63,203 nt of DNA, from positions 1 to 63,203 of IMG/VR virus record IMGVR_UViG_3300027969_000101. One strand, written 5' to 3'. The first letter of the stretch is position 1. Each line of letters opens with the position of its first letter. This DNA comes from a virus. The notes under the pieces are model-generated. The model saw only the letters and a program-made list of their open reading frames with translations. It had not been told where the DNA came from and made no database searches. Positions 1 to 63,203 of this stretch are shown here, one piece after another. The translations under genes and the position numbers were made by a program.

Positions 1-111
1 AAGAAAAATAGGTGCCAAGATTATGCCTTGTATAAGTTTATATCGCTGTTCCGCTTCTTTCTCTTTAGATCTCTGGCGTTCAACTTCTATTTGTCTTTGA
101 GTTGAATACAT
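1..111 (-). CDS. hypothetical protein, N-terminal part
   Basis: The reading frame starts at ATG 111 on the minus strand and runs off the window edge, leaving 37 residues. A strong AGGAGG ribosome binding site lies about 10 nt upstream of the start. The visible part is charged (runs of R, E, K, Q) and then turns hydrophobic (IIL-PIF), so it may be a small protein with a charged N-terminus followed by a membrane segment. The function is not recognised. Confidence 0.55.
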   Translation of the reverse strand, partial: MYSTQRQIEVERQRSKEKEAEQRYKLIQGIILAPIFL

Positions 112-246
112 ATAATTTGTCCTCCTGACAAATATTTAGTCAAAAAAAATGCTACACTTTAGGAATTTGCGGTAGCGAATCGTTCATCCCAGGGCAGTAG
201 CCTCCCCACACTTACGGTAACAAGTACCGGTCCTAAGGTGTGTTCT
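112..246. other. intergenic region with a hairpin
   Basis: This stretch holds no gene. At 209-241 there is an imperfect hairpin pairing CACACTTA with TAAGGTGTG and CGGTA with TACCG. It follows the 3' end of the minus-strand gene at 247-564 and may be a processing or termination structure, although the U-run of a classical terminator is missing. Confidence 0.3.
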
Positions 247-564
247 TTAAGAGCTTCCGCCTTTTACTTCTTTATCATCTGGCTCGTCGTGTTTATTAAT
301 TTTCTTTTCAGCTTCAACACGTTCATACTCAATAGTCTTACCACGTAGGTGTAACACGGTATTAACTTTTTGATTTAACCGAATCAAATCATTGTCCAAC
401 ATACGAATGCGATCTATTAGTGCAATAAGAACAGTATTAGCATCTGAGATAACAGGTTTAACTTCGGTAGTGGCCCACGTCCATACATACTTGATGATAA
501 AACCCATACCAACTGCCATGACAATTGGAAAGCCGTATTTGTTTACTAGTTCTACAACGTCCAT
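247..564 (-). CDS. small membrane-anchored protein
   Basis: The product is 105 residues from ATG 564; an alternative ATG at 576 is possible, but 564 overlaps the stop of the upstream gene (TAATG), the usual coupling here. It has one N-terminal membrane segment (FPIVMAVGMGFIIKYVW) followed by a heptad-like stretch (LIALIDRIRMLDNDLIRLNQKV) and a charged tail. It has the same plan as the protein at 1113-1394 (both begin near GFP, then a membrane segment, then ITALDNRV/LIALIDRI and a short coiled coil), so the two are probable paralogues. The function is unknown. Confidence 0.65.
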   Translation of the reverse strand: MDVVELVNKYGFPIVMAVGMGFIIKYVWTWATTEVKPVISDANTVLIALIDRIRMLDNDLIRLNQKVNTVLHLRGKTIEYERVEAEKKINKHDEPDDKEVKGGSS

Positions 565-710
565 TAGAATAGCCATCCTATGAAGAAGCCAACTAATGCG
601 CCGACTGCCGCGGCCTTGGCTAGATCAGCATCATGCCATAGAGGTTGTGTTTTTAAATATTCTTTTGTAGTTGCTGGTAAACTATCGTACCAATTTTCCC
701 ATTTATTCAT
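564..710 (-). CDS. small hypothetical protein (48 aa)
   Basis: A short frame from ATG 710 to TAA 564. The product begins MNKWENWYDSLP, has a charged middle, and ends with an Ala/Gly-rich hydrophobic tail (AAAVGALVGFFIGWLF) that looks like a C-terminal membrane helix. Its start overlaps the end of the gene at 703-897 and its stop overlaps the start of the next gene, which supports a real place in the minus-strand operon. The function is unknown. Confidence 0.55.
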   Translation of the reverse strand: MNKWENWYDSLPATTKEYLKTQPLWHDADLAKAAAVGALVGFFIGWLF

Positions 711-897
711 TGCTATTCACCTTATGTCCTTTTACAAACTGTTCTACAGGGTCCAGCTTGACCAACATGGCCCTGCCGTCAACATTTTTAATTTTAAAAC
801 AATCGCCGGCTTGCCATCCTAGTGCATCTATGTTTAATTCAGGGTCAAATTTAATGCCCCAAGGTTCTAAATCCCAATCGTAATCATAATGTCTCAT
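703..897 (-). CDS. AbrB-like small protein (64 aa)
   Basis: The sequence around LNIDALGWQAGDCFKIKN resembles the swapped-hairpin SpoVT/AbrB fold (residue pattern LGWxxGDxxxIxxxDGxxxLxK). A second AbrB-like protein lies at 40426-40623. AbrB-type proteins are usually DNA-binding regulators or antitoxins, but the N-terminus here (DYDWDLEPWG) is not typical and phages carry many such proteins of unknown role. It belongs to the minus-strand operon with overlapping neighbours. Confidence 0.55.
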   Translation of the reverse strand: MRHYDYDWDLEPWGIKFDPELNIDALGWQAGDCFKIKNVDGRAMLVKLDPVEQFVKGHKVNSNE

Positions 898-1129
898 TAT
901 TCGCCCTCGCCCACTCTGTTGGCCATTTTGGATTAGTCTTTTTCTGTTCGGCTAACATTCTAATCCATTCTTTCTTTACTGCTAAATTATGTTTCATACG
1001 GTCTAATTCAGTGTCTGAATTATCACTGTAAAAAATATAATAAAACGCTATTCCAAATCCAACGCTTAGTAAAAAGTAACCAATATAATCTGAATTTAGA
1101 TTTATAACAAAATTAATCTCTACGAGCAT
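884..1129 (-). CDS. small membrane protein (81 aa)
   Basis: The frame is open from 1153; I prefer ATG 1129, which has GGAAAG at a suitable distance on the minus strand. The product has one clear membrane helix (YIGYFLLSVGFGIAFYYIFY) and a basic cytoplasmic-type tail rich in K, W and R. Both ends overlap neighbouring genes. The function is unknown. Confidence 0.55.
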   Translation of the reverse strand: MLVEINFVINLNSDYIGYFLLSVGFGIAFYYIFYSDNSDTELDRMKHNLAVKKEWIRMLAEQKKTNPKWPTEWARANNETL

Positions 1130-1394
1130 CATTCTTTCCATCAGCTCGGGCAATACGATCTGCGTCCGGACGTAGTCCTAGAGCATTAGATACAATCGTA
1201 TCAATACGTATAACATCGTGATTCATGGTTTTAACGCGGTTATCAAGTGCTGTAATAATACCAGCCATGCCTTTTACAGAGCTTAACACTCCCTGTAATA
1301 GTAGTTTGATTGTTAGATATACGAAATATCCGCCCGCTAATGCCGCTGCCACCGGAAACCCTAGGTCTCCGATAATTTTGAAAATATCGCCCAT
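1113..1394 (-). CDS. small membrane-anchored protein, paralogue of 247-564
   Basis: The product is 93 residues. An N-terminal GFPVAAALAGGYFVYLTIKLL membrane segment is followed by ITALDNRVKTMNHDVIRIDTIV, a short coiled coil, and a charged tail. The similarity in layout and in the GFP and ALxxRx patterns with the gene at 247-564 suggests a duplicated phage membrane protein. The operon reads leftwards from here through 247. The function is unknown. Confidence 0.6.
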   Translation of the reverse strand: MGDIFKIIGDLGFPVAAALAGGYFVYLTIKLLLQGVLSSVKGMAGIITALDNRVKTMNHDVIRIDTIVSNALGLRPDADRIARADGKNDARRD

Positions 1395-1447
1395 TTTGAT
1401 TCGCTCCGCTCTGGTATAGATATTTAGTAGTTTTTATGCCAAAATAC

Positions 1448-1476
1448 TTGCTTATAAACCTAGAATATGTTTAAAT
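1448..1476 (+). promoter_or_regulatory. probable sigma-70-type promoter for the cold-shock gene
   Basis: TTGCTT and TTAAAT are separated by 17 bp. The match is weaker than that of other promoters in this window. It lies about 45 bp upstream of the start codon at 1522. Confidence 0.35.
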
Positions 1477-1521
1477 ACACTGTACACAAAATTTAGTGTA
1501 TTTTAACAGGAAAGTAAGAAA

Positions 1522-1725
1522 ATGGTAACAGGAAAAGTAAAATGGTTCAATGACGCTAAAGGTTTTGGTTTCATTACTCCGGACAATGGCGGCAATGACT
1601 TATTTGCACATTTTTCACAGATTAACGCTGACGGGTTTAAAAGCCTGAAAGAGGGCCAATCCGTAAGATTTGAAGTAACTATGGGTCAAAAAGGTGAGCA
1701 GGCTAGCAACATTCAGCCAGCTTAA
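1522..1725 (+). CDS. cspA-like: cold-shock protein, CspA family
   Basis: The 67-residue product is a full-length cold-shock domain: [18 protein letters not shown] contains RNP1 (KGFGFI), followed by DLFAHFSQI (RNP2-like) and the usual C-terminus. Such proteins bind single-stranded RNA or DNA and melt RNA secondary structure. AGGAAAG precedes the start. It sits immediately upstream of the tmRNA gene, at the edge of a region very rich in structured RNA. Phage-borne copies are known. Confidence in the family is high. Confidence 0.95.
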
Positions 1726-1729
1726 AAAA

Positions 1730-2050
1730 TTGTTGTAGAAGTCTTAAAGTAAGGCATTCTGGACGCGGGTTCGACTCCCGCCAGGTCCACCATAAAGTAT
1801 ACTCCGATCCGAGTATTCTGGAAGCAAGGCGAAAGCTGAGTGTACTTTATAATGGGCCTGCCATGGTTTCGACAGGGTGAGATAGGATAAAGATCAACAC
1901 GTGGGGTCACGTAAAATACAAAAAACGTAAATGCAAACGCAAATACATTCAAGTACATGCAAGTTGATGTCGCTCTTAATGACGACCAATTTGCACTAGC
2001 TGCCTAAGAAACAGCACTTGCGAGGTAGGACTTACCTTGTCATCAAAACA
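1730..2050 (+). ncRNA. ssrA: circularly permuted (two-piece) tmRNA
   Basis: The acceptor part comes first: T-arm GCGGG-TTCGACT-CCCGC at 1765-1781, acceptor strand CAGGTCC 1782-1788, discriminator A and CCA ending at 1792. After a spacer (1793-1853) comes the 5' part: acceptor strand GGGCCTG 1854-1860, which pairs with CAGGTCC, and then a typical tmRNA start with TTTCGACAGGGTG. The tag frame ends at TAA 2005-2007 and reads ALNDDQFALAA if resumed at GCT 1972; the ALAA degron is characteristic. tmRNA rescues stalled ribosomes and tags nascent proteins. Permuted ssrA genes are established for alphaproteobacteria, cyanobacteria and some betaproteobacteria. The exact mature ends and resume codon are inferred. 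Confidence 0.88.
1792..1850 (+). ncRNA. structured intervening segment of the permuted tmRNA
   Basis: The spacer between the two tmRNA pieces is closed by a 13-bp helix (1792-1804 with 1838-1850, one G-U pair). Inside it reads TCCGA...GGAAGCAAGGC-GAAA-GCTGAG. A segment with the same helix and similar inner bases lies before the first tRNA-Tyr at 4962-5029. In known permuted tmRNAs this segment is cut out during maturation. Confidence 0.6.
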
Positions 2051-2053
2051 ACC

Positions 2054-2080
2054 AAAAAGGCACCTTCGGGTGCCTTTTTT
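2054..2080 (+). terminator. rho-independent terminator after tmRNA
   Basis: The stem AAAAAGGCACC / GGTGCC has a TTCG tetraloop and is followed by six T. It ends the cspA-tmRNA transcript and could also work for opposite transcription. Confidence 0.85.
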
Positions 2081-2081
2081 A

Positions 2082-2110
2082 TTGACTTCTGGTTAGCACG
2101 GATATATACT
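2082..2110 (+). promoter_or_regulatory. sigma-70-type promoter for the porin gene
   Basis: TTGACT and TATACT are separated by 17 bp, directly after the tmRNA terminator and about 40 bp upstream of ATG 2154. Confidence 0.6.
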
Positions 2111-2153
2111 TGTGACATGACACATGTCATTTATTAATAAAAGGAAGTTAACT

Positions 2154-2888
2154 ATGAAAAAGCTATTTTTAGCACTTATGATGGCAGTAGGTTTTGCCTC
2201 AGCACACGCCCAGGTAACCGGCAACTTGGGTCTAACATCAGACTATCGTTTCCGTGGTATTAGCCAAAGCCAAAATGCACCAGCAGTACAAGGTGGCGTT
2301 GACTACGCTCACTCAAGTGGTTTCTATGTTGGTAACTGGAACAGTTCTGTTTCAAGCCAATTATATACTAATGGTGCAGGAGTTGAAAGTGATTTGTATG
2401 CAGGATTTAAGAAAGATATTTACAAGGGTCTAACACTTGATGTTGGTTCTTATAACTATTTTTATCCACGTGCTACTACAGCAGGCACTGGTTCGAACTT
2501 TGACACATACGAAGGTTTCTTAGGGTTAGGATACGGTCCAGTTTCAGTTAAGTACAATCGTACTCTAGGTAATAGTTATTTTGGTACAGCTAATGCTCAA
2601 GGTACTCAGTACTATCAAGCAGACGTTGCTTACCCACTACCAATCAAAGGTCTAGAAAAAGTAAGTTTCTTAGCACACGCAGGTCACACCAATGTTGCTA
2701 ACAACAACTCACTGGACTACAGCGATTACAATGTTGGTCTTGGTTACGACTTAAAAGGATGGCAGTTTGCCGCTAAGTATTACACAAATACTAGCATGAC
2801 AAATTCGTTCCAAACAGCTAACACAGTTAGCGGTCAAAAGTTATACAAGAACACAGGTGTATTTTCAGTAACAAAAACATTTGAATAA
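2154..2888 (+). CDS. TorF-type outer-membrane porin-like protein
   Basis: The 244-residue product has an N-terminal signal peptide (MKKLFLALMMAVGFASAHA) and then VTGNLGLTSDYRFRGISQSQ, the signature of the proteobacterial TorF / gcw_chp putative porin family. The rest is beta-barrel-like, rich in Gly, Tyr and alternating residues, and ends in an aromatic-X-aromatic-like ...VTKTFE. ATG 2154 is chosen over the upstream ATG 2124 because AAAGGAAG precedes it and the signal peptide starts there. The gene looks host-derived (a betaproteobacterial type) and may alter outer-membrane uptake or receptors of infected cells; that role is inference. It is flanked by its own promoter and terminator. Confidence 0.8.
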   Translation: MKKLFLALMMAVGFASAHAQVTGNLGLTSDYRFRGISQSQNAPAVQGGVDYAHSSGFYVGNWNSSVSSQLYTNGAGVESDLYAGFKKDIYKGLTLDVGSYNYFYPRATTAGTGSNFDTYEGFLGLGYGPVSVKYNRTLGNSYFGTANAQGTQYYQADVAYPLPIKGLEKVSFLAHAGHTNVANNNSLDYSDYNVGLGYDLKGWQFAAKYYTNTSMTNSFQTANTVSGQKLYKNTGVFSVTKTFE

Positions 2889-2904
2889 ATTTCAAATTGT
2901 TTCA

Positions 2905-2930
2905 ATAAAGGCCTTCGGGCCTTTTTTGTT
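2905..2930 (+). terminator. rho-independent terminator after the porin gene
   Basis: AAAGGCC-TTCG-GGCC followed by TTTTTT. Confidence 0.85.
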
Positions 2931-2978
2931 ATTGATTTTTTCTATAAGCGTAATAGAAATAATTATAGCAAAAAACTA

Positions 2979-3008
2979 TTGACTTGGGCATCTAATAGGA
3001 TATATAAT
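2979..3008 (+). promoter_or_regulatory. sigma-70-type promoter of the rubrerythrin operon
   Basis: TTGACT and TATAAT are separated by 18 bp, 25 bp upstream of the rubrerythrin start. Confidence 0.65.
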
Positions 3009-3032
3009 AGTACAAACACACAAGGAGACACT

Positions 3033-3482
3033 ATGTCAATAACATTAAAAAATTTAGAGTCGGCGCTTGCTGGCGAGTCTATGGCTCACATCAAGTATCG
3101 TTACTTTGCAAAGATTGCTCGCGAAGAGGGCTTCGAGGATGTTGCTAAACATTTCGAACACACAGCAGATCAGGAAATCAAACACGCTTGGGGACATTTG
3201 GAATTGCTAATTGGTAAGCCATCAACCCGCGAGTGCTTGGAGAAAGCCATCGAAGGCGAGACCTATGAGTTTACCCACATGTATCCAGATTTTGAACGTT
3301 CAGCTAGACTAGAGGGCAATACTCAAGCGGCTGGGGAAGCAAAACACCAAATTGAAGAAAGTAAAGAACATGCAGAGCAGTTTACCGCAGTTTTAGCAAA
3401 AGCAGAAAAACGATTTGCCGCTTTGAAGAAAGTTGAAGAACGTCATGCTAATGCTTATAAAAATGTTTTGGAGACACTATAA
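3033..3482 (+). CDS. rubrerythrin-like diiron protein
   Basis: The 149-residue product is a ferritin-like four-helix protein. Two iron-binding repeats are visible: HIKYRYFAKIAREEG...KHFEHTADQEIKHAWGH (E...ExxH) and EAKHQIEESKEHAEQF. Rubrerythrins reduce hydrogen peroxide using electrons from rubredoxin. The C-terminal rubredoxin domain usual in long rubrerythrins is missing, and a separate rubredoxin-like gene overlaps the stop codon. The start at 3033 has AAGGAG; an earlier in-frame ATG at 2979 lies within the promoter. Probable role: protection from oxidative stress during infection. Confidence 0.85.
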   Translation: MSITLKNLESALAGESMAHIKYRYFAKIAREEGFEDVAKHFEHTADQEIKHAWGHLELLIGKPSTRECLEKAIEGETYEFTHMYPDFERSARLEGNTQAAGEAKHQIEESKEHAEQFTAVLAKAEKRFAALKKVEERHANAYKNVLETL

Positions 3483-3610
3483 TGGATCACGTATGCATAG
3501 TTTGTGGACATGTCCACGATGAGGAAACTGAAGGCAGATGGGACGAACTCTCAGCAGATTTTACTTGTCCAGAGTGTGGTGTTGGCAAAGATGAATACGA
3601 AGTTGTGTAA
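3482..3610 (+). CDS. rubredoxin-like protein (42 aa)
   Basis: ATG 3482 overlaps the rubrerythrin stop (TAATG). The product has two CxxC knuckles, CIVCG near the N-terminus and CPECG near the C-terminus, separated by an acidic linker with W and F, as in the rubredoxin Fe(Cys)4 site. It lacks the longer GDPxxGIPPG insert of classical rubredoxins. The operon suggests it passes electrons to the neighbouring rubrerythrin. Confidence 0.8.
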   Translation: MDHVCIVCGHVHDEETEGRWDELSADFTCPECGVGKDEYEVV

Positions 3611-3681
3611 ACTTTCTTAGGGGCTAAGGCGTTATATATATGTAGGGGTAGAAATTCCTACTTAACCAAAAAGGATATATC

Positions 3682-3885
3682 ATGAAATTGATCGCAACTT
3701 TAATGGCAACCTTGTTTGCCGCAACTGTGTTCGCCGCTGAGCCAGCTAAAGCTCCAGCAACTCCAGCTTCAGCACCAGCTAAGGCCGAAGTTAAGAAGGA
3801 CGAAAAGAAGCCTGCAAAAAGTGAGCCTGCAAAGAAAGACGCACCTAAAGCAGACGCAAAACCAGCTACACCAGCCGCTAAGTAA
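3682..3885 (+). CDS. secreted Ala/Lys/Pro-rich protein (67 aa)
   Basis: A signal peptide (MKLIATLMATLFAATVFA) is followed by a low-complexity mature part made of A, K, P, E, D and T (AKAPATPAS, KKDEKKPAK). AAAGGA precedes the start. Similar short AKP-rich exported proteins are common in betaproteobacteria. A binding or spacer role in the periplasm is possible, but no function can be assigned. Confidence 0.7.
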   Translation: MKLIATLMATLFAATVFAAEPAKAPATPASAPAKAEVKKDEKKPAKSEPAKKDAPKADAKPATPAAK

Positions 3886-4066
3886 TCTTAGTTTAGATGA
3901 CAATGATGATCTCATTATTAATGATGAGATCACATTTGGCCGTAATCGACGAGCAGAAGATTTTGGTAAACTAGTCCATGAAGATGAGTTATCGGATCAT
4001 GTAAAATTTCGGTTATGGCTAGCTAGACAATTAGCCATGAAGAAGTACCAAGAAAAGTGGGGATAA
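3884..4066 (+). CDS. possible CDS without a clear start
   Basis: A protein-like frame (DNDDLIINDEITFGRNRR...LWLARQLAMKKYQEKWG) runs to TAA 4064-4066 in the +1 frame relative to the secreted protein upstream. It has no in-frame ATG before the last nine codons and no obvious GTG or TTG. It could begin at a rare start, be reached by frameshifting near 3880, or be a decayed gene. The acidic N-half and amphipathic C-half look protein-like. Confidence 0.35.
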   Translation, partial: NLSLDDNDDLIINDEITFGRNRRAEDFGKLVHEDELSDHVKFRLWLARQLAMKKYQEKWG

Positions 4067-4152
4067 AATCTCACTTTTCTTGTTAGGTTTTACTTCTTAT
4101 AAATTCGGTGGCAAAACTAATAACCTGTTTTTGCCACATATCAATACTAGTA

Positions 4153-4181
4153 TTGACAAGAAGACATATATACAATACAAT
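4153..4181 (+). promoter_or_regulatory. sigma-70-type promoter (first of three tandem)
   Basis: TTGACA, 17 bp, TACAAT. Confidence 0.6.
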
Positions 4182-4236
4182 AAAGATTAGTTAACCACTA
4201 AGGCATAAATAACTTGATGAAGTTAGCCAAAAATGG

Positions 4237-4265
4237 TTGACGGGATTGCTGAAAGGCAATATAAT
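4237..4265 (+). promoter_or_regulatory. sigma-70-type promoter (second of three tandem)
   Basis: TTGACG, 17 bp, TATAAT. Confidence 0.65.
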
Positions 4266-4335
4266 AGAAACAAGTTAGCAAACAAGGTGTCCGACAGTGT
4301 TGTAGAAATACAACAAAAAGAATTACAGAAAGTTG

Positions 4336-4364
4336 TTGACAAGGGTGTTGAAAGACACTATAAT
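4336..4364 (+). promoter_or_regulatory. sigma-70-type promoter (third of three tandem)
   Basis: TTGACA, 17 bp, TATAAT, a consensus match. The three promoters, spaced 84 and 99 bp apart, all read towards the small genes and the tRNA array. Confidence 0.75.
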
Positions 4365-4423
4365 TAACACAAGACGCTAGCATTCCGCTAGTAAATTTTA
4401 AAGAAGAGTAAACGAGAAACAAA

Positions 4424-4573
4424 ATGCAATCAAACGTTAAACATCAGCAATTTAATACGATGCCTAGACTGGCAGGCGTTATAGCCTGTTCTTGGTTATC
4501 GATTAATAGCGGAAGTTTATCATATGATCGTACACCAGAGATTACCCAGGGGTCCCGGAGGACTGTAATGTAA
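4424..4573 (+). CDS. possible small protein (49 aa)
   Basis: An open frame from ATG 4424, 60 bp downstream of the third promoter, begins MQSNVKHQQFNT and contains a short hydrophobic patch (LAGVIACSWLSI). A weak AAGAAGAG stands upstream. It is the first frame on this transcript, so it may be a real small protein, but nothing is recognised and it could equally be a leader region. Confidence 0.4.
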   Translation: MQSNVKHQQFNTMPRLAGVIACSWLSINSGSLSYDRTPEITQGSRRTVM

Positions 4574-4607
4574 CTTAAACCTTACATAACAAACTTCAAG
4601 GACCCTA

Positions 4608-4636
4608 GGATTAAAAACCCTGGGGTTTTTTGTTTT
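4608..4636 (+). terminator. possible terminator or attenuator
   Basis: TTAAAAACC / GGTTTTTT with a small CTGG loop, then a T-rich run. It lies between the two small frames on the tandem-promoter transcript. Confidence 0.5.
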
Positions 4637-4651
4637 GTGGAAAAGGAAAAG

Positions 4652-4825
4652 ATGGAACAGATAGATTATACAAAATTGAATGAACGAATTGTTGAACAGG
4701 CTTATGAAACTGCTTTTGGAGAAATGTCCAAAGAACAGCTTCAAAAACTTATTCAAGATAAGTTTGAACGTGCTAGAAAATATCACGAAGCGTTGAACAA
4801 CTGTCCAACATTTAGTGTAAACTAG
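4652..4825 (+). CDS. small helical protein (57 aa)
   Basis: ATG 4652 with AAAAGGAAAAG upstream. The product is acidic to neutral and predicted helical (NERIVEQAYETAFGEMSKEQLQKLIQDKFERARKYHEAL). No family is recognised. It is the last protein gene before the tRNA array. Confidence 0.6.
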   Translation: MEQIDYTKLNERIVEQAYETAFGEMSKEQLQKLIQDKFERARKYHEALNNCPTFSVN

Positions 4826-4839
4826 AGTAAGCGAAAGGT

Positions 4840-4962
4840 TGCCCAAGGGCAGTCGTAGATCGCAAAGTGCAATAGGAAACGAGATCCTAGCCCGCACTTA
4901 AAACATGGGTAAATGGGCGGACTAGTGGATGGCATTCCCTCTTGTGGGAAGAAAATACTAGT
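4840..4962 (+). ncRNA. candidate structured RNA, first module
   Basis: There is no reading frame of note. Pairing includes GCCC/GGGC near 4860, TTCCC-TCTTGT-GGGAA (4935-4950) and an ACTAG repeat pair enclosing that hairpin (4921 and 4957). I cannot identify it; it does not show the conserved cores of RNase P or 6S RNA. Confidence 0.4.
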
Positions 4963-5029
4963 TATTAAAGCATATTCCGAAACTAGAATGTTTAGGGGAT
5001 AAGGCCACAAGCCGAGTATGCTTTAATAA
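4962..5029 (+). ncRNA. structured RNA motif shared with the tmRNA spacer
   Basis: A 13-bp perfect outer helix (4962-4974 with 5017-5029) encloses TTCCGA...GGGGATAAGGCC-ACAA-GCCGAG. The tmRNA spacer at 1792-1850 has the same layout: TCCGA after the 5' strand, a GGAxxAAGGC stretch, an A-rich loop, and GCYGAG before the 3' strand. The outer helix differs by compensating bases (AAAGCATATTC here, AAAGTATACTC there). Confidence 0.6.
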
Positions 5030-5085
5030 ACACTCTTCACCTCCGCCTACGACGCGGTTGACATCATAGAAGGAGAGTGTTACAA
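5030..5085 (+). ncRNA. structured leader module before tRNA-Tyr
   Basis: AACACTCT (5029-5036) pairs with AGAGTGTT (5074-5081) and encloses a CCGC-GCGG hairpin. It lies directly upstream of the tRNA-Tyr and may be a processing element. Confidence 0.45.
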
Positions 5086-5090
5086 ATTAT

Positions 5091-5173
5091 GGATGTGCTA
5101 GGCATTGGAGAGCCTAAGTGGCTGTAACCCACCCGTTAATTCTGTGTAAGTTCAACTCTTACCGCATCCACCA
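5091..5173 (+). tRNA. tRNA-Tyr(GUA)
   Basis: Acceptor GGATGTG/CGCATCC; anticodon loop CTGTAAC; long variable arm as expected for bacterial Tyr; T-arm GTAAG-TTCAACT-CTTAC; CCA encoded. First tRNA of the array. Confidence 0.9.
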
Positions 5174-5179
5174 TATTTT

Positions 5180-5253
5180 TCCTCTGTAGTTAAATGGTAT
5201 AACAATCGGCTGATAACCGGTCATTACAAGTTCGATTCTTGTCGGAGGAACCA
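5180..5253 (+). tRNA. tRNA-Ile(GAU)
   Basis: Acceptor TCCTCTG/CGGAGGA; anticodon loop CTGATAA; CCA encoded. Confidence 0.9.
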
Positions 5254-5262
5254 TAGTTTAAT

Positions 5263-5354
5263 GCCAGCGAGACTTGGTAGTCAGAGAGGTCTTATATACC
5301 TTTTAGCGCCAGATTAGCGTTCTTGAGAGGGTTCGATTCCCTCCGCTGGTACCA
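5263..5354 (+). tRNA. atypical long-arm tRNA, apparent anticodon UAU
   Basis: Acceptor GCCAGCG/CGCTGGT, T-arm GAGGG-TTCGATT-CCCTC and CCA are clear. The loop CTTATAT gives UAU (Ile, AUA). However, it has a long variable arm, which Ile tRNAs lack, a D-arm with only a 4-nt loop (GACT-TGGT-AGTC) and A instead of U at position 8. The identity is therefore uncertain. Confidence 0.6.
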
Positions 5355-5355
5355 G

Positions 5356-5422
5356 TTTTAGGATAGCAACAGCAAATTTAAAAATTCTACTTTTAATGGA
5401 AAAAAAGATGCTATCCTGTTTT
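5356..5422 (+). ncRNA. Y-RNA-like element 1 (Lys anticodon-arm mimic)
   Basis: Terminal helix AGGATAGC (5360-5367) with GCTATCCT (5410-5417), then AACAGCAA directly after the 5' strand and TGTT after the 3' strand. Inside is a 5-bp stem with a 7-nt loop CTTTTAA (5385-5401), identical to the anticodon loop of the phage tRNA-Lys(UUU) at 6121. It is one of seven related elements; see findings. The family name is mine. Confidence 0.7.
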
Positions 5423-5426
5423 ATAC

Positions 5427-5501
5427 ACTGTCGTCGTCTAGTGGCTAGGACGCTACCCTTTCAAGGTGGAGAAGCGGGATCGATACCCGTCGACAGTACC
5501 A
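5427..5501 (+). tRNA. tRNA-Glu(UUC)
   Basis: Acceptor ACTGTCG/CGACAGT; anticodon loop CTTTCAA; CCA encoded. A second Glu(UUC) gene is at 10196. Confidence 0.9.
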
Positions 5502-5505
5502 ACAT

Positions 5506-5580
5506 GCCGTTGTAGCTCTCTGGGAGGGTAACTCGTTGTCTGCGAGACTTAGGTGGGTTCGATTCCCATCAGCGGCGCCA
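5506..5580 (+). tRNA. tRNA-Asp(GUC)
   Basis: Acceptor GCCGTTG/CAGCGGC; anticodon loop TTGTCTG; CCA encoded. The D-loop is short. Confidence 0.85.
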
Positions 5581-5587
5581 AATTTAT

Positions 5588-5665
5588 TGTCCGAGAGCAA
5601 TCATGGTGTAGGCGCTTCGCTGTTAACGAAGAATGAGCTAGGTTCGATCCCTAGTCGGACAGCCA
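5588..5665 (+). tRNA. tRNA-Asn(GUU)
   Basis: Acceptor TGTCCGA/TCGGACA; anticodon arm CTTCG-CTGTTAA-CGAAG; CCA encoded. Confidence 0.9.
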
Positions 5666-5672
5666 AACAATT

Positions 5673-5747
5673 GGGGGCAGTAGTGGGCTACGGAGTTGCC
5701 TTGCAAGCATCTTGTCTAGAAGGGTTCGATTCCCTCGGCCTCCACCA
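5673..5747 (+). tRNA. tRNA-Ala(UGC), atypical D-arm
   Basis: Anticodon loop CTTGCAA and a G3-U70 acceptor pair, the alanine identity element. The D-arm has only a 4-nt loop (GTAG-TGGG-CTAC) and there are mismatches in the anticodon and T stems. A regular Ala(UGC) is at 12430, so this copy may be diverged. Confidence 0.7.
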
Positions 5748-5748
5748 A

Positions 5749-5813
5749 TTTTAGGATGCGAACAGCAAATTTAAAAATTCAACTTTTAATTGAAAAATAA
5801 GCATCCTGTTTTA
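5749..5813 (+). ncRNA. Y-RNA-like element 2 (Lys anticodon-arm mimic)
   Basis: Terminal helix AGGATGC (5753-5759) with GCATCCT (5801-5807); AACAGCAA follows the 5' strand after one base and TGTTT is at the 3' side. Inside, TTCAA-CTTTTAA-TTGAA (5778-5794) is a perfect 5-bp, 7-nt-loop copy of a tRNA-Lys(UUU) anticodon arm. It ends just upstream of the small gene at 5828, next to its ribosome binding site. Confidence 0.7.
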
Positions 5814-5827
5814 TAAAAGGAAATCTA

Positions 5828-5956
5828 ATGGCACACAAGCAACAAGGTATTCTAACACGTAGTCCTCAATGGTGGAAACATCTTAAGGATTGGAAACGTG
5901 TGTTCTGGAAATCAGAACGTCAAGCACAAAAGAAAAATATCAACAAAGGAGAATGA
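5828..5956 (+). CDS. small basic protein (42 aa)
   Basis: ATG 5828 with AAAAGGAAA upstream; the product is basic and Trp/Lys/Arg-rich (SPQWWKHLKDWKRVFWKSERQ), compatible with nucleic-acid or membrane binding. A seven-codon frame (MKRSGKR) follows at 5958-5981 with AAAGGAG in front and may be coupled. No family is recognised. Confidence 0.6.
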   Translation: MAHKQQGILTRSPQWWKHLKDWKRVFWKSERQAQKKNINKGE

Positions 5957-6041
5957 TATGAAACGTTCAGGTAAACGTTAGTGTCATCTTTGACCCCGTA
6001 TGGTCTTAGATGGCACGTAAAAGAAATTAATTACGAATCCA

Positions 6042-6117
6042 TCCACGCTAAACTTTAGTGGCGAAGTACCCGGCTCTTAACCGGACTAACTGAGTTCGAT
6101 TCTCAGAGCGTGGACCA
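6042..6117 (+). tRNA. tRNA-Lys(CUU)
   Basis: Acceptor TCCACGC/GCGTGGA; anticodon arm CCGG-CTCTTAA-CCGG; CCA encoded. Confidence 0.9.
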
Positions 6118-6120
6118 TAT

Positions 6121-6195
6121 GGGGGTATAATTCAAAGGCTAGAATAGCCGGCTTTTAACCGGTCTATCAGGGTTCGAGTCCCTGTGCCCCTACCA
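6121..6195 (+). tRNA. tRNA-Lys(UUU)
   Basis: Acceptor GGGGGTA/TGCCCCT; anticodon arm CCGG-CTTTTAA-CCGG; CCA encoded. Its anticodon loop is the one mimicked in RNA elements 1 and 2. Confidence 0.9.
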
Positions 6196-6296
6196 TAAGC
6201 AAACACATTGTCGCAGTACGCCGAACCGTACTTGATTCTCATGTTGGAACCTAGCATGAAACTAGGGAGATGCGATTTCATCAGTGTGTTTACTTA
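6196..6296 (+). ncRNA. candidate structured RNA between tRNA-Lys and tRNA-Met
   Basis: TAAGCAAACACA (6196-6207) pairs with TGTGTTTACTTA (6285-6296), 11 of 12 bases. Inside are GTACG/CGTAC and CCTAG/CTAGG hairpins. There is no reading frame. It fills the gap between two tRNA genes exactly. Confidence 0.5.
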
Positions 6297-6297
6297 T

Positions 6298-6372
6298 GGT
6301 AACGTAGCATAATGGTTGTGCACCTCCTTCATACGGAGCAAGGTGTGAGTTCGAATCTCACCGTTACTACCA
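6298..6372 (+). tRNA. tRNA-Met(CAU) or Ile2 precursor
   Basis: Acceptor GGTAACG/CGTTACT; anticodon arm CTCC-TTCATAC-GGAG; CCA encoded. A paired G1 shows an elongator type; CAU could also be a lysidine-modified Ile tRNA. Confidence 0.85.
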
Positions 6373-6393
6373 AATTAAAACATAAGTAATTTT

Positions 6394-6936
6394 ATGTTTA
6401 ATAAAGATGCTTTTAGCAACGGTCAGATAGATAGTAAGCTATGGTTATGTCGCGAGCTCGAAAATCTAGGCTGGACTAGTAACCTAACACATATATATGG
6501 TGGATGGTATGGTATACTGGCTTTTTTGTTATTGAGTAGAGAGAAGTTTAAAGTTGGTCGTATTGAAAGTTTTGATGTTGATCCAACTTGCAAAGAATAT
6601 GCAGATGCAATTAATGAAAACTGGGTTGTTAATAACGGAACATTTTCTTCTTATACACTAGATTGTAATCAAGAAGTTCCTAATATTGCTGACCTTATAA
6701 TTAATACCAGCACTGAACATTTTGAAGGTATGGATTGGTTTAATGAAATACCAAGAGGTACACGGATAATTTTACAAGGTAATAATATGCCGCACGATGA
6801 CCATTTTATTTGCTCGAATAACTTGCAAGAATTTGTTGATCGTTATAAACTACAGACTATTATATATCAAGGTAGTTTAGATTTTAATTACCCTAGTTGG
6901 AATTTTTCCAGATATATGGTAATAGGTATTAAATAA
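6394..6936 (+). CDS. class I SAM-methyltransferase-like protein
   Basis: 180 residues. The middle resembles a Rossmann-type methyltransferase: IYGGWYGILAF (glycine-rich loop), VGRIESFDVDPTCKEYA (acidic residue after beta 2) and IADLIINTSTEHFEGMDWF (end of beta 4). It is short for the fold and lacks a recognisable target-recognition part, so the substrate is unknown. It lies alone among tRNA genes, which makes an RNA substrate conceivable (inference only). Its stop touches the long helix of the RNA at 6936-7187. Confidence 0.6.
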   Translation: MFNKDAFSNGQIDSKLWLCRELENLGWTSNLTHIYGGWYGILAFLLLSREKFKVGRIESFDVDPTCKEYADAINENWVVNNGTFSSYTLDCNQEVPNIADLIINTSTEHFEGMDWFNEIPRGTRIILQGNNMPHDDHFICSNNLQEFVDRYKLQTIIYQGSLDFNYPSWNFSRYMVIGIK

Positions 6937-7187
6937 AGATATTAGTAAGAAACTCAAAGTACTATAATGTTCCGTAAGGGAAATGCATCTGCCGGAAGCG
7001 GGTGCATGGAGGGGTTATAAACCCCGGCATTTGCCAATGACGAGGTGATAGTGTTTACGGCATGAATTCACAGTTGGCAGAAGTACTCCATGTTAGGCAG
7101 GACAAAATAGAGCAGGCACTGTAAAGCCTGGGCGGCCTCAGACTCATAAGTCAAACCAGATCTCTTAGAGTTTCTTACTAATATCTT
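6936..7187 (+). ncRNA. large structured RNA closed by a 20-bp helix
   Basis: Bases 6936-6955 pair perfectly with 7168-7187 (20 bp). Inside are further hairpins: GCATC...GGTGC near 6986, GGGGTTATAAACCCC near 7013, GGCA/TGCC pairs, and AGTACT at 6958 facing AGTACT at 7081. No protein frame is present. The tRNA-Gly starts 5 nt after the helix. It is not a recognised family; the long helix resembles an RNase III processing stalk. Confidence 0.65.
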
Positions 7188-7191
7188 CTAT

Positions 7192-7267
7192 GCGGGTGTA
7201 GCTCAGCTGGTAGAGCGCCACGTTGCCAACGTGATTGTCGTCGGTTCGACCCCGATCACCCGCTCCA
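7192..7267 (+). tRNA. tRNA-Gly(GCC)
   Basis: Acceptor GCGGGTG/CACCCGC; anticodon arm CACG-TTGCCAA-CGTG; CCA encoded. Confidence 0.93.
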
Positions 7268-7274
7268 GCGTACT

Positions 7275-7330
7275 CCTTATATGACAGTTGAACACAGTCA
7301 TATAAGGGAAGGACAGTGTTCAACCTGTCC
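7275..7330 (+). ncRNA. two hairpins with complementary (kissing) loops
   Basis: Hairpin 1 is an 11-bp stem (7275-7285 with 7297-7307) with loop AGTTGAACACA. Hairpin 2 is GGACAG/CTGTCC (7311-7316 with 7325-7330) with loop TGTTCAAC. The whole 8-nt loop of hairpin 2 is the reverse complement of GTTGAACA in loop 1, so a stable kissing complex or dimerisation is expected. Confidence 0.65.
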
Positions 7331-7336
7331 GAGAGT

Positions 7337-7470
7337 TTTAGGATACTAACAGCAAATTAAAATTCGCCTTCTAAGCGAGTGGTCGTTGGTTCGAGTCCAA
7401 CATTTGATCAAGCCTAAAAAGCAGTCAAATTAGCTCAGTTGGTAGAGCACTTAAAAAATGTATCCTGTTT
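7337..7470 (+). ncRNA. Y-RNA-like element 3 with a permuted tRNA-like body
   Basis: Terminal helix AGGATAC (7340-7346) with GTATCCT (7460-7466), AACAGCAA and TGTTT as in the other elements. Inside, in this order: anticodon arm TTCGC-CTTCTAA-GCGAG (7363-7379, anticodon UCU), T-arm GTTGG-TTCGAGT-CCAAC (7385-7401), acceptor 3' strand ATTTGAT (7402-7408), a 15-nt connecting loop, acceptor 5' strand GTCAAAT (7424-7430), and D-arm GCTC-AGTTGGTA-GAGC (7433-7448). All cloverleaf arms are present but the ends are at the anticodon side and no CCA is encoded. This matches the topology of bacterial YrlA Y RNAs; a processed permuted tRNA-Arg(UCU) is the alternative. Confidence 0.8.
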
Positions 7471-7477
7471 TTATTGT

Positions 7478-7551
7478 TGGGGCATTGTGTAATGGTAGCA
7501 CAACAGACTTTGACTCTGTTAGTTTAGGTTCGATCCCTAATGCCCCTGCCA
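7478..7551 (+). tRNA. tRNA-Gln(UUG)
   Basis: Starts TGGGGCA with an unpaired U1, as known for Gln; anticodon loop CTTTGAC; T-arm TTAGG-TTCGATC-CCTAA; CCA encoded. Confidence 0.88.
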
Positions 7552-7560
7552 AGTTTCTAT

Positions 7561-7636
7561 GGTGTCTTTAGTGTAGTGGCCTGCACCCTGCTCTGTGAAA
7601 GCGGTAGTACCGGATCGATACCGGTAAGGCACCCCA
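7561..7636 (+). tRNA. tRNA-His(GUG)
   Basis: GGTGTCT with an extra G-1 opposite C73, the histidine signature; anticodon loop CTGTGAA; 3' end ACCCCA. Confidence 0.9.
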
Positions 7637-7654
7637 ATTTTTAAGGAGAGTATC

Positions 7655-8122
7655 ATGCCGTGGATTGAAAATGTAGCAGCCAGTGATATCCCAATTGGAT
7701 TTCATCACGATGCTGGCCCTAACAGTATGCTGATCAGCATTGTTGATCCGGCAAGTTGGCGACCTGAAGCCAAGCATGAATTCAAAGAGCGTCACAACTT
7801 TGAGTTCTTGGATGTAGAAGAAAAGGACGAAGTTTTAGAAGAAGCTATGAAGTGTAGTCATGAGCAGGCCGCAGAGCTTGTTCGATTGTTACAACACGCA
7901 TTAGACTGTCGTATGAATGTGGTAGTTCACTGCTACGCTGGTATTTGCAGATCGGGTGCGGTTTGTGAGGTTGGAGTCATGATGGGCTTCAATGATACTG
8001 AGCGTTTTCGTAGTCCAAATCTCTTGGTTAAGCATCGCATGATGAAGCATTTGGGTTGGACTTACGATGCGGATGAAAAGCCAAATATTGATGATTGGCG
8101 CACTTTTAGGCCGGTTGATTGA
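7655..8122 (+). CDS. cysteine phosphatase, dual-specificity/tyrosine phosphatase type
   Basis: 155 residues. The P-loop VVVHCYAGICRSGAV contains the HCx5R signature with the catalytic Cys and Arg at about residues 93 and 99. A preceding conserved Asp could serve as general acid, but I cannot fix which one. The length fits small phage tyrosine-phosphatase-like proteins that act on phosphoproteins or phosphorylated RNA ends. AAGGAG precedes the start. Confidence 0.8.
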   Translation: MPWIENVAASDIPIGFHHDAGPNSMLISIVDPASWRPEAKHEFKERHNFEFLDVEEKDEVLEEAMKCSHEQAAELVRLLQHALDCRMNVVVHCYAGICRSGAVCEVGVMMGFNDTERFRSPNLLVKHRMMKHLGWTYDADEKPNIDDWRTFRPVD

Positions 8123-8147
8123 CAGTGTTGCCTGTTTAATGTATAAT
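8119..8147 (+). promoter_or_regulatory. consensus sigma-70 promoter
   Basis: TTGACA, 17 bp, TATAAT; overlaps the phosphatase stop codon and drives the small genes from 8177. Confidence 0.8.
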
Positions 8148-8176
8148 ACTTGTATACTAACAAGCAAGGATATACT

Positions 8177-8350
8177 ATGGCCGGCAAAGCAAAATCAATC
8201 TACTTGACCATTAATCCAAAAGGTAGTTTTACTTCGGTTTTCAAAAAAATGTTCTTTGAAGCTAAATCTTACAATGAATATGTTAAAACAGACGAGTTCA
8301 AAGCCAAGTGGCCTATTACTGAATATGATATTGTGAAAGAAACATACTAA
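8177..8350 (+). CDS. small basic protein (57 aa)
   Basis: ATG 8177 with AAGGA upstream is preferred to ATG 8150, which lies at the expected transcription start. The product (MAGKAKSIYLTINPKGSF...) is basic and alpha/beta in character. It is first in a four-gene operon. The function is unknown. Confidence 0.6.
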   Translation: MAGKAKSIYLTINPKGSFTSVFKKMFFEAKSYNEYVKTDEFKAKWPITEYDIVKETY

Positions 8351-8517
8351 TGAAGATTAAATTTGATAAAGAAACTATGCCTGACGAACTGTACAATGCA
8401 CTACTACAGCATTTTGTAAATGAAGCAGTTGGGCTAGGGGTAGAAGTTAATAAGTTTACCCAATTTAATAATTGGATTATTGAATGTACTATAGACGCTA
8501 AAGAAGCAGTTCACTAA
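8350..8517 (+). CDS. small hypothetical protein (55 aa)
   Basis: ATG 8350 overlaps the preceding stop (TAATG). The product begins MKIKFDKETMPDELYNALLQHF and ends with a strand-like NNWIIECTIDAKE. The coupling supports translation. No family is recognised. Confidence 0.6.
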   Translation: MKIKFDKETMPDELYNALLQHFVNEAVGLGVEVNKFTQFNNWIIECTIDAKEAVH

Positions 8518-8526
8518 GGAATTATT

Positions 8527-8859
8527 ATGAATGACATTATAACACAAGGTCGTGTCATCCGAGATGGCCGAGTAGCGGTACTTTACAGTCCGGGATTTGG
8601 CGCTGGTTGGAGCACATGGGCACATAGTGGCGAAGGTAAAGATTTAGTATTTGATCCAGTCATAGTTGGATATGTGGAACGCGGTGCTAAGGCTGAATTA
8701 GCGACCTACATGGAAATGCGTTATCCAAATGTCTACACTGGCGGTATGGACGATCTAGTAATTGAATGGGTTCCTGTTGGAACACTATTCAAGGTTAATG
8801 AGTATGACGGTAGCGAATCAATCGAGCTAAAAGAAGCCGATCAATGGATGGTAGCATAA
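8527..8859 (+). CDS. conserved-looking phage protein (110 aa)
   Basis: The product begins MNDIITQGRVIRDGRVAVLYSPGFGAGWSTW and contains DPVIVGYVERGAK and a C-terminal IEWVPVGTLFKVNEYDGSESI. It looks like a small compact beta-rich protein of a type common in large phages, but no function is known to me. Third gene of the operon; AAGGA precedes it. Confidence 0.6.
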   Translation: MNDIITQGRVIRDGRVAVLYSPGFGAGWSTWAHSGEGKDLVFDPVIVGYVERGAKAELATYMEMRYPNVYTGGMDDLVIEWVPVGTLFKVNEYDGSESIELKEADQWMVA

Positions 8860-8879
8860 CATAAAGAAAGGAGGGCAAG

Positions 8880-9485
8880 ATGCCTAGTGTATTTTTAGTA
8901 AGCGACACACACTTTGGACACACAGGTGTCTGCCGCTTCACACGTAACGACGGTTTTACAAAATTAAGGCCATGGACCGATCCAGATGAAATGGACGAGG
9001 CAATGGTCAAAGCCTGGAACGAACGGGTAAAGCCCACTGACAAGGTCTATCACTTAGGTGACGTTGTAATTAATCGTAAGGCTTTAGGTATTTTACGTAG
9101 GTTAAACGGAGACAAAGTTTTAATTCGTGGTAACCACGATATCTTTAAAGACGAGGACTATCGTGCTCACTTTAGAGAACTTAGGGCTTATCACGTTATG
9201 AACGGTATGATATTAAGTCATATTCCGTTACACAGTGACAGCTTAGGTCGGTTTGGTGTTAACATCCACGGACACTTACACGCAAATCGTGTTAAGAAAG
9301 CTCGGGGTGTTGATGCTAAGACCGGGGAAGTCTTATACAGCGATGAAATCGATCCTCGATATCATTGTGTATGCGTGGAACAAACTCCAGACTTTGCTCC
9401 TATCTTATTTGAAGACGTATTAAAGCGTATTGAAGAAGAAGGTGGTAGCGTTGGATTTAAGTCCGGCAACGGTCCTACTATGTAA
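8880..9485 (+). CDS. calcineurin-like metallophosphoesterase
   Basis: 201 residues with all metal-binding motifs in order: DTHFGH (residues 8-13), GDVV (about 60), GNHD (about 81), a single His (SHIPLH, about 116) and HGHLH (about 130). These bind two metal ions and hydrolyse phosphoesters; the substrate is unknown. AGGAGGG precedes the start. A second metallophosphoesterase is at 43941. Confidence 0.85.
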   Translation: MPSVFLVSDTHFGHTGVCRFTRNDGFTKLRPWTDPDEMDEAMVKAWNERVKPTDKVYHLGDVVINRKALGILRRLNGDKVLIRGNHDIFKDEDYRAHFRELRAYHVMNGMILSHIPLHSDSLGRFGVNIHGHLHANRVKKARGVDAKTGEVLYSDEIDPRYHCVCVEQTPDFAPILFEDVLKRIEEEGGSVGFKSGNGPTM

Positions 9486-9501
9486 GAACAGACCCCCGCT
9501 T

Positions 9502-9529
9502 TACAAGTTGTGCGGTGAACAACTTGTAC
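9502..9529 (+). other. perfect hairpin before tRNA-Phe
   Basis: ACAAGTTGT / ACAACTTGT with a 7-nt loop. There is no following T-run, so it is probably a processing or mRNA-end structure. Confidence 0.45.
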
Positions 9530-9536
9530 TAATTTT

Positions 9537-9612
9537 GCCGCTTTAGCAAATGTGGTCATTGCACCGGTTTGAAGCACCGAGGAATGAGGTTCGATCCCTC
9601 AAGGCGGCACCA
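9537..9612 (+). tRNA. tRNA-Phe(GAA)
   Basis: Acceptor GCCGCTT/AGGCGGC; anticodon loop TTGAAGC; CCA encoded. The anticodon stem has one mismatch at its base. Confidence 0.85.
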
Positions 9613-9769
9613 AGTTTCAAGATAGACGTGGGGATAGAGTCCCGGCAGTCCTAGCATAGTGGCTCAGCTATGTGACAGCGCAAGAACGGACACGCTCGGT
9701 AGACATAAACTCTCCCTTACGAGACAATCCAATGAGTCCCATAAACGGATAGTTGGGCACTTGAAAACC
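9613..9769 (+). ncRNA. candidate structured RNA between tRNA-Phe and tRNA-Leu
   Basis: TTTCAAG (9615-9621) pairs with CTTGAAA (9760-9766). The interior has CATAG/CTATG and other hairpins and no reading frame. It fills the gap between two tRNA genes. The family is unknown. Confidence 0.45.
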
Positions 9770-9774
9770 TTTAT

Positions 9775-9851
9775 ACCCCACTGGCGCAATTGGTAGACGC
9801 GACTCTCTCAAAAGGAGTGAAGTCCCCGTTCGAGTCGGGGGTGGGGTACCA
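9775..9851 (+). tRNA. tRNA-Leu(CAA)-like with a short variable loop
   Basis: Acceptor ACCCCAC/GTGGGGT, Leu-like D-arm (GGTAGACGC), anticodon loop CTCAAAA, T-arm CCCCG-TTCGAGT-CGGGG, CCA. Unlike normal Leu tRNAs it has only a 5-nt variable loop, so the identity is less certain. Confidence 0.75.
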
Positions 9852-9852
9852 C

Positions 9853-9926
9853 GCTCTTGTAGGTAAATGGAATACCACTATCTTGGTACGATAGAATTTA
9901 AGGTTCGATTCCTTACTTGAGCACCA
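9853..9926 (+). tRNA. tRNA-Thr(GGU) with mismatched acceptor stem
   Basis: Perfect anticodon arm CTATC-TTGGTAC-GATAG and T-arm, CCA encoded. The acceptor GCTCTTG/CTTGAGC has two U-U oppositions. It is possibly edited, degenerate or tolerated. Confidence 0.75.
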
Positions 9927-9927
9927 T

Positions 9928-10002
9928 ACCGCAATAGTCTAAGGGATAGGCAACACTCTTCTAAAGTGTACAATGTAGGTTCGAGTCCTACTTGCGGTGC
10001 CA
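9928..10002 (+). tRNA. tRNA-Arg(UCU)
   Basis: Acceptor ACCGCAA/TTGCGGT; anticodon arm ACACT-CTTCTAA-AGTGT; CCA encoded. It has the same 7-nt anticodon loop as RNA element 3. Confidence 0.9.
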
Positions 10003-10013
10003 TAAATAGATTA

Positions 10014-10088
10014 CGGGCTTTGGTGAAATGGATATCATTCTGGTCTTCGAAACCAGCGGTGTGGGTTCGATTCCTGCAAGCCCGGCCA
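10014..10088 (+). tRNA. tRNA-Arg(UCG)
   Basis: Acceptor CGGGCTT/AAGCCCG; anticodon arm CTGGT-CTTCGAA-ACCAG; CCA encoded. Confidence 0.88.
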
Positions 10089-10106
10089 AAATAGTTCACA
10101 AATGTG

Positions 10107-10135
10107 TTGACATAGTGCGCTAGATGTTATATAAT
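10107..10135 (+). promoter_or_regulatory. consensus sigma-70 promoter inside the tRNA array
   Basis: TTGACA, 17 bp, TATAAT; upstream of tRNA-Glu at 10196. Confidence 0.8.
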
Positions 10136-10195
10136 ACGTACATACACTGATAATACAGCAGTATAAACGTTCTTTAAAAATTTAAAAGTTAATTT

Positions 10196-10271
10196 GCTCG
10201 GTTCGTCTATCGGTTTAGGACACCGCCCTTTCACGGCGGGAAGAGGGGTTCAACTCCCCTACCGAGTACCA
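10196..10271 (+). tRNA. tRNA-Glu(UUC), second copy
   Basis: Acceptor GCTCGGT/ACCGAGT; anticodon arm CCGCC-CTTTCAC-GGCGG; CCA encoded. Confidence 0.9.
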
Positions 10272-10277
10272 TTAAAT

Positions 10278-10427
10278 AATAACTGCCAGTGGGTATCGTG
10301 TAGGGACGCTTACACTAGGCGGGCTGGTCGGGCCATCGATCAGTCCTGAGACAACCACAGCAATGGCTTATGAGAGGAAGCACCTCACTCAGAAATTTGC
10401 CCGGCGTCATAGACCGTGACAGTTATT
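10278..10427 (+). ncRNA. candidate structured RNA between tRNA-Glu and tRNA-Leu
   Basis: AATAACTG (10278-10285) pairs with CAGTTATT (10420-10427), followed by a T-run. Inside are GTGTAG/CTACAC-like and GGGC/GCCC pairs and a CACAGCAA stretch. No reading frame. The family is unknown. Confidence 0.5.
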
Positions 10428-10445
10428 TTTTAATGGTAAAGTTAC

Positions 10446-10528
10446 GCCCCTTTGGTGGAATTGGTAGACACGCTGGTCTTAGAAGCCAGTGCGCGAGCGT
10501 CCGAGTTCGAGTCTCGGAGGGGGCACCA
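10446..10528 (+). tRNA. tRNA-Leu(UAG)
   Basis: Acceptor GCCCCTT/AGGGGGC; anticodon arm CTGGT-CTTAGAA-GCCAG; long variable arm; CCA encoded. Confidence 0.92.
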
Positions 10529-10533
10529 AATAT

Positions 10534-10619
10534 GGAGTAGAAGCATCAATGGTGATGCAGTGGACTGTAAATCCGCCGTCGTAATGGCACGCCTGGTTCG
10601 ATCCCAGGATACTCCACCA
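10534..10619 (+). tRNA. tRNA-Tyr(GUA), second copy
   Basis: Acceptor GGAGTAG/ATACTCC (last pair mismatched); anticodon arm GTGGA-CTGTAAA-TCCGC; long variable arm; CCA encoded. Confidence 0.88.
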
Positions 10620-10634
10620 AATAAAGGAAAGTAT

Positions 10635-11273
10635 ATGAAGTATACTATAATTGAAGATTGCAGTCCATTTTATGTAAGATTTGCATGGAACGGTATTGAA
10701 GACATAATTGCGCTTGTAGCAAGTTTGAGTACTATTGATACAAGTATACGATTTTCAAATAGTACATACACCCATTACGATTTTAATGCCGATAAAGCTA
10801 ATCAAATTATAAACAATTTACCAATGAAATCAGACTTTGATTTTATGATGAATAGAGTAGGGTTGTTTGTCACTACACCCGGTTCAAAATCAAGTACTCA
10901 CAAAGATGCAACAGATCATCGATTCAGTATCAATTTGCCTATTGAAATATTAGACAATAATTGTGTTACTAGTTGGTATAATGATGAAGAAATTAACGAG
11001 TTTAAACTGTCAGACTCTCACCGTGGGTACAGCCGAGTGTTAAAAAGTATAGATTTAACATCTAAAGTACCATCTAAAACAATGATTGCTCGTCCAAACG
11101 AGTGCATATTGTTTAACACTGATGTATTCCATAACTGGGATAACACACAGTCAATTAATCAAAGAATTGTTTTAACTCTCCGGGTTAATAATCCCGGCAA
11201 AATGTATTTTGATGATGCAAAAAAAATATTATTTGGAAATGTGGCAGAGTCCGGCTTATTGCAACAGTCTTGA
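10635..11273 (+). CDS. 2OG-Fe(II) oxygenase-like protein
   Basis: 212 residues from ATG 10635 (AAAGGAAAG upstream); the frame upstream is only a reading of tRNA sequence. The double-stranded-helix signature is present: HKDATDHRFSINLPI (HxD metal ligands), ILFNTDVFHNWDN (second His) and RIVLTLRV (2OG-binding Arg). Members hydroxylate diverse substrates using Fe(II) and 2-oxoglutarate; the target is unknown. The last 13 codons lie inside the tRNA-Ser gene, and the TGA stop is that tRNA's anticodon. Confidence 0.75.
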   Translation: MKYTIIEDCSPFYVRFAWNGIEDIIALVASLSTIDTSIRFSNSTYTHYDFNADKANQIINNLPMKSDFDFMMNRVGLFVTTPGSKSSTHKDATDHRFSINLPIEILDNNCVTSWYNDEEINEFKLSDSHRGYSRVLKSIDLTSKVPSKTMIARPNECILFNTDVFHNWDNTQSINQRIVLTLRVNNPGKMYFDDAKKILFGNVAESGLLQQS

Positions 11274-11324
11274 AAACTGTCGATCAGAAATGGTCCGTGA
11301 GTTCGAATCTCACCGTTTCCGCCA
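11235..11324 (+). tRNA. tRNA-Ser(UGA)
   Basis: Acceptor GGAAATG/CGTTTCC; anticodon arm ACAGT-CTTGAAA-ACTGT; long variable arm; CCA encoded. Its 5' half overlaps the 3' end of the oxygenase gene. Confidence 0.92.
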
Positions 11325-11329
11325 AGTTA

Positions 11330-11440
11330 TACTTGCTGAGTAGCTACACTGGAACACCGAAATACTTGTCAATGTCGACTATGTACAAGGACCGGCCAGG
11401 AAGAGTTGGGCTACCGTGAATTCAAGCGTCACAGCGAGTA
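11330..11440 (+). ncRNA. candidate structured RNA between tRNA-Ser and tRNA-Trp
   Basis: TACTTGCTG (11330-11338) pairs with CAGCGAGTA (11432-11440) over 9 bp with one G-U. Inside are GTAGC/GCTAC and other short helices. No reading frame. The family is unknown. Confidence 0.5.
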
Positions 11441-11449
11441 CCTTTTAAT

Positions 11450-11523
11450 GTATCCCTAATGTAATGGCAGCATGACAGTCTCCAAAACTGTTCGTCGGAG
11501 TTCGAGTCTCTGGGGGTACGCCA
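11450..11523 (+). tRNA. tRNA-Trp(CCA)
   Basis: Acceptor GTATCCC/GGGGTAC; anticodon arm ACAGT-CTCCAAA-ACTGT; CCA encoded. Confidence 0.92.
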
Positions 11524-11527
11524 AGTT

Positions 11528-11602
11528 GGTCTCATAGTATATCGGTTAGTATAATGGCCTGTCACGCCGTAGGGACGAGTTCGATTCTCGTTGAGACCGC
11601 CA
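11528..11602 (+). tRNA. tRNA-Asp(GUC), second copy
   Basis: Acceptor GGTCTCA/TGAGACC; anticodon arm ATGGC-CTGTCAC-GCCGT; CCA encoded. Confidence 0.9.
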
Positions 11603-11619
11603 AGTAATTAAAATAGTTG

Positions 11620-11648
11620 TTGACAACAGCGTATATAGAGAGTATAAT
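11620..11648 (+). promoter_or_regulatory. consensus sigma-70 promoter
   Basis: TTGACA, 17 bp, TATAAT, immediately upstream of the small gene at 11655; the predicted transcript would begin near the ATG. Confidence 0.75.
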
Positions 11649-11654
11649 AACAGC

Positions 11655-11885
11655 ATGTATAAAGTTATATGTAATGACAAAGAAGTAGAAAGATTTATCA
11701 CCCTAAACGAAGCAATGTTGTTTGCTAAGTTGTTAGGCACTTTTGTAACTATCAAAGGTCCTGATCTCGAAGTAGTTGGCCGATTCGGAGTTGACTCTGT
11801 AGTAGATGGTAAGTGTCCAGACGGAGTTGCTTATGATTGGAATAAAGCTAGCCGAATTGGTCGTGTAAAACGAGAACGAGTTTAA
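11655..11885 (+). CDS. small hypothetical protein (76 aa)
   Basis: The product MYKVICNDKEVERFITLNEAMLFAKLLG looks like a small alpha/beta phage protein. The -10 box ends 6 bp before the ATG, so the mRNA would be leaderless or nearly so. An alternative is a downstream start, but none with a good ribosome binding site is visible. The function is unknown. Confidence 0.55.
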   Translation: MYKVICNDKEVERFITLNEAMLFAKLLGTFVTIKGPDLEVVGRFGVDSVVDGKCPDGVAYDWNKASRIGRVKRERV

Positions 11886-11889
11886 AATT

Positions 11890-11974
11890 GCGACTGTGGT
11901 GAAATAGGTAGACACAAGAGACTTAAAATCTCTCGCTGAAGGGCGTGCCGGTTCGATTCCGGCCAGTCGCACCA
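11890..11974 (+). tRNA. tRNA-Leu(UAA)
   Basis: Starts GCGACTG; anticodon arm GAGA-CTTAAAA-TCTC; long variable arm; CCA encoded. Confidence 0.92.
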
Positions 11975-11981
11975 AGTATTA

Positions 11982-12069
11982 GGAGAGTTGGCCGAGTGGT
12001 TAAGGCAACGGTTTGCTAAACCGTCGTCCCGAAAGGGGCGCATAGGTTCGAATCCTATACTCTCCGCCA
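11982..12069 (+). tRNA. tRNA-Ser(GCU)
   Basis: Starts GGAGAGT; anticodon arm ACGGT-TTGCTAA-ACCGT; long variable arm; CCA encoded. Confidence 0.93.
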
Positions 12070-12089
12070 TTAATTATAAAAGGAAAAAT

Positions 12090-12329
12090 ATGGCCAAGCC
12101 AAATAAAACATTTAAATTGAGCAAGACATCAAAACGTATGATTGCGTTAATGAAAGGCTGTACAGCCGAACAACGTAATCAATTTAAACGTATGATGATT
12201 GATGCTCAAGTATGCAGTGAAATTGTTGTTAAGAGTGCTCCACGTGATAAAAATGCACCACGTGGTGCACCTGGTGTTGCCGGTACTACTGGCAGTCACG
12301 CTTATACAACAACTGCAACAGTAGAATAA
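12090..12329 (+). CDS. small basic protein (79 aa)
   Basis: ATG 12090 follows AAAAGGAAAA. The product has a basic helical N-half (KTSKRMIALMKGCTAEQRNQFKRMM) and a Gly/Ala/Thr-rich flexible tail. The N-half pattern is seen in small phage proteins of unknown role; RNA or DNA binding is possible. Confidence 0.6.
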   Translation: MAKPNKTFKLSKTSKRMIALMKGCTAEQRNQFKRMMIDAQVCSEIVVKSAPRDKNAPRGAPGVAGTTGSHAYTTTATVE

Positions 12330-12336
12330 GAATTAT

Positions 12337-12412
12337 TCCGCCTTAGCTCAGTTGGTAGAGTAGATGACTGTTAATCATTTGGTCCCTGGTTCGAGCCCAG
12401 GAGGTGGAGCCA
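12337..12412 (+). tRNA. tRNA-Asn(GUU), second copy
   Basis: Acceptor TCCGCCT/AGGTGGA; anticodon arm ATGA-CTGTTAA-TCAT; CCA encoded. Confidence 0.92.
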
Positions 12413-12429
12413 AGAAATAAGTAGTATAT

Positions 12430-12505
12430 GGGGGTGTAGCTCAGTTGGGAGAGCGTATGCTTTGCAAGCATAATGTCGTCGGTTCGATCCCGTCCACCTC
12501 CACCA
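12430..12505 (+). tRNA. tRNA-Ala(UGC)
   Basis: Acceptor GGGGGTG/CACCTCC with G3-U70; anticodon arm TATGC-TTTGCAA-GCATA; CCA encoded. Confidence 0.93.
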
Positions 12506-12522
12506 AGTTATAGGAGTTTATT

Positions 12523-12684
12523 ATGGCAGGTAAAGGAAGTAAGCCTAGGCCTTTTAATGTGCCTAAGGAAGAGTTTGATAAATCGTTTGAAAATATTTTT
12601 GGTAAGTATGTTCCGCCTTATTTGCGAAACCGTACAGAAAACAATAGAGAAAAATCAACCGACACCAAACACAACGATAAGTAA
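12523..12684 (+). CDS. small basic protein (53 aa)
   Basis: ATG 12523 with AGGAG upstream. The product starts MAGKGSKPRPFNVPKEEFDKSFENIFGKY and ends in a polar, charged tail. The N-terminus (GKGSKPRP) resembles several short phage proteins of unknown function. It lies between two tRNA genes. Confidence 0.65.
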   Translation: MAGKGSKPRPFNVPKEEFDKSFENIFGKYVPPYLRNRTENNREKSTDTKHNDK

Positions 12685-12689
12685 CACAT

Positions 12690-12765
12690 GCCGGTTTAGC
12701 TCATTTGGTAGAGCGCCGCTCTTGTAAGGCGGATGTGGTCAGTTCGATTCCGACAACCGGCACCA
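12690..12765 (+). tRNA. tRNA-Thr(UGU)
   Basis: Starts GCCGGTT; anticodon arm CCGCT-CTTGTAA-GGCGG; CCA encoded. Confidence 0.93.
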
Positions 12766-13080
12766 GGTAACCCGTGATCCCGTACACGTAATAAACGGGG
12801 GTGAGGCAATCACCACAGAGAGTGCTAGGTATTCAATGCTATGACCATCCGTCTCCGTTTAGGAGTAGCGGGAACGCATTGGGTCAGGACTAACAACCTG
12901 CCCAGAAGAAGAAAATGTTACGGACAGAGTAACCGCTCAGTCTAGGGCGCATGTGGTGTGCGTAGCTAGACACTTTATTAAAACAAATTTAAATCCGTAA
13001 AAAGATCAGGTTTGGTATCCCAGGAGCTCTTTGACATAGTCATAACTCTTTATACACCTTAGTTTGTTTTAATAAAGTAC
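12766..13080 (+). ncRNA. large candidate structured RNA region
   Basis: About 315 nt without a protein gene. The 3' part is closed by a 16-bp perfect helix (12972-12987 with 13063-13078). The 5' part contains CCCGT/ACGGG, GGTGA/TCACC and GTCTAG/CTAGAC pairings. It may be one RNA or two. I see no match to RNase P, 6S or group I intron cores. Confidence 0.5.
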
Positions 13081-13164
13081 ATTTAACCGATCTATAAGAT
13101 AGGTAGTAAGGACAGGGCACCGGGTGAAACATCCAAAAGCCATAGATGTGCTTTACTAAAATTT
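13081..13164 (+). other. spacer with a short hairpin
   Basis: Contains a weak ATCTATAAGATAGGT-type hairpin; nothing else is recognised. Confidence 0.3.
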
Positions 13165-13238
13165 GCGGGACTAGTTTAATGGTAAAACAGCAGATTTCCA
13201 ATCTTCGGTTAGGAGTTCGATTCTCCTGTCCCGCTCCA
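13165..13238 (+). tRNA. tRNA-Gly(UCC)
   Basis: Acceptor GCGGGAC/GTCCCGC; anticodon loop TTTCCAA; CCA encoded. Confidence 0.9.
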
Positions 13239-13258
13239 GAATTTAAAAAGGTCAATAT

Positions 13259-13864
13259 ATGATTTGGTTCGAACCTCCTTCGCAAATGATAGGATGGGGT
13301 TATACAGCACCAAAAGTGCTAGATAACACTATGATTGATTTTGTAACAAGTTATGCCGACGAACATGATTCGTTATTTCAATCAGGTGAAATATGGGATA
13401 AGGGGAATGAACCAGACAATAATATAGAGAAAAGTTATAGACGAAGTAATATCATGTTCTTAACAGATATGGATTATTTTAGAAATTTATACAATCATAT
13501 TATTGAAACAGTATTAAACGTTAACAATACTCACTTTAAGTATGCGTTAAACTATTTAGAACCCCTACAATATTCAGTGTATGAATCAGCTAATCTAGGC
13601 TATTATGATATTCATACTGATAGTTATTTGCGTAATACTAGCGGGTTTATTAGAAAAGTTTCTTTTAGCATTTTATTGGACGATCCGGCAGATTTTGAGG
13701 GTGGGGACTTTTTAGTACACGCAACTCAAGAACCTGTAAAAATAGAAATACAAAAGGGAGATATATTTTTATTTCCATCTTTTGTTCCGCATAGCGTTAC
13801 ACCAGTAACAAAAGGTGTAAGAAGAGCATTAGTAGGTTGGGTTTGCGGACCTAACTTTGTGTAA
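13259..13864 (+). CDS. 2OG-Fe(II) oxygenase, prolyl-4-hydroxylase-like
   Basis: 201 residues. The C-terminal half is a clear oxygenase core: YYDIHTDSY (HxD), FSILLDDPADFEGGDFLV (typical strand after the ligands), GDIFLFPSFVPHSVTPV (distal His) and GVRRALVGW (Arg for 2OG). It is of the PKHD/P4H type common in aquatic phages, where substrates are unknown. It starts at ATG 13259 with AAAAAGG upstream and stands alone between two tRNAs. Confidence 0.88.
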   Translation: MIWFEPPSQMIGWGYTAPKVLDNTMIDFVTSYADEHDSLFQSGEIWDKGNEPDNNIEKSYRRSNIMFLTDMDYFRNLYNHIIETVLNVNNTHFKYALNYLEPLQYSVYESANLGYYDIHTDSYLRNTSGFIRKVSFSILLDDPADFEGGDFLVHATQEPVKIEIQKGDIFLFPSFVPHSVTPVTKGVRRALVGWVCGPNFV

Positions 13865-13873
13865 AGAATAATT

Positions 13874-13950
13874 CGGAGTGTAGCGCAGTCTGGTAGCGCA
13901 CCTGGTTTGGGACCAGGGGGTCCAAGGTTCGAATCCTTGTACTCCGACCA
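13874..13950 (+). tRNA. tRNA-Pro(UGG)
   Basis: Starts CGGAGTG; anticodon arm CCTGG-TTTGGGA-CCAGG; CCA encoded. Confidence 0.93.
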
Positions 13951-13965
13951 ATTTAAGGAAACTGT

Positions 13966-14532
13966 ATGAATACAGTAGTTGATCAAAATGATTTATGCCG
14001 TACTTATAATTTCAACGGACTAATAACCCCAGCTGATAAAGTGCTGGCTATAAGCACTATTGATAGTATAATTGATTCTGGCAATTATTTTAAAAACAGT
14101 CCCCCGTATCAAACACAAGAAAATTTATTTGCTAGACCTGAACCTATTTGGTTAAAATATAGAATGACATTTTTAACCAGTGTGTTTTTATATCTAGGGC
14201 ACGAAGCTCGTGTAGCCAACATGATGGCATGGAGTTTTAAAACTAATCTGAGTACTGTAGAAGATCGTGATAGCTATTGGCATCACCATAACAAGCACAG
14301 TGGACAAAGTCTTAGCGGTATCATGTACTTACATATACCCGACGATGTACAAGATAGAGATACATGCGGCACTGAGATGGCACCTAATGGTCCAGAAAGC
14401 GATGGCAAGTTTTTTATTCGCCCAAGTTATTATACTTGGATGATTTATCCGGGTGCGGTTTGGCATAGGCCGGGCATTGTACAAAGTGATCAATATCGCT
14501 ATATACTTGCCGCAGATGTAGATATACAATAA
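13966..14532 (+). CDS. 2OG-Fe(II) oxygenase-like protein
   Basis: 188 residues. WHHHNKHSGQSLSGIMYLHIPDD looks like the ligand strand and YTWMIYPGAVWHRPGIVQSDQYRYILAADV like the distal His and Arg region of a double-stranded beta-helix dioxygenase. The first motif is HHHNKH rather than a clean HxD, so the metal ligand arrangement is uncertain. AAGGA lies upstream. Confidence 0.7.
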   Translation: MNTVVDQNDLCRTYNFNGLITPADKVLAISTIDSIIDSGNYFKNSPPYQTQENLFARPEPIWLKYRMTFLTSVFLYLGHEARVANMMAWSFKTNLSTVEDRDSYWHHHNKHSGQSLSGIMYLHIPDDVQDRDTCGTEMAPNGPESDGKFFIRPSYYTWMIYPGAVWHRPGIVQSDQYRYILAADVDIQ

Positions 14533-14539
14533 TGAATGA

Positions 14540-14614
14540 CGCGGGGTAGAGAAGTGGCAACTCACGAGTCTCATAAGCTCGAGATCGGCGGTTCGAATCC
14601 GTCCCCCGCAACCA
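14540..14614 (+). tRNA. initiator tRNA-fMet(CAU)
   Basis: CGCGGGG/CCCCGCA leaves C1-A72 unpaired, the hallmark of bacterial initiators; anticodon arm CGAGT-CTCATAA-GCTCG; CCA encoded. The three G-C pairs usual in the initiator anticodon stem are not conserved. Confidence 0.8.
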
Positions 14615-14617
14615 ATT

Positions 14618-14692
14618 CTCGCTGTAGTTCAATGGATAGAACAAGGCACTCCTAACGCTTAGATCCAAGTTCGATTCTTGGTGGCGGGGCCA
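14618..14692 (+). tRNA. tRNA-Arg(CCU)
   Basis: Acceptor CTCGCTG/TGGCGGG; anticodon loop CTCCTAA with a weak stem; T-arm CCAAG-TTCGATT-CTTGG; CCA encoded. Confidence 0.82.
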
Positions 14693-14693
14693 G

Positions 14694-14722
14694 TTGACAA
14701 CTATAACTAATAGTGTTATAAT
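14694..14722 (+). promoter_or_regulatory. consensus sigma-70 promoter of the omega-like gene
   Basis: TTGACA, 17 bp, TATAAT; 18 bp before ATG 14741. Confidence 0.85.
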
Positions 14723-14740
14723 TAAATTTTAAGGACTTAT

Positions 14741-14971
14741 ATGCGTAAACTTTCCGATAGTAGAGGCACACTAATTGACACAGAACAATGTGTTGAAAAT
14801 GTAGGAACTAATAGATTTGATTTAGTTTTAATTGCGGCAAGCCGTTCAAGAGAAATCCGTAGACAACATAAAGAAAGCGAAAAGCGTGAACACATTTTTC
14901 CAATCATAACAGCCTTACAAGAAATTCAAGAAGGCAAGATTGGCAAAGAGTACTTGAGTAGAGTACGTTAA
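14741..14971 (+). CDS. rpoZ-like: RNA polymerase omega subunit homologue
   Basis: 76 residues that follow bacterial omega closely: CVENVGTNRFDLVLIAASRSREI matches the conserved NRFDLVLVAARRAR helix and IITALQEIQEGKIGKEYL matches the TTVIALREIEEGLI helix. Omega wraps the beta-prime C-terminus and helps polymerase assembly and stability. A phage copy could join host polymerase and alter it, for example its ppGpp response or promoter choice (inference). It has its own consensus promoter and AAGGA ribosome binding site. Confidence 0.88.
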   Translation: MRKLSDSRGTLIDTEQCVENVGTNRFDLVLIAASRSREIRRQHKESEKREHIFPIITALQEIQEGKIGKEYLSRVR

Positions 14972-14978
14972 GAATACT

Positions 14979-15053
14979 GCCTGGTTAGCTCAGGGGTAGA
15001 GCAACGCCTTTACACGGCGAAGGTCCGCGGTTCGAAACCGTGACCAGGTACCA
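14979..15053 (+). tRNA. tRNA-Val(UAC)
   Basis: Acceptor GCCTGGT/ACCAGGT; anticodon arm CGCC-TTTACAC-GGCG; CCA encoded. Confidence 0.92.
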
Positions 15054-15057
15054 ACAT

Positions 15058-15134
15058 GTGGGTGTGCCGCTGAATGGTTAGGCCCCGGATTGCAAATCCG
15101 TATTATGCAGGTTCGAATCCTGTCACCCACTCCA
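15058..15134 (+). tRNA. tRNA-Cys(GCA)
   Basis: Acceptor GTGGGTG/CACCCAC; anticodon loop TTGCAAA; CCA encoded. Last tRNA of the main array. Confidence 0.9.
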
Positions 15135-15138
15135 AACA

Positions 15139-15195
15139 TGTCTTAGTCCATTTTGACTAAGTGGTGGAAATCGAACTCTTGAAATCAGTTCGGCC
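15139..15195 (+). ncRNA. two short hairpins after the tRNA array
   Basis: CTTAGTC-CATTTT-GACTAAG and GAACT-CTTGAAATC-AGTTC, just before RNA element 4. Confidence 0.45.
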
Positions 15196-15198
15196 CCA

Positions 15199-15255
15199 TT
15201 TAGGATGCTAACAGCAATTCACAATCTTATCCAAGAAGAAAACGCATCCTGTTTA
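15199..15255 (+). ncRNA. Y-RNA-like element 4
   Basis: Terminal helix AGGATGC (15202-15208) with GCATCCT (15244-15250), TAACAGCAA after the 5' strand and TGTTT after the 3' strand. The interior is short, with a TCTT/AAGA hairpin instead of a canonical anticodon arm. Confidence 0.65.
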
Positions 15256-15280
15256 TTTTAAGCAGTTTAGCCAAAATGTA

Positions 15281-15309
15281 GTGACAAGAAGTACAAAGTA
15301 TACTATAAT
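15281..15309 (+). promoter_or_regulatory. sigma-70 promoter before RNA elements 5-7
   Basis: GTGACA, 17 bp, TATAAT. It would transcribe elements 5, 6 and 7 and the Ro60-like gene as one unit. Confidence 0.75.
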
Positions 15310-15341
15310 AGATACATAGCAAGCAATAATGCTTGTAAGAG

Positions 15342-15512
15342 TTTTAGGATCGGTACAGCAACATTCATATACTATGAATCGTTGGACCCTATGGTAATAA
15401 CTGGAGTTGAAGGGCTTGCCTGGAGATGTTGAAGGTTATTATTGGAATAGACCAACAAGCACAGAGTGATGGCCTGTGTAAAATAAAAGCAGTCAACAAC
15501 GATCCTGTTTAG
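15342..15512 (+). ncRNA. Y-RNA-like element 5 (long insert)
   Basis: Terminal helix AGGATCG (15346-15352) with CGATCCT (15500-15506), then GT-ACAGCAA and TGTTT. The insert begins with ATTCAT-ATACT-ATGAAT in the place of the anticodon arm and continues with about 120 nt of structured RNA, including GGTAATAAC/GTTATTATT. No T-loop motif, so no tRNA body. Confidence 0.65.
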
Positions 15513-15513
15513 T

Positions 15514-15757
15514 CATAGGATGACTACAGCAATTTAAAACATACTGACCTTAATGCTATAGAAGGTGGTCGCAGGACACAGTAGAAATACTGTTCTAGAA
15601 ATAGACACCGATGGAATAGACGACAGCATGGAAAGACATACTATGTTTCTAACGCAGACACAAGTTTAGATAGTCAACGTGAATCGTTGATAGGGTCTGG
15701 GTGCTATAATTGGCCAGACCAGAATACTAAAAAAATTGGCACACTCATCCTGTTAAA
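15514..15757 (+). ncRNA. Y-RNA-like element 6 (longest insert)
   Basis: Terminal helix AGGATGA (15517-15523) with TCATCCT (15745-15751), then CT-ACAGCAA and TGTT. The roughly 210-nt insert contains several hairpins: ACAGTA-GAAA-TACTGT, TCAACG-TGAAT-CGTTGA and GGTCTGG/CCAGACC. The 5' strand can also form a local AGTCAT/ATGACT hairpin, an alternative fold. Confidence 0.65.
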
Positions 15758-15758
15758 G

Positions 15759-15822
15759 TTTTAGAATGTTAACAGCAACTTTAAATTTCAACTATAATCG
15801 AAAATAAAATACATTCTGTAAA
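15759..15822 (+). ncRNA. Y-RNA-like element 7 in the leader of the Ro60-like gene
   Basis: Terminal helix AGAATGT (15763-15769) with ACATTCT (15811-15817): both strands differ from the other copies at the same pair, keeping pairing. AACAGCAA follows one base after the 5' strand; the 3' side reads TGTAAAGG, which is also the ribosome binding site of the gene at 15833. Confidence 0.7.
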
Positions 15823-15832
15823 GGTAATTAAA

Positions 15833-17242
15833 ATGAACGCATTTGTAACAGCAGTAGCAAACCAAGAAGCCCGTACCCAAAACGGTATGAAGGCACGTAA
15901 GTCAACAGCTTCGGCTTGTGTTGACTTGTTCTATAACATTGGTGCAAGCCGTGGCAAGGACATCACAGGCGACTTTACAGCCGCTTATGTAGAAAACTCA
16001 GACGTAGCACTACGCATCGCACAATGGGCACGTGATGTCCGTGGTGGTGCAGGTGAACGTCAACTGTTCCGCGACATTCTAGTACATCTAGAAAAGCGTG
16101 ACCCAGACGCCGCTTTGGCTCTGTTGAAGAAGGTTCCAGAAGTGGGCCGTTGGGATGACATCTTTGTCTTCACTTCACCAGTGTTGAAGTCAGCCGCTTA
16201 TACCATGTTGGGCGATGCCCTACGTGCTAAGAACGGTTTGGCTGCAAAGTGGACTCCTCGTAAGGGTAAAATCGCGGCTGAAGTGCGAGCATTCTTTGGA
16301 ATGTCTCCTAAGCAGTACCGCAAGTCATTGGTAACAATGACCACAGTTGTTGAAACTCAAATGTGTGCAGGAGATTGGGACAACATCAACTTCAGTCACG
16401 TGCCAAGTGTTGCTTCACGCAACTATAAGAAGGCATTCAACCGTCACACAACTCTGTTCGCAGAATATGTGGCCAAGTTGGTAAGTGGTGATAAGACTGT
16501 TAAGGTTAACGCCAACGCAATCTTCCCACATGATGTGCTGAAGGGAATCGCTCACAGCTACACCAAGCTGGACAAGACAGAAACTGACCATGTGATTGCA
16601 CAATGGGACGCTCTGCCTAACTACGTAGGTGACGCAAGTATTCTACCTCTAGTTGACGTATCAGGTTCTATGACTACCCCAACAGGTGGTAAGGGCGATG
16701 TGCGTTGTTTGGACGTTGCAGTTAGCCTTGGCTTGTACTTGGCAGATAAGAACAAGGGTGCGTTCAAGGACACATTCTTGACTTTCTCCAGCAAGCCAGA
16801 ACTTGTAACCCTAAAGGGTAACATTGTTCAAAAGGTGGAACAAATGTCTAAGAGCAACTGGGAAATGAGCACTAACTTGCATGCCGCTATGGACAAGATC
16901 CTAAGCGTTGCAGTTAAGGGTTCTGTACCAGCTAGCGACATGCCAGCCATGTTGTTAATCTTGTCAGACATGCAGTTTGACCAATGCGCCCGTTACGACG
17001 ACAGCGCAATGCAAATGATCGAACGCAAGTTCGCAGATGCAGGTTACACTGTGCCGCAGATTGTTTTCTGGAACCTAAACAGTACCGGTAACGTGCCTGT
17101 GGCGGCTGACAAGAGTGGTGCCGCATTGGTAAGTGGATTTAGCCCATCAATCATGACTAGCTTGCTAGCCGCTGATATGGATCAATTCACTCCAGAAGGC
17201 ATCATGCTCAAGACTGTAATGAGTGATCGTTACGCTCTGTAA
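15833..17242 (+). CDS. Ro60-like TROVE/DUF2828 protein with vWA domain
   Basis: 469 residues. The N-terminal two thirds are helical repeats with the phrase RIAQWARDVRGGAGERQLFRDI, typical of the DUF2828/TROVE superfamily. The C-terminal third is a von Willebrand A domain with the MIDAS motif DVSGSM (about residue 278) and further MIDAS-type residues (TNLHAAM, LSDMQFD). Ro60 is a ring-shaped protein that binds Y RNAs on its outer surface and misfolded RNA ends in its hole. The gene is preceded by four Y-RNA-like elements, the last in its leader. Its codon use looks richer in G+C than that of the neighbours, suggesting strong expression or separate origin. Family assignment is firm; RNA partner is inference. 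Confidence 0.85.
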   Translation: MNAFVTAVANQEARTQNGMKARKSTASACVDLFYNIGASRGKDITGDFTAAYVENSDVALRIAQWARDVRGGAGERQLFRDILVHLEKRDPDAALALLKKVPEVGRWDDIFVFTSPVLKSAAYTMLGDALRAKNGLAAKWTPRKGKIAAEVRAFFGMSPKQYRKSLVTMTTVVETQMCAGDWDNINFSHVPSVASRNYKKAFNRHTTLFAEYVAKLVSGDKTVKVNANAIFPHDVLKGIAHSYTKLDKTETDHVIAQWDALPNYVGDASILPLVDVSGSMTTPTGGKGDVRCLDVAVSLGLYLADKNKGAFKDTFLTFSSKPELVTLKGNIVQKVEQMSKSNWEMSTNLHAAMDKILSVAVKGSVPASDMPAMLLILSDMQFDQCARYDDSAMQMIERKFADAGYTVPQIVFWNLNSTGNVPVAADKSGAALVSGFSPSIMTSLLAADMDQFTPEGIMLKTVMSDRYAL

Positions 17243-17362
17243 GTAACTGCTGGCCCACCTTAGCCTAGGCTGAGAATCCAGCATCCGCGATACACGAAAT
17301 GTGGGATGGGCTGTGTATCCGGGGTTTGGTAAGTTTCCTGACACAAAAAAACTTATCATTAA
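17243..17362 (+). other. structured 3' region after the Ro60-like gene
   Basis: No protein gene. Contains GCTGG/CCAGC, GATACAC/GTGTATC and GTAAGTTT/AAACTTAT pairings. It may be the mRNA 3' end or a further small RNA. Confidence 0.35.
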
Positions 17363-17364
17363 TT

Positions 17365-17389
17365 TAGCACCTTTGGGTGCTATTTTTTT
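17365..17389 (+). terminator. rho-independent terminator
   Basis: TAGCACC-TTTG-GGTGCTA followed by TTTTTTT, ending the Ro60-like transcript. Confidence 0.85.
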
Positions 17390-17406
17390 GGCTACATTAT
17401 CTGCAC

Positions 17407-17414
17407 TATAAATA
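17407..17414 (+). promoter_or_regulatory. T4-late-type promoter TATAAATA
   Basis: TATAAATA followed by CTAG and then ATG 17419. T4-type late promoters consist of this -10 element read by gp55-type sigma factors. Confidence 0.6.
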
Positions 17415-17418
17415 CTAG

Positions 17419-17493
17419 ATGAACTATACATTAAGAGCAGTAGACACATCAATTAATTTTAGTCAAATGCGTAAAATTATATTTGGATTCTAA
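17419..17493 (+). CDS. possible 24-aa leader peptide
   Basis: ATG 17419 stands 4 nt after the late-promoter motif and the stop is 3 nt before the ATG of the PP-loop gene. The peptide begins MNYTLRAVDTSINF and ends MRKIIFGF. It may couple translation of the following gene, which has no clear ribosome binding site of its own. Confidence 0.4.
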   Translation: MNYTLRAVDTSINFSQMRKIIFGF

Positions 17494-17496
17494 CTT

Positions 17497-18441
17497 ATGA
17501 TATACGGGTTTGAAAATAATCGGTTCTATATAGACATCACATCTTGTAAACGTCCCCATGGTAACATGAAAGAAGAGTGCGACCAACGTGCCCGCGAACT
17601 TGGCAGCACCGGTGAGAAGTTACTGTTAGGCTTGAGCGGCGGGTTAGATAGTCAATGCATTTTACACAGCTTCAATCAACAGGGTATACCTTTAGAAACT
17701 GTATTCTTTTATATGCCTGGCTGTAATGATAACGAGTATGAGCAAGTAAAAATATTAGATAAAAAATACAGTATTAAGACCCAGATACTAGATATTGATC
17801 CTATAGCAGTTAAAGAAGAGATCATAGAGACTAGCAAGCTACTTGATATACCAGGTAAGAACAACGTACTGCAAAGAAAGTTTTTAAGTATGTTGCCGGA
17901 CGAGTGCAATTTTATACAAAATACACACGATCCATTCGTAGTAGTGCATCCTGATTATAAAAACTTAACATATTTTACTGGGTACTATCATCCCGAAATA
18001 GCCCGGCACCGTGCGTTTGAAAGTTTAAATAGAAAAGGAAAGAATATCTTTTACGGCGATACCCCAGAATACTTAGCGTCAATTTTAGACGACGACGTGT
18101 TTAGAGGGGCAATTATGTCTGCTAGATACTTTGATGAAAATGGTGCTATAGTGCCAAATAAGAATCTTAAAACTTATGATAGATGGGATTATTATATAAA
18201 GCCAATTATCTATGGTAAGTATTGGGGAGATGAGTTAATTTACTTTCCAAAATATGCCGGATTTGAAAAGATTGAATATCTGCACGGGTACAATCCGTTG
18301 ACAAAAGATGCCGTGATGATTCCGTATAATGAAGTTGTAAATTTTCTAAATAAAAATGATAATAGTACTCAAAGATATTATTATAACATACCTAAAGATA
18401 GAGAAGGACTAAATAATGCAATCACAGCTATTACTAACTAA
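17497..18441 (+). CDS. PP-loop ATP pyrophosphatase-like protein (1 of 5)
   Basis: 314 residues. The N-terminal domain has the PP-loop LSGGLDSQ (about residues 46-53) that binds ATP pyrophosphate in enzymes of the asparagine synthetase / QueC / NAD synthetase group, which adenylate a substrate before amide or thiol transfer. A conserved C-terminal phrase YYIKPIIYGKYWGDELIYFPKYAGFE is shared with the paralogue at 27091. No glutaminase or zinc-ribbon domain is present, so the substrate is unknown. The GNAT gene starts inside its 3' end. Confidence 0.75.
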   Translation: MIYGFENNRFYIDITSCKRPHGNMKEECDQRARELGSTGEKLLLGLSGGLDSQCILHSFNQQGIPLETVFFYMPGCNDNEYEQVKILDKKYSIKTQILDIDPIAVKEEIIETSKLLDIPGKNNVLQRKFLSMLPDECNFIQNTHDPFVVVHPDYKNLTYFTGYYHPEIARHRAFESLNRKGKNIFYGDTPEYLASILDDDVFRGAIMSARYFDENGAIVPNKNLKTYDRWDYYIKPIIYGKYWGDELIYFPKYAGFEKIEYLHGYNPLTKDAVMIPYNEVVNFLNKNDNSTQRYYYNIPKDREGLNNAITAITN

Positions 18442-18877
18442 AGCTGATAGTGCAGGCAACCAAATCAATTACTATCGATTTGATGCACTTGCACACAGTC
18501 CGGCATACACTTTCTTTTTAAGAGAGTTAGCTAACCTTATAGATTCAGGATATGCACATCCTATTACCAGTTGGGAAGACCAAGATTGTGCGTGTATATA
18601 CGCAGAACATGACGGACAAATTATCGGTGCTATTGTATATAGTACACGTACTGTAAGCAAACAAGGATCTGTTTGGTTAGTAGTTGGTTCTGTTATTAAG
18701 CAATATCAAGGTCTAGGAATTTATAGAGTTCTTAGAACATTGCTTGAAGATATAGCTAGAGAACTAGGATGTTGGGGAGTTGCTAGTTATATACATGTTA
18801 AGAACCAATCTGCTTTAAAGATGGCGGAAGCATTAGGTGCCCGCCCAGTTTATTATTACATGGCTAAGAAAATATGA
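18416..18877 (+). CDS. GNAT-family N-acetyltransferase
   Basis: 153 residues. The acetyl-CoA binding signature is QYQGLGIYRVLRTLLEDIAR (Q-x-x-G-x-G, motif A), preceded by the strand SVWLVVGSVI and followed by VKNQSALKMAEALGARPV (motif B region). The substrate is unknown. It overlaps the PP-loop gene upstream and the oxygenase downstream by a few bases, so the three are made together. Confidence 0.8.
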   Translation: MQSQLLLTKADSAGNQINYYRFDALAHSPAYTFFLRELANLIDSGYAHPITSWEDQDCACIYAEHDGQIIGAIVYSTRTVSKQGSVWLVVGSVIKQYQGLGIYRVLRTLLEDIARELGCWGVASYIHVKNQSALKMAEALGARPVYYYMAKKI

Positions 18878-19560
18878 AAAACTATCATGTACTAAAAAAA
18901 CAATATCAAAGTGATATTGAATTATTAAACAATAAATTAGACGAAGTAATTAAAAAAAGAATATATCACTTTGCAAAATCTAATAGTGAATACACTAGCA
19001 ATCTAATTAGCATCTATCATCGATCACCTGAATACATAACTACTCCTTTGTTTACATGGGATACATTAAACGAGTTAGAAATTATACGAGATATTAGAAC
19101 GGCAGGTTTTGAAATACACCATGTAAATTTGTTTATTCAGTTAGCTGATAAACTAGCCGAGATGCATGTTGATGACGGAGCCGATCCTCGCCATGTGAGC
19201 ATTAATTTACCGTTGAGAGGCTGTAAAGGTAGTAACGTGCTCTGGATTAGGCCAGATCAATTTACGCCGGGCGTACTGGGAGTTAATGGGTTAGATGCAT
19301 CAATTACAAATTCTAAACCTAGGACAATTGGTTCTAAACCGTCAGATTTAAGCGTTCTTAGAGATAGCACTACCTGGGACATTGTAGATAGCGTGAGTGC
19401 AAATCAAGCTATAATTTTAAAAACAGACACATGGCACGCCGTTGATAACAGAGGCAACCTAGACCATCGATGTGTATTTGCTATCCGACTTGTAAAAAAT
19501 CCAGGGTTTGAAGAAACAATAAACAAATTACAACCAACCGATTATGAAACTAGTAGCTAA
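18874..19560 (+). CDS. 2OG-Fe(II) oxygenase-like protein
   Basis: 228 residues with MHVDDGADPRHVSINLPL (HxD ligands and following strand), ILKTDTWHAVDNRG (distal His) and RCVFAIRLVK (Arg). The N-terminal 60 residues are helical and specific to this protein. It starts at an ATGA overlap with the GNAT gene. Target unknown; co-translation with PP-loop and GNAT suggests one pathway. Confidence 0.72.
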   Translation: MKNYHVLKKQYQSDIELLNNKLDEVIKKRIYHFAKSNSEYTSNLISIYHRSPEYITTPLFTWDTLNELEIIRDIRTAGFEIHHVNLFIQLADKLAEMHVDDGADPRHVSINLPLRGCKGSNVLWIRPDQFTPGVLGVNGLDASITNSKPRTIGSKPSDLSVLRDSTTWDIVDSVSANQAIILKTDTWHAVDNRGNLDHRCVFAIRLVKNPGFEETINKLQPTDYETSS

Positions 19561-20281
19561 TCAACCATTTGTTAATCTAGATAATTTCTTAGACATCGAA
19601 GCGTTTGATGCGTTATCAACAGATATAAATTGGGCTATTGCAAAAAATCATAATGCCCTTGAAATATGCTTTGCTCAACAGACTACTTCGTTAGCACAAG
19701 TTGATAACTTTTATGAAATTGAAAAAGCTAAAATAGAAAATATTGCTCCGAATAAAAAAGCAGAAGATTTATTTATAAAACTAAAGGGGGCACCTACACT
19801 AGGGTATAGGTTTGTCCTAGCATACAGTCCAAATTTTTTTAAAAAACATAAAAAAGATGATATGATTTTTAATAAATTTGTCGACGATTTTAAATTTTTG
19901 TTTGACTGGATTGATAAACAAGGGATATTTTCAAGCTACGGAAGAGTTATGTTCTTCATAAGCGAGCCAAATACTGAAGGTACCATACACTCAGATTATC
20001 CAGAATGGGCTAGGAAAAACCCAGATGTTAAGGATATGTTTGTATGGATTACAGGGCCGGTTATGAAACAGATGTTTTTATGCGAGAGTTCAGAAGGAGA
20101 ACGGACATATTCAACTTCAAAAGCACTACTATTTGATAATACTAACTTCCACGGGTCCAGTAACCCAAATGACTGTATGGCTTGGGCACTAAGAATAGAC
20201 GGTATATTTTCAGAAGAATTTGCAAAAAAAGCAGGGATATACGAGCACTTTAAAACTGTAATTTCTAAAAATTCAGTATAG
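19544..20281 (+). CDS. 2OG-Fe(II) oxygenase-like protein
   Basis: 245 residues. GTIHSDYPEW (HxD), ALLFDNTNFHGSSNPNDCMAWALRID (distal His, Arg) and a predicted beta-sandwich between them fit the dioxygenase fold. It overlaps the previous oxygenase gene by 17 bases. Sequence between the motifs is diverged, so metal binding should be treated as probable, not certain. Confidence 0.62.
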   Translation: MKLVANQPFVNLDNFLDIEAFDALSTDINWAIAKNHNALEICFAQQTTSLAQVDNFYEIEKAKIENIAPNKKAEDLFIKLKGAPTLGYRFVLAYSPNFFKKHKKDDMIFNKFVDDFKFLFDWIDKQGIFSSYGRVMFFISEPNTEGTIHSDYPEWARKNPDVKDMFVWITGPVMKQMFLCESSEGERTYSTSKALLFDNTNFHGSSNPNDCMAWALRIDGIFSEEFAKKAGIYEHFKTVISKNSV

Positions 20282-20356
20282 ATAGCGTTAAATTTTGTTT
20301 TGTCTATTTTAATAAATACTATGTAAAGATATCCAAAACTACGGAGATATAGAGTC

Positions 20357-21577
20357 ATGGCTTTAAAATTTAGAAGAGGCAGTAATGCATCGAGACAGAC
20401 AATAACGCCTGCTGAAGGCGAACTATTATATGTAACCAATCATGTGGCACAAGCAGTTAGTCCGCTATGGGTTGGGGACGGATCTACTGCCGGGGGTAAG
20501 GCGGTGCAAACTGTAGTTAGCATCAATTCACAAACTGGAGCTGTTGTACTTACAACTGACAATGTTACTGAAGGCGCAACTAACAAATATTATCTTGCTG
20601 AACGAGCACAAGACGATGTTGCGGCGGCATTGGTTAACGGAGTTCATACTGGAATTACCTTTACCTACAATGATAGCAATAACAGGATAGATGCGGCAGT
20701 TAATTTAAATTTAAATGCATTGACCGATGTAATTGTTAATAGCCCAGCGTCGAGCCAAGTGCTAAAATATAACGGATCAAATTGGGTAAATTCTGCTAAT
20801 ACCGAAGTAACTCCGCAACTGGCAATAGGCAATGAAGGCTTCCACTATGTTCCTTTTTTACCAAATAACAATGCTAGCTCTGTTCTAAAGACACACCAAG
20901 TATTGTATACCCCAGCTACATTAACTCTTTCAGCACCAGTACTCAGCGCCCCAAGTATTATAGGATCAACACTTGGTGTACCGAACATCACAACTAGTAA
21001 AATTACAGCACCTGGTTTGATAACATTGTATAATACTGCAAATACTTCAGCGGAGGGTTTTAAATTAATAAATTTTGGTGATAACACAAATGACGGGCGG
21101 GTTGGTATTGTTACTAGTACATTTACTACTACCAGTGTGTTCCAAATATCACAAGCACACAACACACCTGATGCCGTTAATGCAACTTTCTTTAGAGCCA
21201 GGAGTTCATCTGTTTCCCCATCTGCAGTACAAGCAAACGATGACATTATTGACATAGCATTTGCTGGCTTTGATGGTACTTCTTATCAAACAAAGGCCGC
21301 CATTAGTGCCACTGTTGATGGTGTAGTATCGACTGGGGTTGTTCCTACAAAAATAACTATATCTACTTCGGGAACAGTAGGAACACCTGTTGTAGCACTA
21401 ACTGTAGATTCTAAACAGCAAGTTTCTTTTACAAGTGCAATGCGATTAGCGGTATATGCCGATAATACAGCTAGGGATACAGCCATTACATCACCTGCGG
21501 CAGGTATGATGATATTTAATACCACCAGTACCAAGTTCCAAGGTTACACTGGCTCTGTTTGGGTTGATCTCAATTAA
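20357..21577 (+). CDS. tail-fibre-like structural protein
   Basis: 406 residues. The start MALKFRRGSNASRQTITPAEGELLYVTN...PLWVGDGSTAGG is the small beta domain at the N-terminus of many phage fibre proteins. The C-terminus RDTAITSPAAGMMIFNTTSTKFQGYTGSVWVDLN is the equally typical end repeat. The middle is beta-rich and low in charge. It probably contributes to host recognition or virion decoration. It has a GGAG ribosome binding site and sits as a lone structural gene in a metabolic island. Confidence 0.8.
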   Translation: MALKFRRGSNASRQTITPAEGELLYVTNHVAQAVSPLWVGDGSTAGGKAVQTVVSINSQTGAVVLTTDNVTEGATNKYYLAERAQDDVAAALVNGVHTGITFTYNDSNNRIDAAVNLNLNALTDVIVNSPASSQVLKYNGSNWVNSANTEVTPQLAIGNEGFHYVPFLPNNNASSVLKTHQVLYTPATLTLSAPVLSAPSIIGSTLGVPNITTSKITAPGLITLYNTANTSAEGFKLINFGDNTNDGRVGIVTSTFTTTSVFQISQAHNTPDAVNATFFRARSSSVSPSAVQANDDIIDIAFAGFDGTSYQTKAAISATVDGVVSTGVVPTKITISTSGTVGTPVVALTVDSKQQVSFTSAMRLAVYADNTARDTAITSPAAGMMIFNTTSTKFQGYTGSVWVDLN

Positions 21578-21587
21578 TATCCGACAG

Positions 21588-22259
21588 TTAAATAATTTTT
21601 GCTAACTCAACAGCTGACAATTTTACAGGTTCGGGAAAGGGTCTTGGGTCGCTAAACCCTATTACGGTTTCTTCTTTTATTACAGGATTGCGCCCTATAT
21701 TATTATCAGCTAAACCGATAGATAAAAATATAACTGGCCATTCGTGTTCATCAATATTTAAAATAGACTTAGCAGTTGATTCTATAAAACAAGCTGTAAA
21801 TGCAGTACTGTACCCAAGAGATTCGGCTTGCATCATGGAAAAACTTGCAGCCACCATAATATCTTTTTCAGCTCTAGAACGTATAGTATATCGAGTCTTA
21901 GCATCGAGCAAACTTGTATTAGTATTCATATGCTGTTCTCGAACTGAAGTATTATTTGATTCTAAACCCAAATCATAGTTATCTAAGATAGGAACTCCAA
22001 TCCATGCTAAGACTAAAGGTGCTTTAGCTGTTAGCAAGTGCTTATGAACAGGTGTGTTGATAAAACTGTTTAGGAATAATTGATTCTTTAATTCAACAGC
22101 TGAATTACTTTGAGTTAGTGCTACTACTCTCCAAGGATACGCTCTTTGTTTACTAGGAGCAGAACAGCCTGCGGCTAGTATTGTATCAATATCTTCTTGA
22201 GGTATTGCATTGTCTGTAAATGCACGTTGAGTTTTTCGATTTAGAAATATGTTCAGCAT
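21588..22259 (-). CDS. nitroreductase-family FMN protein
   Basis: 223 residues. The N-terminus RKTQRAFTDNAIPQEDIDTILAAGCSAPSKQRAYPWRVVAL is the standard nitroreductase FMN-binding start (R-x-x-R, then IP-x-ED-x-x-IL-xx-G--APS). MVAASFSMMQAESLGYSTAF matches the later helix. Such enzymes reduce nitro compounds, quinones or flavin, or act in tailoring reactions. On the minus strand, preceded by tandem TATAAATA motifs. Confidence 0.82.
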   Translation of the reverse strand: MLNIFLNRKTQRAFTDNAIPQEDIDTILAAGCSAPSKQRAYPWRVVALTQSNSAVELKNQLFLNSFINTPVHKHLLTAKAPLVLAWIGVPILDNYDLGLESNNTSVREQHMNTNTSLLDAKTRYTIRSRAEKDIMVAASFSMMQAESLGYSTAFTACFIESTAKSILNIDEHEWPVIFLSIGLADNNIGRNPVIKEETVIGFSDPRPFPEPVKLSAVELAKII

Positions 22260-22263
22260 CTTG

Positions 22264-22288
22264 TATTTATATAGTGTATTTATTTATA
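22264..22288 (-). promoter_or_regulatory. tandem late-type promoters for the nitroreductase gene
   Basis: Two TATAAATA motifs on the minus strand (22288-22281 and 22271-22264); the nearer one ends 4 nt before the ATG. Confidence 0.6.
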
Positions 22289-22303
22289 TAGTGTAAATAT
22301 AGC

Positions 22304-22810
22304 ATGAATGCGCTATTATTTTACTGGAAATACATTGACCTAGACTTAACCGAAGTCAACAGAATTAAAGAAGATTATCTAAAACATCTCCCTAGTAATT
22401 TTCATTTCTTTCAAGAAGTCAACATAGCAAACAGAACCTTTATGGGGATGGAAATTCTAAGATCTGTGTTAATACAGGTAGAGCCGAATGCCGTAGGACG
22501 AATACATACAGACTTTAGACCGAATAAAAACTTTGGTGATCAACTGGCGATACAGATTCCTTTAGAAAATTGCGAACACAGCATAACTGAATTATGGTCC
22601 AGTGATTACAAACCGCCAGTACAGTATACCCATAATGGTCAGCCTTACAATTATTTCGATAAATCTAGATGCGTTAAGGTCTCTGAATTTACACTTACAC
22701 AACCTGTGATATGGCGTACTGATGTTCCACATAGTGTGAGCAATTCCAGTGATAAATCTAGGCTAGCAATAAGTTTAAGATTTAAAAAAGACCCGTGGGA
22801 TCTTATTTAA
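22304..22810 (+). CDS. 2OG-Fe(II) oxygenase-like protein (168 aa)
   Basis: GRIHTDFRP (HxD), LAIQIPLENC (strand), PVIWRTDVPHSVSNSSD (distal His) and RLAISLRFK (Arg) outline a minimal dioxygenase core. TGTAAATA ends 4 nt before ATG 22304 and no Shine-Dalgarno is seen, so the mRNA may be leaderless. Confidence 0.72.
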   Translation: MNALLFYWKYIDLDLTEVNRIKEDYLKHLPSNFHFFQEVNIANRTFMGMEILRSVLIQVEPNAVGRIHTDFRPNKNFGDQLAIQIPLENCEHSITELWSSDYKPPVQYTHNGQPYNYFDKSRCVKVSEFTLTQPVIWRTDVPHSVSNSSDKSRLAISLRFKKDPWDLI

Positions 22811-23505
22811 TGGGTATGTTGTAAATTAGCAATTACTTTTGAAACATTCTCAGTAGTAAACGGAATGTTCAAAATTAAGTGTTGACTATTATCAACCCAA
22901 CTTATAGTACGGTGCGTCATGCGTGTATTGACATAGTACACTTGACCCATTTGTATATTCATTTTCCTATCGTCCATTAGCCAGTCGTATTGTAATGGCC
23001 CGCAGTTGTGTAAAAATACAATTAGTCTAAAACATTCACGAGGCATACTAGGATGATCGCGATGCGGAACAAAGTATCCTCCTGTATTACTCTGCACAAT
23101 AAATGTTCGGCCTAGAGGTTGCCATTGTTCAAGGAATGGATGTAGGCTAGAGCAAGCACGATACACATCGGTAGGTTGATCAAACTCAAGTTCACTTAAT
23201 CTTCGGCCAGCGGCATAACTAGCTTCAGCAAGACTAGGAACATCTTTGTGCGATTTTCCAGGCAAGTTTGTAAGCGTCAATGCTCGACGATTGTTGGGCC
23301 TGTCAGTTCGCGGAAGATAATCAACCCAGTCATTGTCAAATTGTTTTATTTCTTGTGAGTATTGTTCAAGGTTGATTTGAATATTTAAAGGTTCAAACGG
23401 TCCAAGGTTAAGCAAAGCTAGTTCGTTAGCTAGCGTTTCTTGACTAATCAAATTTGGATCGTAGTATGCGGCACGGCCGCTAACTCCTGGGGGTATCTGC
23501 GTCAT
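22807..23505 (-). CDS. 2OG-Fe(II) oxygenase, Asp/Asn-hydroxylase-like
   Basis: 232 residues. GGYFVPHRDHPSMPRECFRLIVFL contains an HRD ligand motif of the aspartyl/asparaginyl beta-hydroxylase type, followed by GQVYYVNTRMTHRTISW with the distal His. It converges with the gene at 22304 (4-base overlap of ends). TATAAATA stands 5 nt upstream of the start codon. Confidence 0.7.
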   Translation of the reverse strand: MTQIPPGVSGRAAYYDPNLISQETLANELALLNLGPFEPLNIQINLEQYSQEIKQFDNDWVDYLPRTDRPNNRRALTLTNLPGKSHKDVPSLAEASYAAGRRLSELEFDQPTDVYRACSSLHPFLEQWQPLGRTFIVQSNTGGYFVPHRDHPSMPRECFRLIVFLHNCGPLQYDWLMDDRKMNIQMGQVYYVNTRMTHRTISWVDNSQHLILNIPFTTENVSKVIANLQHTH

Positions 23506-23510
23506 GGAAA

Positions 23511-23518
23511 TATTTATA
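23511..23518 (-). promoter_or_regulatory. late-type promoter TATAAATA
   Basis: Minus-strand TATAAATA ending 5 nt before the start codon of the gene at 22807-23505. Confidence 0.55.
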
Positions 23519-23548
23519 CAAGCGGGTAATCGTCATAAATATTTCATA

Positions 23549-24169
23549 ATGAAATACTATCGTCAAGTTAACCTTCCGCCAATCCCTACCGAATTATTGT
23601 GGTTTCGATCTTCCATAGATCCAAGCCAGGTGATGACGGTTGATGATATTGGATATGGATATAACCACAAAAAAGGCAATCGCGATCTTGTTTCATGTAG
23701 GTATGTTCGTGCAAGGATTAAAGATTACAAACCATTAATGGATTGGCTTAATCAAACTATTCCATATTTGGACCCGTCGTTAATAGTAATAGCTCAGCTA
23801 CAAGAATCAAAAGAAAATATGCCTAGCACCCATATTGTACATTCTGATATAGGCAGAGAGTTTGCCTTAAATTACATAATAGATACAGGCGGCGATGCGA
23901 TTACCAGCTGGTACCAAGAAAACGGCAAACAGATTTTTCGTACAAAAATTCAAGGAGGCAAGCAATCCGACAGTGGATTTGTTGACTATAATAATTTGGA
24001 ACTGTTAGAATCAGCAGTACTTGAAAAAAACAAGTGGTATTTAATATCGACTAATGTGTTGCACGATGTAGATAATATCATTGGATCTCGAAAAAGTATC
24101 AGTATAGGAATATTCAAGACCAACACAGAACTACTAAATTTTCTAGGAATAACAAATGACACAGAATAA
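23549..24169 (+). CDS. 2OG-Fe(II) oxygenase-like protein
   Basis: 206 residues from ATG 23549; the frame is open from 23504, but that ATG overlaps the divergent gene's start and promoter. IVHSDIGREFALNYII (HxD), NVLHDVDN (distal His) and RKSISIGIFK (Arg) support the fold. CATAAATA lies 7 nt before the ATG. It overlaps the SDR gene by 14 bases. Confidence 0.65.
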   Translation: MKYYRQVNLPPIPTELLWFRSSIDPSQVMTVDDIGYGYNHKKGNRDLVSCRYVRARIKDYKPLMDWLNQTIPYLDPSLIVIAQLQESKENMPSTHIVHSDIGREFALNYIIDTGGDAITSWYQENGKQIFRTKIQGGKQSDSGFVDYNNLELLESAVLEKNKWYLISTNVLHDVDNIIGSRKSISIGIFKTNTELLNFLGITNDTE

Positions 24170-24905
24170 AGTTGCGGTAATTACCGGTGGGTCGGGCCAA
24201 CTCGGATCTGCAATATCTTATGCCCTTGCACATCGCGGAGTTCAAATTGTATCCCTTGTTAGAAAAAATTTAACTATCGCACAGTCTATGTTAGATCAGT
24301 TGCCAAACTCAGAATTAGGACACATTGCGATACTGGCATCGGTCACTGATTCTGGATCTTTAAAAGAAGCCGCTGCACTAGTAAATTTAAAAATTGGAAG
24401 GTGTGATATTCTTATAAACAATGCTGGCAGAAATGCTCCAAGACCTGCAACTTTAGAAGGGTTAACAGATGATATGATTGATGATATCATTGATACGAAT
24501 ATTAAAGGAACAATCTTAACCACAAGAGAATTTTTAAATTTATTAAAAAAATCAAACGATTCAGTCATTATTAATATTTCTTCTGCATCAGGGAATAGGC
24601 CTTCAAGAGCTAATCCGTTGTATGCAGCATCAAAGGGTGCGGTCGACGTATTAACAAAGGCGTTGGCCAATTTCCTTGCTCCGGAAATAAGAGTAATTGC
24701 CGTTGCTCCAGCATGGTTGCCACTTCCTGTTTCCGGTATAACTCAAAAACGTACTCCTGAACAAGAAGAATTTGTTAAAAAAACTATACCTCTACAAAAA
24801 ATTTCAACAGCACAGGATGTAGCAGAGGTCGTAGAAACTATTGTTTTTGGAATGAAACAACTGACTGGGTGTGTTATACCAGTGGACGGCGGAGTCACTA
24901 TATGA
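24156..24905 (+). CDS. short-chain dehydrogenase/reductase
   Basis: 249 residues with the classical SDR pattern: TGGSGQLGSAI (NAD(P) binding), NNAG (residues about 88-91), catalytic Ser in INISSASG, YAASKGA (Tyr-x-x-x-Lys), and a C-terminal VIPVDGG. This places it in the FabG-like subgroup acting on 3-oxo or hydroxy compounds. It is translationally coupled to the next gene (ATGA). Confidence 0.88.
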   Translation: MTQNKVAVITGGSGQLGSAISYALAHRGVQIVSLVRKNLTIAQSMLDQLPNSELGHIAILASVTDSGSLKEAAALVNLKIGRCDILINNAGRNAPRPATLEGLTDDMIDDIIDTNIKGTILTTREFLNLLKKSNDSVIINISSASGNRPSRANPLYAASKGAVDVLTKALANFLAPEIRVIAVAPAWLPLPVSGITQKRTPEQEEFVKKTIPLQKISTAQDVAEVVETIVFGMKQLTGCVIPVDGGVTI

Positions 24906-25780
24906 GCACAATTATAACTTGTGCTATTACAGGAGCAGTTACTTCTAGAGAACAAACACCTTATCTGCCTGTTAGTCCCGAAGAAATAGCTGTATCGAGT
25001 CTAGAAGCGGCCGAGGCAGGAGCTTCCGTAGTCCATATTCATGTTAGGGATCCTAAAACATCATTACCATCGATGGATGTTGAATACTATAGAGATACCG
25101 TAGATAGAATTAAAAAAGAAAACAATAGAGTGATAATCAATCTTACAACTGGGCCGGGAGCATACTATCTACCTAGTATGACTAATCTTGCACAGGGTGC
25201 TCCTTCATCTTTATTACTAATGCCAGATAAGCGTGTAGAACATGTAGAGTTAATACGTCCGGACATTTGTTCAATAGATTTTAATACTATGCATCAAGCC
25301 GGTGATGGTATAAGAATAAATCATAGACGAATAACTAGAGAAATGGTAAAACGTGTACAAGCAGTTGGATGTAAACCAGAATTAGAAATTTTTGATAGCG
25401 GAGACTTCCATATTGCACAAGAGTTTGTAGCAGATGGTACTATTGAAAGCCCGCCACTATGGCAGTTTGCTATGGGTATCAAATACGGTTGGTCAGCTAG
25501 TCCAGAAACACTAGACTATGCTCGTAGGCAATTACCTGCAGGAGCAGTTTGGTCAGCATTTGGTATAGGACGGATGGAAATGCCTCTAGTAGCACAAAGT
25601 TGGTTATATGGCGGTCATGTTCGTGTAGGATTAGAAGATAACATATATCTTGAAAAAGGAGTCCTAGCAAAAACAAATGCCGAACTTGTAGCTAAAGCAG
25701 TGAGAATAATAAAAGATCTCGGGGGGCAGGTGGCCGACTGCCAAGAGTCTAGACAAATACTTAATTTATATCAAAGATAA
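24902..25780 (+). CDS. BKACE-family (DUF849) beta-keto acid cleavage enzyme
   Basis: 292 residues from ATG 24902, which overlaps the SDR stop. Family landmarks: ITCAITGAVTSREQTPYLPVSPEEIA, GASVVHIHVRDP (HxH zinc ligands), NLTTGPG, and KPELEIFDSG. BKACE enzymes condense a beta-keto acid with acetyl-CoA and release acetoacetate and a new CoA ester; the true substrate differs among members. With the SDR it could form a short beta-keto acid route. Confidence 0.85.
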   Translation: MSTIITCAITGAVTSREQTPYLPVSPEEIAVSSLEAAEAGASVVHIHVRDPKTSLPSMDVEYYRDTVDRIKKENNRVIINLTTGPGAYYLPSMTNLAQGAPSSLLLMPDKRVEHVELIRPDICSIDFNTMHQAGDGIRINHRRITREMVKRVQAVGCKPELEIFDSGDFHIAQEFVADGTIESPPLWQFAMGIKYGWSASPETLDYARRQLPAGAVWSAFGIGRMEMPLVAQSWLYGGHVRVGLEDNIYLEKGVLAKTNAELVAKAVRIIKDLGGQVADCQESRQILNLYQR

Positions 25781-25806
25781 AAAAAGGGTCCTTAGGACCC
25801 TTTTTA
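25781..25806. terminator. bidirectional terminator between convergent genes
   Basis: AAAAAGGGTCC-TTA-GGACCCTTTTT, symmetric. Confidence 0.88.
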
Positions 25807-25819
25807 ATTAATCAAAAAA

Positions 25820-26764
25820 TTATTTTGATTGGATTTTGCTTACTAAGCCTGGTGTAAAATAATTTTCAAACTTAGTGTAAACTACTTCAGTTGCTTTGGC
25901 AAAACGAGCTTGTTCAACTTCGCTCATTTTAATAACTTCAATGCCATCAGCTTCTGCACGAGCTTGTACCAATGCAATGTCTGCAATGCTTAAAGTACGC
26001 TCAAAACGTGCGGCAGCTTTTGCGCTTTCAGAAACAATATCTTGTAAGTCGCTGTCTAATGAATTCCAGAAGTCAGTACCAATCAAAATAGTTGTTAAGA
26101 ACAAGCTGTGTTCTGTATGGTTAATAACTTTAGAAACTTTGTTATGTCCTAGTGCATATACACGTGGGTATGTGCTTTCACCAACTGTCACATTAGCAGA
26201 ACCTAAGTTCTCTGATAGTTCTTCAAGTTCCATCGGAACAACATCTGCACCTAATGTACGGAATGTTTCAATAGCAACTGGGCTATGGCTTGTACGTACT
26301 TTCATGCCACGTAGGTCTTCAATCTTAGCAACTGTCTCGTTACCTGGAATAATACGGAAGCCACCTGAGTATGTAAATGCTAGGCCTTTAACTTTACGAT
26401 TTTCTTGTAAGCTGTCTAACAACTGTTTGCCAACTTCGCCTTCGAATACACGGCTTGCGTGATCGTGACTCTTAAACAAGAATGGTAAATCTAACGCAAA
26501 GAAGTCTTTGTTAAGTTTACCTAATGTAATTGTGTAGGTCTGTGACATTTCGATATCACCAGCGTCTAGTAAGTCAACAAGATCATGCTTACCTACAACA
26601 ACGCCATTGTTATACTTTTCAGCGTATTCACTCATAGTCATAACTTCAATTTCAAGTTGACCAGGTGCTCTAGTGTTTACTTCTTCAGCAAATACTTTGG
26701 CAGCACGGATAAACAACTCGATCGGTTCATGTGCTAGAACCCATTTTACGTGTTTTTTGCTCAT
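25820..26764 (-). CDS. TRAP-transporter solute-binding protein (DctP family), no signal peptide
   Basis: 314 residues. WVLAHEPIELFIRAAKVFAEEVNTRAPGQLEIEVM, GFRIIPGNETVAKIEDLRGMKVRTSHSPVAIETFRTLGADVVPM and LSENLGSANVTVGES follow the DctP fold and its ligand-binding Arg region. These proteins normally bind organic acids in the periplasm, but this one starts MSKKHVKWVLAHEP with no hydrophobic signal sequence. ATG 26764 has GGAG upstream; the extension to 26806 does not add a signal either. Confidence 0.82.
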   Translation of the reverse strand: MSKKHVKWVLAHEPIELFIRAAKVFAEEVNTRAPGQLEIEVMTMSEYAEKYNNGVVVGKHDLVDLLDAGDIEMSQTYTITLGKLNKDFFALDLPFLFKSHDHASRVFEGEVGKQLLDSLQENRKVKGLAFTYSGGFRIIPGNETVAKIEDLRGMKVRTSHSPVAIETFRTLGADVVPMELEELSENLGSANVTVGESTYPRVYALGHNKVSKVINHTEHSLFLTTILIGTDFWNSLDSDLQDIVSESAKAAARFERTLSIADIALVQARAEADGIEVIKMSEVEQARFAKATEVVYTKFENYFTPGLVSKIQSK

Positions 26765-26819
26765 TGTTAATTCTCCAATATTTAACGTTAAATTTGTGTA
26801 GGTCATGACTCCTACACGT

Positions 26820-27080
26820 TTATTTATCGTTTTGGGTTTCAGAGGAGTTATCTGCTACTTTCTTACCCCAATCTGTTGCATTCCAACCGCGCTCATGGAA
26901 GAAGTAAAGTATGCTGTTTACTACAAGAGCAAAGCTAACAACACCTAATCCGACCATCCAGCTACCGCTTGCTAACCAGCCACCAACAAAGTTAGTAATA
27001 GTTACTAGAATACGCCAAGTAATAACTTTAGCTACTGAGCGTGGAATCCGTTCTTGAAATTTAGTTTTAAAGTTTAACAT
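26820..27080 (-). CDS. DUF2061-type small membrane protein
   Basis: 86 residues. RSVAKVITWRILVTITNFVGGWL and the second hydrophobic helix ending NSILYFFHERGWN are characteristic of DUF2061 proteins (two membrane helices, conserved HERxW). The function is unknown; it lies upstream of the DctP gene in the same direction. Confidence 0.75.
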   Translation of the reverse strand: MLNFKTKFQERIPRSVAKVITWRILVTITNFVGGWLASGSWMVGLGVVSFALVVNSILYFFHERGWNATDWGKKVADNSSETQNDK

Positions 27081-27090
27081 TTTTTTCCTG

Positions 27091-27999
27091 TTAGTTTAAA
27101 TTATTCCATGTACTTTCATAGAATTTTTTAGTATCAGTGCTTGTCAATAAAAAATTAAGTAATACGTCTTTTTCAACAAACACCATATGTTCCCTTTTTG
27201 TTTCATTATTTAAGTTTGCTAACCACGGGATATTTTCAAATCCGGCAAATTTAGGAAAGTAAAATAACTCATCTCCCCAGTGTTTAGCGTACAATAAAGG
27301 TTTTACATAAAACTCATATCGAAATACATCGTGTAATGGTTCCCCTCTACGGGTAATAGTTGGGTCGTTATAAAATTGCCAACTCTTTAAAAAATAATCA
27401 ATTACTTCGTCGCTGATGACACTTGCAAAATATTCGCCAGTGCTACCAAACGATTTAATGTTGCCCGTTCTTTGTATTTTAGACAACAACTGGATTCTTG
27501 ATATCTCAGGATCGTAAAAACTATGATACAAATAATGTTTACCACTAGATTTTTTAGTTACAAACCATGGAGTATGTACTTGTATTATATCGTGTTCTTT
27601 TGGCATTTGATTAACAAACAAGTAATGTAAAGCATGGTGAGGATTTGTGTCATGTGCGTTAGCTAAATGCAAACATTCGTCTCTGTTTTTCTCTGGATCG
27701 ATTTCTATAATGTTAGTTTTAAAACTGTACTTACGCTCAATAGTTTTCAAATTTTCAAATTCAGAATCATTAAATCCCTTAAGATGCATAAAGTAGCAGT
27801 CTATAGGAATGCCCTGAGATTTAAAACTATGGAGTGCAGTTTGGCTGTCAAGCCCTGAGCTTAGACATAAAATAAGTTTATTGTTAATAGCATATAATCT
27901 TTGCGCTTCGAGATCGGACTCGTGTCGAATGTTAGTAGGTGGGCAAGTACACCCACTATACTCAACATAGAACCTATTATCTTCAAATCCATAATCCAT
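27091..27999 (-). CDS. PP-loop ATP pyrophosphatase-like protein (2 of 5)
   Basis: 302 residues from ATG 27999, chosen by alignment with the paralogue at 17497 (MDYGFEDNRFYVE versus MIYGFENNRFYID); the frame extends to 28044 only through duplicated sequence. The PP-loop is LSSGLDSQ, with Ser for the second Gly-region residue seen in the other copies, so catalysis could be altered. The C-terminal phrase FYVKPLLYAKHWGDELFYFPKFAGFE matches the paralogue. Confidence 0.75.
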   Translation of the reverse strand: MDYGFEDNRFYVEYSGCTCPPTNIRHESDLEAQRLYAINNKLILCLSSGLDSQTALHSFKSQGIPIDCYFMHLKGFNDSEFENLKTIERKYSFKTNIIEIDPEKNRDECLHLANAHDTNPHHALHYLFVNQMPKEHDIIQVHTPWFVTKKSSGKHYLYHSFYDPEISRIQLLSKIQRTGNIKSFGSTGEYFASVISDEVIDYFLKSWQFYNDPTITRRGEPLHDVFRYEFYVKPLLYAKHWGDELFYFPKFAGFENIPWLANLNNETKREHMVFVEKDVLLNFLLTSTDTKKFYESTWNNLN

Positions 28000-28000
28000 C

Positions 28001-28132
28001 ATATACTTATTAAGCCCCAGGTAAATAATCGATGAAACTGACAAACTTAGCCTACGCTAAATTAAATATACTTATTAAGCCCCAGGTAAATAATCGATGA
28101 AACTGACAAACTTAGCCTACGCTAAATTAAAT
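28001..28132. repeat. 65-bp exact tandem duplication
   Basis: 28001-28065 is repeated exactly at 28066-28130 (2 further bases match). The unit carries the start region of the divergent PP-loop gene on one side and the first 12 codons plus promoter-like GGTAAATA of the oxygenase gene at 28097 on the other. The left copy of the start (ATG 28032) is out of frame and ends after 18 codons. Confidence 0.95.
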
Positions 28133-28939
28133 TTAGAATTTGATAGGGAAGAATTTACACAAGAATACGACAAAGTAATAATCCCTCTATCCAAACGGCG
28201 AGCCAATTTTTACGATCATATGTTAGAAACCCGCGAGTTAAACAAGGTGTGGGGAATGGTTCCTGACGAGATTTATGATCAATCTGATTGCATTAAACTT
28301 ACAAATCAGACAAAGCAATTTGTACAAGGTACACATCGTAGCTGGCTTGCATATCAAATGCTAGAGATTGCTAATGTTGACACAATTGTTGATATAGCAA
28401 CACTTACTTCTAAATCTCTAGTTGAATCTATCAAAAATAAAGATTGGGTTGCATCAAGAATGTCAACTTTAGATGCTGAGTATAAGTTAAAAGATGAGTG
28501 TAAGGATTTAAAAATAGTTAAATGGATCTATGAAAATTTACCTTTTTCTAAACTAAACAGTATATCGTGTATTGCTCTACAACCGAATAGCTTCAGCGTT
28601 ATACACCGAGATCGATTCTACCAAAAAACTGAAATTAATCCTGTACATAACATCATTGCAAGGAAAGGATATATTATTATCAATATTAATATAACTGACG
28701 GTGGGTCACCTCTGTGGTGGTCATTAGATAACGACATGGTAAAAACCCCGTTTAAAGCCTACGATAAAGTTTTTTTAACTAATGATCATTTTTTACATGG
28801 AGTATCTCTTTGTTCTAGCACCCGGCGTCAAATACGTGTTTGCGGCAAGCCGACTGATAATTTTCTAAAGTTGCTTGATTCTAACACAATTATTGACCTA
28901 GGCAATGATTATAATTACAGCAACAAAATAATCATATAA
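28097..28939 (+). CDS. 2OG-Fe(II) oxygenase-like protein
   Basis: 280 residues. FSVIHRDRFYQK (HRD), KGYIIININITDGG (strand), DHFLHGVSL (distal His) and RRQIRVCGKP (Arg) form the core; the first 150 residues are helical. GGTAAATA ends 4 nt before the ATG and no Shine-Dalgarno is visible. Confidence 0.68.
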   Translation: MKLTNLAYAKLNLEFDREEFTQEYDKVIIPLSKRRANFYDHMLETRELNKVWGMVPDEIYDQSDCIKLTNQTKQFVQGTHRSWLAYQMLEIANVDTIVDIATLTSKSLVESIKNKDWVASRMSTLDAEYKLKDECKDLKIVKWIYENLPFSKLNSISCIALQPNSFSVIHRDRFYQKTEINPVHNIIARKGYIIININITDGGSPLWWSLDNDMVKTPFKAYDKVFLTNDHFLHGVSLCSSTRRQIRVCGKPTDNFLKLLDSNTIIDLGNDYNYSNKIII

Positions 28940-28942
28940 ATA
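28935..28942 (+). promoter_or_regulatory. late-type promoter TATAAATA
   Basis: TATAAATACAAG, 21 bp upstream of ATG 28964 with GGAG between; a conventional late promoter with leader. Confidence 0.65.
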
Positions 28943-28963
28943 CAAGAGAACTGGAGAATTACT

Positions 28964-29341
28964 ATGGCAAATATTGTTATTGTTACACTTACTAAAAAGT
29001 GGCCCGATGCTGAATCATATACTCAGCAATACGAGGAGATTGGCGGAGGATTGGCGCCCGTCGTAGATCATATTACAGAAAATTATTCACGCACTGGAAA
29101 AATGCTTGAGAGAGTGTTTACTGAAGATCCTGAAGCACTAACTCGTACCACAAGAACTATGTTCTCTGATGATGATGCTCGAAAAGAATACACAGCTGAT
29201 CCTGTTGTTGCTGAGCGAACACTAGTTATGAAACAACACGCAAAAAGCAAAGGCGTTAAAGCAGAGTGGATATGTCGTGAAATGGACGGTGGCGAAACTA
29301 TCCGCCAGTGGAAAGGCGACTGGCTAGAGGGTGTTGAATGA
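28964..29341 (+). CDS. hypothetical protein (125 aa)
   Basis: The product begins MANIVIVTLTKKWPDAESYTQQYEEIGGG and contains many acidic residues; it looks soluble and alpha/beta. CTGGAG precedes the start and a late promoter stands upstream. No family is recognised. Confidence 0.65.
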   Translation: MANIVIVTLTKKWPDAESYTQQYEEIGGGLAPVVDHITENYSRTGKMLERVFTEDPEALTRTTRTMFSDDDARKEYTADPVVAERTLVMKQHAKSKGVKAEWICREMDGGETIRQWKGDWLEGVE

Positions 29342-29348
29342 GGATTAA

Positions 29349-30221
29349 ATGAAGTTTTTAAAAAATAACTACTTACGCACAGTAGGGAACGGTCCAACAT
29401 TTAACGTTGAAATAGATCCTCCAAGTAATAAAACTGCTAACTATCATCAAGTATCAAAACAAGTAGCAGAACAAGTTTACGAAAATAAACAAGGGAAGTT
29501 GTACTTAATGTACAGCGGAGGAGTCGATAGCGAGTATGCATTAAACATATTCCTGTCTTTAGGTATTGATATAACCCCTGTTATCATCAAGCTAACTCCT
29601 AATTATAACATTCACGATATACAATATGCTTTAGATTTTTGTCAAAATAAAAATCTAAAGCCCTTAATAATCGATATCGACTTTGACGATTTCATCAAAT
29701 CAGGAAAATGTATAGAAATTGCATTAGCCTCAAAGTGCGCCGCATTTCAGCTAACGCCTACTTTCTATGGTGTTAGTCAGCTTGACGGAACTGTAGTAAT
29801 GGGAAGTCACGGACCTCCGCATATGAAAAAACTAGATAGCGGTGAATGGGTTGTTGATGAGCTAGAAATATTTCATAGTGTTTTAACGCACTTTGAAGTT
29901 AATAAAATACACGGGTGTCCTTTTTTCCTAGCGCATACCCCAGAGCAATACTTATCATTTTTATTGCATCCTATAATGCAGGATCTTGCAAATAATAAGA
30001 TTCCCGGAAAGTTAGGTAACCATTCTACTAAAGGCCTTGTGTTTAATCAACTTAGCGGATTTGAATTACAACGTAGACCAAAGTATACAGGATATGAAAC
30101 TATCGAGTCAGCAGAAATTTTTAAACACGAAAACATAAAATGGTTTGATACTGTTAAAGATAAATGGTGGGGAATTTACGAAGAAAACTATTTTGACCTA
30201 ATAGCAAGGCTACAAAAATAA
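29349..30221 (+). CDS. PP-loop ATP pyrophosphatase-like protein (3 of 5)
   Basis: 290 residues. MYSGGVDSEYALN (about residues 54-66) is the PP-loop, followed by a Rossmann-like adenine-binding layout (ITPVIIKLTPNYNIHD, PLIIDIDFDDF). The C-terminus ends with LSGFELQRRPKYTGYETIE, reminiscent of the AGFE phrase of copies 1 and 2. It overlaps the following gene by one base. Confidence 0.75.
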   Translation: MKFLKNNYLRTVGNGPTFNVEIDPPSNKTANYHQVSKQVAEQVYENKQGKLYLMYSGGVDSEYALNIFLSLGIDITPVIIKLTPNYNIHDIQYALDFCQNKNLKPLIIDIDFDDFIKSGKCIEIALASKCAAFQLTPTFYGVSQLDGTVVMGSHGPPHMKKLDSGEWVVDELEIFHSVLTHFEVNKIHGCPFFLAHTPEQYLSFLLHPIMQDLANNKIPGKLGNHSTKGLVFNQLSGFELQRRPKYTGYETIESAEIFKHENIKWFDTVKDKWWGIYEENYFDLIARLQK

Positions 30222-30769
30222 TGTATGCAGTTACTTGGATCCCAGGATCAGATAGCAAGCTAGATAGCATATTTGATTCTTTAAGAGGAGAACAATACCA
30301 AGATCGAACTCACCGGTTGTGGGGAAACTATAGCAAAGAAAATTTTAATTTTGCTGTAGCATTAACAATCTATTTTGAAAACGATGTTCCGTTACTATGC
30401 TCTAGTATTGCCGGCAGACCTTGTTGGCCGGAAAACATTTATCGTATTTTAAATCGAACATGGAAGCCTGCTAATAGATTAACTTGGCCAAATGGTGTTG
30501 GACAAAATTGGGCCATTACACTATCTAGTCAAATTAATTGGCTTAAAGAAAATACAGAATGTAAATTGTATTTTATTAGTAGACAAAAAGCTGGTTGGGA
30601 AGATTGGTGTATAAGAAGTTTTAAAAAACACGGACTAGAATTTAAAACAGATAACTATAAGTATCTAACTTGCCCTAACGAATGTGATTCTACATGCTGG
30701 CAGAAGATAATTTATAATGGCTCGGAGGAATTATTGTCGCAATGGAATCGTCAACAAAACAAATTATAA
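30221..30769 (+). CDS. hypothetical protein (182 aa), partner of PP-loop gene
   Basis: Begins MYAVTWIPGSDSKLDSIFDSLRGEQ; has a middle strand-rich part (FNFAVALTIYFENDVPLLCSSIAGRPCWP) and a Cys-rich end (CPNECDSTCWQKII). The middle recalls GNAT-like proteins, but no acetyl-CoA motif is clear. It is translated as a unit with the PP-loop gene upstream and the desaturase downstream. Confidence 0.65.
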   Translation: MYAVTWIPGSDSKLDSIFDSLRGEQYQDRTHRLWGNYSKENFNFAVALTIYFENDVPLLCSSIAGRPCWPENIYRILNRTWKPANRLTWPNGVGQNWAITLSSQINWLKENTECKLYFISRQKAGWEDWCIRSFKKHGLEFKTDNYKYLTCPNECDSTCWQKIIYNGSEELLSQWNRQQNKL

Positions 30770-31560
30770 AAAACATGTTTACTATACCTAATCTCTTGGG
30801 TAGTGTTATACCTCTTCAAATATTTGGAGTATGGGCTCTTTATAAATTATTTGAAGGCTCTGCACCAAGCTGGTGGATATTTGCAACAATAGTTGGATAT
30901 ATTTGTATTAAAATTTTAGGTGTAACATCTTGCTACCATAAAATGTTAAGCCATAAAGGCTTTACAACTACAAAATTCATGCGAAGACTAATGCTGTGGT
31001 TTGCGTTAATATCCGGCCAGGGAAGTCCAATCTTTTGGGTGTTGGTTCACCGAGGATATCATCACAGGTATACAGACAAAGCAGGCGACCCGCATAGTCC
31101 AAAAGAAGGATTTTGGCATAGCTATGTTTTGTGGATGTTTAAACTTCAAGAAGGAAGTATGAATTCTAAATATGTTATTGAGCTTTTAAGAGACGATGAC
31201 TGTGTATTCATTCATAAACATTATATAAAATTGTTATGGGCTAGCCATCTAATAGTTGCGCTAATAAGTGTTGACCTGTGGCTGTATACTATGATGCTAC
31301 CTGCTTTCATTACGTTCCATAGCTACAGCATACAAACAAGTTTAGGTCACAATCTCAAATTAGGTTACACTAATTATAAATTAGATAACGATGCTGTTAA
31401 TTTACCCTGGTTATTTCCGTTCATTTTAGGAGAATGCTGGCATAACAATCACCATGAGGATCCGCAAAACCCTAACTATGGTGGAAGACGTTGGTGGGAA
31501 TTAGATCCTGGCTACTGGTTAATTAAACTTATTAGAACTGATCACCAATCACGTTCATAA
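30742..31560 (+). CDS. fatty-acid desaturase, delta-9 type
   Basis: 272 residues, integral membrane. Three His boxes are visible: HKMLSHKGF (HxxxxH), HRGYHHRYTD (HxxHH) and HNNHHEDP (HxxHH), the diiron site of acyl-CoA/acyl-lipid desaturases. Four hydrophobic segments lie between them. It would introduce a double bond into membrane acyl chains. The start overlaps the preceding gene. Related enzymes occur in some aquatic phages. Confidence 0.88.
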   Translation: MESSTKQIIKNMFTIPNLLGSVIPLQIFGVWALYKLFEGSAPSWWIFATIVGYICIKILGVTSCYHKMLSHKGFTTTKFMRRLMLWFALISGQGSPIFWVLVHRGYHHRYTDKAGDPHSPKEGFWHSYVLWMFKLQEGSMNSKYVIELLRDDDCVFIHKHYIKLLWASHLIVALISVDLWLYTMMLPAFITFHSYSIQTSLGHNLKLGYTNYKLDNDAVNLPWLFPFILGECWHNNHHEDPQNPNYGGRRWWELDPGYWLIKLIRTDHQSRS

Positions 31561-32795
31561 GTAGACATATAGTGTTTAATATAATCTTGTACACTAGGGT
31601 CATCAATACTTAATACGTTATAGTCACTGTCAATACCAAACCTTGCGTTAGGCCGTAGTTCAACAGGAACATTGCTAACATCTTGATGGAACATTATATT
31701 AGGAGCAAGGGATCCTAGTTTTAATTTAAAATAAAAATACCAATCATTTTTATCTAAATCATAAATGTACTTACGAGCGGCCATTTTATAAGTAGTAGCA
31801 CCTAGTCCAATCTTCTCACCATTATTGTTATTCACCATAGACCAACGTTGAAAATCATCCGTGCTACCCCAATTCATAGCCCAATCATTTATTACACTTT
31901 GGTAGTTTTGTCTATCACTTAAGAATACAGATGTTCTAATAGCACAACTAACCCATTTAGTATTAAACAATAACCACCAATAATAGTCATGCAAACTTAC
32001 AATAGGAACTGTTGCAGTTTGTATATTCTTTTCAAACTTATCATACCAAGATGCTCCTAGTTGTTTATTGCTAGGAATATTCCAGTGTTCGATAATCAAA
32101 TCTTTAAACTGCGAATAATGAATATCACTCGATGTCATCTTATTGCGTATACTAGACAAGTGTGTTTGTGACTCAGCAGATAAATTTTGTATATAGTATT
32201 CAAAGTTCTGTTGTAGCTCTAAGAATCCCATAGTGCCAAATAAGCAATCGCCCTCGTCTGCGGTAATGGGTCTGTACCCATCTGCAATTAGATTATCGTA
32301 CTTTGTTACAGAAGAGTCGTACATCTTAAAATTGCCCCAGATAAATTTTTTCCAAAAAGTTGGATTTTCAATCATTGAATATGAATTGGCACAAACTGCA
32401 ATATTTTTTAATTCTTCTTTAGACAAGTTCTTTATCAAGGCGGCCATTATAATAGTACTGTCAATACCTCCAGAGTACATAACAGCAAATTTTTGATTTT
32501 TAGAATTAATTAAACCTGCAATTTCTATCGCACGTTCGTCACATATTTGGCCATATGATTTATTAAAACTAGGATCATAAGATGGCATCTCAAACCCTGG
32601 CGGAATATCCTGTGGCCAAGGCATGGACCATTCTCCGTTTCGACTAACAAATCTCTGGGGCTTATAATATATTCCTAAATCAAGCATAAACTTCCCACCA
32701 CTTCCGGATTCTTGTCTAATGCTTTCCCAAAACTGTTCTTGATAGTAATTGTATGTAATACCGCTTAGGTATAATTTTTTATTTAAATCTAGCAT
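31542..32795 (-). CDS. PP-loop ATPase, asparagine-synthetase-like (4 of 5)
   Basis: 417 residues from ATG 32795, which overlaps the stop of the upstream partner gene. MYSGGIDSTIIMAALI (about residues 105-120) is the PP-loop and the layout resembles the C-terminal synthetase domain of AsnB without the glutaminase half. It converges with the desaturase gene (19-base overlap). It is the second gene of a two-gene pair. Confidence 0.75.
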   Translation of the reverse strand: MLDLNKKLYLSGITYNYYQEQFWESIRQESGSGGKFMLDLGIYYKPQRFVSRNGEWSMPWPQDIPPGFEMPSYDPSFNKSYGQICDERAIEIAGLINSKNQKFAVMYSGGIDSTIIMAALIKNLSKEELKNIAVCANSYSMIENPTFWKKFIWGNFKMYDSSVTKYDNLIADGYRPITADEGDCLFGTMGFLELQQNFEYYIQNLSAESQTHLSSIRNKMTSSDIHYSQFKDLIIEHWNIPSNKQLGASWYDKFEKNIQTATVPIVSLHDYYWWLLFNTKWVSCAIRTSVFLSDRQNYQSVINDWAMNWGSTDDFQRWSMVNNNNGEKIGLGATTYKMAARKYIYDLDKNDWYFYFKLKLGSLAPNIMFHQDVSNVPVELRPNARFGIDSDYNVLSIDDPSVQDYIKHYMSTYERDW

Positions 32796-33610
32796 TATGC
32801 TACCCACATTGTTTGTTGATTTTTATCTTTATCTAAGTTTCCAATGTTTCCTAAATCGTACAAATCTTTAGGTTGTTCTAATTGCATATTATAATAAAAA
32901 AATTGTCTAATTCCGGTTACTTCGCTTGAAGTATAACTTCTCCAAGAATTATGAATACGTTCTAATGCTTCTTCAACACTGTCTGATTCATATAATATTG
33001 TTTTAATTGAAGATTCAATGCCCTCATCGCTACTAGTTCCATCTACTCTAGCTATAAAGTCTTTAGGATATTCTCCATTGAAGAATGTATCAATATAGCT
33101 TCTTTGTGTAAATGAATTTCTAAAACATAGCGCGGCAGTTAGTGCGTGTACAACTCGTAAACTAAACAAAGCATACTCTTGTAGTTTTAATAACATTGCT
33201 TTGCGATCTGGCTCTTGGAATTCTTCAGGCCATCCTCTATGCACCATCATATTGGGTTTAATCTTCATAGCAATAGTTGATTGTCTGTGGGCATACACTA
33301 TGGGGCCACCGTACTGCTTATCAACCATTTTATGTGAGGTTGTAAATTCTAAGCAATTTGAATTATCCATATCGGGAGTTACCTGATCTAAGATATAAAC
33401 AACGTTAGAACACTTCGACGATAATATTCTCCCCGTTTCAAATACTATCCACGGATCATAGCTATCTACTAAGAAAAATCGATCTATGCCCGGAGAAAAT
33501 AAGACGTAACTATTTTTCTTGCCCCAACTCATTGGATAATAAGTTTGGTGAAAGCCGGCATCGCCCGACATCCATGGTTTGTCTGATTCTGGTAAAGGAG
33601 TATGGCTCAT
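32795..33610 (-). CDS. unknown partner protein A of PP-loop gene (271 aa)
   Basis: Begins MSHTPLPESDKPWMSGDAGFHQTYYPMSWG and has a beta-rich first half and a helical second half. Near the C-terminus the phrase EEALERIHNSWRSY matches the phrase LMRIHAIWRKY in the protein at 36134-36841. Both genes stand directly upstream of a PP-loop gene on the minus strand. The shared RIHxxWRxY motif suggests a partner family. The function is unknown. Confidence 0.7.
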   Translation of the reverse strand: MSHTPLPESDKPWMSGDAGFHQTYYPMSWGKKNSYVLFSPGIDRFFLVDSYDPWIVFETGRILSSKCSNVVYILDQVTPDMDNSNCLEFTTSHKMVDKQYGGPIVYAHRQSTIAMKIKPNMMVHRGWPEEFQEPDRKAMLLKLQEYALFSLRVVHALTAALCFRNSFTQRSYIDTFFNGEYPKDFIARVDGTSSDEGIESSIKTILYESDSVEEALERIHNSWRSYTSSEVTGIRQFFYYNMQLEQPKDLYDLGNIGNLDKDKNQQTMWVA

Positions 33611-33634
33611 AAGTGTCCTGTTGTATTAAAAATA

Positions 33635-33642
33635 TATTTATA
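33635..33642 (-). promoter_or_regulatory. late-type promoter TATAAATA
   Basis: Minus-strand motif 24 bp before ATG 33610, with AGGA between. Confidence 0.6.
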
Positions 33643-33655
33643 TGCGCATATTAAT

Positions 33656-33663
33656 CATAAATA
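33656..33663 (+). promoter_or_regulatory. late-type promoter CATAAATA
   Basis: Ends 4 nt before ATG 33668; a leaderless arrangement. Confidence 0.5.
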
Positions 33664-33667
33664 ATTT

Positions 33668-35083
33668 ATGTTAGAGACAATTACAAATATTGGCAAAACT
33701 ATCGACTTATATGCCGGGCCATCAAAAGTTGCAATAATCGACCTTAGCCATCCTGAGCCAAAATCAATAACTTACCAGGAACTTGATAACATGGCCGATG
33801 CTGTTGCCCGTGTGCTGTCTAGTCAAGGAATACAAATTGGTAACAAGGTCGCTATGCTGGCCGATAACTCAATAGAATATGTGGCAACATTTTTTGGAAT
33901 TATGAGAATAGGTGCAATACCGGTACTTATTAATAATAAATTAACACCGGAGCAAATATCTTTTATTGTAAATGAATCAGAATCAAAACTAGTCCTAACT
34001 AAATTTGATGAGTATCTAGATTACGGTGGATTTGAAACATACCAGCCCAACGAAGAAGACCCTGCATTTTTATTATATACTTCCGGTTCTTACGGTGATC
34101 CAAAAGGTGCAGTATTAACCCACAAGAGACACGCTTGGTCTATTTTACGATATACAACTAATGATAAAGCATGGAGCTCTAAAAGAATTACTTTAATATC
34201 AGCACCTTTATATCATGCTAACGGATTAACAACTTTAGAAGGATCCATTGCGGGACATTCTACAATAGTGTTATTACCAAAGTTTGATGCCCAGATTTGT
34301 TTACAATCTATAGAAAAATATAAAATTAATACTATCTACGGTATCCCAACTATGCTTGCTATGATGATGCAAGAATCCAATATAAGTGATTTTAATTTAA
34401 CATCAGTTAGACAAATTCGATTAGCATCATCTCCTATGAGTCAAAAATTAATTGATAATATTAATCGATATTTCCCTAATACTATCATTACTAACAATTA
34501 CGGAATTACAGAAGTAGGGCCTGGATTGTTTGGAGCGCACCCGGACAACTTACCCCGACCCCCCGCTAGTGTAGGCTATCCGTATCCGGGTATTGAGTAT
34601 CGGTTAGTCAACGGTATATTAGAAATTAAAAGTCCTAGCATGATGACTTCGTACTACAAACGAGAAAACCCATCAATCACTAAGGATGGATTCTTTATTA
34701 CCAATGACCTTTTTGAAGTAGACCAACACGGGTTTTACTATTTCAAAGGCAGGGCAGATGATATGTTTAAATGCGGAGGGAATAGTGTTTATCCAAGCCA
34801 AGTTGAAAAACTTCTTGAAAAGCATCCAAGTGTTGCTTCTGCGTTCGTTCTAGGGTTGCCTGATGATATCAAAGGATACAGGCCTTATGCCTTTGTTATT
34901 TTAGAAAGAGGTTCTACCACAACGGAAGAAGAACTAAAAGAGTATACTTTACAGAACGGCCCTGCTTACCAGCATCCGAGACGTGTATGGGTTGTTGACA
35001 GTTTTCCTTTGGCAGGAACTAATAAAATTAATAAAAAAGAATTAGAAAATATAGCTGTTAGTTTGTTAGCCAATCAGAAATAA
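33668..35083 (+). CDS. AMP-forming acyl-CoA synthetase / adenylate ligase
   Basis: 471 residues with all ANL-superfamily landmarks: LLYTSGSYGDPKGAVLTH (P-loop-like A3), NNYGITEVGPG (A5), FFITNDLFEVDQHGFYYFKGRADDMFKCGGNSVYPSQVE (A7-A8 hinge) and the C-terminal Lys in GTNKINKKEL. It adenylates a carboxylic acid and passes it to CoA or a carrier; the acid is unknown. Shorter than typical enzymes (about 500-550). It converges with the PP-loop gene at 35058. Confidence 0.88.
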   Translation: MLETITNIGKTIDLYAGPSKVAIIDLSHPEPKSITYQELDNMADAVARVLSSQGIQIGNKVAMLADNSIEYVATFFGIMRIGAIPVLINNKLTPEQISFIVNESESKLVLTKFDEYLDYGGFETYQPNEEDPAFLLYTSGSYGDPKGAVLTHKRHAWSILRYTTNDKAWSSKRITLISAPLYHANGLTTLEGSIAGHSTIVLLPKFDAQICLQSIEKYKINTIYGIPTMLAMMMQESNISDFNLTSVRQIRLASSPMSQKLIDNINRYFPNTIITNNYGITEVGPGLFGAHPDNLPRPPASVGYPYPGIEYRLVNGILEIKSPSMMTSYYKRENPSITKDGFFITNDLFEVDQHGFYYFKGRADDMFKCGGNSVYPSQVEKLLEKHPSVASAFVLGLPDDIKGYRPYAFVILERGSTTTEEELKEYTLQNGPAYQHPRRVWVVDSFPLAGTNKINKKELENIAVSLLANQK

Positions 35084-36137
35084 AATTTTCTTTGGTGTAA
35101 TAATCAAACAATTTAAAATCTTTTGCTCGTATTTTAGTATGTTCTGAATCTATAGCAACATACGAATCAGCCGCATAATAAATTGTAGCAGACGGGTGTT
35201 TAATCTTTTTATCAAAATAATCTTGATCTTTGGTATAGTCAAAAATTAATTTTTTAAAATCGTATTTAAAATCCGAAAGAGTAGTTATTTTTGATTGCCT
35301 ATGATTTATCGACCATTGTTGCAGTTGGGGAGAACTAAAGAATGTCTGTATGTCTACAGGTATGTTAGTTCTTAATTTAATTTTTTCATGTGCCCACTGC
35401 CAGCGCCAACAAAAACTTATCCACCACGAAAAGTCATAAACAGTTTCTATGGGCCTGGGCGACTTGCTTGCTGACAACATATAAATGTCATACCAACAAT
35501 TGGCAGATTTATTAGACATTCCGTGATCTTCAAAGAATTTTACTATAATATTTCTTGTTGGTTTTTGTTTTAAAGATTCTCCTCCATAGAGGTTGAAAAA
35601 ATCTATGCCAAACTCTTGTCCGTACATGCAGTCGCCTCGCTCGCAACTTAACACAATACCATCAACACCGGTAAATTTTATTCGTTGCATAAACTCCTCA
35701 GAGGCTACTAACTTAAAATTTCCCAATATATGATTTTGGTAAAAATTAGAATGTTCTCTTATACTGTCTCTGTTGCAAACAACTACTAATTGATCTTTTG
35801 TTGCGCCAGCCTGGATAAAAGAAACTAGCGCCATAGTAGAATCTATGCCGCCGCTCCATAAAAAATAAATTAATTTTTGAGATGATAGTATATCATTAGC
35901 TCTTGTCAACGCACAATCTAATAAATCCATAGATAGCTGATTTGGGAATTCTATTATCTTATTTTCTTCTAGCACTACATTTCTAAAAGGCAATGCTACA
36001 GACTCTGTTCGATCAACTAACCAAGATCCTGGTATGACTTTTAATATATCTTTATAGATGTCTATGTCAGGACGATTATTTAATAAATTTTTTTGATCTT
36101 TTATTTCAAAAGAACAAGATACGATCAATGACTTCAT
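35058..36137 (-). CDS. PP-loop ATPase, asparagine-synthetase-like (5 of 5)
   Basis: 359 residues. FLWSGGIDSTMALVSFI (about residues 97-113) is the PP-loop. Later phrases (RGDCMYGQEFGIDFFNLY; WWISFCWRWQWAHEKIKLR) echo DEGDCLFGTMGFLELQ and WWLLFNTKWVSCAIRTS in copy 4, so copies 4 and 5 are closer to each other. It is coupled to the partner gene upstream by an ATGA overlap. Confidence 0.75.
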   Translation of the reverse strand: MKSLIVSCSFEIKDQKNLLNNRPDIDIYKDILKVIPGSWLVDRTESVALPFRNVVLEENKIIEFPNQLSMDLLDCALTRANDILSSQKLIYFLWSGGIDSTMALVSFIQAGATKDQLVVVCNRDSIREHSNFYQNHILGNFKLVASEEFMQRIKFTGVDGIVLSCERGDCMYGQEFGIDFFNLYGGESLKQKPTRNIIVKFFEDHGMSNKSANCWYDIYMLSASKSPRPIETVYDFSWWISFCWRWQWAHEKIKLRTNIPVDIQTFFSSPQLQQWSINHRQSKITTLSDFKYDFKKLIFDYTKDQDYFDKKIKHPSATIYYAADSYVAIDSEHTKIRAKDFKLFDYYTKENFISDWLTN

Positions 36138-36841
36138 CTTCTAGCACCAAATTTAAGCTCTGTCTCAAATGACTTTATTATACCTAAATTTAAAAATTCT
36201 TCTTCAGCATTAAGAGTGTTTACTTTAAAAACATACTTTCTCCATATAGCATGTATTCGCATTAAGGTGATACCGACAGATTCGTAATCCATCCTCAACT
36301 CTTGATATGCGTTGTCAACTGTTAACTCTGCTAGATCTGCCCATTCTATTATGCTTGCAGGATAATAACTATCAGATACCTTGTCTAGTTCTTTGCCGAG
36401 ATATTGATAGAATAACTCATCTCCGCAAAATGTTTTTACACGAGAAATATATCGATCACATATATTTTCTAAATCTCTAAATCTTTTTGATCTAAAGTTT
36501 GCTATTTCTCTTTTAGAGATCCATCCTTTGGGTGGAACAAATTCGGATACAATAAATGATTCTGTTATTCTATCAACCTTAACGGGTTCTGCTACATTTG
36601 TTTCGCTGTCCATTCCAGTCTCATCGACATAGGCCCTTTGCAATTTGTAATTTAGTGTAGTATCGTCTTGATATTTGTTAATATTATGATTTGCAAATTG
36701 GAAATAGATAGTCATAGGGGAACTATTTGTTATTCCCTGAGAAACCGCATTTGCAACATTAGCACTTGAACAGCGTGCCAGTATTCCTTTAGTTTCTTGA
36801 TCTACGACCAAAAATAAATATAATTTGATACCGTTTAACAT
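36134..36841 (-). CDS. unknown partner protein B of PP-loop gene (235 aa)
   Basis: Begins MLNGIKLYLFLVVDQETKGILARCS; the second half is helical and contains MRIHAIWRKY, the same motif as partner protein A at 32795. A late-type motif lies upstream on the minus strand at 36931-36938. The function is unknown. Confidence 0.7.
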   Translation of the reverse strand: MLNGIKLYLFLVVDQETKGILARCSSANVANAVSQGITNSSPMTIYFQFANHNINKYQDDTTLNYKLQRAYVDETGMDSETNVAEPVKVDRITESFIVSEFVPPKGWISKREIANFRSKRFRDLENICDRYISRVKTFCGDELFYQYLGKELDKVSDSYYPASIIEWADLAELTVDNAYQELRMDYESVGITLMRIHAIWRKYVFKVNTLNAEEEFLNLGIIKSFETELKFGARR

Positions 36842-36948
36842 TAAACTGTACCTTTGGTCTGTAGATCTAAGTTATTCATAATTGTAAAATTTTTTAGGGA
36901 ATAGAATACTAGTTAAATACTAGCATATAATATTTATAGGAAAAACAC
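36842..36948. other. divergent intergenic region
   Basis: Separates the minus-strand pair from the TctC gene. It holds TATAAATA on the minus strand (36938-36931) and a CATATAATATT stretch on the plus strand; no gene. Confidence 0.4.
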
Positions 36949-37902
36949 ATGCTTAGAATTTTTTTAATGGCATTGTTCCTGCTTCAAAATCAATTAGCAG
37001 TAGCATTTGAGCCAACAGATCGACTAATTACCATCATATCTGGGTTTACTCCGGGTGCAACAGATCAGGCTCTAAAACCATACATTGAAGTGTTAGAGGC
37101 CAAGGGCTATAAAGTCATCATTGAACATCGACCAGGAGCCAACGGTTCCATTGCAATGAATTATTTTACCAATAAGGCCAAACCAGACGGGTACACATTG
37201 TGGGCCACAGCATCCTCATTACTTACTATTGCACCGATCGCCACGCCGGAACTTATACAAAACACAGGAGTTGATTTAATTACCACAGTGGCGGCGGGCC
37301 CAATGGTATTAATATCAACTAAAGAATCCGGAATAAAAACTATAGAAACCTTTAGAAAAGACTTACTCTCGAATAGAAAAGATATCAATATTGCCACTCC
37401 TAGTTTATTCTTTGAAGTAGCGGCAAGATACCTGGTAACTCAAGTTTCAAAAGATAACAAGAGTGTGCCAACAGTAAGCTATAAATCTGGAGCAGATGCT
37501 ATCAGAGACGTACTAGGTAATCATGTACGCTATGGCGTTTTACAATTGGCCGTAGTAGCTCCCTTTATTGATTCGGATAAAATTAATATTATTGCTATCA
37601 GCGGAACAAATAGATTTCCAACTATACCAAACGTACCTACGTTCAGTGAGAAAATAAAAGGCTTTCATCCTAAAGTTGAGGCCAGCTGGGGACTAGCATT
37701 GCCTAACGGAACTGACCCAGCAATACATAAATTTTACCACGATGTACTAACAGACACAGCATTGAGAAGAGAGACTAGAGCAAAACTCCAACAGAGTTTT
37801 ATGATTATACCAGAATCATATGTTGGTAAACCCGCATTTGAAAAACGCATATCGGAGGAGACAGTTTTATGGAAAGAGATACTAGTGAACATCAAGAAGT
37901 AA
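36949..37902 (+). CDS. TctC/Bug-family periplasmic solute-binding protein
   Basis: 317 residues. A signal peptide (MLRIFLMALFLLQNQLAVA) precedes ITIISGFTPGATDQALKPYIEVLEAKGYKVIIEHRPGANGSIAMNYF, the TctC signature (PGG-x-x-D, then V-x-N-x-xGA-xG). Bug proteins bind carboxylates and are greatly expanded in Burkholderiales. AAAAAC-type weak ribosome site. A phage copy suggests boosted uptake of an organic acid (inference). Confidence 0.87.
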   Translation: MLRIFLMALFLLQNQLAVAFEPTDRLITIISGFTPGATDQALKPYIEVLEAKGYKVIIEHRPGANGSIAMNYFTNKAKPDGYTLWATASSLLTIAPIATPELIQNTGVDLITTVAAGPMVLISTKESGIKTIETFRKDLLSNRKDINIATPSLFFEVAARYLVTQVSKDNKSVPTVSYKSGADAIRDVLGNHVRYGVLQLAVVAPFIDSDKINIIAISGTNRFPTIPNVPTFSEKIKGFHPKVEASWGLALPNGTDPAIHKFYHDVLTDTALRRETRAKLQQSFMIIPESYVGKPAFEKRISEETVLWKEILVNIKK

Positions 37903-38042
37903 TTCATGGTCCCGAACACTACGAAGGACGGGGTCAGTCTGACTGGGATGGCTCGTGTGTTGTCATTACCAGAAAAGAAGATAAAGGTAGACAACAAACT
38001 AACGACGGGACTACCAGTTTAAAAGATATCAGCAATGATTAA
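37869..38042 (+). CDS. small acidic protein (57 aa)
   Basis: ATG 37869 lies inside the end of the TctC gene and is preceded by a strong GGAGGAG. The product is polar (ERDTSEHQEVIHGPEHYEGRG). The strong ribosome binding site is the main support. The function is unknown. Confidence 0.6.
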   Translation: MERDTSEHQEVIHGPEHYEGRGQSDWDGSCVVITRKEDKGRQQTNDGTTSLKDISND

Positions 38043-38077
38043 GATAGCGGAGTATGTCCGTTTATATAAGGAACAAT

Positions 38078-38872
38078 ATGAATTCAGTTGATGTAAATAT
38101 CTATGATAATCTAATATCAGACGATTTAAGACAAGAAGTATGGAAGTACATTAATAAACAAAAATGGTATGCTACTTGGAAAGTAGTAAGACCCTACATG
38201 ACTAGTTATATCCCAGAAGAAGAAGGATTCATGGACAACAGTCATAGGATTATGAGTTTACGATTACCTACAATGTGGATGCATCGAACTTGTTTTGCTA
38301 GCGATGATTCTAGTCTTGAAAAAAATCATCCTGTTATATGGGACTTGTGGCAAAGAATAAATTTAGCACTTGGCAACAAATACACAATAACCGGCTGTCC
38401 TGAGGAAATGGCATTATGGCCCGAGGACCATCAAGAGTGGAAAGCGCCGGCAACCCAAGATCCAAATTTAGAACAAGGATGGAGAGTATACACTAATGGG
38501 CAATTAGACGAATCTGTAAAACGTAGTCACGGTGTGCATCGAGACACAGTTGACGAAACTGATGATCAAACTAGGACTATACTATATGTTGCTAATTTAG
38601 AATGGTATCCAACTTGGTTTGCTGAAATTGTATTCTACCCAGATGATCCTGCTGGATTAACTGGGGACCGTCAACAATTTCAAGGACAACATAAGCTAGG
38701 GCAAGAAAGAGGATTTAAAATAGGCTGGGCCGATGAAGGAAAAATTGTAAGTTCGGTTCCCGGAAGAATTATAGATTATGATGGCCGAACATTACACACA
38801 ACAAGACCTGCGGCTATATGGTCTCAGGATATAAGAAAAACCATAGCATTTAGAGTACGGTTAAAAAATTAA
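38078..38872 (+). CDS. 2OG-Fe(II) oxygenase-like protein
   Basis: 264 residues from ATG 38078 (AAGGAAC upstream). SHGVHRDTVDETDDQTRTILYVANLEW (HRD ligands), FAEIVFYPDDP, GRIIDYDGRTLHTTRPA (distal His) and RKTIAFRVRL (Arg) give a clear dioxygenase core. It converges with the next gene with a 4-base overlap. Confidence 0.8.
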   Translation: MNSVDVNIYDNLISDDLRQEVWKYINKQKWYATWKVVRPYMTSYIPEEEGFMDNSHRIMSLRLPTMWMHRTCFASDDSSLEKNHPVIWDLWQRINLALGNKYTITGCPEEMALWPEDHQEWKAPATQDPNLEQGWRVYTNGQLDESVKRSHGVHRDTVDETDDQTRTILYVANLEWYPTWFAEIVFYPDDPAGLTGDRQQFQGQHKLGQERGFKIGWADEGKIVSSVPGRIIDYDGRTLHTTRPAAIWSQDIRKTIAFRVRLKN

Positions 38873-39363
38873 TCATCAACACACATAATAATATGTATTC
38901 GATTTTCTGTATGAGCGTTTATAAAGGTATGTGGTTTTGTTGTATCAGTTAAGTATACACTGCCCCGAGGCATATGATGGCATTCGTTTAATGTCGGCCA
39001 TATCATCCATGCTTGAGAATTAGTAATAAGTGGTATGTGTATTCGTTTACTAGGATCGGCATGTATTGAATAACATTGTCTTGCTGGCATTGACATTATC
39101 CTAGTTCTATAGGCATTATGCTTTAAAATTATCTTTTCTAATTCTGATCCCTTTAGTTTTGGATTAATATTACAATACTTTTTTTCAGATTGAATTTCTA
39201 ACTCTTCGATTCTACCAATACCGGTGTGCCAATCTTCTTGCCCTTCTTCTAGAGTTTGACAAATTATTTGGTTGTTTACAAACCCAGCAGTTTGTATAAT
39301 ATCATTGATTTCCGTTAGGATTTTTGGGAAATTTTTAATTTGGTACAATTGGTGAACTAACAT
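38869..39363 (-). CDS. 2OG oxygenase-like, Asp-hydroxylase type (164 aa)
   Basis: CYSIHADPSKRIHIPLITN (HxD) and GSVYLTDTTKPHTFINAHTENRIHIIM (distal His, Arg) match the short aspartyl/asparaginyl hydroxylase core. CATAAATA ends 5 nt before its ATG, with no Shine-Dalgarno. Confidence 0.72.
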   Translation of the reverse strand: MLVHQLYQIKNFPKILTEINDIIQTAGFVNNQIICQTLEEGQEDWHTGIGRIEELEIQSEKKYCNINPKLKGSELEKIILKHNAYRTRIMSMPARQCYSIHADPSKRIHIPLITNSQAWMIWPTLNECHHMPRGSVYLTDTTKPHTFINAHTENRIHIIMCVDD

Positions 39364-39388
39364 GAAAGTATTTATGGTAAAATTGATA

Positions 39389-39417
39389 TTGACATTATTT
39401 CAAAATAGCTATATAAT
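39389..39417 (+). promoter_or_regulatory. consensus sigma-70 promoter before the odd tRNA
   Basis: TTGACA, 17 bp, TATAAT; 7 bp before the tRNA-like gene. Confidence 0.78.
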
Positions 39418-39423
39418 TACAAT

Positions 39424-39534
39424 GTGGACGTGAGTGGAACTTGGTATACCTCCTCCTAGTAGCGCAAGCGAACGGAGGGTGTGGGGCTAACCCATTGGGT
39501 GCCTTTGTAGGTTCGAATCCTACCGTCTACACCA
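39424..39534 (+). tRNA. atypical 111-nt tRNA-like gene
   Basis: Acceptor GTGGACG/CGTCTAC, T-arm GTAGG-TTCGAAT-CCTAC and CCA are perfect, and the D-loop is Leu/Ser-like. The anticodon stem CTCC/GGAG encloses 17 nt instead of 7, including GCGCAAGC, and the variable arm carries GTGGGGC-CCCAT pairing. No anticodon can be assigned. It is isolated from the array and has its own promoter. Confidence 0.6.
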
Positions 39535-39558
39535 TTTTTAACACACACAGAGGCTCGT

Positions 39559-39900
39559 ATGAAAAAGGCACTAGCAATACTTTTATCTTTATCAGTATCA
39601 ACTGTTTATGCTCAATTTGACCCGAATTGGCGTGACCCAAATGCGTTGTTTGACGCTAGTAAAACTATGACCGATAATGTTTTAGTTACGTGGAATAGAG
39701 TGGATGATATCCGTAAAACTTGCGAAACTGAAAGCAAGCGGCGAGGGCTTGGTGGGTTTGGATATAGCATGGAAGCCTGTTCGTTCTGGGGTACAGATAA
39801 AGGCGGCAAAGATTTTTGCCATATCTTTACAAGAAAGAAAACTACAATGCACGACCTCGGTCATGAAATGCGTCATTGCTTTCAAGGAAGTTTCCATTGA
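39559..39900 (+). CDS. exported small protein with HxxxH motif
   Basis: 113 residues. A signal peptide (MKKALAILLSLSVSTVYA) leads to a mature part with four Cys and the sequence MHDLGHEMRHCFQG, which resembles a metal-binding HxxxHExxH-like helix. A periplasmic metal-dependent enzyme is possible, but the family is not recognised. AGAGGC lies before the start. Confidence 0.68.
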   Translation: MKKALAILLSLSVSTVYAQFDPNWRDPNALFDASKTMTDNVLVTWNRVDDIRKTCETESKRRGLGGFGYSMEACSFWGTDKGGKDFCHIFTRKKTTMHDLGHEMRHCFQGSFH

Positions 39901-40436
39901 ACAAAAAAGTAGCATCAAGTCCCGAGCGTAATACCTTCCAAAAAGAAGGCGCAATCCGCCGTGCAGAAGAAGCGGGCGAAGAACCCAATCAAGCATACAT
40001 TGACATGTGGGATCAGATCAAGATTGATGAGGCTAACAAGATCCACGATCCTAAGTGGCAAAAGAATAACATGGAGTATGATCTCCGTAGTAGTAAAGAA
40101 CTCTGTGACAAAGTTAAAGAGTCGGACAACTATGCTCAAAACTTGTATGCCGCTATGTGTAACATGGATTGGCAAAGCAGAGAGTTTTGGCAAGAGATGA
40201 AAGGTGAAACTTGGTCGTGCAGTTGGCGGCATGCTGGTGGTATTGTTGCTGATATGCAGGAGAAGGGTGACTACATTGATTGGTACTGTAGTGGCATTGG
40301 CAATAACGATGCCGGCTATGGGCTAGATGCTCGGCCGGCAACTGGTTACGTGCCAGAAGGTGTTGTAACTGAAGAAATTGAATTGGACTTAAACCGTCTG
40401 GGTTGGAGACCGGTTCCTTATAGGGATGATGAATAA
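39897..40436 (+). CDS. hypothetical protein (179 aa), TTG start
   Basis: The best start is TTG 39897, overlapping the previous stop (TTGA) and preceded by AAGGAAG; the ATG at 39876 lies within the upstream gene. The product is hydrophilic, with SSKELCDKVKESDNYAQNLYAAMCNMDW and SCSWRHAGGIVADMQEKGDYIDWYCSGIG, patterns found in conserved phage proteins of unknown function. Confidence 0.65.
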   Translation: MNKKVASSPERNTFQKEGAIRRAEEAGEEPNQAYIDMWDQIKIDEANKIHDPKWQKNNMEYDLRSSKELCDKVKESDNYAQNLYAAMCNMDWQSREFWQEMKGETWSCSWRHAGGIVADMQEKGDYIDWYCSGIGNNDAGYGLDARPATGYVPEGVVTEEIELDLNRLGWRPVPYRDDE

Positions 40437-40623
40437 CGTGGTAAATAATAGCATGGAAAAACATACATATAACGCAGAAGACATTTTTGAAGAGATTCCC
40501 GGAGACCCGGATAATGTTATAATGAAACTTCCTCCAGAGCTTCTTGAGCATACTGGATGGAAAGAAGGAGATACATTGAATATCAAAATCGAAGACGGCG
40601 CAATTGTTATCAGCAAACCATAA
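40426..40623 (+). CDS. AbrB/MazE-like small protein (65 aa)
   Basis: The C-terminal half, VIMKLPPELLEHTGWKEGDTLNIKIEDGAIVISKP, is the SpoVT-AbrB swapped-hairpin domain found in antitoxins and transition regulators. No toxin-like partner is adjacent; IF-1 follows by a TAATG overlap. ATG 40453 is an alternative start. Confidence 0.75.
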   Translation: MMNNVVNNSMEKHTYNAEDIFEEIPGDPDNVIMKLPPELLEHTGWKEGDTLNIKIEDGAIVISKP

Positions 40624-40841
40624 TGGCTAAAGACGATATTATTGAACTAGTCGGTGCTGTTGAAGAAGTTCTCCCTGGAAACATGTTTAGGGTCAAGGTT
40701 GAAAATATGCCTAAACCGTTATTGTGTTACATGGGCGGGAAATTAAAGCAACATAAGATTAGAATTATTTTAGGTGACAATGTAAAAATAGAAGTTAGCC
40801 CATATGACTTATCTAAGGGCAGAGTAACGTATAGATTGTAA
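40623..40841 (+). CDS. infA-like: translation initiation factor IF-1
   Basis: 72 residues, the normal IF-1 length. MAKDDIIELVGAVEEVLPGNMFRVKVEN, MGGKLKQHKIRIILGDNVKIEVSPYDLSKGRVTYRL follows the bacterial sequence almost through its length (OB fold; SPYDLSKGRI). IF-1 occupies the ribosomal A site during initiation. A phage copy may shift host ribosomes to phage mRNAs (inference). ATG 40623 overlaps the previous stop. Confidence 0.93.
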   Translation: MAKDDIIELVGAVEEVLPGNMFRVKVENMPKPLLCYMGGKLKQHKIRIILGDNVKIEVSPYDLSKGRVTYRL

Positions 40842-40843
40842 AT

Positions 40844-41518
40844 ATGAACAGCGTTATGGAAACCATTTGCGGGGTTTGCAATACTGTTAGAAGCAATAGC
40901 AAACACGGCACAAGTTTCCAGAGGCTATTAACTGAGTTACGTAGAGAGTTTCGGAAACAGGGATTTGAATTAAAAATTCGTACTGCTCGAGATAAGAATC
41001 TTAACTCAGAAGAATTTTATGTTAACGCATATTACGATGCTGAAGACGATAAAAACAAAGAATCTCCAATAGAGGTAATTGTACACCATAACTTTAACAA
41101 AGAGTTAGTTTGGGATTACAAACACATTACCGATTTTCTTGTACAAATTTTTGACGCAGTTGTACACGAATTTAAACATCAACGCCAAAGTCGAAAACGT
41201 ATGTATGTATCTTATTGGGTTCATGCAGACAGCAATCATCAATATCAAGAATATTTAAGTGACCCTGATGAGCTTGATGCCTATGCATTAAGTATTGCTA
41301 TTGAACTGTGCAGGACTATGGGGAAACATCGAGCCTTAAGATATCTTCCAAAGTTTACTACTTTGGCAAAATTTAAAGTGCAGGACAATTATGTTAGTCC
41401 AAATTTAAATGCGTATGTTGCCCATTTTGAAAAACCCATAAGTCCACTCCTTAGGCGGTTAGCCAAAAAAGTTTATGTTCGATTACAGAAGGTTGACACA
41501 GACTGCATTTTCGTGTAA
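40844..41518 (+). CDS. HExxH metalloprotease-like protein (1 of 3)
   Basis: 224 residues. FDAVVHEFKHQRQ provides the HExxH zinc motif, followed about 40 residues later by DELDAYA, which may give the third ligand (Glu/Asp). Arrangement resembles SprT-like or related phage zincins. No signal peptide. Two further HExxH genes lie at 41556 and 51931. Confidence 0.65.
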   Translation: MNSVMETICGVCNTVRSNSKHGTSFQRLLTELRREFRKQGFELKIRTARDKNLNSEEFYVNAYYDAEDDKNKESPIEVIVHHNFNKELVWDYKHITDFLVQIFDAVVHEFKHQRQSRKRMYVSYWVHADSNHQYQEYLSDPDELDAYALSIAIELCRTMGKHRALRYLPKFTTLAKFKVQDNYVSPNLNAYVAHFEKPISPLLRRLAKKVYVRLQKVDTDCIFV

Positions 41519-41521
41519 AAT
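41493..41521 (+). promoter_or_regulatory. sigma-70 promoter
   Basis: TTGACA, 17 bp, TAAAAT, overlapping the end of the preceding gene and upstream of ATG 41556. Confidence 0.65.
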
Positions 41522-41555
41522 ACAAAGTATAGTAACTACAGTATTTGGGGCGATT

Positions 41556-41981
41556 ATGGAAGTGCTTTGCGGAGAGCGTAAGTCAGCAACTAAAGAGTTG
41601 ACACTGACTGCTATTAAATTTTTCATTCAAGATCTCAAACTAACAAACAGTAAGTATAATCTTCTTGTGTTCTTTGATCGCGGTATGGCTAAACGAGAAG
41701 ACGTCCGAGGGTCTGTTTCAAAACTAGGTCCAAAAGGATTGTGTATGGTACTCGACACAAGTTTAGATTTTGAAAGACTACTTATTACTATTGCACACGA
41801 AATGGTGCATGTTAAGCAATATGCTCGAGGACAAGTTAAAAACAGTTCAAGAGGCAAGACTAGATATTGGATGGGCAAAAGTGTTCGCAAGGAATATTAT
41901 GACCAACCGTGGGAATTAGAAGCATTTAGTAAAGAACGAATTTTAGCCAACAAAGTTTTTAGAATGATAGCTAAGGCCTAA
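41556..41981 (+). CDS. HExxH metalloprotease-like protein (2 of 3)
   Basis: 141 residues from ATG 41556; the longer frame from 41475 runs through the promoter. LLITIAHEMVHVKQYARGQ is the zinc motif and PWELEAFSKE supplies a candidate third ligand Glu. This layout (HExxH then W-E-x-E-A) is that of SprT-like proteins common in large phages. Substrate unknown. Confidence 0.72.
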   Translation: MEVLCGERKSATKELTLTAIKFFIQDLKLTNSKYNLLVFFDRGMAKREDVRGSVSKLGPKGLCMVLDTSLDFERLLITIAHEMVHVKQYARGQVKNSSRGKTRYWMGKSVRKEYYDQPWELEAFSKERILANKVFRMIAKA

Positions 41982-41983
41982 TC

Positions 41984-42667
41984 ATGGATGACCTGTTTCC
42001 TCTACAAGATGTACTCGAACTAGCATGTGCCGCTCAACGAGTCAATAAAGATTATATCAAAGAACAAGAAATTCTGTATACTGAGGATGGCAAAGTTAAA
42101 CATATCATAATGCCTAATAAAGAGCTTGTAAAAATGACTTTGAAATTAGATCCTCGATATTCCGGGCCAGTTCCTCCTAAACTAATTCCAATTGATCTAG
42201 ACAAGGAACTTGCACAAGAAATTCGTAAGTATTTTCGAAAATTAATGTTTTCGGCAATCGAAGGAGATAATGAATTTAAAACCGAAGTTAACTCGTTGCT
42301 CAATTCTGAAAGTATACCTTTTAATAAAATTGGTTTTATTGCTTGCCTGCCAAGTGTTTACAAACGAGATTATGCAACAAGCCAGATTGAAAAACAAATT
42401 AAAACATTAAATGAAGGATATCTTTCGTTAATTGGCAGTACCGTTTTTGATTTAGATTGTGAAATCTTAGAATCAAAACGCTCAAAAAATTATGATGCAT
42501 TTAATATCACTGCTATAATTGATAATAAAATGGTCAGTTGGTTTAGTAAAGTTGATTTAAAAATTGGTTCTTGCGTTATAGTCAAAGCTAAAGTAAAAGA
42601 CCATTCTAAACATTGGAAGCACCAAAATGATGTTACACGACTTAACTATGTAAAGGCGGCTCAATGA
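41984..42667 (+). CDS. hypothetical protein (227 aa)
   Basis: Begins MDDLFPLQDVLELACAAQRVNKDYIKEQ. The C-terminal third (FNITAIIDNKMVSWFSKVDLKIGSCVIVKAKVKDHSKHW) looks like an OB-type nucleic-acid-binding barrel. No family is recognised. It overlaps the next gene by 4 bases. Confidence 0.65.
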   Translation: MDDLFPLQDVLELACAAQRVNKDYIKEQEILYTEDGKVKHIIMPNKELVKMTLKLDPRYSGPVPPKLIPIDLDKELAQEIRKYFRKLMFSAIEGDNEFKTEVNSLLNSESIPFNKIGFIACLPSVYKRDYATSQIEKQIKTLNEGYLSLIGSTVFDLDCEILESKRSKNYDAFNITAIIDNKMVSWFSKVDLKIGSCVIVKAKVKDHSKHWKHQNDVTRLNYVKAAQ

Positions 42668-42918
42668 GCAAAGAAAAACATAAACCCCATCAATGGATTG
42701 ACGGTGAAACTGCGGATCGCATTACCAGTCTTAATCTAAAAGATTATCGTGCGTATCTTAAGAAAGAAATCAAGCAGTGGAAGAAGAATCCAAGGAGCGA
42801 TAGTAATCCTAAAGGTTATTGGATGCATCCTGAAGACGTAGGACTCAACATGCAAACTATTGCGGCACTGGATTTGATTATCAGTCATTTTCCAGAAACA
42901 TCGGATGAGATAAAATGA
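42664..42918 (+). CDS. hypothetical protein (84 aa)
   Basis: Basic, begins MSKEKHKPHQWIDGETADRITSLNLKDYRAYLKKE; helical. Overlaps both neighbours by 4 bases (ATGA), so it is part of a coupled run. The function is unknown. Confidence 0.65.
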   Translation: MSKEKHKPHQWIDGETADRITSLNLKDYRAYLKKEIKQWKKNPRSDSNPKGYWMHPEDVGLNMQTIAALDLIISHFPETSDEIK

Positions 42919-43352
42919 ACGAAGACCAAGAATTTATAGACTATGAAACATTTGCCAAACGGATGGAAAAATCCTATCCAAAAATGTTTGAGGGCAAGTA
43001 CGGCGGATTTGCAGTAGGCAAAGGTTGGTACCCAATCCTTGAACGATTATGTTCTAACATTCAGCAACATATCGAATGGAAGAATAAAGATAGTGAGGTT
43101 TGCTCACAGGTTATTGTAGAACAGATTAAAGAAAAGTTCGGCGGCTTGCGCTTTTACTACCGTGGCGGTGATGATGAAATTAGCGGTATGGTGCGTATGG
43201 CAGAAGCTTGGGCAGATGTTGCTTGCGAAGAGTGTGGTGGTATTGGTAAACGTAGAGGTGGTGGCTGGGTAAGAACGTTGTGCGATTTGCACGAAACAGA
43301 GCGTAATGCTCGAATTGAAGAACAATGTAGAAAGGATGGTTTAGAGCTATGA
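42915..43352 (+). CDS. phage protein with a possible zinc knuckle (145 aa)
   Basis: Contains GWYPILERLCSNIQQHIEW, QIKEKFGGLRFYYRGGDDEISGMVRMAE and CEECGGIGKRRGGGWVRTLCDLH, the last giving a C-x-x-C ... C-x-x-H zinc-knuckle arrangement. Proteins with these phrases are widespread in large phages without known function. Confidence 0.7.
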   Translation: MNEDQEFIDYETFAKRMEKSYPKMFEGKYGGFAVGKGWYPILERLCSNIQQHIEWKNKDSEVCSQVIVEQIKEKFGGLRFYYRGGDDEISGMVRMAEAWADVACEECGGIGKRRGGGWVRTLCDLHETERNARIEEQCRKDGLEL

Positions 43353-43960
43353 TTACAATGAAAGAATGGATGGAGTTAGTCGACTATCGTATCACCGAAG
43401 GCAGTGAATACGGGTGGGAGTGTTATGGTCCTAATGCTTACACATTAGATTCGTGGAATGGTGTTCACGGTAAAGGTGGGTACAGTTTCAGTATTGTGTT
43501 CAGCACTAAGAGTCAAAAGGTCTATGAAGTCAGTATGTGCGACTATACCAATGATCGTGCATATCGTATGATTAATCCTAAAAATGTTGAAAAGCATCAT
43601 AAGGAAGCCGAACATAGAAGTGTACTAGAGAATCAGGCGTGGGACGATGTTAACTATGTTGATTTGGACGTAGATGATGACTTCTTCCAAAAAGCATTGG
43701 CTATTAAAGATGGCGATGACTATGATACTCGAGTACTAGTTCCGGTTGACTTTTCGGATGAAGAACTGTTACAATATATGAAGATGGCGCACGAGCGTGA
43801 TATGACTTTTAACGACTTTGTTGAAGAAGCATTACGCCATGCTCTTGTAGAAGTGGAAGCGGGTCGTCTTACTAAAGAAGATGCAGAAAAATTTAAAGTA
43901 GGATACAAATGGCCTGAATCATTTGAGAAAGAAGAAAGCGATGAAGATAAAGTTGGTTAG
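43349..43960 (+). CDS. hypothetical protein (203 aa)
   Basis: N-terminal part (MKEWMELVDYRITEGSEYGWECYGPNAYTLDSWNG) is beta-rich; the C-terminal part (DFSDEELLQYMKMAHERDMTFNDFVEEALRHAL) looks like the helix-loop-helix of ribbon-type or toxin-antitoxin small proteins. The end is very acidic. Overlaps both neighbours. Confidence 0.65.
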   Translation: MITMKEWMELVDYRITEGSEYGWECYGPNAYTLDSWNGVHGKGGYSFSIVFSTKSQKVYEVSMCDYTNDRAYRMINPKNVEKHHKEAEHRSVLENQAWDDVNYVDLDVDDDFFQKALAIKDGDDYDTRVLVPVDFSDEELLQYMKMAHERDMTFNDFVEEALRHALVEVEAGRLTKEDAEKFKVGYKWPESFEKEESDEDKVG

Positions 43961-44831
43961 TGACCTTCATTTAGAATTTTCGGATTGTTACATCAACAAT
44001 GACGAAGGTGCCGATGTTTTGATTCTCGGTGGTGATATTTGTATCGCCCAGGATCTCCACGACCACCCTGAGCCTGCCAATACTGCGGATCAAGCCGCTA
44101 TTGCCAACGGCACTGGACTGGGTCGTAGACAATTGACTGCACAGCGTTTCCGTGATTTCTTCAAGCGTTGTAGTTTTCAGTTTCCACATGTAATTTACAT
44201 TATGGGTAATCACGAATTCTACAATGGCAAGTTCTATGCCGGCATTGACTATATGCGTGAAGAGTGCGCTAAGTATCCCAACATTCATATGTTAGAAAAC
44301 GACACTAAGATTATCCAAGACAGGAATCATGAAACTGGCGAAGTCTCTGATGTTGTGTTTGTAGGTGGAACACTCTGGACCAACATGAACAAACGTGATC
44401 CACTGACTATGCATGCCATTGAAGGTATGATGAACGACTTTCGTATCATTCGTAATGACAAACGAAACTATGCCCCTATGAGTGCGTTAGATGTTGCTGT
44501 TCGCCATGACCGGACCCTGGGCTATATTAAACTTATAGTCGAAGAACATCGAGATACTAAATGTGTTGTGGTTGGACATCACACACCAAGTTTCCAAAGT
44601 ATGCATCCAATGTATGCAAATGATACATTAATGAACGGTGGATACCACAGTGACTTGAGTGAGTTTATTTTGGATCACCCACAGATTGTTCTGTGGACAC
44701 ATGGCCACACTCATCATCCGTTTGATTATACAATTGGTGAGACTAGAGTTGTATGTAACCCACGTGGTTACGAAAATGATGGGTACAGCGAGGACACTGG
44801 TTGGGACCCTACTAAAATTTTGGAGATTTAA
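43941..44831 (+). CDS. calcineurin-like metallophosphoesterase
   Basis: 296 residues from ATG 43941. Motifs: SDLHLEF (DxH), GGDI (GD), MGNHEFY (GNHE), VVVGHHTPS (His) and WTHGHTHHPFDY (GHxH). This is the full two-metal site, related to the T4-like phage phosphoesterases. Substrate unknown. Start lies inside the previous gene's end. Confidence 0.88.
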   Translation: MKIKLVSDLHLEFSDCYINNDEGADVLILGGDICIAQDLHDHPEPANTADQAAIANGTGLGRRQLTAQRFRDFFKRCSFQFPHVIYIMGNHEFYNGKFYAGIDYMREECAKYPNIHMLENDTKIIQDRNHETGEVSDVVFVGGTLWTNMNKRDPLTMHAIEGMMNDFRIIRNDKRNYAPMSALDVAVRHDRTLGYIKLIVEEHRDTKCVVVGHHTPSFQSMHPMYANDTLMNGGYHSDLSEFILDHPQIVLWTHGHTHHPFDYTIGETRVVCNPRGYENDGYSEDTGWDPTKILEI

Positions 44832-44832
44832 A

Positions 44833-45003
44833 ATGAGCAATGAAAATATAAAACCAAGCATTAGTCAAATGCTTAGAATGACTGGTAGCAATACTGCTGA
44901 CTTCATGGCACGTGTCGCGGCACACGTTGAAGACTTAGAGCACCAAGTTGTGCTATTGCAAGAACGTATAACCGAACTCGAGACTTCAAATGCTACTAAA
45001 TGA
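44833..45003 (+). CDS. small coiled-coil protein (56 aa)
   Basis: Begins MSNENIKPSISQMLRMTGSNTADFMARVAAHVEDLEHQVVLLQERITELE; the second half is a short coiled coil. Follows the phosphoesterase stop by 1 base. The function is unknown. Confidence 0.65.
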   Translation: MSNENIKPSISQMLRMTGSNTADFMARVAAHVEDLEHQVVLLQERITELETSNATK

Positions 45004-45328
45004 AAAAGAGACTAAACTCTTCAAGAAATGGCTTCGTAGTCATTTAAAGTATGGTCCGGTTACTGTAACCTTTACCAAAAAGGATGGCACAGAACGAGTG
45101 ATGAAGTGTACAACCAGTGAATCACTCGTTCCACAATTACTGCACGAAACTAATACGGATAACCCAATTGACTTTCCGGAACCAAAAAAGGAAAAGAAGG
45201 TTAACGAGGATGTAATGCCCGTTTACGATCTAGAGTCTAAACACTGGAAAAGTTTCCGCTGGGATAGTATTAAAAGCGTATCGTTTACAATCGGAGAAGA
45301 AATTGAGCACAGTAACGAGACACAGTGA
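44990..45328 (+). CDS. SH3-like small phage protein (112 aa)
   Basis: GPVTVTFTKKDGTERVMKCTTSESLVP and VYDLESKHWKSFRWDSIKSVS form a beta-barrel pattern (similar to the DUF2693 group) found repeatedly in T4-like and cyanophage genomes. The function is unknown. Confidence 0.72.
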   Translation: MLLNEKETKLFKKWLRSHLKYGPVTVTFTKKDGTERVMKCTTSESLVPQLLHETNTDNPIDFPEPKKEKKVNEDVMPVYDLESKHWKSFRWDSIKSVSFTIGEEIEHSNETQ

Positions 45329-45542
45329 TACATGTACCGTTCTACAAGAATCAACTAAAAAATCAGTAGATGCAGTAGTGCAAAACTTTTTGGAAAACGA
45401 AAGACTTGACGTTATCCTTAATAAGAGTGTAAAATTAAGTATGAAATGGAATGGTAGCTTCTATGAAGGCAGAATGGCTGGAATGGATTTTACTAGCGCA
45501 GGCCCAACAATTAGCAAAACACAAACAGGAACTAGAGGCTAA
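45303..45542 (+). CDS. hypothetical protein (79 aa), TTG start
   Basis: TTG 45303 follows GGAGA at 5 nt spacing and lies in the end of the previous gene. The product has a helical first half and a basic, Gly/Thr-rich tail. The function is unknown. Confidence 0.55.
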   Translation: MSTVTRHSDTCTVLQESTKKSVDAVVQNFLENERLDVILNKSVKLSMKWNGSFYEGRMAGMDFTSAGPTISKTQTGTRG

Positions 45543-45544
45543 AA

Positions 45545-45985
45545 ATGAAAATTGGACTAAGTTACAGTCGGTGTATTAGAGACATTGTTGACGGTAAAGT
45601 AAACATTGACGATGTTCTAGTTCTTATTACTCGTACAGATTTTGATCCGCATGATGACGAACAATGGTCGGGTATTTGGCTTGGTTACGGTGGCGGCTCA
45701 GATAATGCTTACAGTCGCGGATTCTTTGCCCAAAGTAATCCTGAATGGGCAGGGTACCACAACGAGGATCAGTTCCGTAGTATCAGTATTGAACTTTGGG
45801 AAAGAGGTCTGTTACACCAACCTCGCAAGTTTGGTGCTCATCCTGCTCGTCGACCAGAAATTTGGCTAGAAGCAGTATTGCCAAATAGCGAGCTGGAATC
45901 CAATCCAGCCGCAAAAGCCGCTTGGGATAAGTTTCAAACTATCGCAAGTCTTACTAACGTAAAATTAGATGAAAGCTACAAGTGA
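45545..45985 (+). CDS. conserved-looking phage protein (146 aa)
   Basis: Begins MKIGLSYSRCIRDIVDGKVNIDDVLVLITRTDFDPHDDEQW and continues GIWLGYGGGSDNAYSRG; seen-type layout in large phages, function unknown. It overlaps the lipoprotein gene by 4 bases. Confidence 0.65.
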   Translation: MKIGLSYSRCIRDIVDGKVNIDDVLVLITRTDFDPHDDEQWSGIWLGYGGGSDNAYSRGFFAQSNPEWAGYHNEDQFRSISIELWERGLLHQPRKFGAHPARRPEIWLEAVLPNSELESNPAAKAAWDKFQTIASLTNVKLDESYK

Positions 45986-46392
45986 AATATCTATCGCTTC
46001 TTGCTGTCCTAATCTTGGTGGGGTGCGGACCCTATCCTGAGCCAAAAGACTTATATCAGACATCTCGGAAAGACGAGGCGTTTGCAGTTGACGAAACTGG
46101 TTGCAACATTAAACAATCTAGCCAATTAGTAACTGAACATAAAGTCGGAGCCATTACTAATCTAATTAAAGAAGAAATTGAATGGGGCATGAAGAACGAA
46201 TGTAATGTTAAATTTGACATTACAGTCAATGGCGAAAAGCATTATTTGGAAGGATCTCATACCGGACTTGAACAAATGGCTAGCGTGTGCCGAAAGGCTA
46301 GAGATAAAGCACGTAATGATTTGCTTTTGGATTTGGGTGGCAATTTTAAAGCCGAATCAACCATCCGATGTAGAGTTAAAGACACTGTATAA
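45982..46392 (+). CDS. lipoprotein (136 aa)
   Basis: Signal MKYLSLLAVLILVGC with a lipobox (LVGC) predicts lipid attachment at Cys15. The mature part has four further Cys and a stretch around FDITVNGEKHYLEG. Likely an envelope protein; function unknown. Confidence 0.72.
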   Translation: MKYLSLLAVLILVGCGPYPEPKDLYQTSRKDEAFAVDETGCNIKQSSQLVTEHKVGAITNLIKEEIEWGMKNECNVKFDITVNGEKHYLEGSHTGLEQMASVCRKARDKARNDLLLDLGGNFKAESTIRCRVKDTV

Positions 46393-46409
46393 TTTGGCTA
46401 AACTCGATA

Positions 46410-46438
46410 TTGACATTTAGTTTGCCAGGTGTTACAAT
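46410..46438 (+). promoter_or_regulatory. sigma-70 promoter of the small lipoprotein operon
   Basis: TTGACA, 17 bp, TACAAT; about 30 bp before ATG 46469. Confidence 0.7.
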
Positions 46439-46468
46439 ATGAACATATTAACACACAGAGAGGCTTTT

Positions 46469-46597
46469 ATGAAGGCGTTTATAGCAGGCACAGTTTTTGG
46501 ACTAGTTCTAGCAACGGTAGGATTTTCCGGCCTTGCTCGTATGTTGGACAAAGGCGTAGACACAGTTAAAACACAGAGTCAGGAGTTGGCAAAATGA
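46469..46597 (+). CDS. small single-membrane-helix protein (42 aa)
   Basis: FIAGTVFGLVLATVGFSGLAR is one membrane segment; the rest is MLDKGVDTVKTQSQELAK. AGAGAGG stands upstream. First gene of a three-gene run with overlapping starts and stops. Confidence 0.65.
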   Translation: MKAFIAGTVFGLVLATVGFSGLARMLDKGVDTVKTQSQELAK

Positions 46598-46716
46598 AAT
46601 CAGTATTAGTCATTTTAACACTTTTAGCCCTTACCGCTTGCTCAACTGTAGCAGGAGTCGGTCAGGATATTAAATCGTCCGCAGAATGGACAAAAGATAA
46701 GATGGGTGGCAAATAA
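46594..46716 (+). CDS. entericidin-like small lipoprotein (40 aa)
   Basis: MKSVLVILTLLALTAC is a lipoprotein signal; the mature part STVAGVGQDIKSSAEWTKDKM resembles entericidin A/B, small envelope lipoproteins linked to stationary-phase lysis in enterics. ATGA overlap upstream and TAATG downstream. Confidence 0.75.
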   Translation: MKSVLVILTLLALTACSTVAGVGQDIKSSAEWTKDKMGGK

Positions 46717-47267
46717 TGAAAACACTATTACTAATTCCAATCGTTGCAGTTTTGGCAGCTTGTGGTACTACCGATCCTTACGGTAAACGGGCTGAACAAG
46801 AGCGTGAGTATAAAACCAAACAAGTTGAACGAGTAATCGACGAATCACCAAAATGGATGACTAAACCTCCTACTAGCGCATCAGCTGTTTATGCTGGCGG
46901 CACTAGTCGTAGCGGAGACTACTCAATGGCTGTACATAAAGCTAAGGCAGATGCATATGGTAAAATCTGTATGACTGCTGGGGGTACTGCTAGCCAAAGA
47001 ACAAAGATTTATAAAGCAGACACTTTCCAATCTAGTTCAGAGTTGAGTGAAATGGTTATACGGACTAGTTGTAAAGAAGTGGATATTACCGGGGTTGAAG
47101 TTGCAGAGAAAAAGATTGTAAACGAAGGTGGTTACTATCGGGCATACGTTTTGATTGCTTTGCCAACGGGCGATGCTAACATTCTAAAGAAGGCTAAAGA
47201 GCAAGAAAGGCTAAACGAAATTACAGCCAAACGTGCTCCAGAAGCATTTAAAGAATTAGATCGGTAA
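46716..47267 (+). CDS. lipoprotein, LPP20-like (183 aa)
   Basis: MKTLLLIPIVAVLAACG carries a lipobox (LAAC). The mature part begins with a charged helix and has DYSMAVHKAKADAYGKICMTAGG and GGYYRAYVLIALPTGDANI, the pattern of LPP20/YcfL-like outer-membrane-associated lipoproteins. Last of the operon, ended by a 17-bp hairpin. Confidence 0.72.
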   Translation: MKTLLLIPIVAVLAACGTTDPYGKRAEQEREYKTKQVERVIDESPKWMTKPPTSASAVYAGGTSRSGDYSMAVHKAKADAYGKICMTAGGTASQRTKIYKADTFQSSSELSEMVIRTSCKEVDITGVEVAEKKIVNEGGYYRAYVLIALPTGDANILKKAKEQERLNEITAKRAPEAFKELDR

Positions 47268-47309
47268 CATAGTAAAAGGTGTTGTGTTAAACCAACACCT
47301 TTTACTATG
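47268..47309. terminator. 17-bp perfect hairpin after the lipoprotein operon
   Basis: CATAGTAAAAGGTGTTG pairs exactly with 47293-47309 around an 8-nt loop. There is no T-run after it on either strand beyond the stem, so it may act as an RNA stabiliser or processing site rather than a classical terminator. Confidence 0.6.
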
Positions 47310-47353
47310 GCTAATTTAGACTCAATGACTTCGTATTTTGGACTCATTGACTG

Positions 47354-47382
47354 TTGACAGAAGTTAGGTACTTTGCTATAAT
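47354..47382 (+). promoter_or_regulatory. consensus sigma-70 promoter of rIIA-like gene
   Basis: TTGACA, 17 bp, TATAAT; 35 bp before ATG 47418. Confidence 0.82.
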
Positions 47383-47417
47383 ATACACATACACTAACAA
47401 ACACAGAGAGATTTTAA

Positions 47418-49574
47418 ATGATTATTAATAGCGCACCACAAAATCAAGCAGTTTTGAGCAACGTTGGTGAAATCGGCGAGTTCCGTATCCGTAACTCAGC
47501 TAAAGCATTTAACATTTTGAGCTCGGGCCTGTACGCAAACAAAGTCCGTGCTATTATCCGCGAATTGAGCTGTAACGCTGTAGACAGCCATACTGCCGCA
47601 GGTAAACAAGATACCCCCTTTGATGTACACTTGCCTAATCAATTAGAACCTTGGTTTGCTATTCGTGACTATGGAACAGGACTTACACATGAACAAGTTA
47701 CATCAATTTATACAACTTATTTCGAATCCACTAAAACTGATAGTAATGATTTTATCGGTGCTCTTGGTCTTGGCTCAAAGTCACCATTTTCTTACACGGA
47801 TAACTTTACAGTAACCGCAATCAAAGATAACAAGAAGGGTATCTACTCTGCGTTCATTAATGAAGCAGGTGTACCTAGCATTGCACAAATGATGACTGAA
47901 GAAACGACCGAACCAGCAGGAGTTGAAGTTAAATTCAGCGTCAATGATCGTTATGACTTTAGTAAGTTTGTTGACGAAGCCCGCATAGTCTATACTTATT
48001 TTAAATTGCGCCCGGTTGTAAGTGGTGTAAGCAATTTTGAATTCCGTGGAGTAACATACGAAACAGAAAACATTGTTCAAGGAGTTCACTCGTACAAAGA
48101 ATCTCGCCGTAGTGTTGCTATCATGGGCAATATTGCATATCCCATCGAAATTCCTAATGCAGACCAATCACTCGGTGATTTGCGTAATTTGTTGAGCTGT
48201 GGGTTGGAAATGCACTTTACGATTGGCGAATTGGACTTCCAAGCGTCACGCGAAGGTTTGTCATATATTCCTAGCACCGTTGATGCTATCAAACGTAAGT
48301 TGGTAGCAGTTAATGCGGCATTAGCTGTAGTAATTGCCAAAGAAGCAGATGCCATTCCTAACTTATGGGATCGTGCTCTACACTTGCAAAAGAAGTATAG
48401 TAACCAACTATGGCAAACTGCTATCAAGAAGTATGTTGCTGATTCTAAACTGCCTACATTTGATGACAGTCGTTACGGTGGCACGGCAACATTTAAGTTA
48501 GGCATTGATGACCTTGCTAAAAAGTATAACATCAGTATTCGTGGTTTTAACTATGCCAAGCATACCAAGGCATTTCCTAATCGTAAACACGATATGGATC
48601 ATACACCAAAAGCTGGTGGTGGATATGATTACATTCCGTACTGGGGTATTACAGTTGAAAAGCATATTCAGTTTATCATTAACGATACCAAAGTTGGTGC
48701 TGTTGAACGTGCTAAGTTTCATTATCGTTCATCTAAACCAGATGTTGGTGCTGTAGTTTTTGTCATTGACAGAGTAGATAAAAACAAAGACATGAATGTT
48801 AAGGCATTCTTCAAGGCTATTTGTAATCCTCCTGCAGATCGAATTATGCAGGCGGGTGCGCTTTTGAAGAAAGAACGTGCTGACAGTGGCTTGGGTAAGA
48901 ACGTTACCATCCTTGCTCTGCAAGAGCGTGGTTCAGGTGGCTACTATCGTGAACGCGAAATGGTTTGGCGTGATGCTGGCAAGGCTGATAGCTTTGACGA
49001 TAACACTACTTACTACTATTTGCCACTCAGTGGTTTTGAAGTTCAAAGTGCTCACGGCATGGCCAACGTCAAAGAGTTTTACAACGATTTGAAAGAGTGT
49101 GGTTTAGATGGTTTAAAAACTACAATCTATGGTGTGCGTAAAGGTGACATTGAGTTTATTAAAACTCAATCTAACTGGATCAACATCGAAGACCATATTG
49201 TTAGTATTTTGAGCAAGCCCGTTGACAACAAACTTATTATGAGTTTGGTGTTACAGGCTGTTGACAATTTTAACTTACTTAGCTATACTAGCAATATTGT
49301 AGACGCCGTCACTAATCCTAATAGCCCATATACTAAATTGGTAACACAATTTAAGGGCTTTGAAAAGATTCGTTATAGCGAACTAAGTTTGAAGCGTTTG
49401 TGCCAACGTTATGCTAAAAGTGTAAATTTTAGTCCAGAAGCACAAGTACAAAAGTTTACTGATGCATGTGCAACCATTGGTAAACGTTATCCGTTACTAG
49501 CCTACTTGCGTAGTGCTCCTAACACAGATGTTGCCGAATATATTAATTTGATTGATACACAGAAAGGTATTTAA
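47418..49574 (+). CDS. rIIA-like: rIIA-like GHKL-ATPase protein
   Basis: 718 residues. The N-terminal domain has GHKL motifs: IIRELSCNAVDSH (N box, about residue 45), WFAIRDYGTGLT (DxGxG) and ALGLGSKSPFSYTD (GxGxxS-type lid). This is the T4 rIIA family, membrane-associated phage proteins that affect lysis and superinfection exclusion. The rIIB-like gene follows after a 1-base overlap region, the same order as in T4. Confidence 0.88.
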   Translation: MIINSAPQNQAVLSNVGEIGEFRIRNSAKAFNILSSGLYANKVRAIIRELSCNAVDSHTAAGKQDTPFDVHLPNQLEPWFAIRDYGTGLTHEQVTSIYTTYFESTKTDSNDFIGALGLGSKSPFSYTDNFTVTAIKDNKKGIYSAFINEAGVPSIAQMMTEETTEPAGVEVKFSVNDRYDFSKFVDEARIVYTYFKLRPVVSGVSNFEFRGVTYETENIVQGVHSYKESRRSVAIMGNIAYPIEIPNADQSLGDLRNLLSCGLEMHFTIGELDFQASREGLSYIPSTVDAIKRKLVAVNAALAVVIAKEADAIPNLWDRALHLQKKYSNQLWQTAIKKYVADSKLPTFDDSRYGGTATFKLGIDDLAKKYNISIRGFNYAKHTKAFPNRKHDMDHTPKAGGGYDYIPYWGITVEKHIQFIINDTKVGAVERAKFHYRSSKPDVGAVVFVIDRVDKNKDMNVKAFFKAICNPPADRIMQAGALLKKERADSGLGKNVTILALQERGSGGYYREREMVWRDAGKADSFDDNTTYYYLPLSGFEVQSAHGMANVKEFYNDLKECGLDGLKTTIYGVRKGDIEFIKTQSNWINIEDHIVSILSKPVDNKLIMSLVLQAVDNFNLLSYTSNIVDAVTNPNSPYTKLVTQFKGFEKIRYSELSLKRLCQRYAKSVNFSPEAQVQKFTDACATIGKRYPLLAYLRSAPNTDVAEYINLIDTQKGI

Positions 49575-50496
49575 AATGAGCTATCCATATTTGATCCAAG
49601 GCAATAATGTTGTTGTCGTTATCGGTAACAAGAGCCATACTATTAGTAAAACGCATATCACATACCAAAAGGTAATTGATGCGATTAAAGCAGGTGACTG
49701 GGATTCGCTTCCAGACGTCATCGAACCTAAAAAGGTTGTATTGAACTACGGACAAGGCAATGTGTCTATCCAAGGTGAAACCCTGTTCTGGAAAGGTAAA
49801 GAACTGAACACCGGTTTGTCAGTGCGTATGATCCAGATGTTGCAAGAAGGCTTCCCAATTGAGCCTATGGTTAACTTTATGGAGAACTTGTACAAGAATC
49901 CATCTAAGCGAGCTGTTACTGAATTGTATGGCTTTTTGGAAAAGAGCAACTTGCCAATTACTCCAGACGGTCACTTCTTAGCGTACAAACGTGTGCGTGA
50001 AGATTATAAAGACTGCCATACAGGCACAATGGATAACGCTATTGGATTAGTAGTTGAAATGGAACGGCATGATGTTGACGATAACAAAGACAATACTTGT
50101 TCAACGGGTTTACACTTCTGCGCTATGAGCTACTTGTCTAGTTTCGGTGGTGCTCGAACAATTATTGTTAAGATTAATCCAGCAGATGTTGTAAGCATTC
50201 CAAGTGACTATAATGATGCTAAAGGTCGTGCTTGCCGCTATGAAGTTATTGGCGAAGTTGACGCAGACAAAGTTGAGCAGGCATTTACACGCTCAGTTCA
50301 GCGAACTGCTAATAGTGATGTTCCAACAGGCGATACTCCATTCAAACATGGTTATCATGACGGGTATCACGGTAGCGAATATGACCCTGATAAGTACTCT
50401 TGGTACAAAGATCAAACTGATTATGAAGAAGGGTTTGATAAAGGATCTGCTCATGCTCGTGAAGGTACCCCTGAACGCTATCGTTATATTGGTTAA
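49575..50496 (+). CDS. rIIB-like: rIIB-like protein
   Basis: 307 residues from ATG 49575, directly after the rIIA-like stop. MSYPYLIQGNNVVVVIGNKSHTISKTHITYQKVIDAIKAGDW, FLAYKRVREDYKDCHTGTMDN and STGLHFCAMSYLSSFGG are characteristic phrases of the rIIB family. The C-terminus has DGYHGSEYDPDKYSWYKDQTDYEEGFDKG, a repeat-like acidic tail. Acts together with rIIA in T4. Confidence 0.87.
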
Positions 50497-50500
50497 AATA

Positions 50501-50722
50501 ATGACCACATATAACGAAATTGAACTTATGGAAATGGCTCGTGATTACGAAGCCATGGAACGAGTAGCATTACAAGACGCAGAAGAATTGCGTCAGTTGC
50601 GTGAGGGTGAACGTATTATTGTTCCACACAATTTAGAACACGCCCGCACAATGTTCAAGTTGGCTAGTTTTTATCTTAGTCAACACGACAAAAAGTTTGC
50701 TTTAACAATGGAAATGCTATGA
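50501..50722 (+). CDS. small hypothetical protein (73 aa)
   Basis: ATG 50501; helical, acidic N-half (NEIELMEMARDYEAMERVALQDAEELRQL), then LEHARTMFKLASFYLSQHDKKFALTMEML. Overlaps the next gene by ATGA. The function is unknown. Confidence 0.65.
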   Translation: MTTYNEIELMEMARDYEAMERVALQDAEELRQLREGERIIVPHNLEHARTMFKLASFYLSQHDKKFALTMEML

Positions 50723-51009
50723 AGACCTTTGATACATTTGAGCAAGTAGACAATATGGGTACTTGTGTCAAGCGACCCATAATTGTCCACGCTAAAAAAA
50801 TTGATGAAGAATTTCGAGTTAATACATTGGAGGGCAATTATAAACAAGGCAAGCCTGGAGATTACCTTATGAAAGGTATTGACGGAGAATTGTACATTTG
50901 TGATGGTCCTATCTTTGAACGTACTTACGACTTTGTATCATTAACAACGATGGCGAGTGTTGGTGCGGACAGCGTTGGGATGGTACAAAGATGTGTTTCC
51001 CCGTTTTAG
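50719..51009 (+). CDS. conserved phage protein (96 aa)
   Basis: KRPIIVHAKKIDEEFRVNTLEGNYKQGKPGDYLMKGIDGELYICDGPIFERTYD is a small beta-rich domain (PGDYL...GE-Y-C...F-x-x-TY) found in many phages and some bacteria. No function is established to my knowledge. Confidence 0.75.
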   Translation: MKTFDTFEQVDNMGTCVKRPIIVHAKKIDEEFRVNTLEGNYKQGKPGDYLMKGIDGELYICDGPIFERTYDFVSLTTMASVGADSVGMVQRCVSPF

Positions 51010-51033
51010 AAACTGAAAAGAAAGAAGACAAAG

Positions 51034-51288
51034 ATGTTTGATTGGTTTAAAAAGCCTGACTACGCTAATGTAGTTCCAATTTTTCCGGATCAGGTTCCGT
51101 TTATTAAAGAGCCGATACCAGAAAAAGATCCAACTACTTATTACAGTATTGGACACACAGACGACAATCGTGTAACCCTTAGAATGGGTTACACTACACT
51201 TACTATGAATTATGACGGTGTACAAAATCTTATTGATCAACTAGCGTTGTATCAAAAACAATTAAAACAAGAGGAAGATAATGCCTAA
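51034..51288 (+). CDS. small hypothetical protein (84 aa)
   Basis: [23 protein letters not shown]...; the middle [35 protein letters not shown] resembles small T4-like phage proteins. Overlaps the ClpP start by 8 bases. Confidence 0.65.
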
Positions 51289-51871
51289 TTTAGTACCAAT
51301 GGTTATCGAGCAAGAAGCTCGCGGAGAACGTAGTTATGACATTTACAGTCGCTTGCTCAAAGATCGTATTGTTATGCTTGATACAGATGTTAACGAACAT
51401 ACTGCTAGTTTACTTGTGGCTCAGCTACTATTTTTAGAAAGCCAGGGTAATGAAGATATCACTATGTTCATTAACAGCCCGGGTGGGGTTGTTACTGCCG
51501 GCATGGCAATTTATGACACCATGCAGTTTATCAAGCCCGATGTTTCCACGGTTGTTATGGGTCAGGCTTGCAGTATGGGTTCCTTGCTTGCTACTGCCGG
51601 GGCCCCCGGCAAACGCAAAATGCTTCCAAATGCTCGTCACATGATTCACCAACCTAGTGGTGGCGCAGGTGGGCAAGCTACAGACATGGAAATTCAAGTT
51701 GAAGAGATTCTTAAAATGAAAAAGAATCTAACCCAAATTTATGTAGATCATAATAGTAAGGGTAAAACTTACGAACAGTTTAAAAACGATATGGAACGTG
51801 ATAAATTTATGGGTGCGCAAGAGGCTCTAGAATACGGTTTGATTGACGAAATTATTAGAAAACGCCCATAA
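51281..51871 (+). CDS. clpP-like: ClpP-like serine protease
   Basis: 196 residues, full length. Ser in [11 protein letters not shown] (about 97), His in [16 protein letters not shown] (about 122) and Asp in the following MERDKFM region form the catalytic triad. [11 protein letters not shown] is the usual end of the domain. It may exchange with host ClpP or act with host ClpX/A. No propeptide is evident. Confidence 0.93.
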
Positions 51872-51902
51872 AGTGCGTATATAATGGAAAGCTGTAGTAC
51901 AC

Positions 51903-51910
51903 TATAAATA
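51903..51910 (+). promoter_or_regulatory. late-type promoter TATAAATA
   Basis: CTATAAATACTAATG, 20 bp before ATG 51931 with AGGAG between. Confidence 0.65.
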
Positions 51911-51930
51911 CTAATGTCTAGGAGTGTGCT

Positions 51931-52659
51931 ATGGCCCGTCAGGCTTTTAATTGGTCCGAACTGGATCGCGATACTTTGTACTCGATGCTTTACAAACTCA
52001 AATCAGAGATTGTAGATACACGGTTACCTATTGGTGAAATTATCAGTATTATAAGCAAACACATCAAACAACATCTTCCAGTTAAAGTTCGAACTCGTAG
52101 ACATAATCCTGTTAAGCCAGGCGAGGTTTGGATTGGTGGTGCTTATTACAGCCATTTAGACAAGGCAAAAAAGAAACGTTTTATTGAAATAGAACTAGCA
52201 TTTCCAACTGATGTTCAAACTATGAAAACTAGTACATATCGTTGGGAACGTATTTGTACACTATTTGCGGATACTATTCTACACGAAATTATACATACAC
52301 GTCAATACCGGTCTAGAAACTTTAAAGATATCCCAGGATACGAAAGTACAGCTTACTATGCCAAAGATCGAGCTTGGCAACAGTATTATGGTGACAGAGA
52401 TGAAATGGGTGCCCACTCATTTAACATTGCTCAAGACATGATTGATAAATTTGAGTTTGATCCAAAAGCTATTAAAGAATATTTGGACAGCCCTGTTCCA
52501 AAAAGAGTTCGTCCAAACGGTTGGGGACGTTTTATGAAATCTTTTGAGTATGATCACAATCATCCAAAAGTTATTCAAATGAAGCGTAAGATAATGACCC
52601 AACTAGAAAATGCCTATTACGGCAAACCATTTAAGACAACAAATCATTTGACATACTGA
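51931..52659 (+). CDS. HExxH metalloprotease-like protein (3 of 3)
   Basis: 242 residues. FADTILHEIIHTRQYRSRNF is the zinc motif; DRDEMGAHSFNIAQ about 50 residues later gives a candidate third ligand. Related in layout to the two proteins at 40844 and 41556. Cytoplasmic. Its expression from a late promoter suggests a role in assembly or lysis, which is inference. Confidence 0.68.
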   Translation: MARQAFNWSELDRDTLYSMLYKLKSEIVDTRLPIGEIISIISKHIKQHLPVKVRTRRHNPVKPGEVWIGGAYYSHLDKAKKKRFIEIELAFPTDVQTMKTSTYRWERICTLFADTILHEIIHTRQYRSRNFKDIPGYESTAYYAKDRAWQQYYGDRDEMGAHSFNIAQDMIDKFEFDPKAIKEYLDSPVPKRVRPNGWGRFMKSFEYDHNHPKVIQMKRKIMTQLENAYYGKPFKTTNHLTY

Positions 52660-52676
52660 TAATTAGACTGTATAAT
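52648..52676 (+). promoter_or_regulatory. consensus sigma-70 promoter of the ligase gene
   Basis: TTGACA, 17 bp, TATAAT; about 30 bp before ATG 52709. Confidence 0.8.
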
Positions 52677-52708
52677 ATAAACTTAAACAGTTAATTATTG
52701 GAGTCGAT

Positions 52709-54034
52709 ATGAGCGTTTGTGCAAGCCACATCTGGGATTTGGAAAGTCATCCTTCCCGTCTAAACAAAGAAGCAATTATTCTAGCCATTGCAGAAGAAGG
52801 CAATAAAGAATTCTTCGAAGGTTGTCGCCTAGCTTTTGATCCAATGATTACCTTTGGCATTAAACAAGTTCCAGAGAAAACAGATGCAGATGGCGCTGGC
52901 TTACCTTGGGATAGTTTCACTCTTGCTCTTACTGGTTTTGTCACACGTCAAGTTACCGGTAACACAGCACGTGATGTAATTGCCGCTATGATGAAGTCAG
53001 CTACCAAAAAAGAATGGAATGGTTGGTATCGTCGCATACTGATCAAAGACTTGCGAGCAGGATTCAGCGAAAAAACAATCAACAAAGTGGTGGAGAAGAA
53101 GTATGCTGACTATGCTATTCCTGTATTCGGTTGTCAGCTTGCTCATGATAGTGCTAATCATGAGTCAAAGGTATCGGGCAAAAAACTTATCGAAGTTAAA
53201 CTCGATGGAGTTAGAGTCATTACTATTGTACGTAGTGATGGTCGTGTGGATATGTTCAGTCGAAATGGTAAAGAACTTGCTAATTTTCCGCACATTGTAG
53301 AACAGATTAGTAATGTAGTTAAAGCAAAGTCTACAAGCAAAGATATGGATCTAGTGCTAGACGGTGAGATCATGTCAAGCAGTTTCCAAGACTTAATGAC
53401 ACAGGTACATCGTAAGAGCGATGTTAAAGCCAACGATGCTATTCTTAATCTGTTTGACGTATTACCTTTAGAAGATTTTGAAAAAGGTATATACAATAAA
53501 ACTCAACGTGTGCGTAGCACAATGGTTAGTTTTTGGGTTGACCAAAACAAAGAACAGTTGCCCAATGTAACTGCTCTTACTAATGAAGAAGTTGATTTGG
53601 ATACTACAGAAGGCCAAGCTCGTTACAAAGAAATTAATGCCAAGGCAGTTGCCGGAGGCTACGAAGGTATTATGATTAAAGATCCAGAAGCTGGATACGA
53701 GTGTAAGCGGTCAGTGGCATGGCTTAAACTTAAACCATTTATTGAAGTTAGTTTGTCAATAGTTGAAGTTGAAGAAGGTACAGGAAAAAACGTAGGTCGT
53801 TTAGGCGCATTTGTATGCGAGGGAGAAGATGATGGTAAACTTATTAGAGTCAATGTCGGAAGCGGATTTAGCGATGATAATCGCATTACTTATTGGGCCG
53901 GTCGGGATAACCTTATCGGTAATATTGTCGAAGTACGTGCAGACGCTGTTACACAAAATCAAGACGGATCGTACAGTCTAAGGTTTCCACGCTTTAAAGG
54001 ATTCCGTGGATTTGAGGTTGGTGAAAAGATTTAA
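52709..54034 (+). CDS. ATP-dependent DNA ligase
   Basis: 441 residues. Motif I is EVKLDGVRV (nucleophile Lys, about residue 155), motif III VDMFSRNGKEL, motif IIIa-IV VLDGEIMS and YEGIMIKD, motif V AWLKLKP. The C-terminus is an OB domain. The T4/T7-type order with an N-terminal helical domain is visible. It seals nicks during phage DNA replication and repair. Confidence 0.92.
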   Translation: MSVCASHIWDLESHPSRLNKEAIILAIAEEGNKEFFEGCRLAFDPMITFGIKQVPEKTDADGAGLPWDSFTLALTGFVTRQVTGNTARDVIAAMMKSATKKEWNGWYRRILIKDLRAGFSEKTINKVVEKKYADYAIPVFGCQLAHDSANHESKVSGKKLIEVKLDGVRVITIVRSDGRVDMFSRNGKELANFPHIVEQISNVVKAKSTSKDMDLVLDGEIMSSSFQDLMTQVHRKSDVKANDAILNLFDVLPLEDFEKGIYNKTQRVRSTMVSFWVDQNKEQLPNVTALTNEEVDLDTTEGQARYKEINAKAVAGGYEGIMIKDPEAGYECKRSVAWLKLKPFIEVSLSIVEVEEGTGKNVGRLGAFVCEGEDDGKLIRVNVGSGFSDDNRITYWAGRDNLIGNIVEVRADAVTQNQDGSYSLRFPRFKGFRGFEVGEKI

Positions 54035-54282
54035 TGAATACTGCACGTATTGTTGTTGTTAGTTGTACAATATGCCTTTCACTATTATTTGGGTTAGGCC
54101 AAAGTCCAACCGTTGAGACAGTACATACTAAAAGTTTTTGTGCATACAATAGAGTATTTGTTGAGTTTGAAGAAGGAAATAAACGTTGGGGAGCGTTATT
54201 GTTAGATCGTGACGGTAGACCTATTCCGTGCGATGAAGATAATTTACCCAAAGAAAAAACAAAAAATAGAGGAATAATATGA
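54034..54282 (+). CDS. small exported or anchored protein (82 aa)
   Basis: N-terminal hydrophobic segment (IVVVSCTICLSLLFGL) followed by a polar domain with two Cys (FCAYNRVFVEFEEGNKRW, IPCDED). TAATG overlap with the ligase gene. The function is unknown. Confidence 0.65.
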   Translation: MNTARIVVVSCTICLSLLFGLGQSPTVETVHTKSFCAYNRVFVEFEEGNKRWGALLLDRDGRPIPCDEDNLPKEKTKNRGII

Positions 54283-54656
54283 CAAATCCGTTTCGTGATC
54301 AAGAGAAGTTTATGAAAGCCTGCGATCAAACTACAGGCGGAGAATTTGATCAGGCTCAATTTAAAATGTATCTTGGATTGATTGAAGAAGAATACAAAGA
54401 GCTTAAAGAAGCTGTTAATAATCATGATCAACTAGAAACACTAGATGCACTTATTGATATTCTAGTTGTTACTATTGGTACAATACATAGCATGGGCAGT
54501 GATGCCGAGGGTGCATGGAAAGAAGTAATGCAGACTAATTTTGCCAAGATCGATAAAGATACAGGCAAAGTACGCAAACGTGAGGATGGTAAGGTCCTTA
54601 AGCCAGTGGGTTGGGTTGCTCCTGACTTGACCCCATTTGTAGGAAAACAACTATGA
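54279..54656 (+). CDS. MazG-like nucleotide pyrophosphohydrolase
   Basis: 125 residues, all-alpha. YLGLIEEEYKELKEAV (E-E-x-x-E) and LDALIDILVVTIGTIH (D-x-x-x-D) are the metal-binding pattern of MazG/phage HisE-like enzymes that hydrolyse NTPs. Overlaps neighbours by 4 bases. Confidence 0.82.
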   Translation: MTNPFRDQEKFMKACDQTTGGEFDQAQFKMYLGLIEEEYKELKEAVNNHDQLETLDALIDILVVTIGTIHSMGSDAEGAWKEVMQTNFAKIDKDTGKVRKREDGKVLKPVGWVAPDLTPFVGKQL

Positions 54657-55369
54657 CGATTGATGTATACTGGAGTAGATCAAATCCCATATGTGGAGAA
54701 ACTATTACCATGTCCCCGTTGCGGTTTTATCCTCCCGAACCGTTAATGAAACACATTGACTATAAAGAATTCTTTGGCCCACAAGTTTCTAAGTGCCCTG
54801 CTATTATAGACGACTTAAAAAATATTTTTGTCATTAAAAGTCCAGTTGACTTAAATATTATTATAACAGATAATAATGTAGAAATTGAAGGACAATCTTT
54901 AGATTTTGCTCAAGCATTTTTGGGCGGACCGCAGGGTAAAGCTGGAATTCATCAGTTAGGTATGGGATATAATTTTTTTGCAGAAAAAAGTCTCAAAGTA
55001 ACGCAATTGCCTGCTTACTATGATTCAAACGGATTTACTGAAAACACGCATCAAATCACTGCTAGTTTTGATGCGGGCCGTTGGTTCCGTACTTCTGGCA
55101 AACCTACGTTTGTATTCAAACCAGGAAATCGTACTATCAGTCTTAAAGAAGGCGAAGCATTAATGTATTTTAAATTTAATACCGACGAAAAGGTGAAGCT
55201 GATAGAGTTTGAAGAAACCCCAGAAATGCAAAAGTTAGCAAACATCTGTGCAACATTAAAATTTCATTCGCAGGGAATTTCCCCGCTAGCTGAGTGCTAC
55301 GAATACTTTGATCGATATAATATGCGTAGAAGAGTTCTTAAAGCAATTAAAGCTCAAAAATTAAAATAA
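54653..55369 (+). CDS. conserved phage protein (238 aa)
   Basis: Begins MTIDVYWSRSNPICGETITMSPLRFYPPEPL; contains QAFLGGPQGKAGIHQLGMGYNFFAEKSLKV and a basic C-terminus (YNMRRRVLKAIKAQKLK). Proteins of this type occur in aquatic T4-like phages; function unknown. Confidence 0.68.
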   Translation: MTIDVYWSRSNPICGETITMSPLRFYPPEPLMKHIDYKEFFGPQVSKCPAIIDDLKNIFVIKSPVDLNIIITDNNVEIEGQSLDFAQAFLGGPQGKAGIHQLGMGYNFFAEKSLKVTQLPAYYDSNGFTENTHQITASFDAGRWFRTSGKPTFVFKPGNRTISLKEGEALMYFKFNTDEKVKLIEFEETPEMQKLANICATLKFHSQGISPLAECYEYFDRYNMRRRVLKAIKAQKLK

Positions 55370-55389
55370 TTTATTCAAAGGAGAAAACT

Positions 55390-56088
55390 ATGTTTGGTGC
55401 AAATTATTCAAGCGATGGTATTGTTAACTATCGCACCGCAGGAGAAGTAAATCAAGCAATGGGTCGAGTCTATGGACATATGAGCCTCGCTGTCATTGTA
55501 TCAATGTTGGTCAGTTATTTTGTAGGTACTAGCCCTGAGTTGTTACAATTCTTTTTTACAGGTGTGCTAAAGTGGATTGTAATTTTTGCACCGCTTGTGG
55601 CAATTTTTGGTATTAGTTTTGTGCTAGGAAATAATCCTAGTAAAGAGGTTGCTCAATTGTGTTTACACGGCTTTGCGGCTTTGATGGGACTGAGCTTTGC
55701 CACAATCTTTGCCATATTCACTATGGGCAGTATTGTTTCAGCATTTATGGGCGCGGCCATCTTATTTGGTGTAATGAGTGGCTATGGATACTTTACTAAA
55801 CAGAATCTAGATAGCATTGGCAAGTTTATGTTCGTGGGATTGATTGCTATTGTTATTGCCAGCATTGTTAATATCTTTATCGGATCAACTATAATGCAAA
55901 TGGTTATTAGTGCATTGGCTATTATCATCTTCTTAGGCCTAACTGCTTATGACACACAGCAGATTCGTGAAGCAGTTAGTGTTGACACTAGTCCGGCTGT
56001 GGAAGTAACTGGTGCGTTAACCTTATATATGGACTTTATCAACTTGTTTATTAACTTGTTACAGTTGTTTGGAGATAAGAAAGAGTAA
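55390..56088 (+). CDS. Bax inhibitor-1 / YccA-like membrane protein
   Basis: 232 residues with seven hydrophobic segments and the family's conserved parts: VYGHMSLAVIVSMLVSY, FGVMSGYGYFTKQNLDSIGKFM, and the C-terminal LTAYDTQQI...ALTLYMDFINLFINLLQLFG. BI-1/YccA proteins modulate membrane proteases (E. coli YccA inhibits FtsH). A phage copy could protect phage proteins or delay cell death (inference). AAAGGAG precedes the start. Confidence 0.9.
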   Translation: MFGANYSSDGIVNYRTAGEVNQAMGRVYGHMSLAVIVSMLVSYFVGTSPELLQFFFTGVLKWIVIFAPLVAIFGISFVLGNNPSKEVAQLCLHGFAALMGLSFATIFAIFTMGSIVSAFMGAAILFGVMSGYGYFTKQNLDSIGKFMFVGLIAIVIASIVNIFIGSTIMQMVISALAIIIFLGLTAYDTQQIREAVSVDTSPAVEVTGALTLYMDFINLFINLLQLFGDKKE

Positions 56089-56222
56089 TGTGGTTAGTAA
56101 AATATTATCAAAATGGGGGTCGACTAATGTCTAAGTATTTTAGCAACCTCCACGAAGCAACAGCATTTGCTGTATATGAGGCACCGTTTGAAAGTGTACA
56201 TTCAATGGATTTAATAAAATGA
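56088..56222 (+). CDS. small hypothetical protein (44 aa)
   Basis: ATG 56088 overlaps the previous stop and the end overlaps the next start, so it is one link in a coupled run. Product MWLVKYYQNGGRLMSKYFSNLHEATAFAVY... Function unknown. Confidence 0.6.
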   Translation: MWLVKYYQNGGRLMSKYFSNLHEATAFAVYEAPFESVHSMDLIK

Positions 56223-57046
56223 GATCAAATTACTGGACTATTGGGCCATTTGCAGATTGGCTTCGGGGTACACCTAAACTTAAGATGGGTACTAGCGAAG
56301 AGTGGAATGCTTGGGAGGATAACGCCAAAGCCGCACACCCTATTCGTTGGTGGATTGCCGAAGAGGGGTTAGACTACCTTCAAAAGTTTGTTTATTACAT
56401 ACCGGATCGTTTAAATGATGTTAGATATTATATTAATAATCGTTGGGTTAGTCGCAGTCATAGTCTTACTGCTCATGTTCGGGATATTCGTCCTGGCGCT
56501 TGGAGCGATGTTGGGAATCGATTCCTTCCATGCCTATTTAATGAGTTTCAAGACTTTGTCGAAATAGAGCAAGCGTGGCATCACTGCATGTGGAGCGATG
56601 ATGCTAAAACTAAGTTTGATGTCCCGTGGTATCGTAGTGGTTGGTTCCGTTGGCGAACATGGCGTTGTCCAGAAGCTGGTTTAGAATACCTTAATTGGGC
56701 AAGCAATCTTACTAACGAAGAATTTTGCGAACCAGGACAGACTCCCGAATTAACTTCTCAGGCTGAGTCTGCTAGAGAAATACTAAGTCTATACTATTGG
56801 TGGACAAAAGAGTATCGTAATCGTCCTGATCCATATGAAGCCAGTGGTTGGACTGCTTACTGTGAAGCAAGTCGTGAGGCCAATGGCGGCCGCCTAAATT
56901 TTGGTGCAGATGATAAGACTCCTGAACTTAAAGAAATGAGTAACAATACACATAAATCGCTCCGTGAAATGGAAGAGGCTTACGAAAAAGAAGATGAAGC
57001 AATGATGATTCGACTTATCAAGATTCGTCAAAGCCTATGGACGTAG
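56219..57046 (+). CDS. Trp-rich conserved phage protein (275 aa)
   Basis: Begins MRSNYWTIGPFADWLRGTPKLKMGTSEEWNAWEDNAK; rich in Trp and Arg (HPIRWWIAEEG, YRSGWFRWRTWRCPEAGLEYLNWA) with a charged helical end. The opening phrase recurs in large phages (WTIGPFADWLRG), but no function is known to me. Confidence 0.7.
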   Translation: MRSNYWTIGPFADWLRGTPKLKMGTSEEWNAWEDNAKAAHPIRWWIAEEGLDYLQKFVYYIPDRLNDVRYYINNRWVSRSHSLTAHVRDIRPGAWSDVGNRFLPCLFNEFQDFVEIEQAWHHCMWSDDAKTKFDVPWYRSGWFRWRTWRCPEAGLEYLNWASNLTNEEFCEPGQTPELTSQAESAREILSLYYWWTKEYRNRPDPYEASGWTAYCEASREANGGRLNFGADDKTPELKEMSNNTHKSLREMEEAYEKEDEAMMIRLIKIRQSLWT

Positions 57047-57276
57047 ACATCCTATGGCGACAAAGTGCCAGGGGACACTACATAATAGAAGTATGGAGTC
57101 GCCCTGTTAAGAAATTATCAGGCACAGACTCCACTGTTCCACTCGATGAGGATATGTATCTTGAAATTAATCAATGGTGCATTGATTCGTTTGGATACCA
57201 TGCAAGAACAGCGTATCATATTTTTGAGTTAAAAACTCGCCCACACTTGGACTGGTTTATACTGAGATGGCAATAA
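57037..57276 (+). CDS. small hypothetical protein (79 aa)
   Basis: MDVDILWRQSARGHYIIEVWSRPVKKLSG...; alpha/beta, ends with aromatic LDWFILRWQ. Overlaps the preceding gene by 10 bases and lies 7 bases before the radical SAM run. Confidence 0.6.
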   Translation: MDVDILWRQSARGHYIIEVWSRPVKKLSGTDSTVPLDEDMYLEINQWCIDSFGYHARTAYHIFELKTRPHLDWFILRWQ

Positions 57277-57283
57277 TTACTAT

Positions 57284-58618
57284 ATGAGCGATCACGAAAA
57301 ATTTAAAAAAATAATCCCTATATTAAATGATGTTAGTCCGAGCTTTTGTCTAGCAAAGTGGTACCAACTTACATTGTATTTGCAAAATGGTTTTAACCAT
57401 AGTTGCCATCATCCGTCGCCTCATAAAATACCATTAATTGAATTAGAAGAAAATTATAAAGCTCTACACAATACTAAATTTAAAAAAGAGCAAATGCAAA
57501 AGATGCTTGACGGCACGAGGCCAAGTGAGTGCGATTATTGCTGGAACGCCGAGGACAACGGTCACGTAAGTGATCGTGCTTATAAAAGCGCAAGGTCTTG
57601 GGCATACCCGCATTTAAACGAAGTAATTAAAAATAAAACTGCTGATGTAGAACCTACATACTTAGAAATAAGTTTTTCCAATGCGTGTAATTTTAAGTGT
57701 GCCTATTGTAGTCCAGATCTCAGCAGTCAATGGTACGAAGAAATAGACAAATATGGTGGTTATCCTACAAGTCAAAATTTCAACGGATTTGGTTGGTTTA
57801 AGCAAGTAGGTAAAATGCCTATCAAGCACAGCGATCCTAATCCATATGTAGATGCATTTTGGAAGTGGTGGCCGGAACTTTATCCCAAACTAAACACTCT
57901 GAGATTAACCGGCGGCGAACCTTTATTAAGCAAAGACGTATGGCGTATGCTAGATGCAATTGAAAAGGATCCTAATCCAGAATTATGTTTTGCTATCAAT
58001 ACTAATTTAGGTATACCTGACGAGTTAATTAATCGAATGATTAAAAAGATTAATAGCATATCTAAAAATATAAAAGAAGTGCAAATCTTTACTAGCGGGG
58101 AAGCAGTAGGAGCTCCCGGGGAATATATTAGATATGGATTAAACTACGATCAATGGACAGGTAATTTAGAAAAAGTGTTAGACAATACTAATAACATTGT
58201 TGCCATCATGACTACCGTTAATCTTACCAGCATAACAACCTATTGCAATTTTGTTCGTTACATTTTAGATTTACGCATCCGATATAATAAAAATTCTACC
58301 TTTAATAAGGTGCAATTTATGACTAATTTTTTAAGGTATCCAGAGTTTCTATCACTAACTATATTAGACTCTGCTAGTAAACAACGATTTACCCACGAAG
58401 TAAAGACATTAATTATAGACAGGTCTGATTTATCAGACAGTGAAGTTGACCAATTAAACCGTATGATTGACTACATGAACGGCACTGATAGCAAAGAACT
58501 ACAATTAAGAAAAGACTTTGCGGCATTTATTACTGAATACGATCATAGACGTGGCACAGACTTTAATAACACGTTCCCAGAACTTATAGAATTTTATACA
58601 TTATGCCAACAGACGTAA
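57284..58618 (+). CDS. radical SAM protein (1 of 4)
   Basis: 444 residues. The cluster motif is CNFKCAYC (about residues 137-144), binding a 4Fe-4S cluster and S-adenosylmethionine. LRLTGGEPLLSKD is the GGEP motif. Extra Cys near the N-terminus (SCHHPSP, SECDYCW) could hold another cluster, as in SPASM/twitch proteins. It is closest to copy 2. Substrate unknown; such proteins often modify peptides or make natural products. Confidence 0.87.
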   Translation: MSDHEKFKKIIPILNDVSPSFCLAKWYQLTLYLQNGFNHSCHHPSPHKIPLIELEENYKALHNTKFKKEQMQKMLDGTRPSECDYCWNAEDNGHVSDRAYKSARSWAYPHLNEVIKNKTADVEPTYLEISFSNACNFKCAYCSPDLSSQWYEEIDKYGGYPTSQNFNGFGWFKQVGKMPIKHSDPNPYVDAFWKWWPELYPKLNTLRLTGGEPLLSKDVWRMLDAIEKDPNPELCFAINTNLGIPDELINRMIKKINSISKNIKEVQIFTSGEAVGAPGEYIRYGLNYDQWTGNLEKVLDNTNNIVAIMTTVNLTSITTYCNFVRYILDLRIRYNKNSTFNKVQFMTNFLRYPEFLSLTILDSASKQRFTHEVKTLIIDRSDLSDSEVDQLNRMIDYMNGTDSKELQLRKDFAAFITEYDHRRGTDFNNTFPELIEFYTLCQQT

Positions 58619-59931
58619 AACGTACAATAGAAATTATCAACAAAGTTAGTCCTAGCTTCTGCGCCGCTAAGTGGTATAATGCTACTATCTGGTTAGGAAA
58701 TGGTCGCACAGCTAGTTGTCATTTGCCGCCAGCACATACTATACCCCTGTCTGAAATTAGTAGAAATCCTAGCGCATTACATAATACTAGTTTCAAAAAA
58801 GACCGCAGGCTTGAGATGTTAATAGGCAAGCGGTGTGACGAGTGCGCTTATTGTTGGACTGTTGAGGACAATGCGGCTCCTGATGTGTATAGTGATCGAG
58901 TGTATAAGACTAGGATTTACACTGAAGATGAAATACTTCAACTAGCTAAATTAGATCCAGGAACGGATGTTGATCCAAAAACTTTAGAAATTAGTTTTGA
59001 TAATTTATGTAATTTAAGTTGCAGTTATTGTAACGCAGAGTTTAGTACTACCTGGGCTAGTGATATTAAAGTTAACGGGCCTTATATTGCATTAAAGACA
59101 GCCGGTGGTGGTGCGTTTCAAAATGCCGGAGAACATGCTCTACCTTACGGGATTAAAAATGAAAACAATCCCTACATTGAGGCATTCTTTAAATGGTTTC
59201 ATACTAGCCTTAAACATAATTTACAAGAACTAAGAATCACTGGGGGCGAACCTACTCGTAGTCCATCATTTTGGAAACTGTTAGATGAATGCAACGGCAC
59301 AAATTTTGATTTTGCCGTTAACAGTAATCTTATAATGGATCAAGTAAAGTTAAACCAACTTATTGGTGCTAGTAAAAAGTTTAAGAAATTTGATTTATAT
59401 ACTAGCGGTGAAGGGTACGGTGCTCACGGAGAGTTTATTCGGGCGGGCCTGGATTATACCCTGTGGCGGAATAATTTAATACAATTTGCCAAAGAAGGTC
59501 AGTATAATATGATACACATTATGATGACTATCAGTGCGTTGAGTATCTGGACTGTAACAGAGTTTATGGCCGATATGTTAGCGTTACGTAAACAATTCGG
59601 TGGGCATCAGTTTCACATGAGTCTTAATTTAGTACGTTTTCCTAGTTTTCAAAATTTAAATGTGTTACCTGAGCATTTAAAACAAACACAAGCAGACAAA
59701 ATTGAAACTTGGCTAAGTAATGCTGTTGGGTTAAGTCCTGCTGAACGTAATCAAATAGAAAGAATAATAGCATATCTTCGTAATGTTAATCGAAGCCAAG
59801 AAGATACTGACAGCCAAGAAAATAAAGAGCACGACTTGAAGAGCTTTACGCAACAATATGCTGATAGAAAACATATTGAATTGTCCGGGGTATTTCCAAC
59901 AGAATTTATAGAATGGTTTAACACAATATGA
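58603..59931 (+). CDS. radical SAM protein (2 of 4)
   Basis: 442 residues. CNLSCSYC is the SAM-cluster motif and LRITGGEPTRSPS the GGEP motif. The N-terminus (INKVSPSFCAAKWYNATIWLGNGRTASCHLPPAHTIPL, RCDECAYCW) aligns with copy 1 throughout, so the two are tandem duplicates. Start lies in the end of copy 1. Confidence 0.87.
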   Translation: MPTDVKRTIEIINKVSPSFCAAKWYNATIWLGNGRTASCHLPPAHTIPLSEISRNPSALHNTSFKKDRRLEMLIGKRCDECAYCWTVEDNAAPDVYSDRVYKTRIYTEDEILQLAKLDPGTDVDPKTLEISFDNLCNLSCSYCNAEFSTTWASDIKVNGPYIALKTAGGGAFQNAGEHALPYGIKNENNPYIEAFFKWFHTSLKHNLQELRITGGEPTRSPSFWKLLDECNGTNFDFAVNSNLIMDQVKLNQLIGASKKFKKFDLYTSGEGYGAHGEFIRAGLDYTLWRNNLIQFAKEGQYNMIHIMMTISALSIWTVTEFMADMLALRKQFGGHQFHMSLNLVRFPSFQNLNVLPEHLKQTQADKIETWLSNAVGLSPAERNQIERIIAYLRNVNRSQEDTDSQENKEHDLKSFTQQYADRKHIELSGVFPTEFIEWFNTI

Positions 59932-61142
59932 ATGAAGATAAATTTTGTATAGTACCGTGGATACATCTTAATACAGAACCTAATGGTCGTGTTAAACCTT
60001 GTTGTGCGTACCTAGGACAAGATTTTGGTAATTTAAAGGATACAACACTTGAGGAAATATGGAATAACGACCATATGAAATCAATGCGTAAAAGTTTTTT
60101 AGAAAATAAAATACCAGAAGGATGTTTAACTTGTACTAAAAAAGAAGACAGTGGCGGTGTAAGCTATCGCATGGCTGTTACTGATAGGTTTAAAGATCAC
60201 ATTGAAAAAGCTAAAGCTAACACACACCCCGATGGCACATATGAAACGTTTGAAATAATTTTTTGGGATTTTAGATTCAGTAATATCTGTAATTTTAAAT
60301 GTCGCATGTGTGGGCATGGAAGTAGTAGTTCCTGGTTTGACGACTTTACCCCTGAAGAAAAGAAAACCAAGATAAAGTTCCTTGACAGTTCGTATTACGG
60401 AACTGATTTAATGAAATACGTTGATCAGTTCATTGATGACGTTGAAGAGATATATTTTGCAGGCGGTGAGCCACTAATGATGTCTGAACATTATCAAATC
60501 TTAGATAAGCTAATTGCCAAAGAACGATATGATGTATTCTTACGATATAATACTAACATGAGTACTCTTAAATATAAAGACTATAATTTAATCGACATAT
60601 GGAAAAGATTTAAAGATGTTAGGATATTTGCCAGTATTGATGGTGTTGACGAAAACGCCGAGTACAGTAGAGCAGGTACAGACTGGCCTAGAGTAGAGGA
60701 AAATTTAAAGCAACTAGTAAATTCTAAAGTTGGATATGTTGTATCTACCACAATAAATATTTTTAGTGTGTTTAATTTCACGCATCTTGTAGATCGAATG
60801 ATAAAGTTAAATATGTCCACTAGAAAATTATTAGTAAGCCATGTTAACTGGCCCAAACATTATGCAACGTCAATATTACCCGAAACATTAAAAGATAAAG
60901 TAAGACTACAGTTAGACGAGCATTTAGAAAAAATAACGTCAACTGTGACTGAAGAAGAAAGCCTGTGGCTAGCTAACTTGTATGGAGAAATTAAATTTTA
61001 TTTAACCTCAGAAACTTCAACAGCAGAAACTGCGGACCTACAACAGCGATTTAAAAGAGACACTATTAAATTAGATAGTATTAGAAAAGAAGATATTAGA
61101 ATTGCAGTTCCAGAAATAGCCGATTGGTATAATACATTATGA
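59928..61142 (+). CDS. radical SAM protein (3 of 4)
   Basis: 404 residues. CNFKCRMC is the cluster motif and IYFAGGEPLMMSE the GGEP motif. It opens with FCIVPWIHLNTEPNGRVKPCC and GCLTCTKKE, an N-terminal auxiliary-cluster (twitch/SPASM-like) part. Closer to copy 4. ATGA overlap upstream. Confidence 0.88.
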   Translation: MNEDKFCIVPWIHLNTEPNGRVKPCCAYLGQDFGNLKDTTLEEIWNNDHMKSMRKSFLENKIPEGCLTCTKKEDSGGVSYRMAVTDRFKDHIEKAKANTHPDGTYETFEIIFWDFRFSNICNFKCRMCGHGSSSSWFDDFTPEEKKTKIKFLDSSYYGTDLMKYVDQFIDDVEEIYFAGGEPLMMSEHYQILDKLIAKERYDVFLRYNTNMSTLKYKDYNLIDIWKRFKDVRIFASIDGVDENAEYSRAGTDWPRVEENLKQLVNSKVGYVVSTTINIFSVFNFTHLVDRMIKLNMSTRKLLVSHVNWPKHYATSILPETLKDKVRLQLDEHLEKITSTVTEEESLWLANLYGEIKFYLTSETSTAETADLQQRFKRDTIKLDSIRKEDIRIAVPEIADWYNTL

Positions 61143-62347
61143 GTGATAAATTTATCTGCGACTTTCCATGGGTACACCTAAGTGTATTTCCGCAAGGTAA
61201 TTGTACAATTTGCTGTGTTGCCAAACACTCTGGCAAGGGTAACGGGCACAGTTGGAATAGAGTTAACGAAGATCGGACCAAAACTGTAACTGTTATGAAC
61301 AGTAGCATTCCTGAAATTATTAACTGTGACAATTATAAAAATATTAGACTAGACATGTTAGCGGGCAAAGTGCCAAGTGCTTGTGAAGGATGTCACCAAG
61401 TAGAACAAGCAGGCGGAAAAAGTAAACGACAACAAGAAACAAATCGTAACTTAGATCATGCGGCTCTGACTGCTGAAGACGGCACTATTAAACCAGACTT
61501 AAGACATATCGAATTACGACTAGGAAACTTTTGTAATTTAAAATGTCGAAGCTGTAATGCAGACTCTAGCACAAGTTGGATTCAAGATTACTATAAGTTA
61601 AAAGATACAGTTAAGTTAGCCAGTGGATATCATTGGATTAAAAGCAATCCTGATTTTAGTTTTGATTGGGTTGATGACGAATCATTTTATGATCGATTAA
61701 CGGAATTCGCTCCTAACTTAGAGCAAATACATATTAGTGGTGGCGAACCTTTTTTAGTTCCTACACATTTTAAATTATTAGAACGATTAGTAAACGAAGG
61801 TAAAACTGATATTGCTATACATTATCATACAAACTTGAATTACAAATGGGATAAAATTACTCCTGCATTAGATTTATTAACCAAGTTTAAAGAAGTACAT
61901 ATTAGTTTTAGTATCGACGATGTAGGCGAACGAAACACATATATTAGAAGTCTAAGTGATTGGGATTTAACTATTAGTAATTTAAAATTGTTTCTAAGTA
62001 ACTATAATTTTGTTTATGCCGTTACCCAAACAGTTAGTGTGTATAACTTCATGTATATTGAAGAATTAAGCCAATACTTAAAAGAAAACAATATTCGAAT
62101 TAAGGTGCGTTTAAATCACGTACAGAGTCCAGATTACTTAGATGCTAATATACTACCTAAGCAAGTGCGACAAGATAAAATTAATTCACTACATGGAATT
62201 CTTAATCAACGTAACTGGGAAGATTTATACGGGCATTATTATAATCCCGAAGCTAACGGGCAGTGGGAATATTTTAAATACTTTACAGAAAACATAGACG
62301 CAGTACGTAACGAAAACTTAAATAGTATTTTTCCAAAATTAATATGA
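61139..62347 (+). CDS. radical SAM protein (4 of 4)
   Basis: 402 residues. CNLKCRSC is the cluster motif and IHISGGEPFLVPT the GGEP motif; N-terminal FICDFPWVHLSVFPQGNCTICC and ACEGCHQVE parallel copy 3. The four genes overlap end to start, so they form one translation unit, and all are of host-like aquatic-phage type. Substrate unknown. Confidence 0.88.
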   Translation: MSDKFICDFPWVHLSVFPQGNCTICCVAKHSGKGNGHSWNRVNEDRTKTVTVMNSSIPEIINCDNYKNIRLDMLAGKVPSACEGCHQVEQAGGKSKRQQETNRNLDHAALTAEDGTIKPDLRHIELRLGNFCNLKCRSCNADSSTSWIQDYYKLKDTVKLASGYHWIKSNPDFSFDWVDDESFYDRLTEFAPNLEQIHISGGEPFLVPTHFKLLERLVNEGKTDIAIHYHTNLNYKWDKITPALDLLTKFKEVHISFSIDDVGERNTYIRSLSDWDLTISNLKLFLSNYNFVYAVTQTVSVYNFMYIEELSQYLKENNIRIKVRLNHVQSPDYLDANILPKQVRQDKINSLHGILNQRNWEDLYGHYYNPEANGQWEYFKYFTENIDAVRNENLNSIFPKLI

Positions 62348-63144
62348 AATTCATTTTTTTAAAATCGGGCGACTACTTAGAACTAGAACCTAATAACACA
62401 GCTATAGCATCTGCTTGGTTCGATAACATTTTTTCTAAAAAAATGAATATGAGTTATGTTGCTAAAGGTACCTCATATATTGAACGTAGTAATCAAGTAA
62501 TTAACAAATTAAATCGAGCAGTTGATACCGTAAATAAATTTGCTGTAGAAAAAAGTCTACCACAAATAATGTTTAGCAGGATATCCGGACTTGATCAAAA
62601 CTGGATGAATGCCTCACATAAAAAATGGGTTAAGCATACTACTGAATTAAGCAATGTTGTCAACGGTGATGATACAAAAGAACATTATCCTGCTTTTGCA
62701 GAAGCATGGCAAAATATTAATATGTGTATTCACGGTTTAGAATATTACTATTCTGTTTATTTTACCAACACTAAGGGTGCGTATTTAGAAAATGTTGATG
62801 TTAACATAAATCCAGAAGATTGCGAATACTCGCAACATGATTTAATTTTACGATTCGACGACTTAGGAAAACATCAATTTGATCAGTGGATTACGGGAAG
62901 TAGTGTAGACGAAGAAACAAGCAATTATAAAACAATTTCTGCTAGATTCGAATACACATTTAATCCGCAGATGCCTAAAGGACTACCAGCCATACCAGAT
63001 TATATAAATTGGTGTAATGAAAATAATTTACAAGTTATGCCGCCGTGGATTATTTTAGGAAACTTTAAAAAGAATAGATGGGATGTTAAAGAACTTATGC
63101 ACAAAAATTTATTACAAGGACTAGAAGTAGGATTTGAATTATGA
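62344..63144 (+). CDS. hypothetical protein (266 aa) at the end of the radical SAM operon
   Basis: Begins MKFIFLKSGDYLELEPNNTAIASAWFDNIFSKK. Contains INPEDCEYSQHDLILRFDDLGKHQFDQW and ends LLQGLEVGFEL. No family is recognised. It overlaps the last radical SAM gene and the next gene by ATGA, so it likely works with them. Confidence 0.65.
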   Translation: MKFIFLKSGDYLELEPNNTAIASAWFDNIFSKKMNMSYVAKGTSYIERSNQVINKLNRAVDTVNKFAVEKSLPQIMFSRISGLDQNWMNASHKKWVKHTTELSNVVNGDDTKEHYPAFAEAWQNINMCIHGLEYYYSVYFTNTKGAYLENVDVNINPEDCEYSQHDLILRFDDLGKHQFDQWITGSSVDEETSNYKTISARFEYTFNPQMPKGLPAIPDYINWCNENNLQVMPPWIILGNFKKNRWDVKELMHKNLLQGLEVGFEL

Positions 63145-63203
63145 AGATATATGTAAATGGGGACAGTTTTACTGCTGGGGACGGGTTAGCTGACACGGAA
63201 ACA
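63141..63203 (+). CDS. SGNH/GDSL-hydrolase-like protein, partial
   Basis: Only 21 codons are in the window: MKIYVNGDSFTAGDGLADTET. The GDSFTAG block is typical of block I of SGNH hydrolases. It is coupled to the previous gene by an ATGA overlap and continues past the window end. Confidence 0.6.
   Translation, partial: MKIYVNGDSFTAGDGLADTET

Follow-up and report, generated by a model that had tools for sequence, protein, structure and literature searches.

Many enzymes with a PP-loop motif act on tRNA, e.g., TilS, MnmA, TtcA and ThiI. What is known of phage accessory metabolism, in turn, concerns for the most part individual borrowed genes, and large marine phages (cyanophages) possess hypervariable metabolic islands that encode 2OG oxygenases, desaturases and PstS, the last of these presumably feeding uptake through a host transporter. 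The locus described here belongs to a large uncultivated phage genome (IMG/VR virus record IMGVR_UViG_3300027969_000101, positions 1..63,203), the full 63,203 nucleotides of which form the window. Its cargo reaches from about 17.5 to 39.4 kb and thus extends past position 36137, the right border drawn in the first-pass annotation, to an end at about 39363. It is placed between a tRNA array, with 33 tRNA genes and one tmRNA at 1.7-15.1 kb just upstream, and conserved phage genes on the other side. The GC content of the island is 36.3%, compared with 41.3% and 38.3% in the flanks, and eleven strand switches divide its genes into about a dozen units. This strand mosaicism, the lower GC content and a gene order that is reshuffled in relatives indicate an insertion hotspot. 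Taken as a whole, the best explanation, which we regard as evenly balanced between holding and failing, takes this stretch for a hypervariable site of cargo genes in a group of uncultivated jumbo phages, where PP-loop ligases devoid of a glutaminase form the core of exchangeable small-molecule cassettes and not of one fixed pathway.

A motif scan detected the PP-loop signature in exactly five of the 55 translated open reading frames of the window, in agreement with the first-pass annotation in number, position and motif. Two families, both undescribed and lacking a curated model, are represented. Group I consists of protein A (17497..18441, plus strand, 314 aa, SGGLDSQ), protein A' (27091..28044, minus strand, SSGLDSQ) and protein C (29349..30221, plus strand, SGGVDSE), and group II of proteins D (31542..32807, minus strand) and E (35058..36137, minus strand), both with SGGIDST. 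The proposed paralogue pairs were borne out, with 36% identity over 296 aa between A and A' (E 4.5e-66) and 27% over 278 aa between D and E (E 4e-12), and profile comparison additionally joined C to A and A' over most of its length (hhalign E 1.3e-27). A and A' are placed in separate supported clades of the tree, which rules out a recent local duplication. According to family alignments, from which the starts of 27091 and 31542 were corrected, an ATG near 28002 is probably the true start of A', the open reading frame of which begins with TTG; the alignment of the A family comprised 43 sequences. Conservation of the PP-loop motif across the families speaks against decay. Pfam revealed neither a glutaminase nor a known substrate domain in any of the five proteins, as had been supposed, and none of them passed the cut-off of a curated family. 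A shares only a NadE/QueC-like core and stays below every cut-off; A matched NadE 2e18 with E 0.0075 and the profile of C matched NadE 3p52 with E 2.4e-7. Direct homology to QueC, NadE, TilS, LarE or MnmA was rejected, as the PP-loop segment alone matches, below the cut-offs.

D and E are homologous over their full length (hhalign E 5.7e-46), and all 41 D and all 10 E sequences of the family alignments carry SGGxDS. The E family features the consensus SGExxDQLxG, so that an AsnB-like motif, together with invariant lysines, is retained in group II. The likely start of D, judged from its family, is the ATG at 32795 (417 aa), which overlaps by one base a gene without recognisable fold, termed D-partner (32795..33610, minus strand). 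In 34 of 36 contig groups, this partner immediately precedes D. Likewise, a gene termed E-partner (36134..36841, minus strand) overlaps E by 4 bases and is also found upstream of E in the related loci L011 and L085. Common ancestry of the two partners is unsupported (hhalign probability 0.2%). The structure of D was predicted by AlphaFold with a pLDDT of 93.7 and compared with the PDB, without a match at E 0.001; the closest folds were asparagine, beta-lactam and carbapenam synthetases, all of them weak (E 4e-3, TM 0.25-0.36). The comparison with AsnB advised in the first-pass annotation hence placed folds of the AsnB superfamily on top for D, at this low similarity, and a related type of reaction may be assumed for D from the weak resemblance. 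The predicted structure of D-partner (pLDDT 84.3) had no match in the PDB at E<0.001. A nitrile synthetase (9lei/9leh) considered as a relative of E was discarded, since E 0.037 over 34 residues is not evidence.

Two solute-binding proteins accompany these enzymes. The DctP-type protein (25820..26806, minus strand; Pfam PF03480 3.7e-51) exceeds the cut-offs of its models clearly (PF03480, 174.6 bits vs 23.4; NF037995, 139.4 vs 50) and is predicted to be cytoplasmic. By hydropathy and start position, the signal peptide is absent in 21 of 21 family members, while the presumed ligand-site arginine is kept in 20 of them. The TctC/Bug-type protein (36949..37902, plus strand; PF03401 7e-25) features a signal peptide by hydropathy, and the TctC families generally carry one, unlike the DctP family. 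DctP lies less than 3 kb from D in 17 of the 36 contig groups. Twelve of the 18 records that have full-length D contain DctP, as opposed to none of the 12 others (Fisher p 3.3e-4). TRAP membrane subunits were not seen alongside DctP. DctP matches in the phage collection, with about 21-29% identity and mostly from unannotated or bacterial-looking records, were left unused. TctC is located within 5 kb of a PP-loop gene at 19 of 22 places (random expectation 5.6).

The tailoring enzymes named in the first-pass annotation were largely recovered by Pfam. These include a GNAT acetyltransferase (18416..18877, plus strand; PF00583 1.9e-9), which overlaps A by 26 bases and the family of which occurs in 21 contig groups, an SDR oxidoreductase of the FabG type (24156..24905, plus; PF00106 5.5e-39), a beta-keto acid cleavage enzyme (BKACE; 24869..25780, plus; PF05853 1.6e-92), a membrane protein of the fatty acid desaturase family (30742..31560, plus; PF00487 4.5e-16) and an AMP-ligase similar to acyl/aryl-CoA synthetases (33668..35083, plus; PF00501 1.5e-65, PF13193). 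BKACE lies above its family cut-off (310 bits vs 24.8), and its nearest NCBIfam model, 3-keto-5-aminohexanoate cleavage enzyme, gave 249.9 bits, under the cut-off of 382. The claim of many 2OG oxygenases holds firmly for one, the AspH-type protein starting at 38869 on the minus strand (PF05118 2.8e-6), which forms the right end of the cargo together with a putative oxygenase from 38054 on the plus strand (the pair spanning 38054..39363). The latter and six further genes are putative Fe(II)/2OG oxygenases by an HxD...H motif found by eye and with a loose regular expression: 18874-19560 and 19544-20281 (both plus, no Pfam match), three within 22304..24169 (from 22304 plus, 22807 minus and 23504 plus, no informative Pfam match) and 28097..28939 (plus, HRD...H). 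Moreover, the island encodes a nitroreductase-family flavoprotein (21588..22259, minus; PF00881 1.3e-17), a DUF2061 membrane protein (26820..27080, minus; PF09834 1.4e-13) between A' and DctP, and a protein of unknown family (30221..30769, plus, no Pfam match) that overlaps C by 1 base. A homologue of the latter directly follows a C-type gene in L003, L011 and L057, and the order PP-loop A, DUF2061, DctP is repeated in L011.

Profile scans of IMG/VR yielded 46 loci for D and 66 for A, whereas bacterial genome bins gave two matches only. Thus, the set of PP-loop and tailoring enzymes recurs in dozens of large phages and is scarce in cultured phages and bacterial genomes. The literature library searched yielded no account of islands of this kind. 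By tblastn, cultured phages contained no homologues of A, C, D or family B, a further PP-loop family of related loci, and a single match for E, in Pseudomonas phage Cygsa01. There, two E-type PP-loop genes follow a glycine-rich, tail adhesin-like gene near baseplate genes; their annotation as MnmA is likely a misannotation. Across 30 long viral records with up to nine PP-loop genes each, 87 of 111 such genes lie within 10 kb of another, as compared with a random mean of 42.5 and a maximum of 63 in 2,000 trials. As the records were retrieved by A or D, some co-occurrence among the genes stems from selection. The families recur with the same neighbours, and homologues scattered without the other genes, which the first-pass annotation had named as the outcome speaking against it, were not what was found. 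Three modules can be distinguished: (i) D-partner with D, often with the signal-less DctP and sometimes with AMP-ligase, SDR and BKACE; (ii) the A family with another PP-loop family, TctC, Rieske proteins and nitronate monooxygenase; and (iii) C with the 30221 protein and the desaturase. AMP-ligase, SDR and BKACE genes accompany D in the window and in L003, L004, L035, L046 and L119, the SDR being found in all of these relatives. ATP-grasp ligases and radical SAM enzymes are further neighbours of PP-loop genes. All five types, A to E, are represented in L011. In other relatives, D and A are each found in the absence of the other, and BKACE is limited to 3 of 30 records, absences that mean little as the contigs are fragmentary. 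These separable modules in changing combinations point to a pool of exchangeable cassettes.

Control signals were uninformative for cassette boundaries in the case of sigma-70-like promoters (101 vs 78, sd 10, in shuffles) and terminators (13 vs 11.5), and T4-like late promoters (TATAAATA) showed no enrichment per cassette (9 in the window vs 8.3 expected). Among the PADLOC models, only QueC matched (23.9 bits over 62 residues of A, 16.3 bits for A'), and no model of a known anti-phage defence system matched beyond the PP-loop motif. Concerning the traits of natural-product gene clusters, ligases and tailoring enzymes are present among the window genes, while these genes yielded no recognisable carrier protein, precursor peptide or exporter.

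From the observed sequences, the two families, their clustering, the adjacency within modules and the loss of the DctP signal peptide, we infer catalytic steps, complex formation and small-molecule targets as follows. The PP-loop proteins would be stand-alone enzymes of the N-type ATP pyrophosphatase class, from two families enriched in phages, and exchanged among phages in small cassettes with tailoring enzymes and solute-binding proteins as companions. With ATP, each of them would most likely adenylylate a small molecule at a carbonyl or carboxylate under release of pyrophosphate, whereupon ammonia or an amine, as the nitrogen nucleophile, would displace AMP to form an amide-type bond without any glutaminase. 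Within the D module, D would form a complex with its partner, the cytoplasmic DctP-fold protein could bind the acidic substrate, and a beta-keto acid might be built or broken by AMP-ligase, SDR and BKACE in those loci that contain them. TctC, with its signal peptide, would feed uptake via a host transporter. A bolder version, which seems rather unlikely to us, assumes a mobile, modular, natural product-like chemistry in jumbo phages, founded on PP-loop amide ligases devoid of a glutaminase, in which DctP, originally a solute-binding protein, presents the substrate in the cytoplasm as one subunit of a ligase complex with partner and D.

Among the other explanations, a modification of the phage particle, e.g., of side chains of a variable tail adhesin, by PP-loop enzymes and oxygenases is unlikely but still a contender; the partners at 32795 and 36134 would then present the protein substrate. 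The small partner precedes E in several loci, the locus is hypervariable like tail genes, the Cygsa01 genes follow the adhesin-like gene, and the island itself encodes a tail-fibre-like protein (20357..21577, plus strand, 41% GC) with weak similarity to Mtd_N (PF18454 0.0029, below the cut-off). The family of this protein, however, was found in just one other fetched contig (L053), a recognised tail gene is absent near most mapped PP-loop loci, and what BKACE, AMP-ligase, SDR, DctP and TctC would contribute to protein modification is not evident. It is quite unlikely that the hotspot merely gathered unrelated auxiliary genes, with the PP-loop genes functionally unlinked to their neighbours: strand mosaicism, lower GC content and reshuffled order would fit, but the adjacency of partner and D, the confinement of DctP to D records and the proximity of TctC to PP-loop genes speak against it. 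One linear pathway, in which the five PP-loop enzymes and all neighbours yield one compound, is decidedly unlikely. The occurrence of these enzymes and most tailoring enzymes within 22 kb, as well as the complete set of types in L011, agrees with the biosynthetic route proposed in the first-pass annotation insofar as the locus is a coherent enzyme locus; nevertheless, the dozen units, the strand switches, the separate occurrence of D, A and BKACE and the different clades of A and A' speak against a single route. Modification of nucleic acids, chiefly of the phage's own upstream tRNAs, is highly improbable, for despite the nearby tRNA and tmRNA genes and a VWA protein (15833) that is located beside them and neighbours PP-loop genes in several relatives, none of the five proteins reached the cut-offs of TilS, MnmA, ThiI or QueC, neither THUMP nor any other RNA-binding domain was detected, and a neighbourhood with BKACE, DctP, TctC and desaturase is atypical.

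The cassette reading suggests that large phages carry exchangeable enzyme sets which make or modify amide-type small molecules. If true, large phages would command a chemistry without known cellular counterpart for producing or altering small molecules or else the virion itself. For the module of partner, D and DctP, this raises the question which acid the cytoplasmic binding protein holds and whether D activates it. In any case, two protein families without a curated model are brought to notice.

Compared with the AsnB superfamily (the synthetase domain of AsnB, beta-lactam and carbapenam synthetases, TsnB9), D and E share the PP-loop SGGxDS and a C-terminal YK...K.K block, and the consensus of the E family resembles GEGxDELFGG of AsnB. 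However, the N-terminal class II glutaminase is absent, as a mere 95-110 aa or so, without a Pfam glutaminase match, precede the PP-loop; a search at E 0.1 gave no PF00733 (Asn_synthase) match for either protein, and a partner protein of their own and an occurrence almost confined to viral contigs set them apart. Group I has the PP-loop core in common with NadE and QueC, but the similarity stops after the PP-loop half. A remains below the cut-offs of NadE (TIGR00552, 19.9 bits vs 63.65), QueC (18.3 vs 22, with A' and C unmatched) and TilS (TIGR02432, 15.8 vs 93.6), as does D for LarE (TIGR00268, 20.2 vs 150). The C-terminal CxxC zinc cluster of QueC is absent from the A, A' and C sequences, whereas its cysteines are present in a true QueC-like family of other loci. 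The three group I members and D match the "QueC-like" phrog_1550 weakly in the PP-loop segment (E 1e-4 to 1e-2 over 26-72 residues) without being members; family B resembles it in length and motif position. The DctP family shares the full domain and the ligand-site arginine with TRAP DctP proteins, but lacks the signal peptide and is linked to a PP-loop enzyme. Finally, the cyanophage islands likewise combine variable cargo beside core genes with short 2OG oxygenases, desaturases and orphan binding proteins, whereas PP-loop ligases dominate here, joined by BKACE, AMP-ligase and a cytoplasmic DctP.

All five ORFs named in the first-pass annotation are present, at 17497 (A), 27091 (A'), 29349 (C), 31542 (D) and 35058 (E), and among the 55 translated ORFs of the window the SxGxDS-type PP-loop is exclusive to them. 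The two paralogue pairs proposed there were borne out by BLASTP (A and A', 36%, E 4.5e-66; D and E, 27%, E 4e-12). Comparison of family alignments revealed homology over most of the length for D and E (hhalign E 5.7e-46) as well as for A and C (1.3e-27), with the PP-loop region being the sole part shared by A and E. The proteins represent two families and not five unrelated genes, group I comprising A, A' and C, and group II comprising D and E. A maximum-likelihood tree assigns A and A' to two different clades, both supported and both including genes of other phages, so these two genes diverged long ago. In another contig (L081, 8976-10894), two A-type genes from different clades stand directly in tandem.

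The window, a 63,203-base IMG/VR virus record, encodes an rIIA homologue and an ATP-dependent DNA ligase, along with a tmRNA and 33 tRNA genes at 1.7-15.1 kb, a gene content that identifies it as part of the genome of a large tailed phage. Small ORFs are interleaved in the tRNA array (1700-15053), whose decoding set is nearly full. The island of enzyme genes is a strand mosaic with eleven switches, the examined flanking genes lying mainly on the plus strand, and features 36.3% GC vs 41.3% and 38.3% in the flanks. It is bordered by the tRNA array and the VWA protein 15833 on one side and by a SprT/41984/42915 block on the other, both of which also flank related islands in several contigs. The VWA/DUF2828-DUF7788 protein (15833-17242), directly after the array, shows 86-90% identity in five contigs (L005-L009), far above the conservation of the neighbouring cargo, and is possibly a Ro/TROVE-like RNA-handling protein. 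Gene overlaps of 1 base (32795/31542, provided that D starts at ATG 32795), 4 bases (36134/35058) and 1 base (29349/30221) suggest translational coupling within cassettes. Further downstream, four tandem radical SAM paralogues (57284-62347; pairwise identity 22-37%; PHROGs label radical SAM, role unknown) are followed by a 266-aa protein.

Relatives are mainly found in viral contigs, with 46 loci by the D and 66 by the A alignment scan, while the D scan of 84,980 species genomes of bacteria and archaea yielded only two, on metagenome-bin contigs of 61 kb and 504 kb. In total, 104 contigs (69 non-redundant groups) were fetched, the longest of 524,565 bases. The same neighbourhoods contain a short QueC-like family, divergent A, C and D types, and family B (SGG[AS]D[ST]), which splits into two subfamilies, present in 25 and 15 contig groups (L070, 7744-8925; L012, 9993-11240), and gave no Pfam or PADLOC matches. 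By tblastn, A, B, C and D had no cultured-phage matches and E had one, Pseudomonas phage Cygsa01, its homologue carrying the label MnmA. Both E-type genes of this phage (L013, 10685-12834) are annotated as tRNA-specific 2-thiouridylase MnmA, which is probably wrong, as they resemble group II. Elsewhere (L044, 6260-7990), the gene directly upstream of an E-type gene codes for a 576-aa protein that has a signal peptide and whose C-terminus resembles an outer-membrane beta-barrel.

The first-pass annotation would have been contradicted by homologues scattered apart from the other genes. This was not the pattern found: whole-record searches with A, C and D profiles in 30 viral records, which are fragments picked for holding A or D and include a few possible near-duplicates, gave 111 PP-loop places (maximum nine per record). 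Of these, 87 were within 10 kb of another PP-loop, a number that averaged 42.5 and never exceeded 63 in 2,000 random placements. Of the 18 records with full-length D, 12 contained DctP, the family of 25820, compared with none of the 12 records that lack full-length D (Fisher p 3.3e-4). Likewise, 19 of the 22 TctC places had a PP-loop no more than 5 kb away (5.6 expected), and BKACE (24869) occurred in three of the 30 records, all with D and DctP. Locus maps revealed three recurring modules, with gene order and strand differing among contigs. In the first, 34 of 36 groups have a 32795-type partner immediately upstream of D, and 17 of the 36 have DctP within 3 kb; AMP-ligase, SDR and BKACE are added in the window and five further loci (L003, L004, L035, L046, L119). 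In the second, A adjoins B, often together with TctC, Rieske and nitronate monooxygenase genes, and the third has the 30221 family and a desaturase behind C. Other recurrent proteins among the modules are GNATs, B12-type radical SAM proteins, ATP-grasp ligases and 2OG oxygenases (2OG labels based on motifs, apart from the AspH-type 38869).

The favoured reading is that of exchangeable small-molecule cassettes around predicted glutaminase-free PP-loop ligases. The best hint at a substrate comes from DctP: in 25820 and its 20 relatives the start lies 5-31 residues ahead of the mature domain, and all lack a hydrophobic leader, which the TctC proteins, in contrast, possess. In addition, 20 of the 21 family members retain the arginine region by which TRAP binding proteins bind carboxylates. 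The D module may thus handle an organic acid in the cytoplasm. Against small-molecule cassettes speaks the tail context, as the tail-fibre-like gene 20357 lies inside the island and a glycine-rich adhesin-like gene precedes the two E-type genes in Cygsa01. Modification of nucleic acids by the island enzymes is conceivable in view of the tRNA array, although it has no support from family links. A single biosynthetic route, as first proposed, is unlikely because the gene combinations change between relatives.

With regard to known systems, the PP-loop proteins of the window fit no family of Pfam, NCBIfam, PADLOC or PHROGs. Pfam PP-loop matches were all sub-threshold, NCBIfam scores for NadE, TilS and LarE were far under cut-off, PADLOC gave only short QueC matches, and the PHROGs matches, to QueC-like or PAPS-reductase families, were all weak. 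The best PDB sequence match was that of C to NadE (2.4e-7). The AlphaFold model of D, from an alignment of 41 sequences, is confident (pLDDT 93.7, pTM 0.91), that of its partner 32795 moderately so (84.3). The partner model had no PDB match, and no relatedness of this partner to the E-partner 36134 was detectable. In a viral structure library, six folds close to D, mainly from uncultured phages, are named asparagine synthase, uncharacterised or not at all. The nearest PDB folds to D, albeit weak (E 4e-3 and worse, TM 0.25-0.36), are asparagine, beta-lactam and carbapenam synthetases. Moreover, an SGExxDQLxG segment is conserved in the E family, and both the D and E families have lysines conserved close to the C-terminus of the domain, a position at which AsnB has lysines of its own; we infer that this segment and the lysines of group II are equivalent to the motif and lysines of AsnB.
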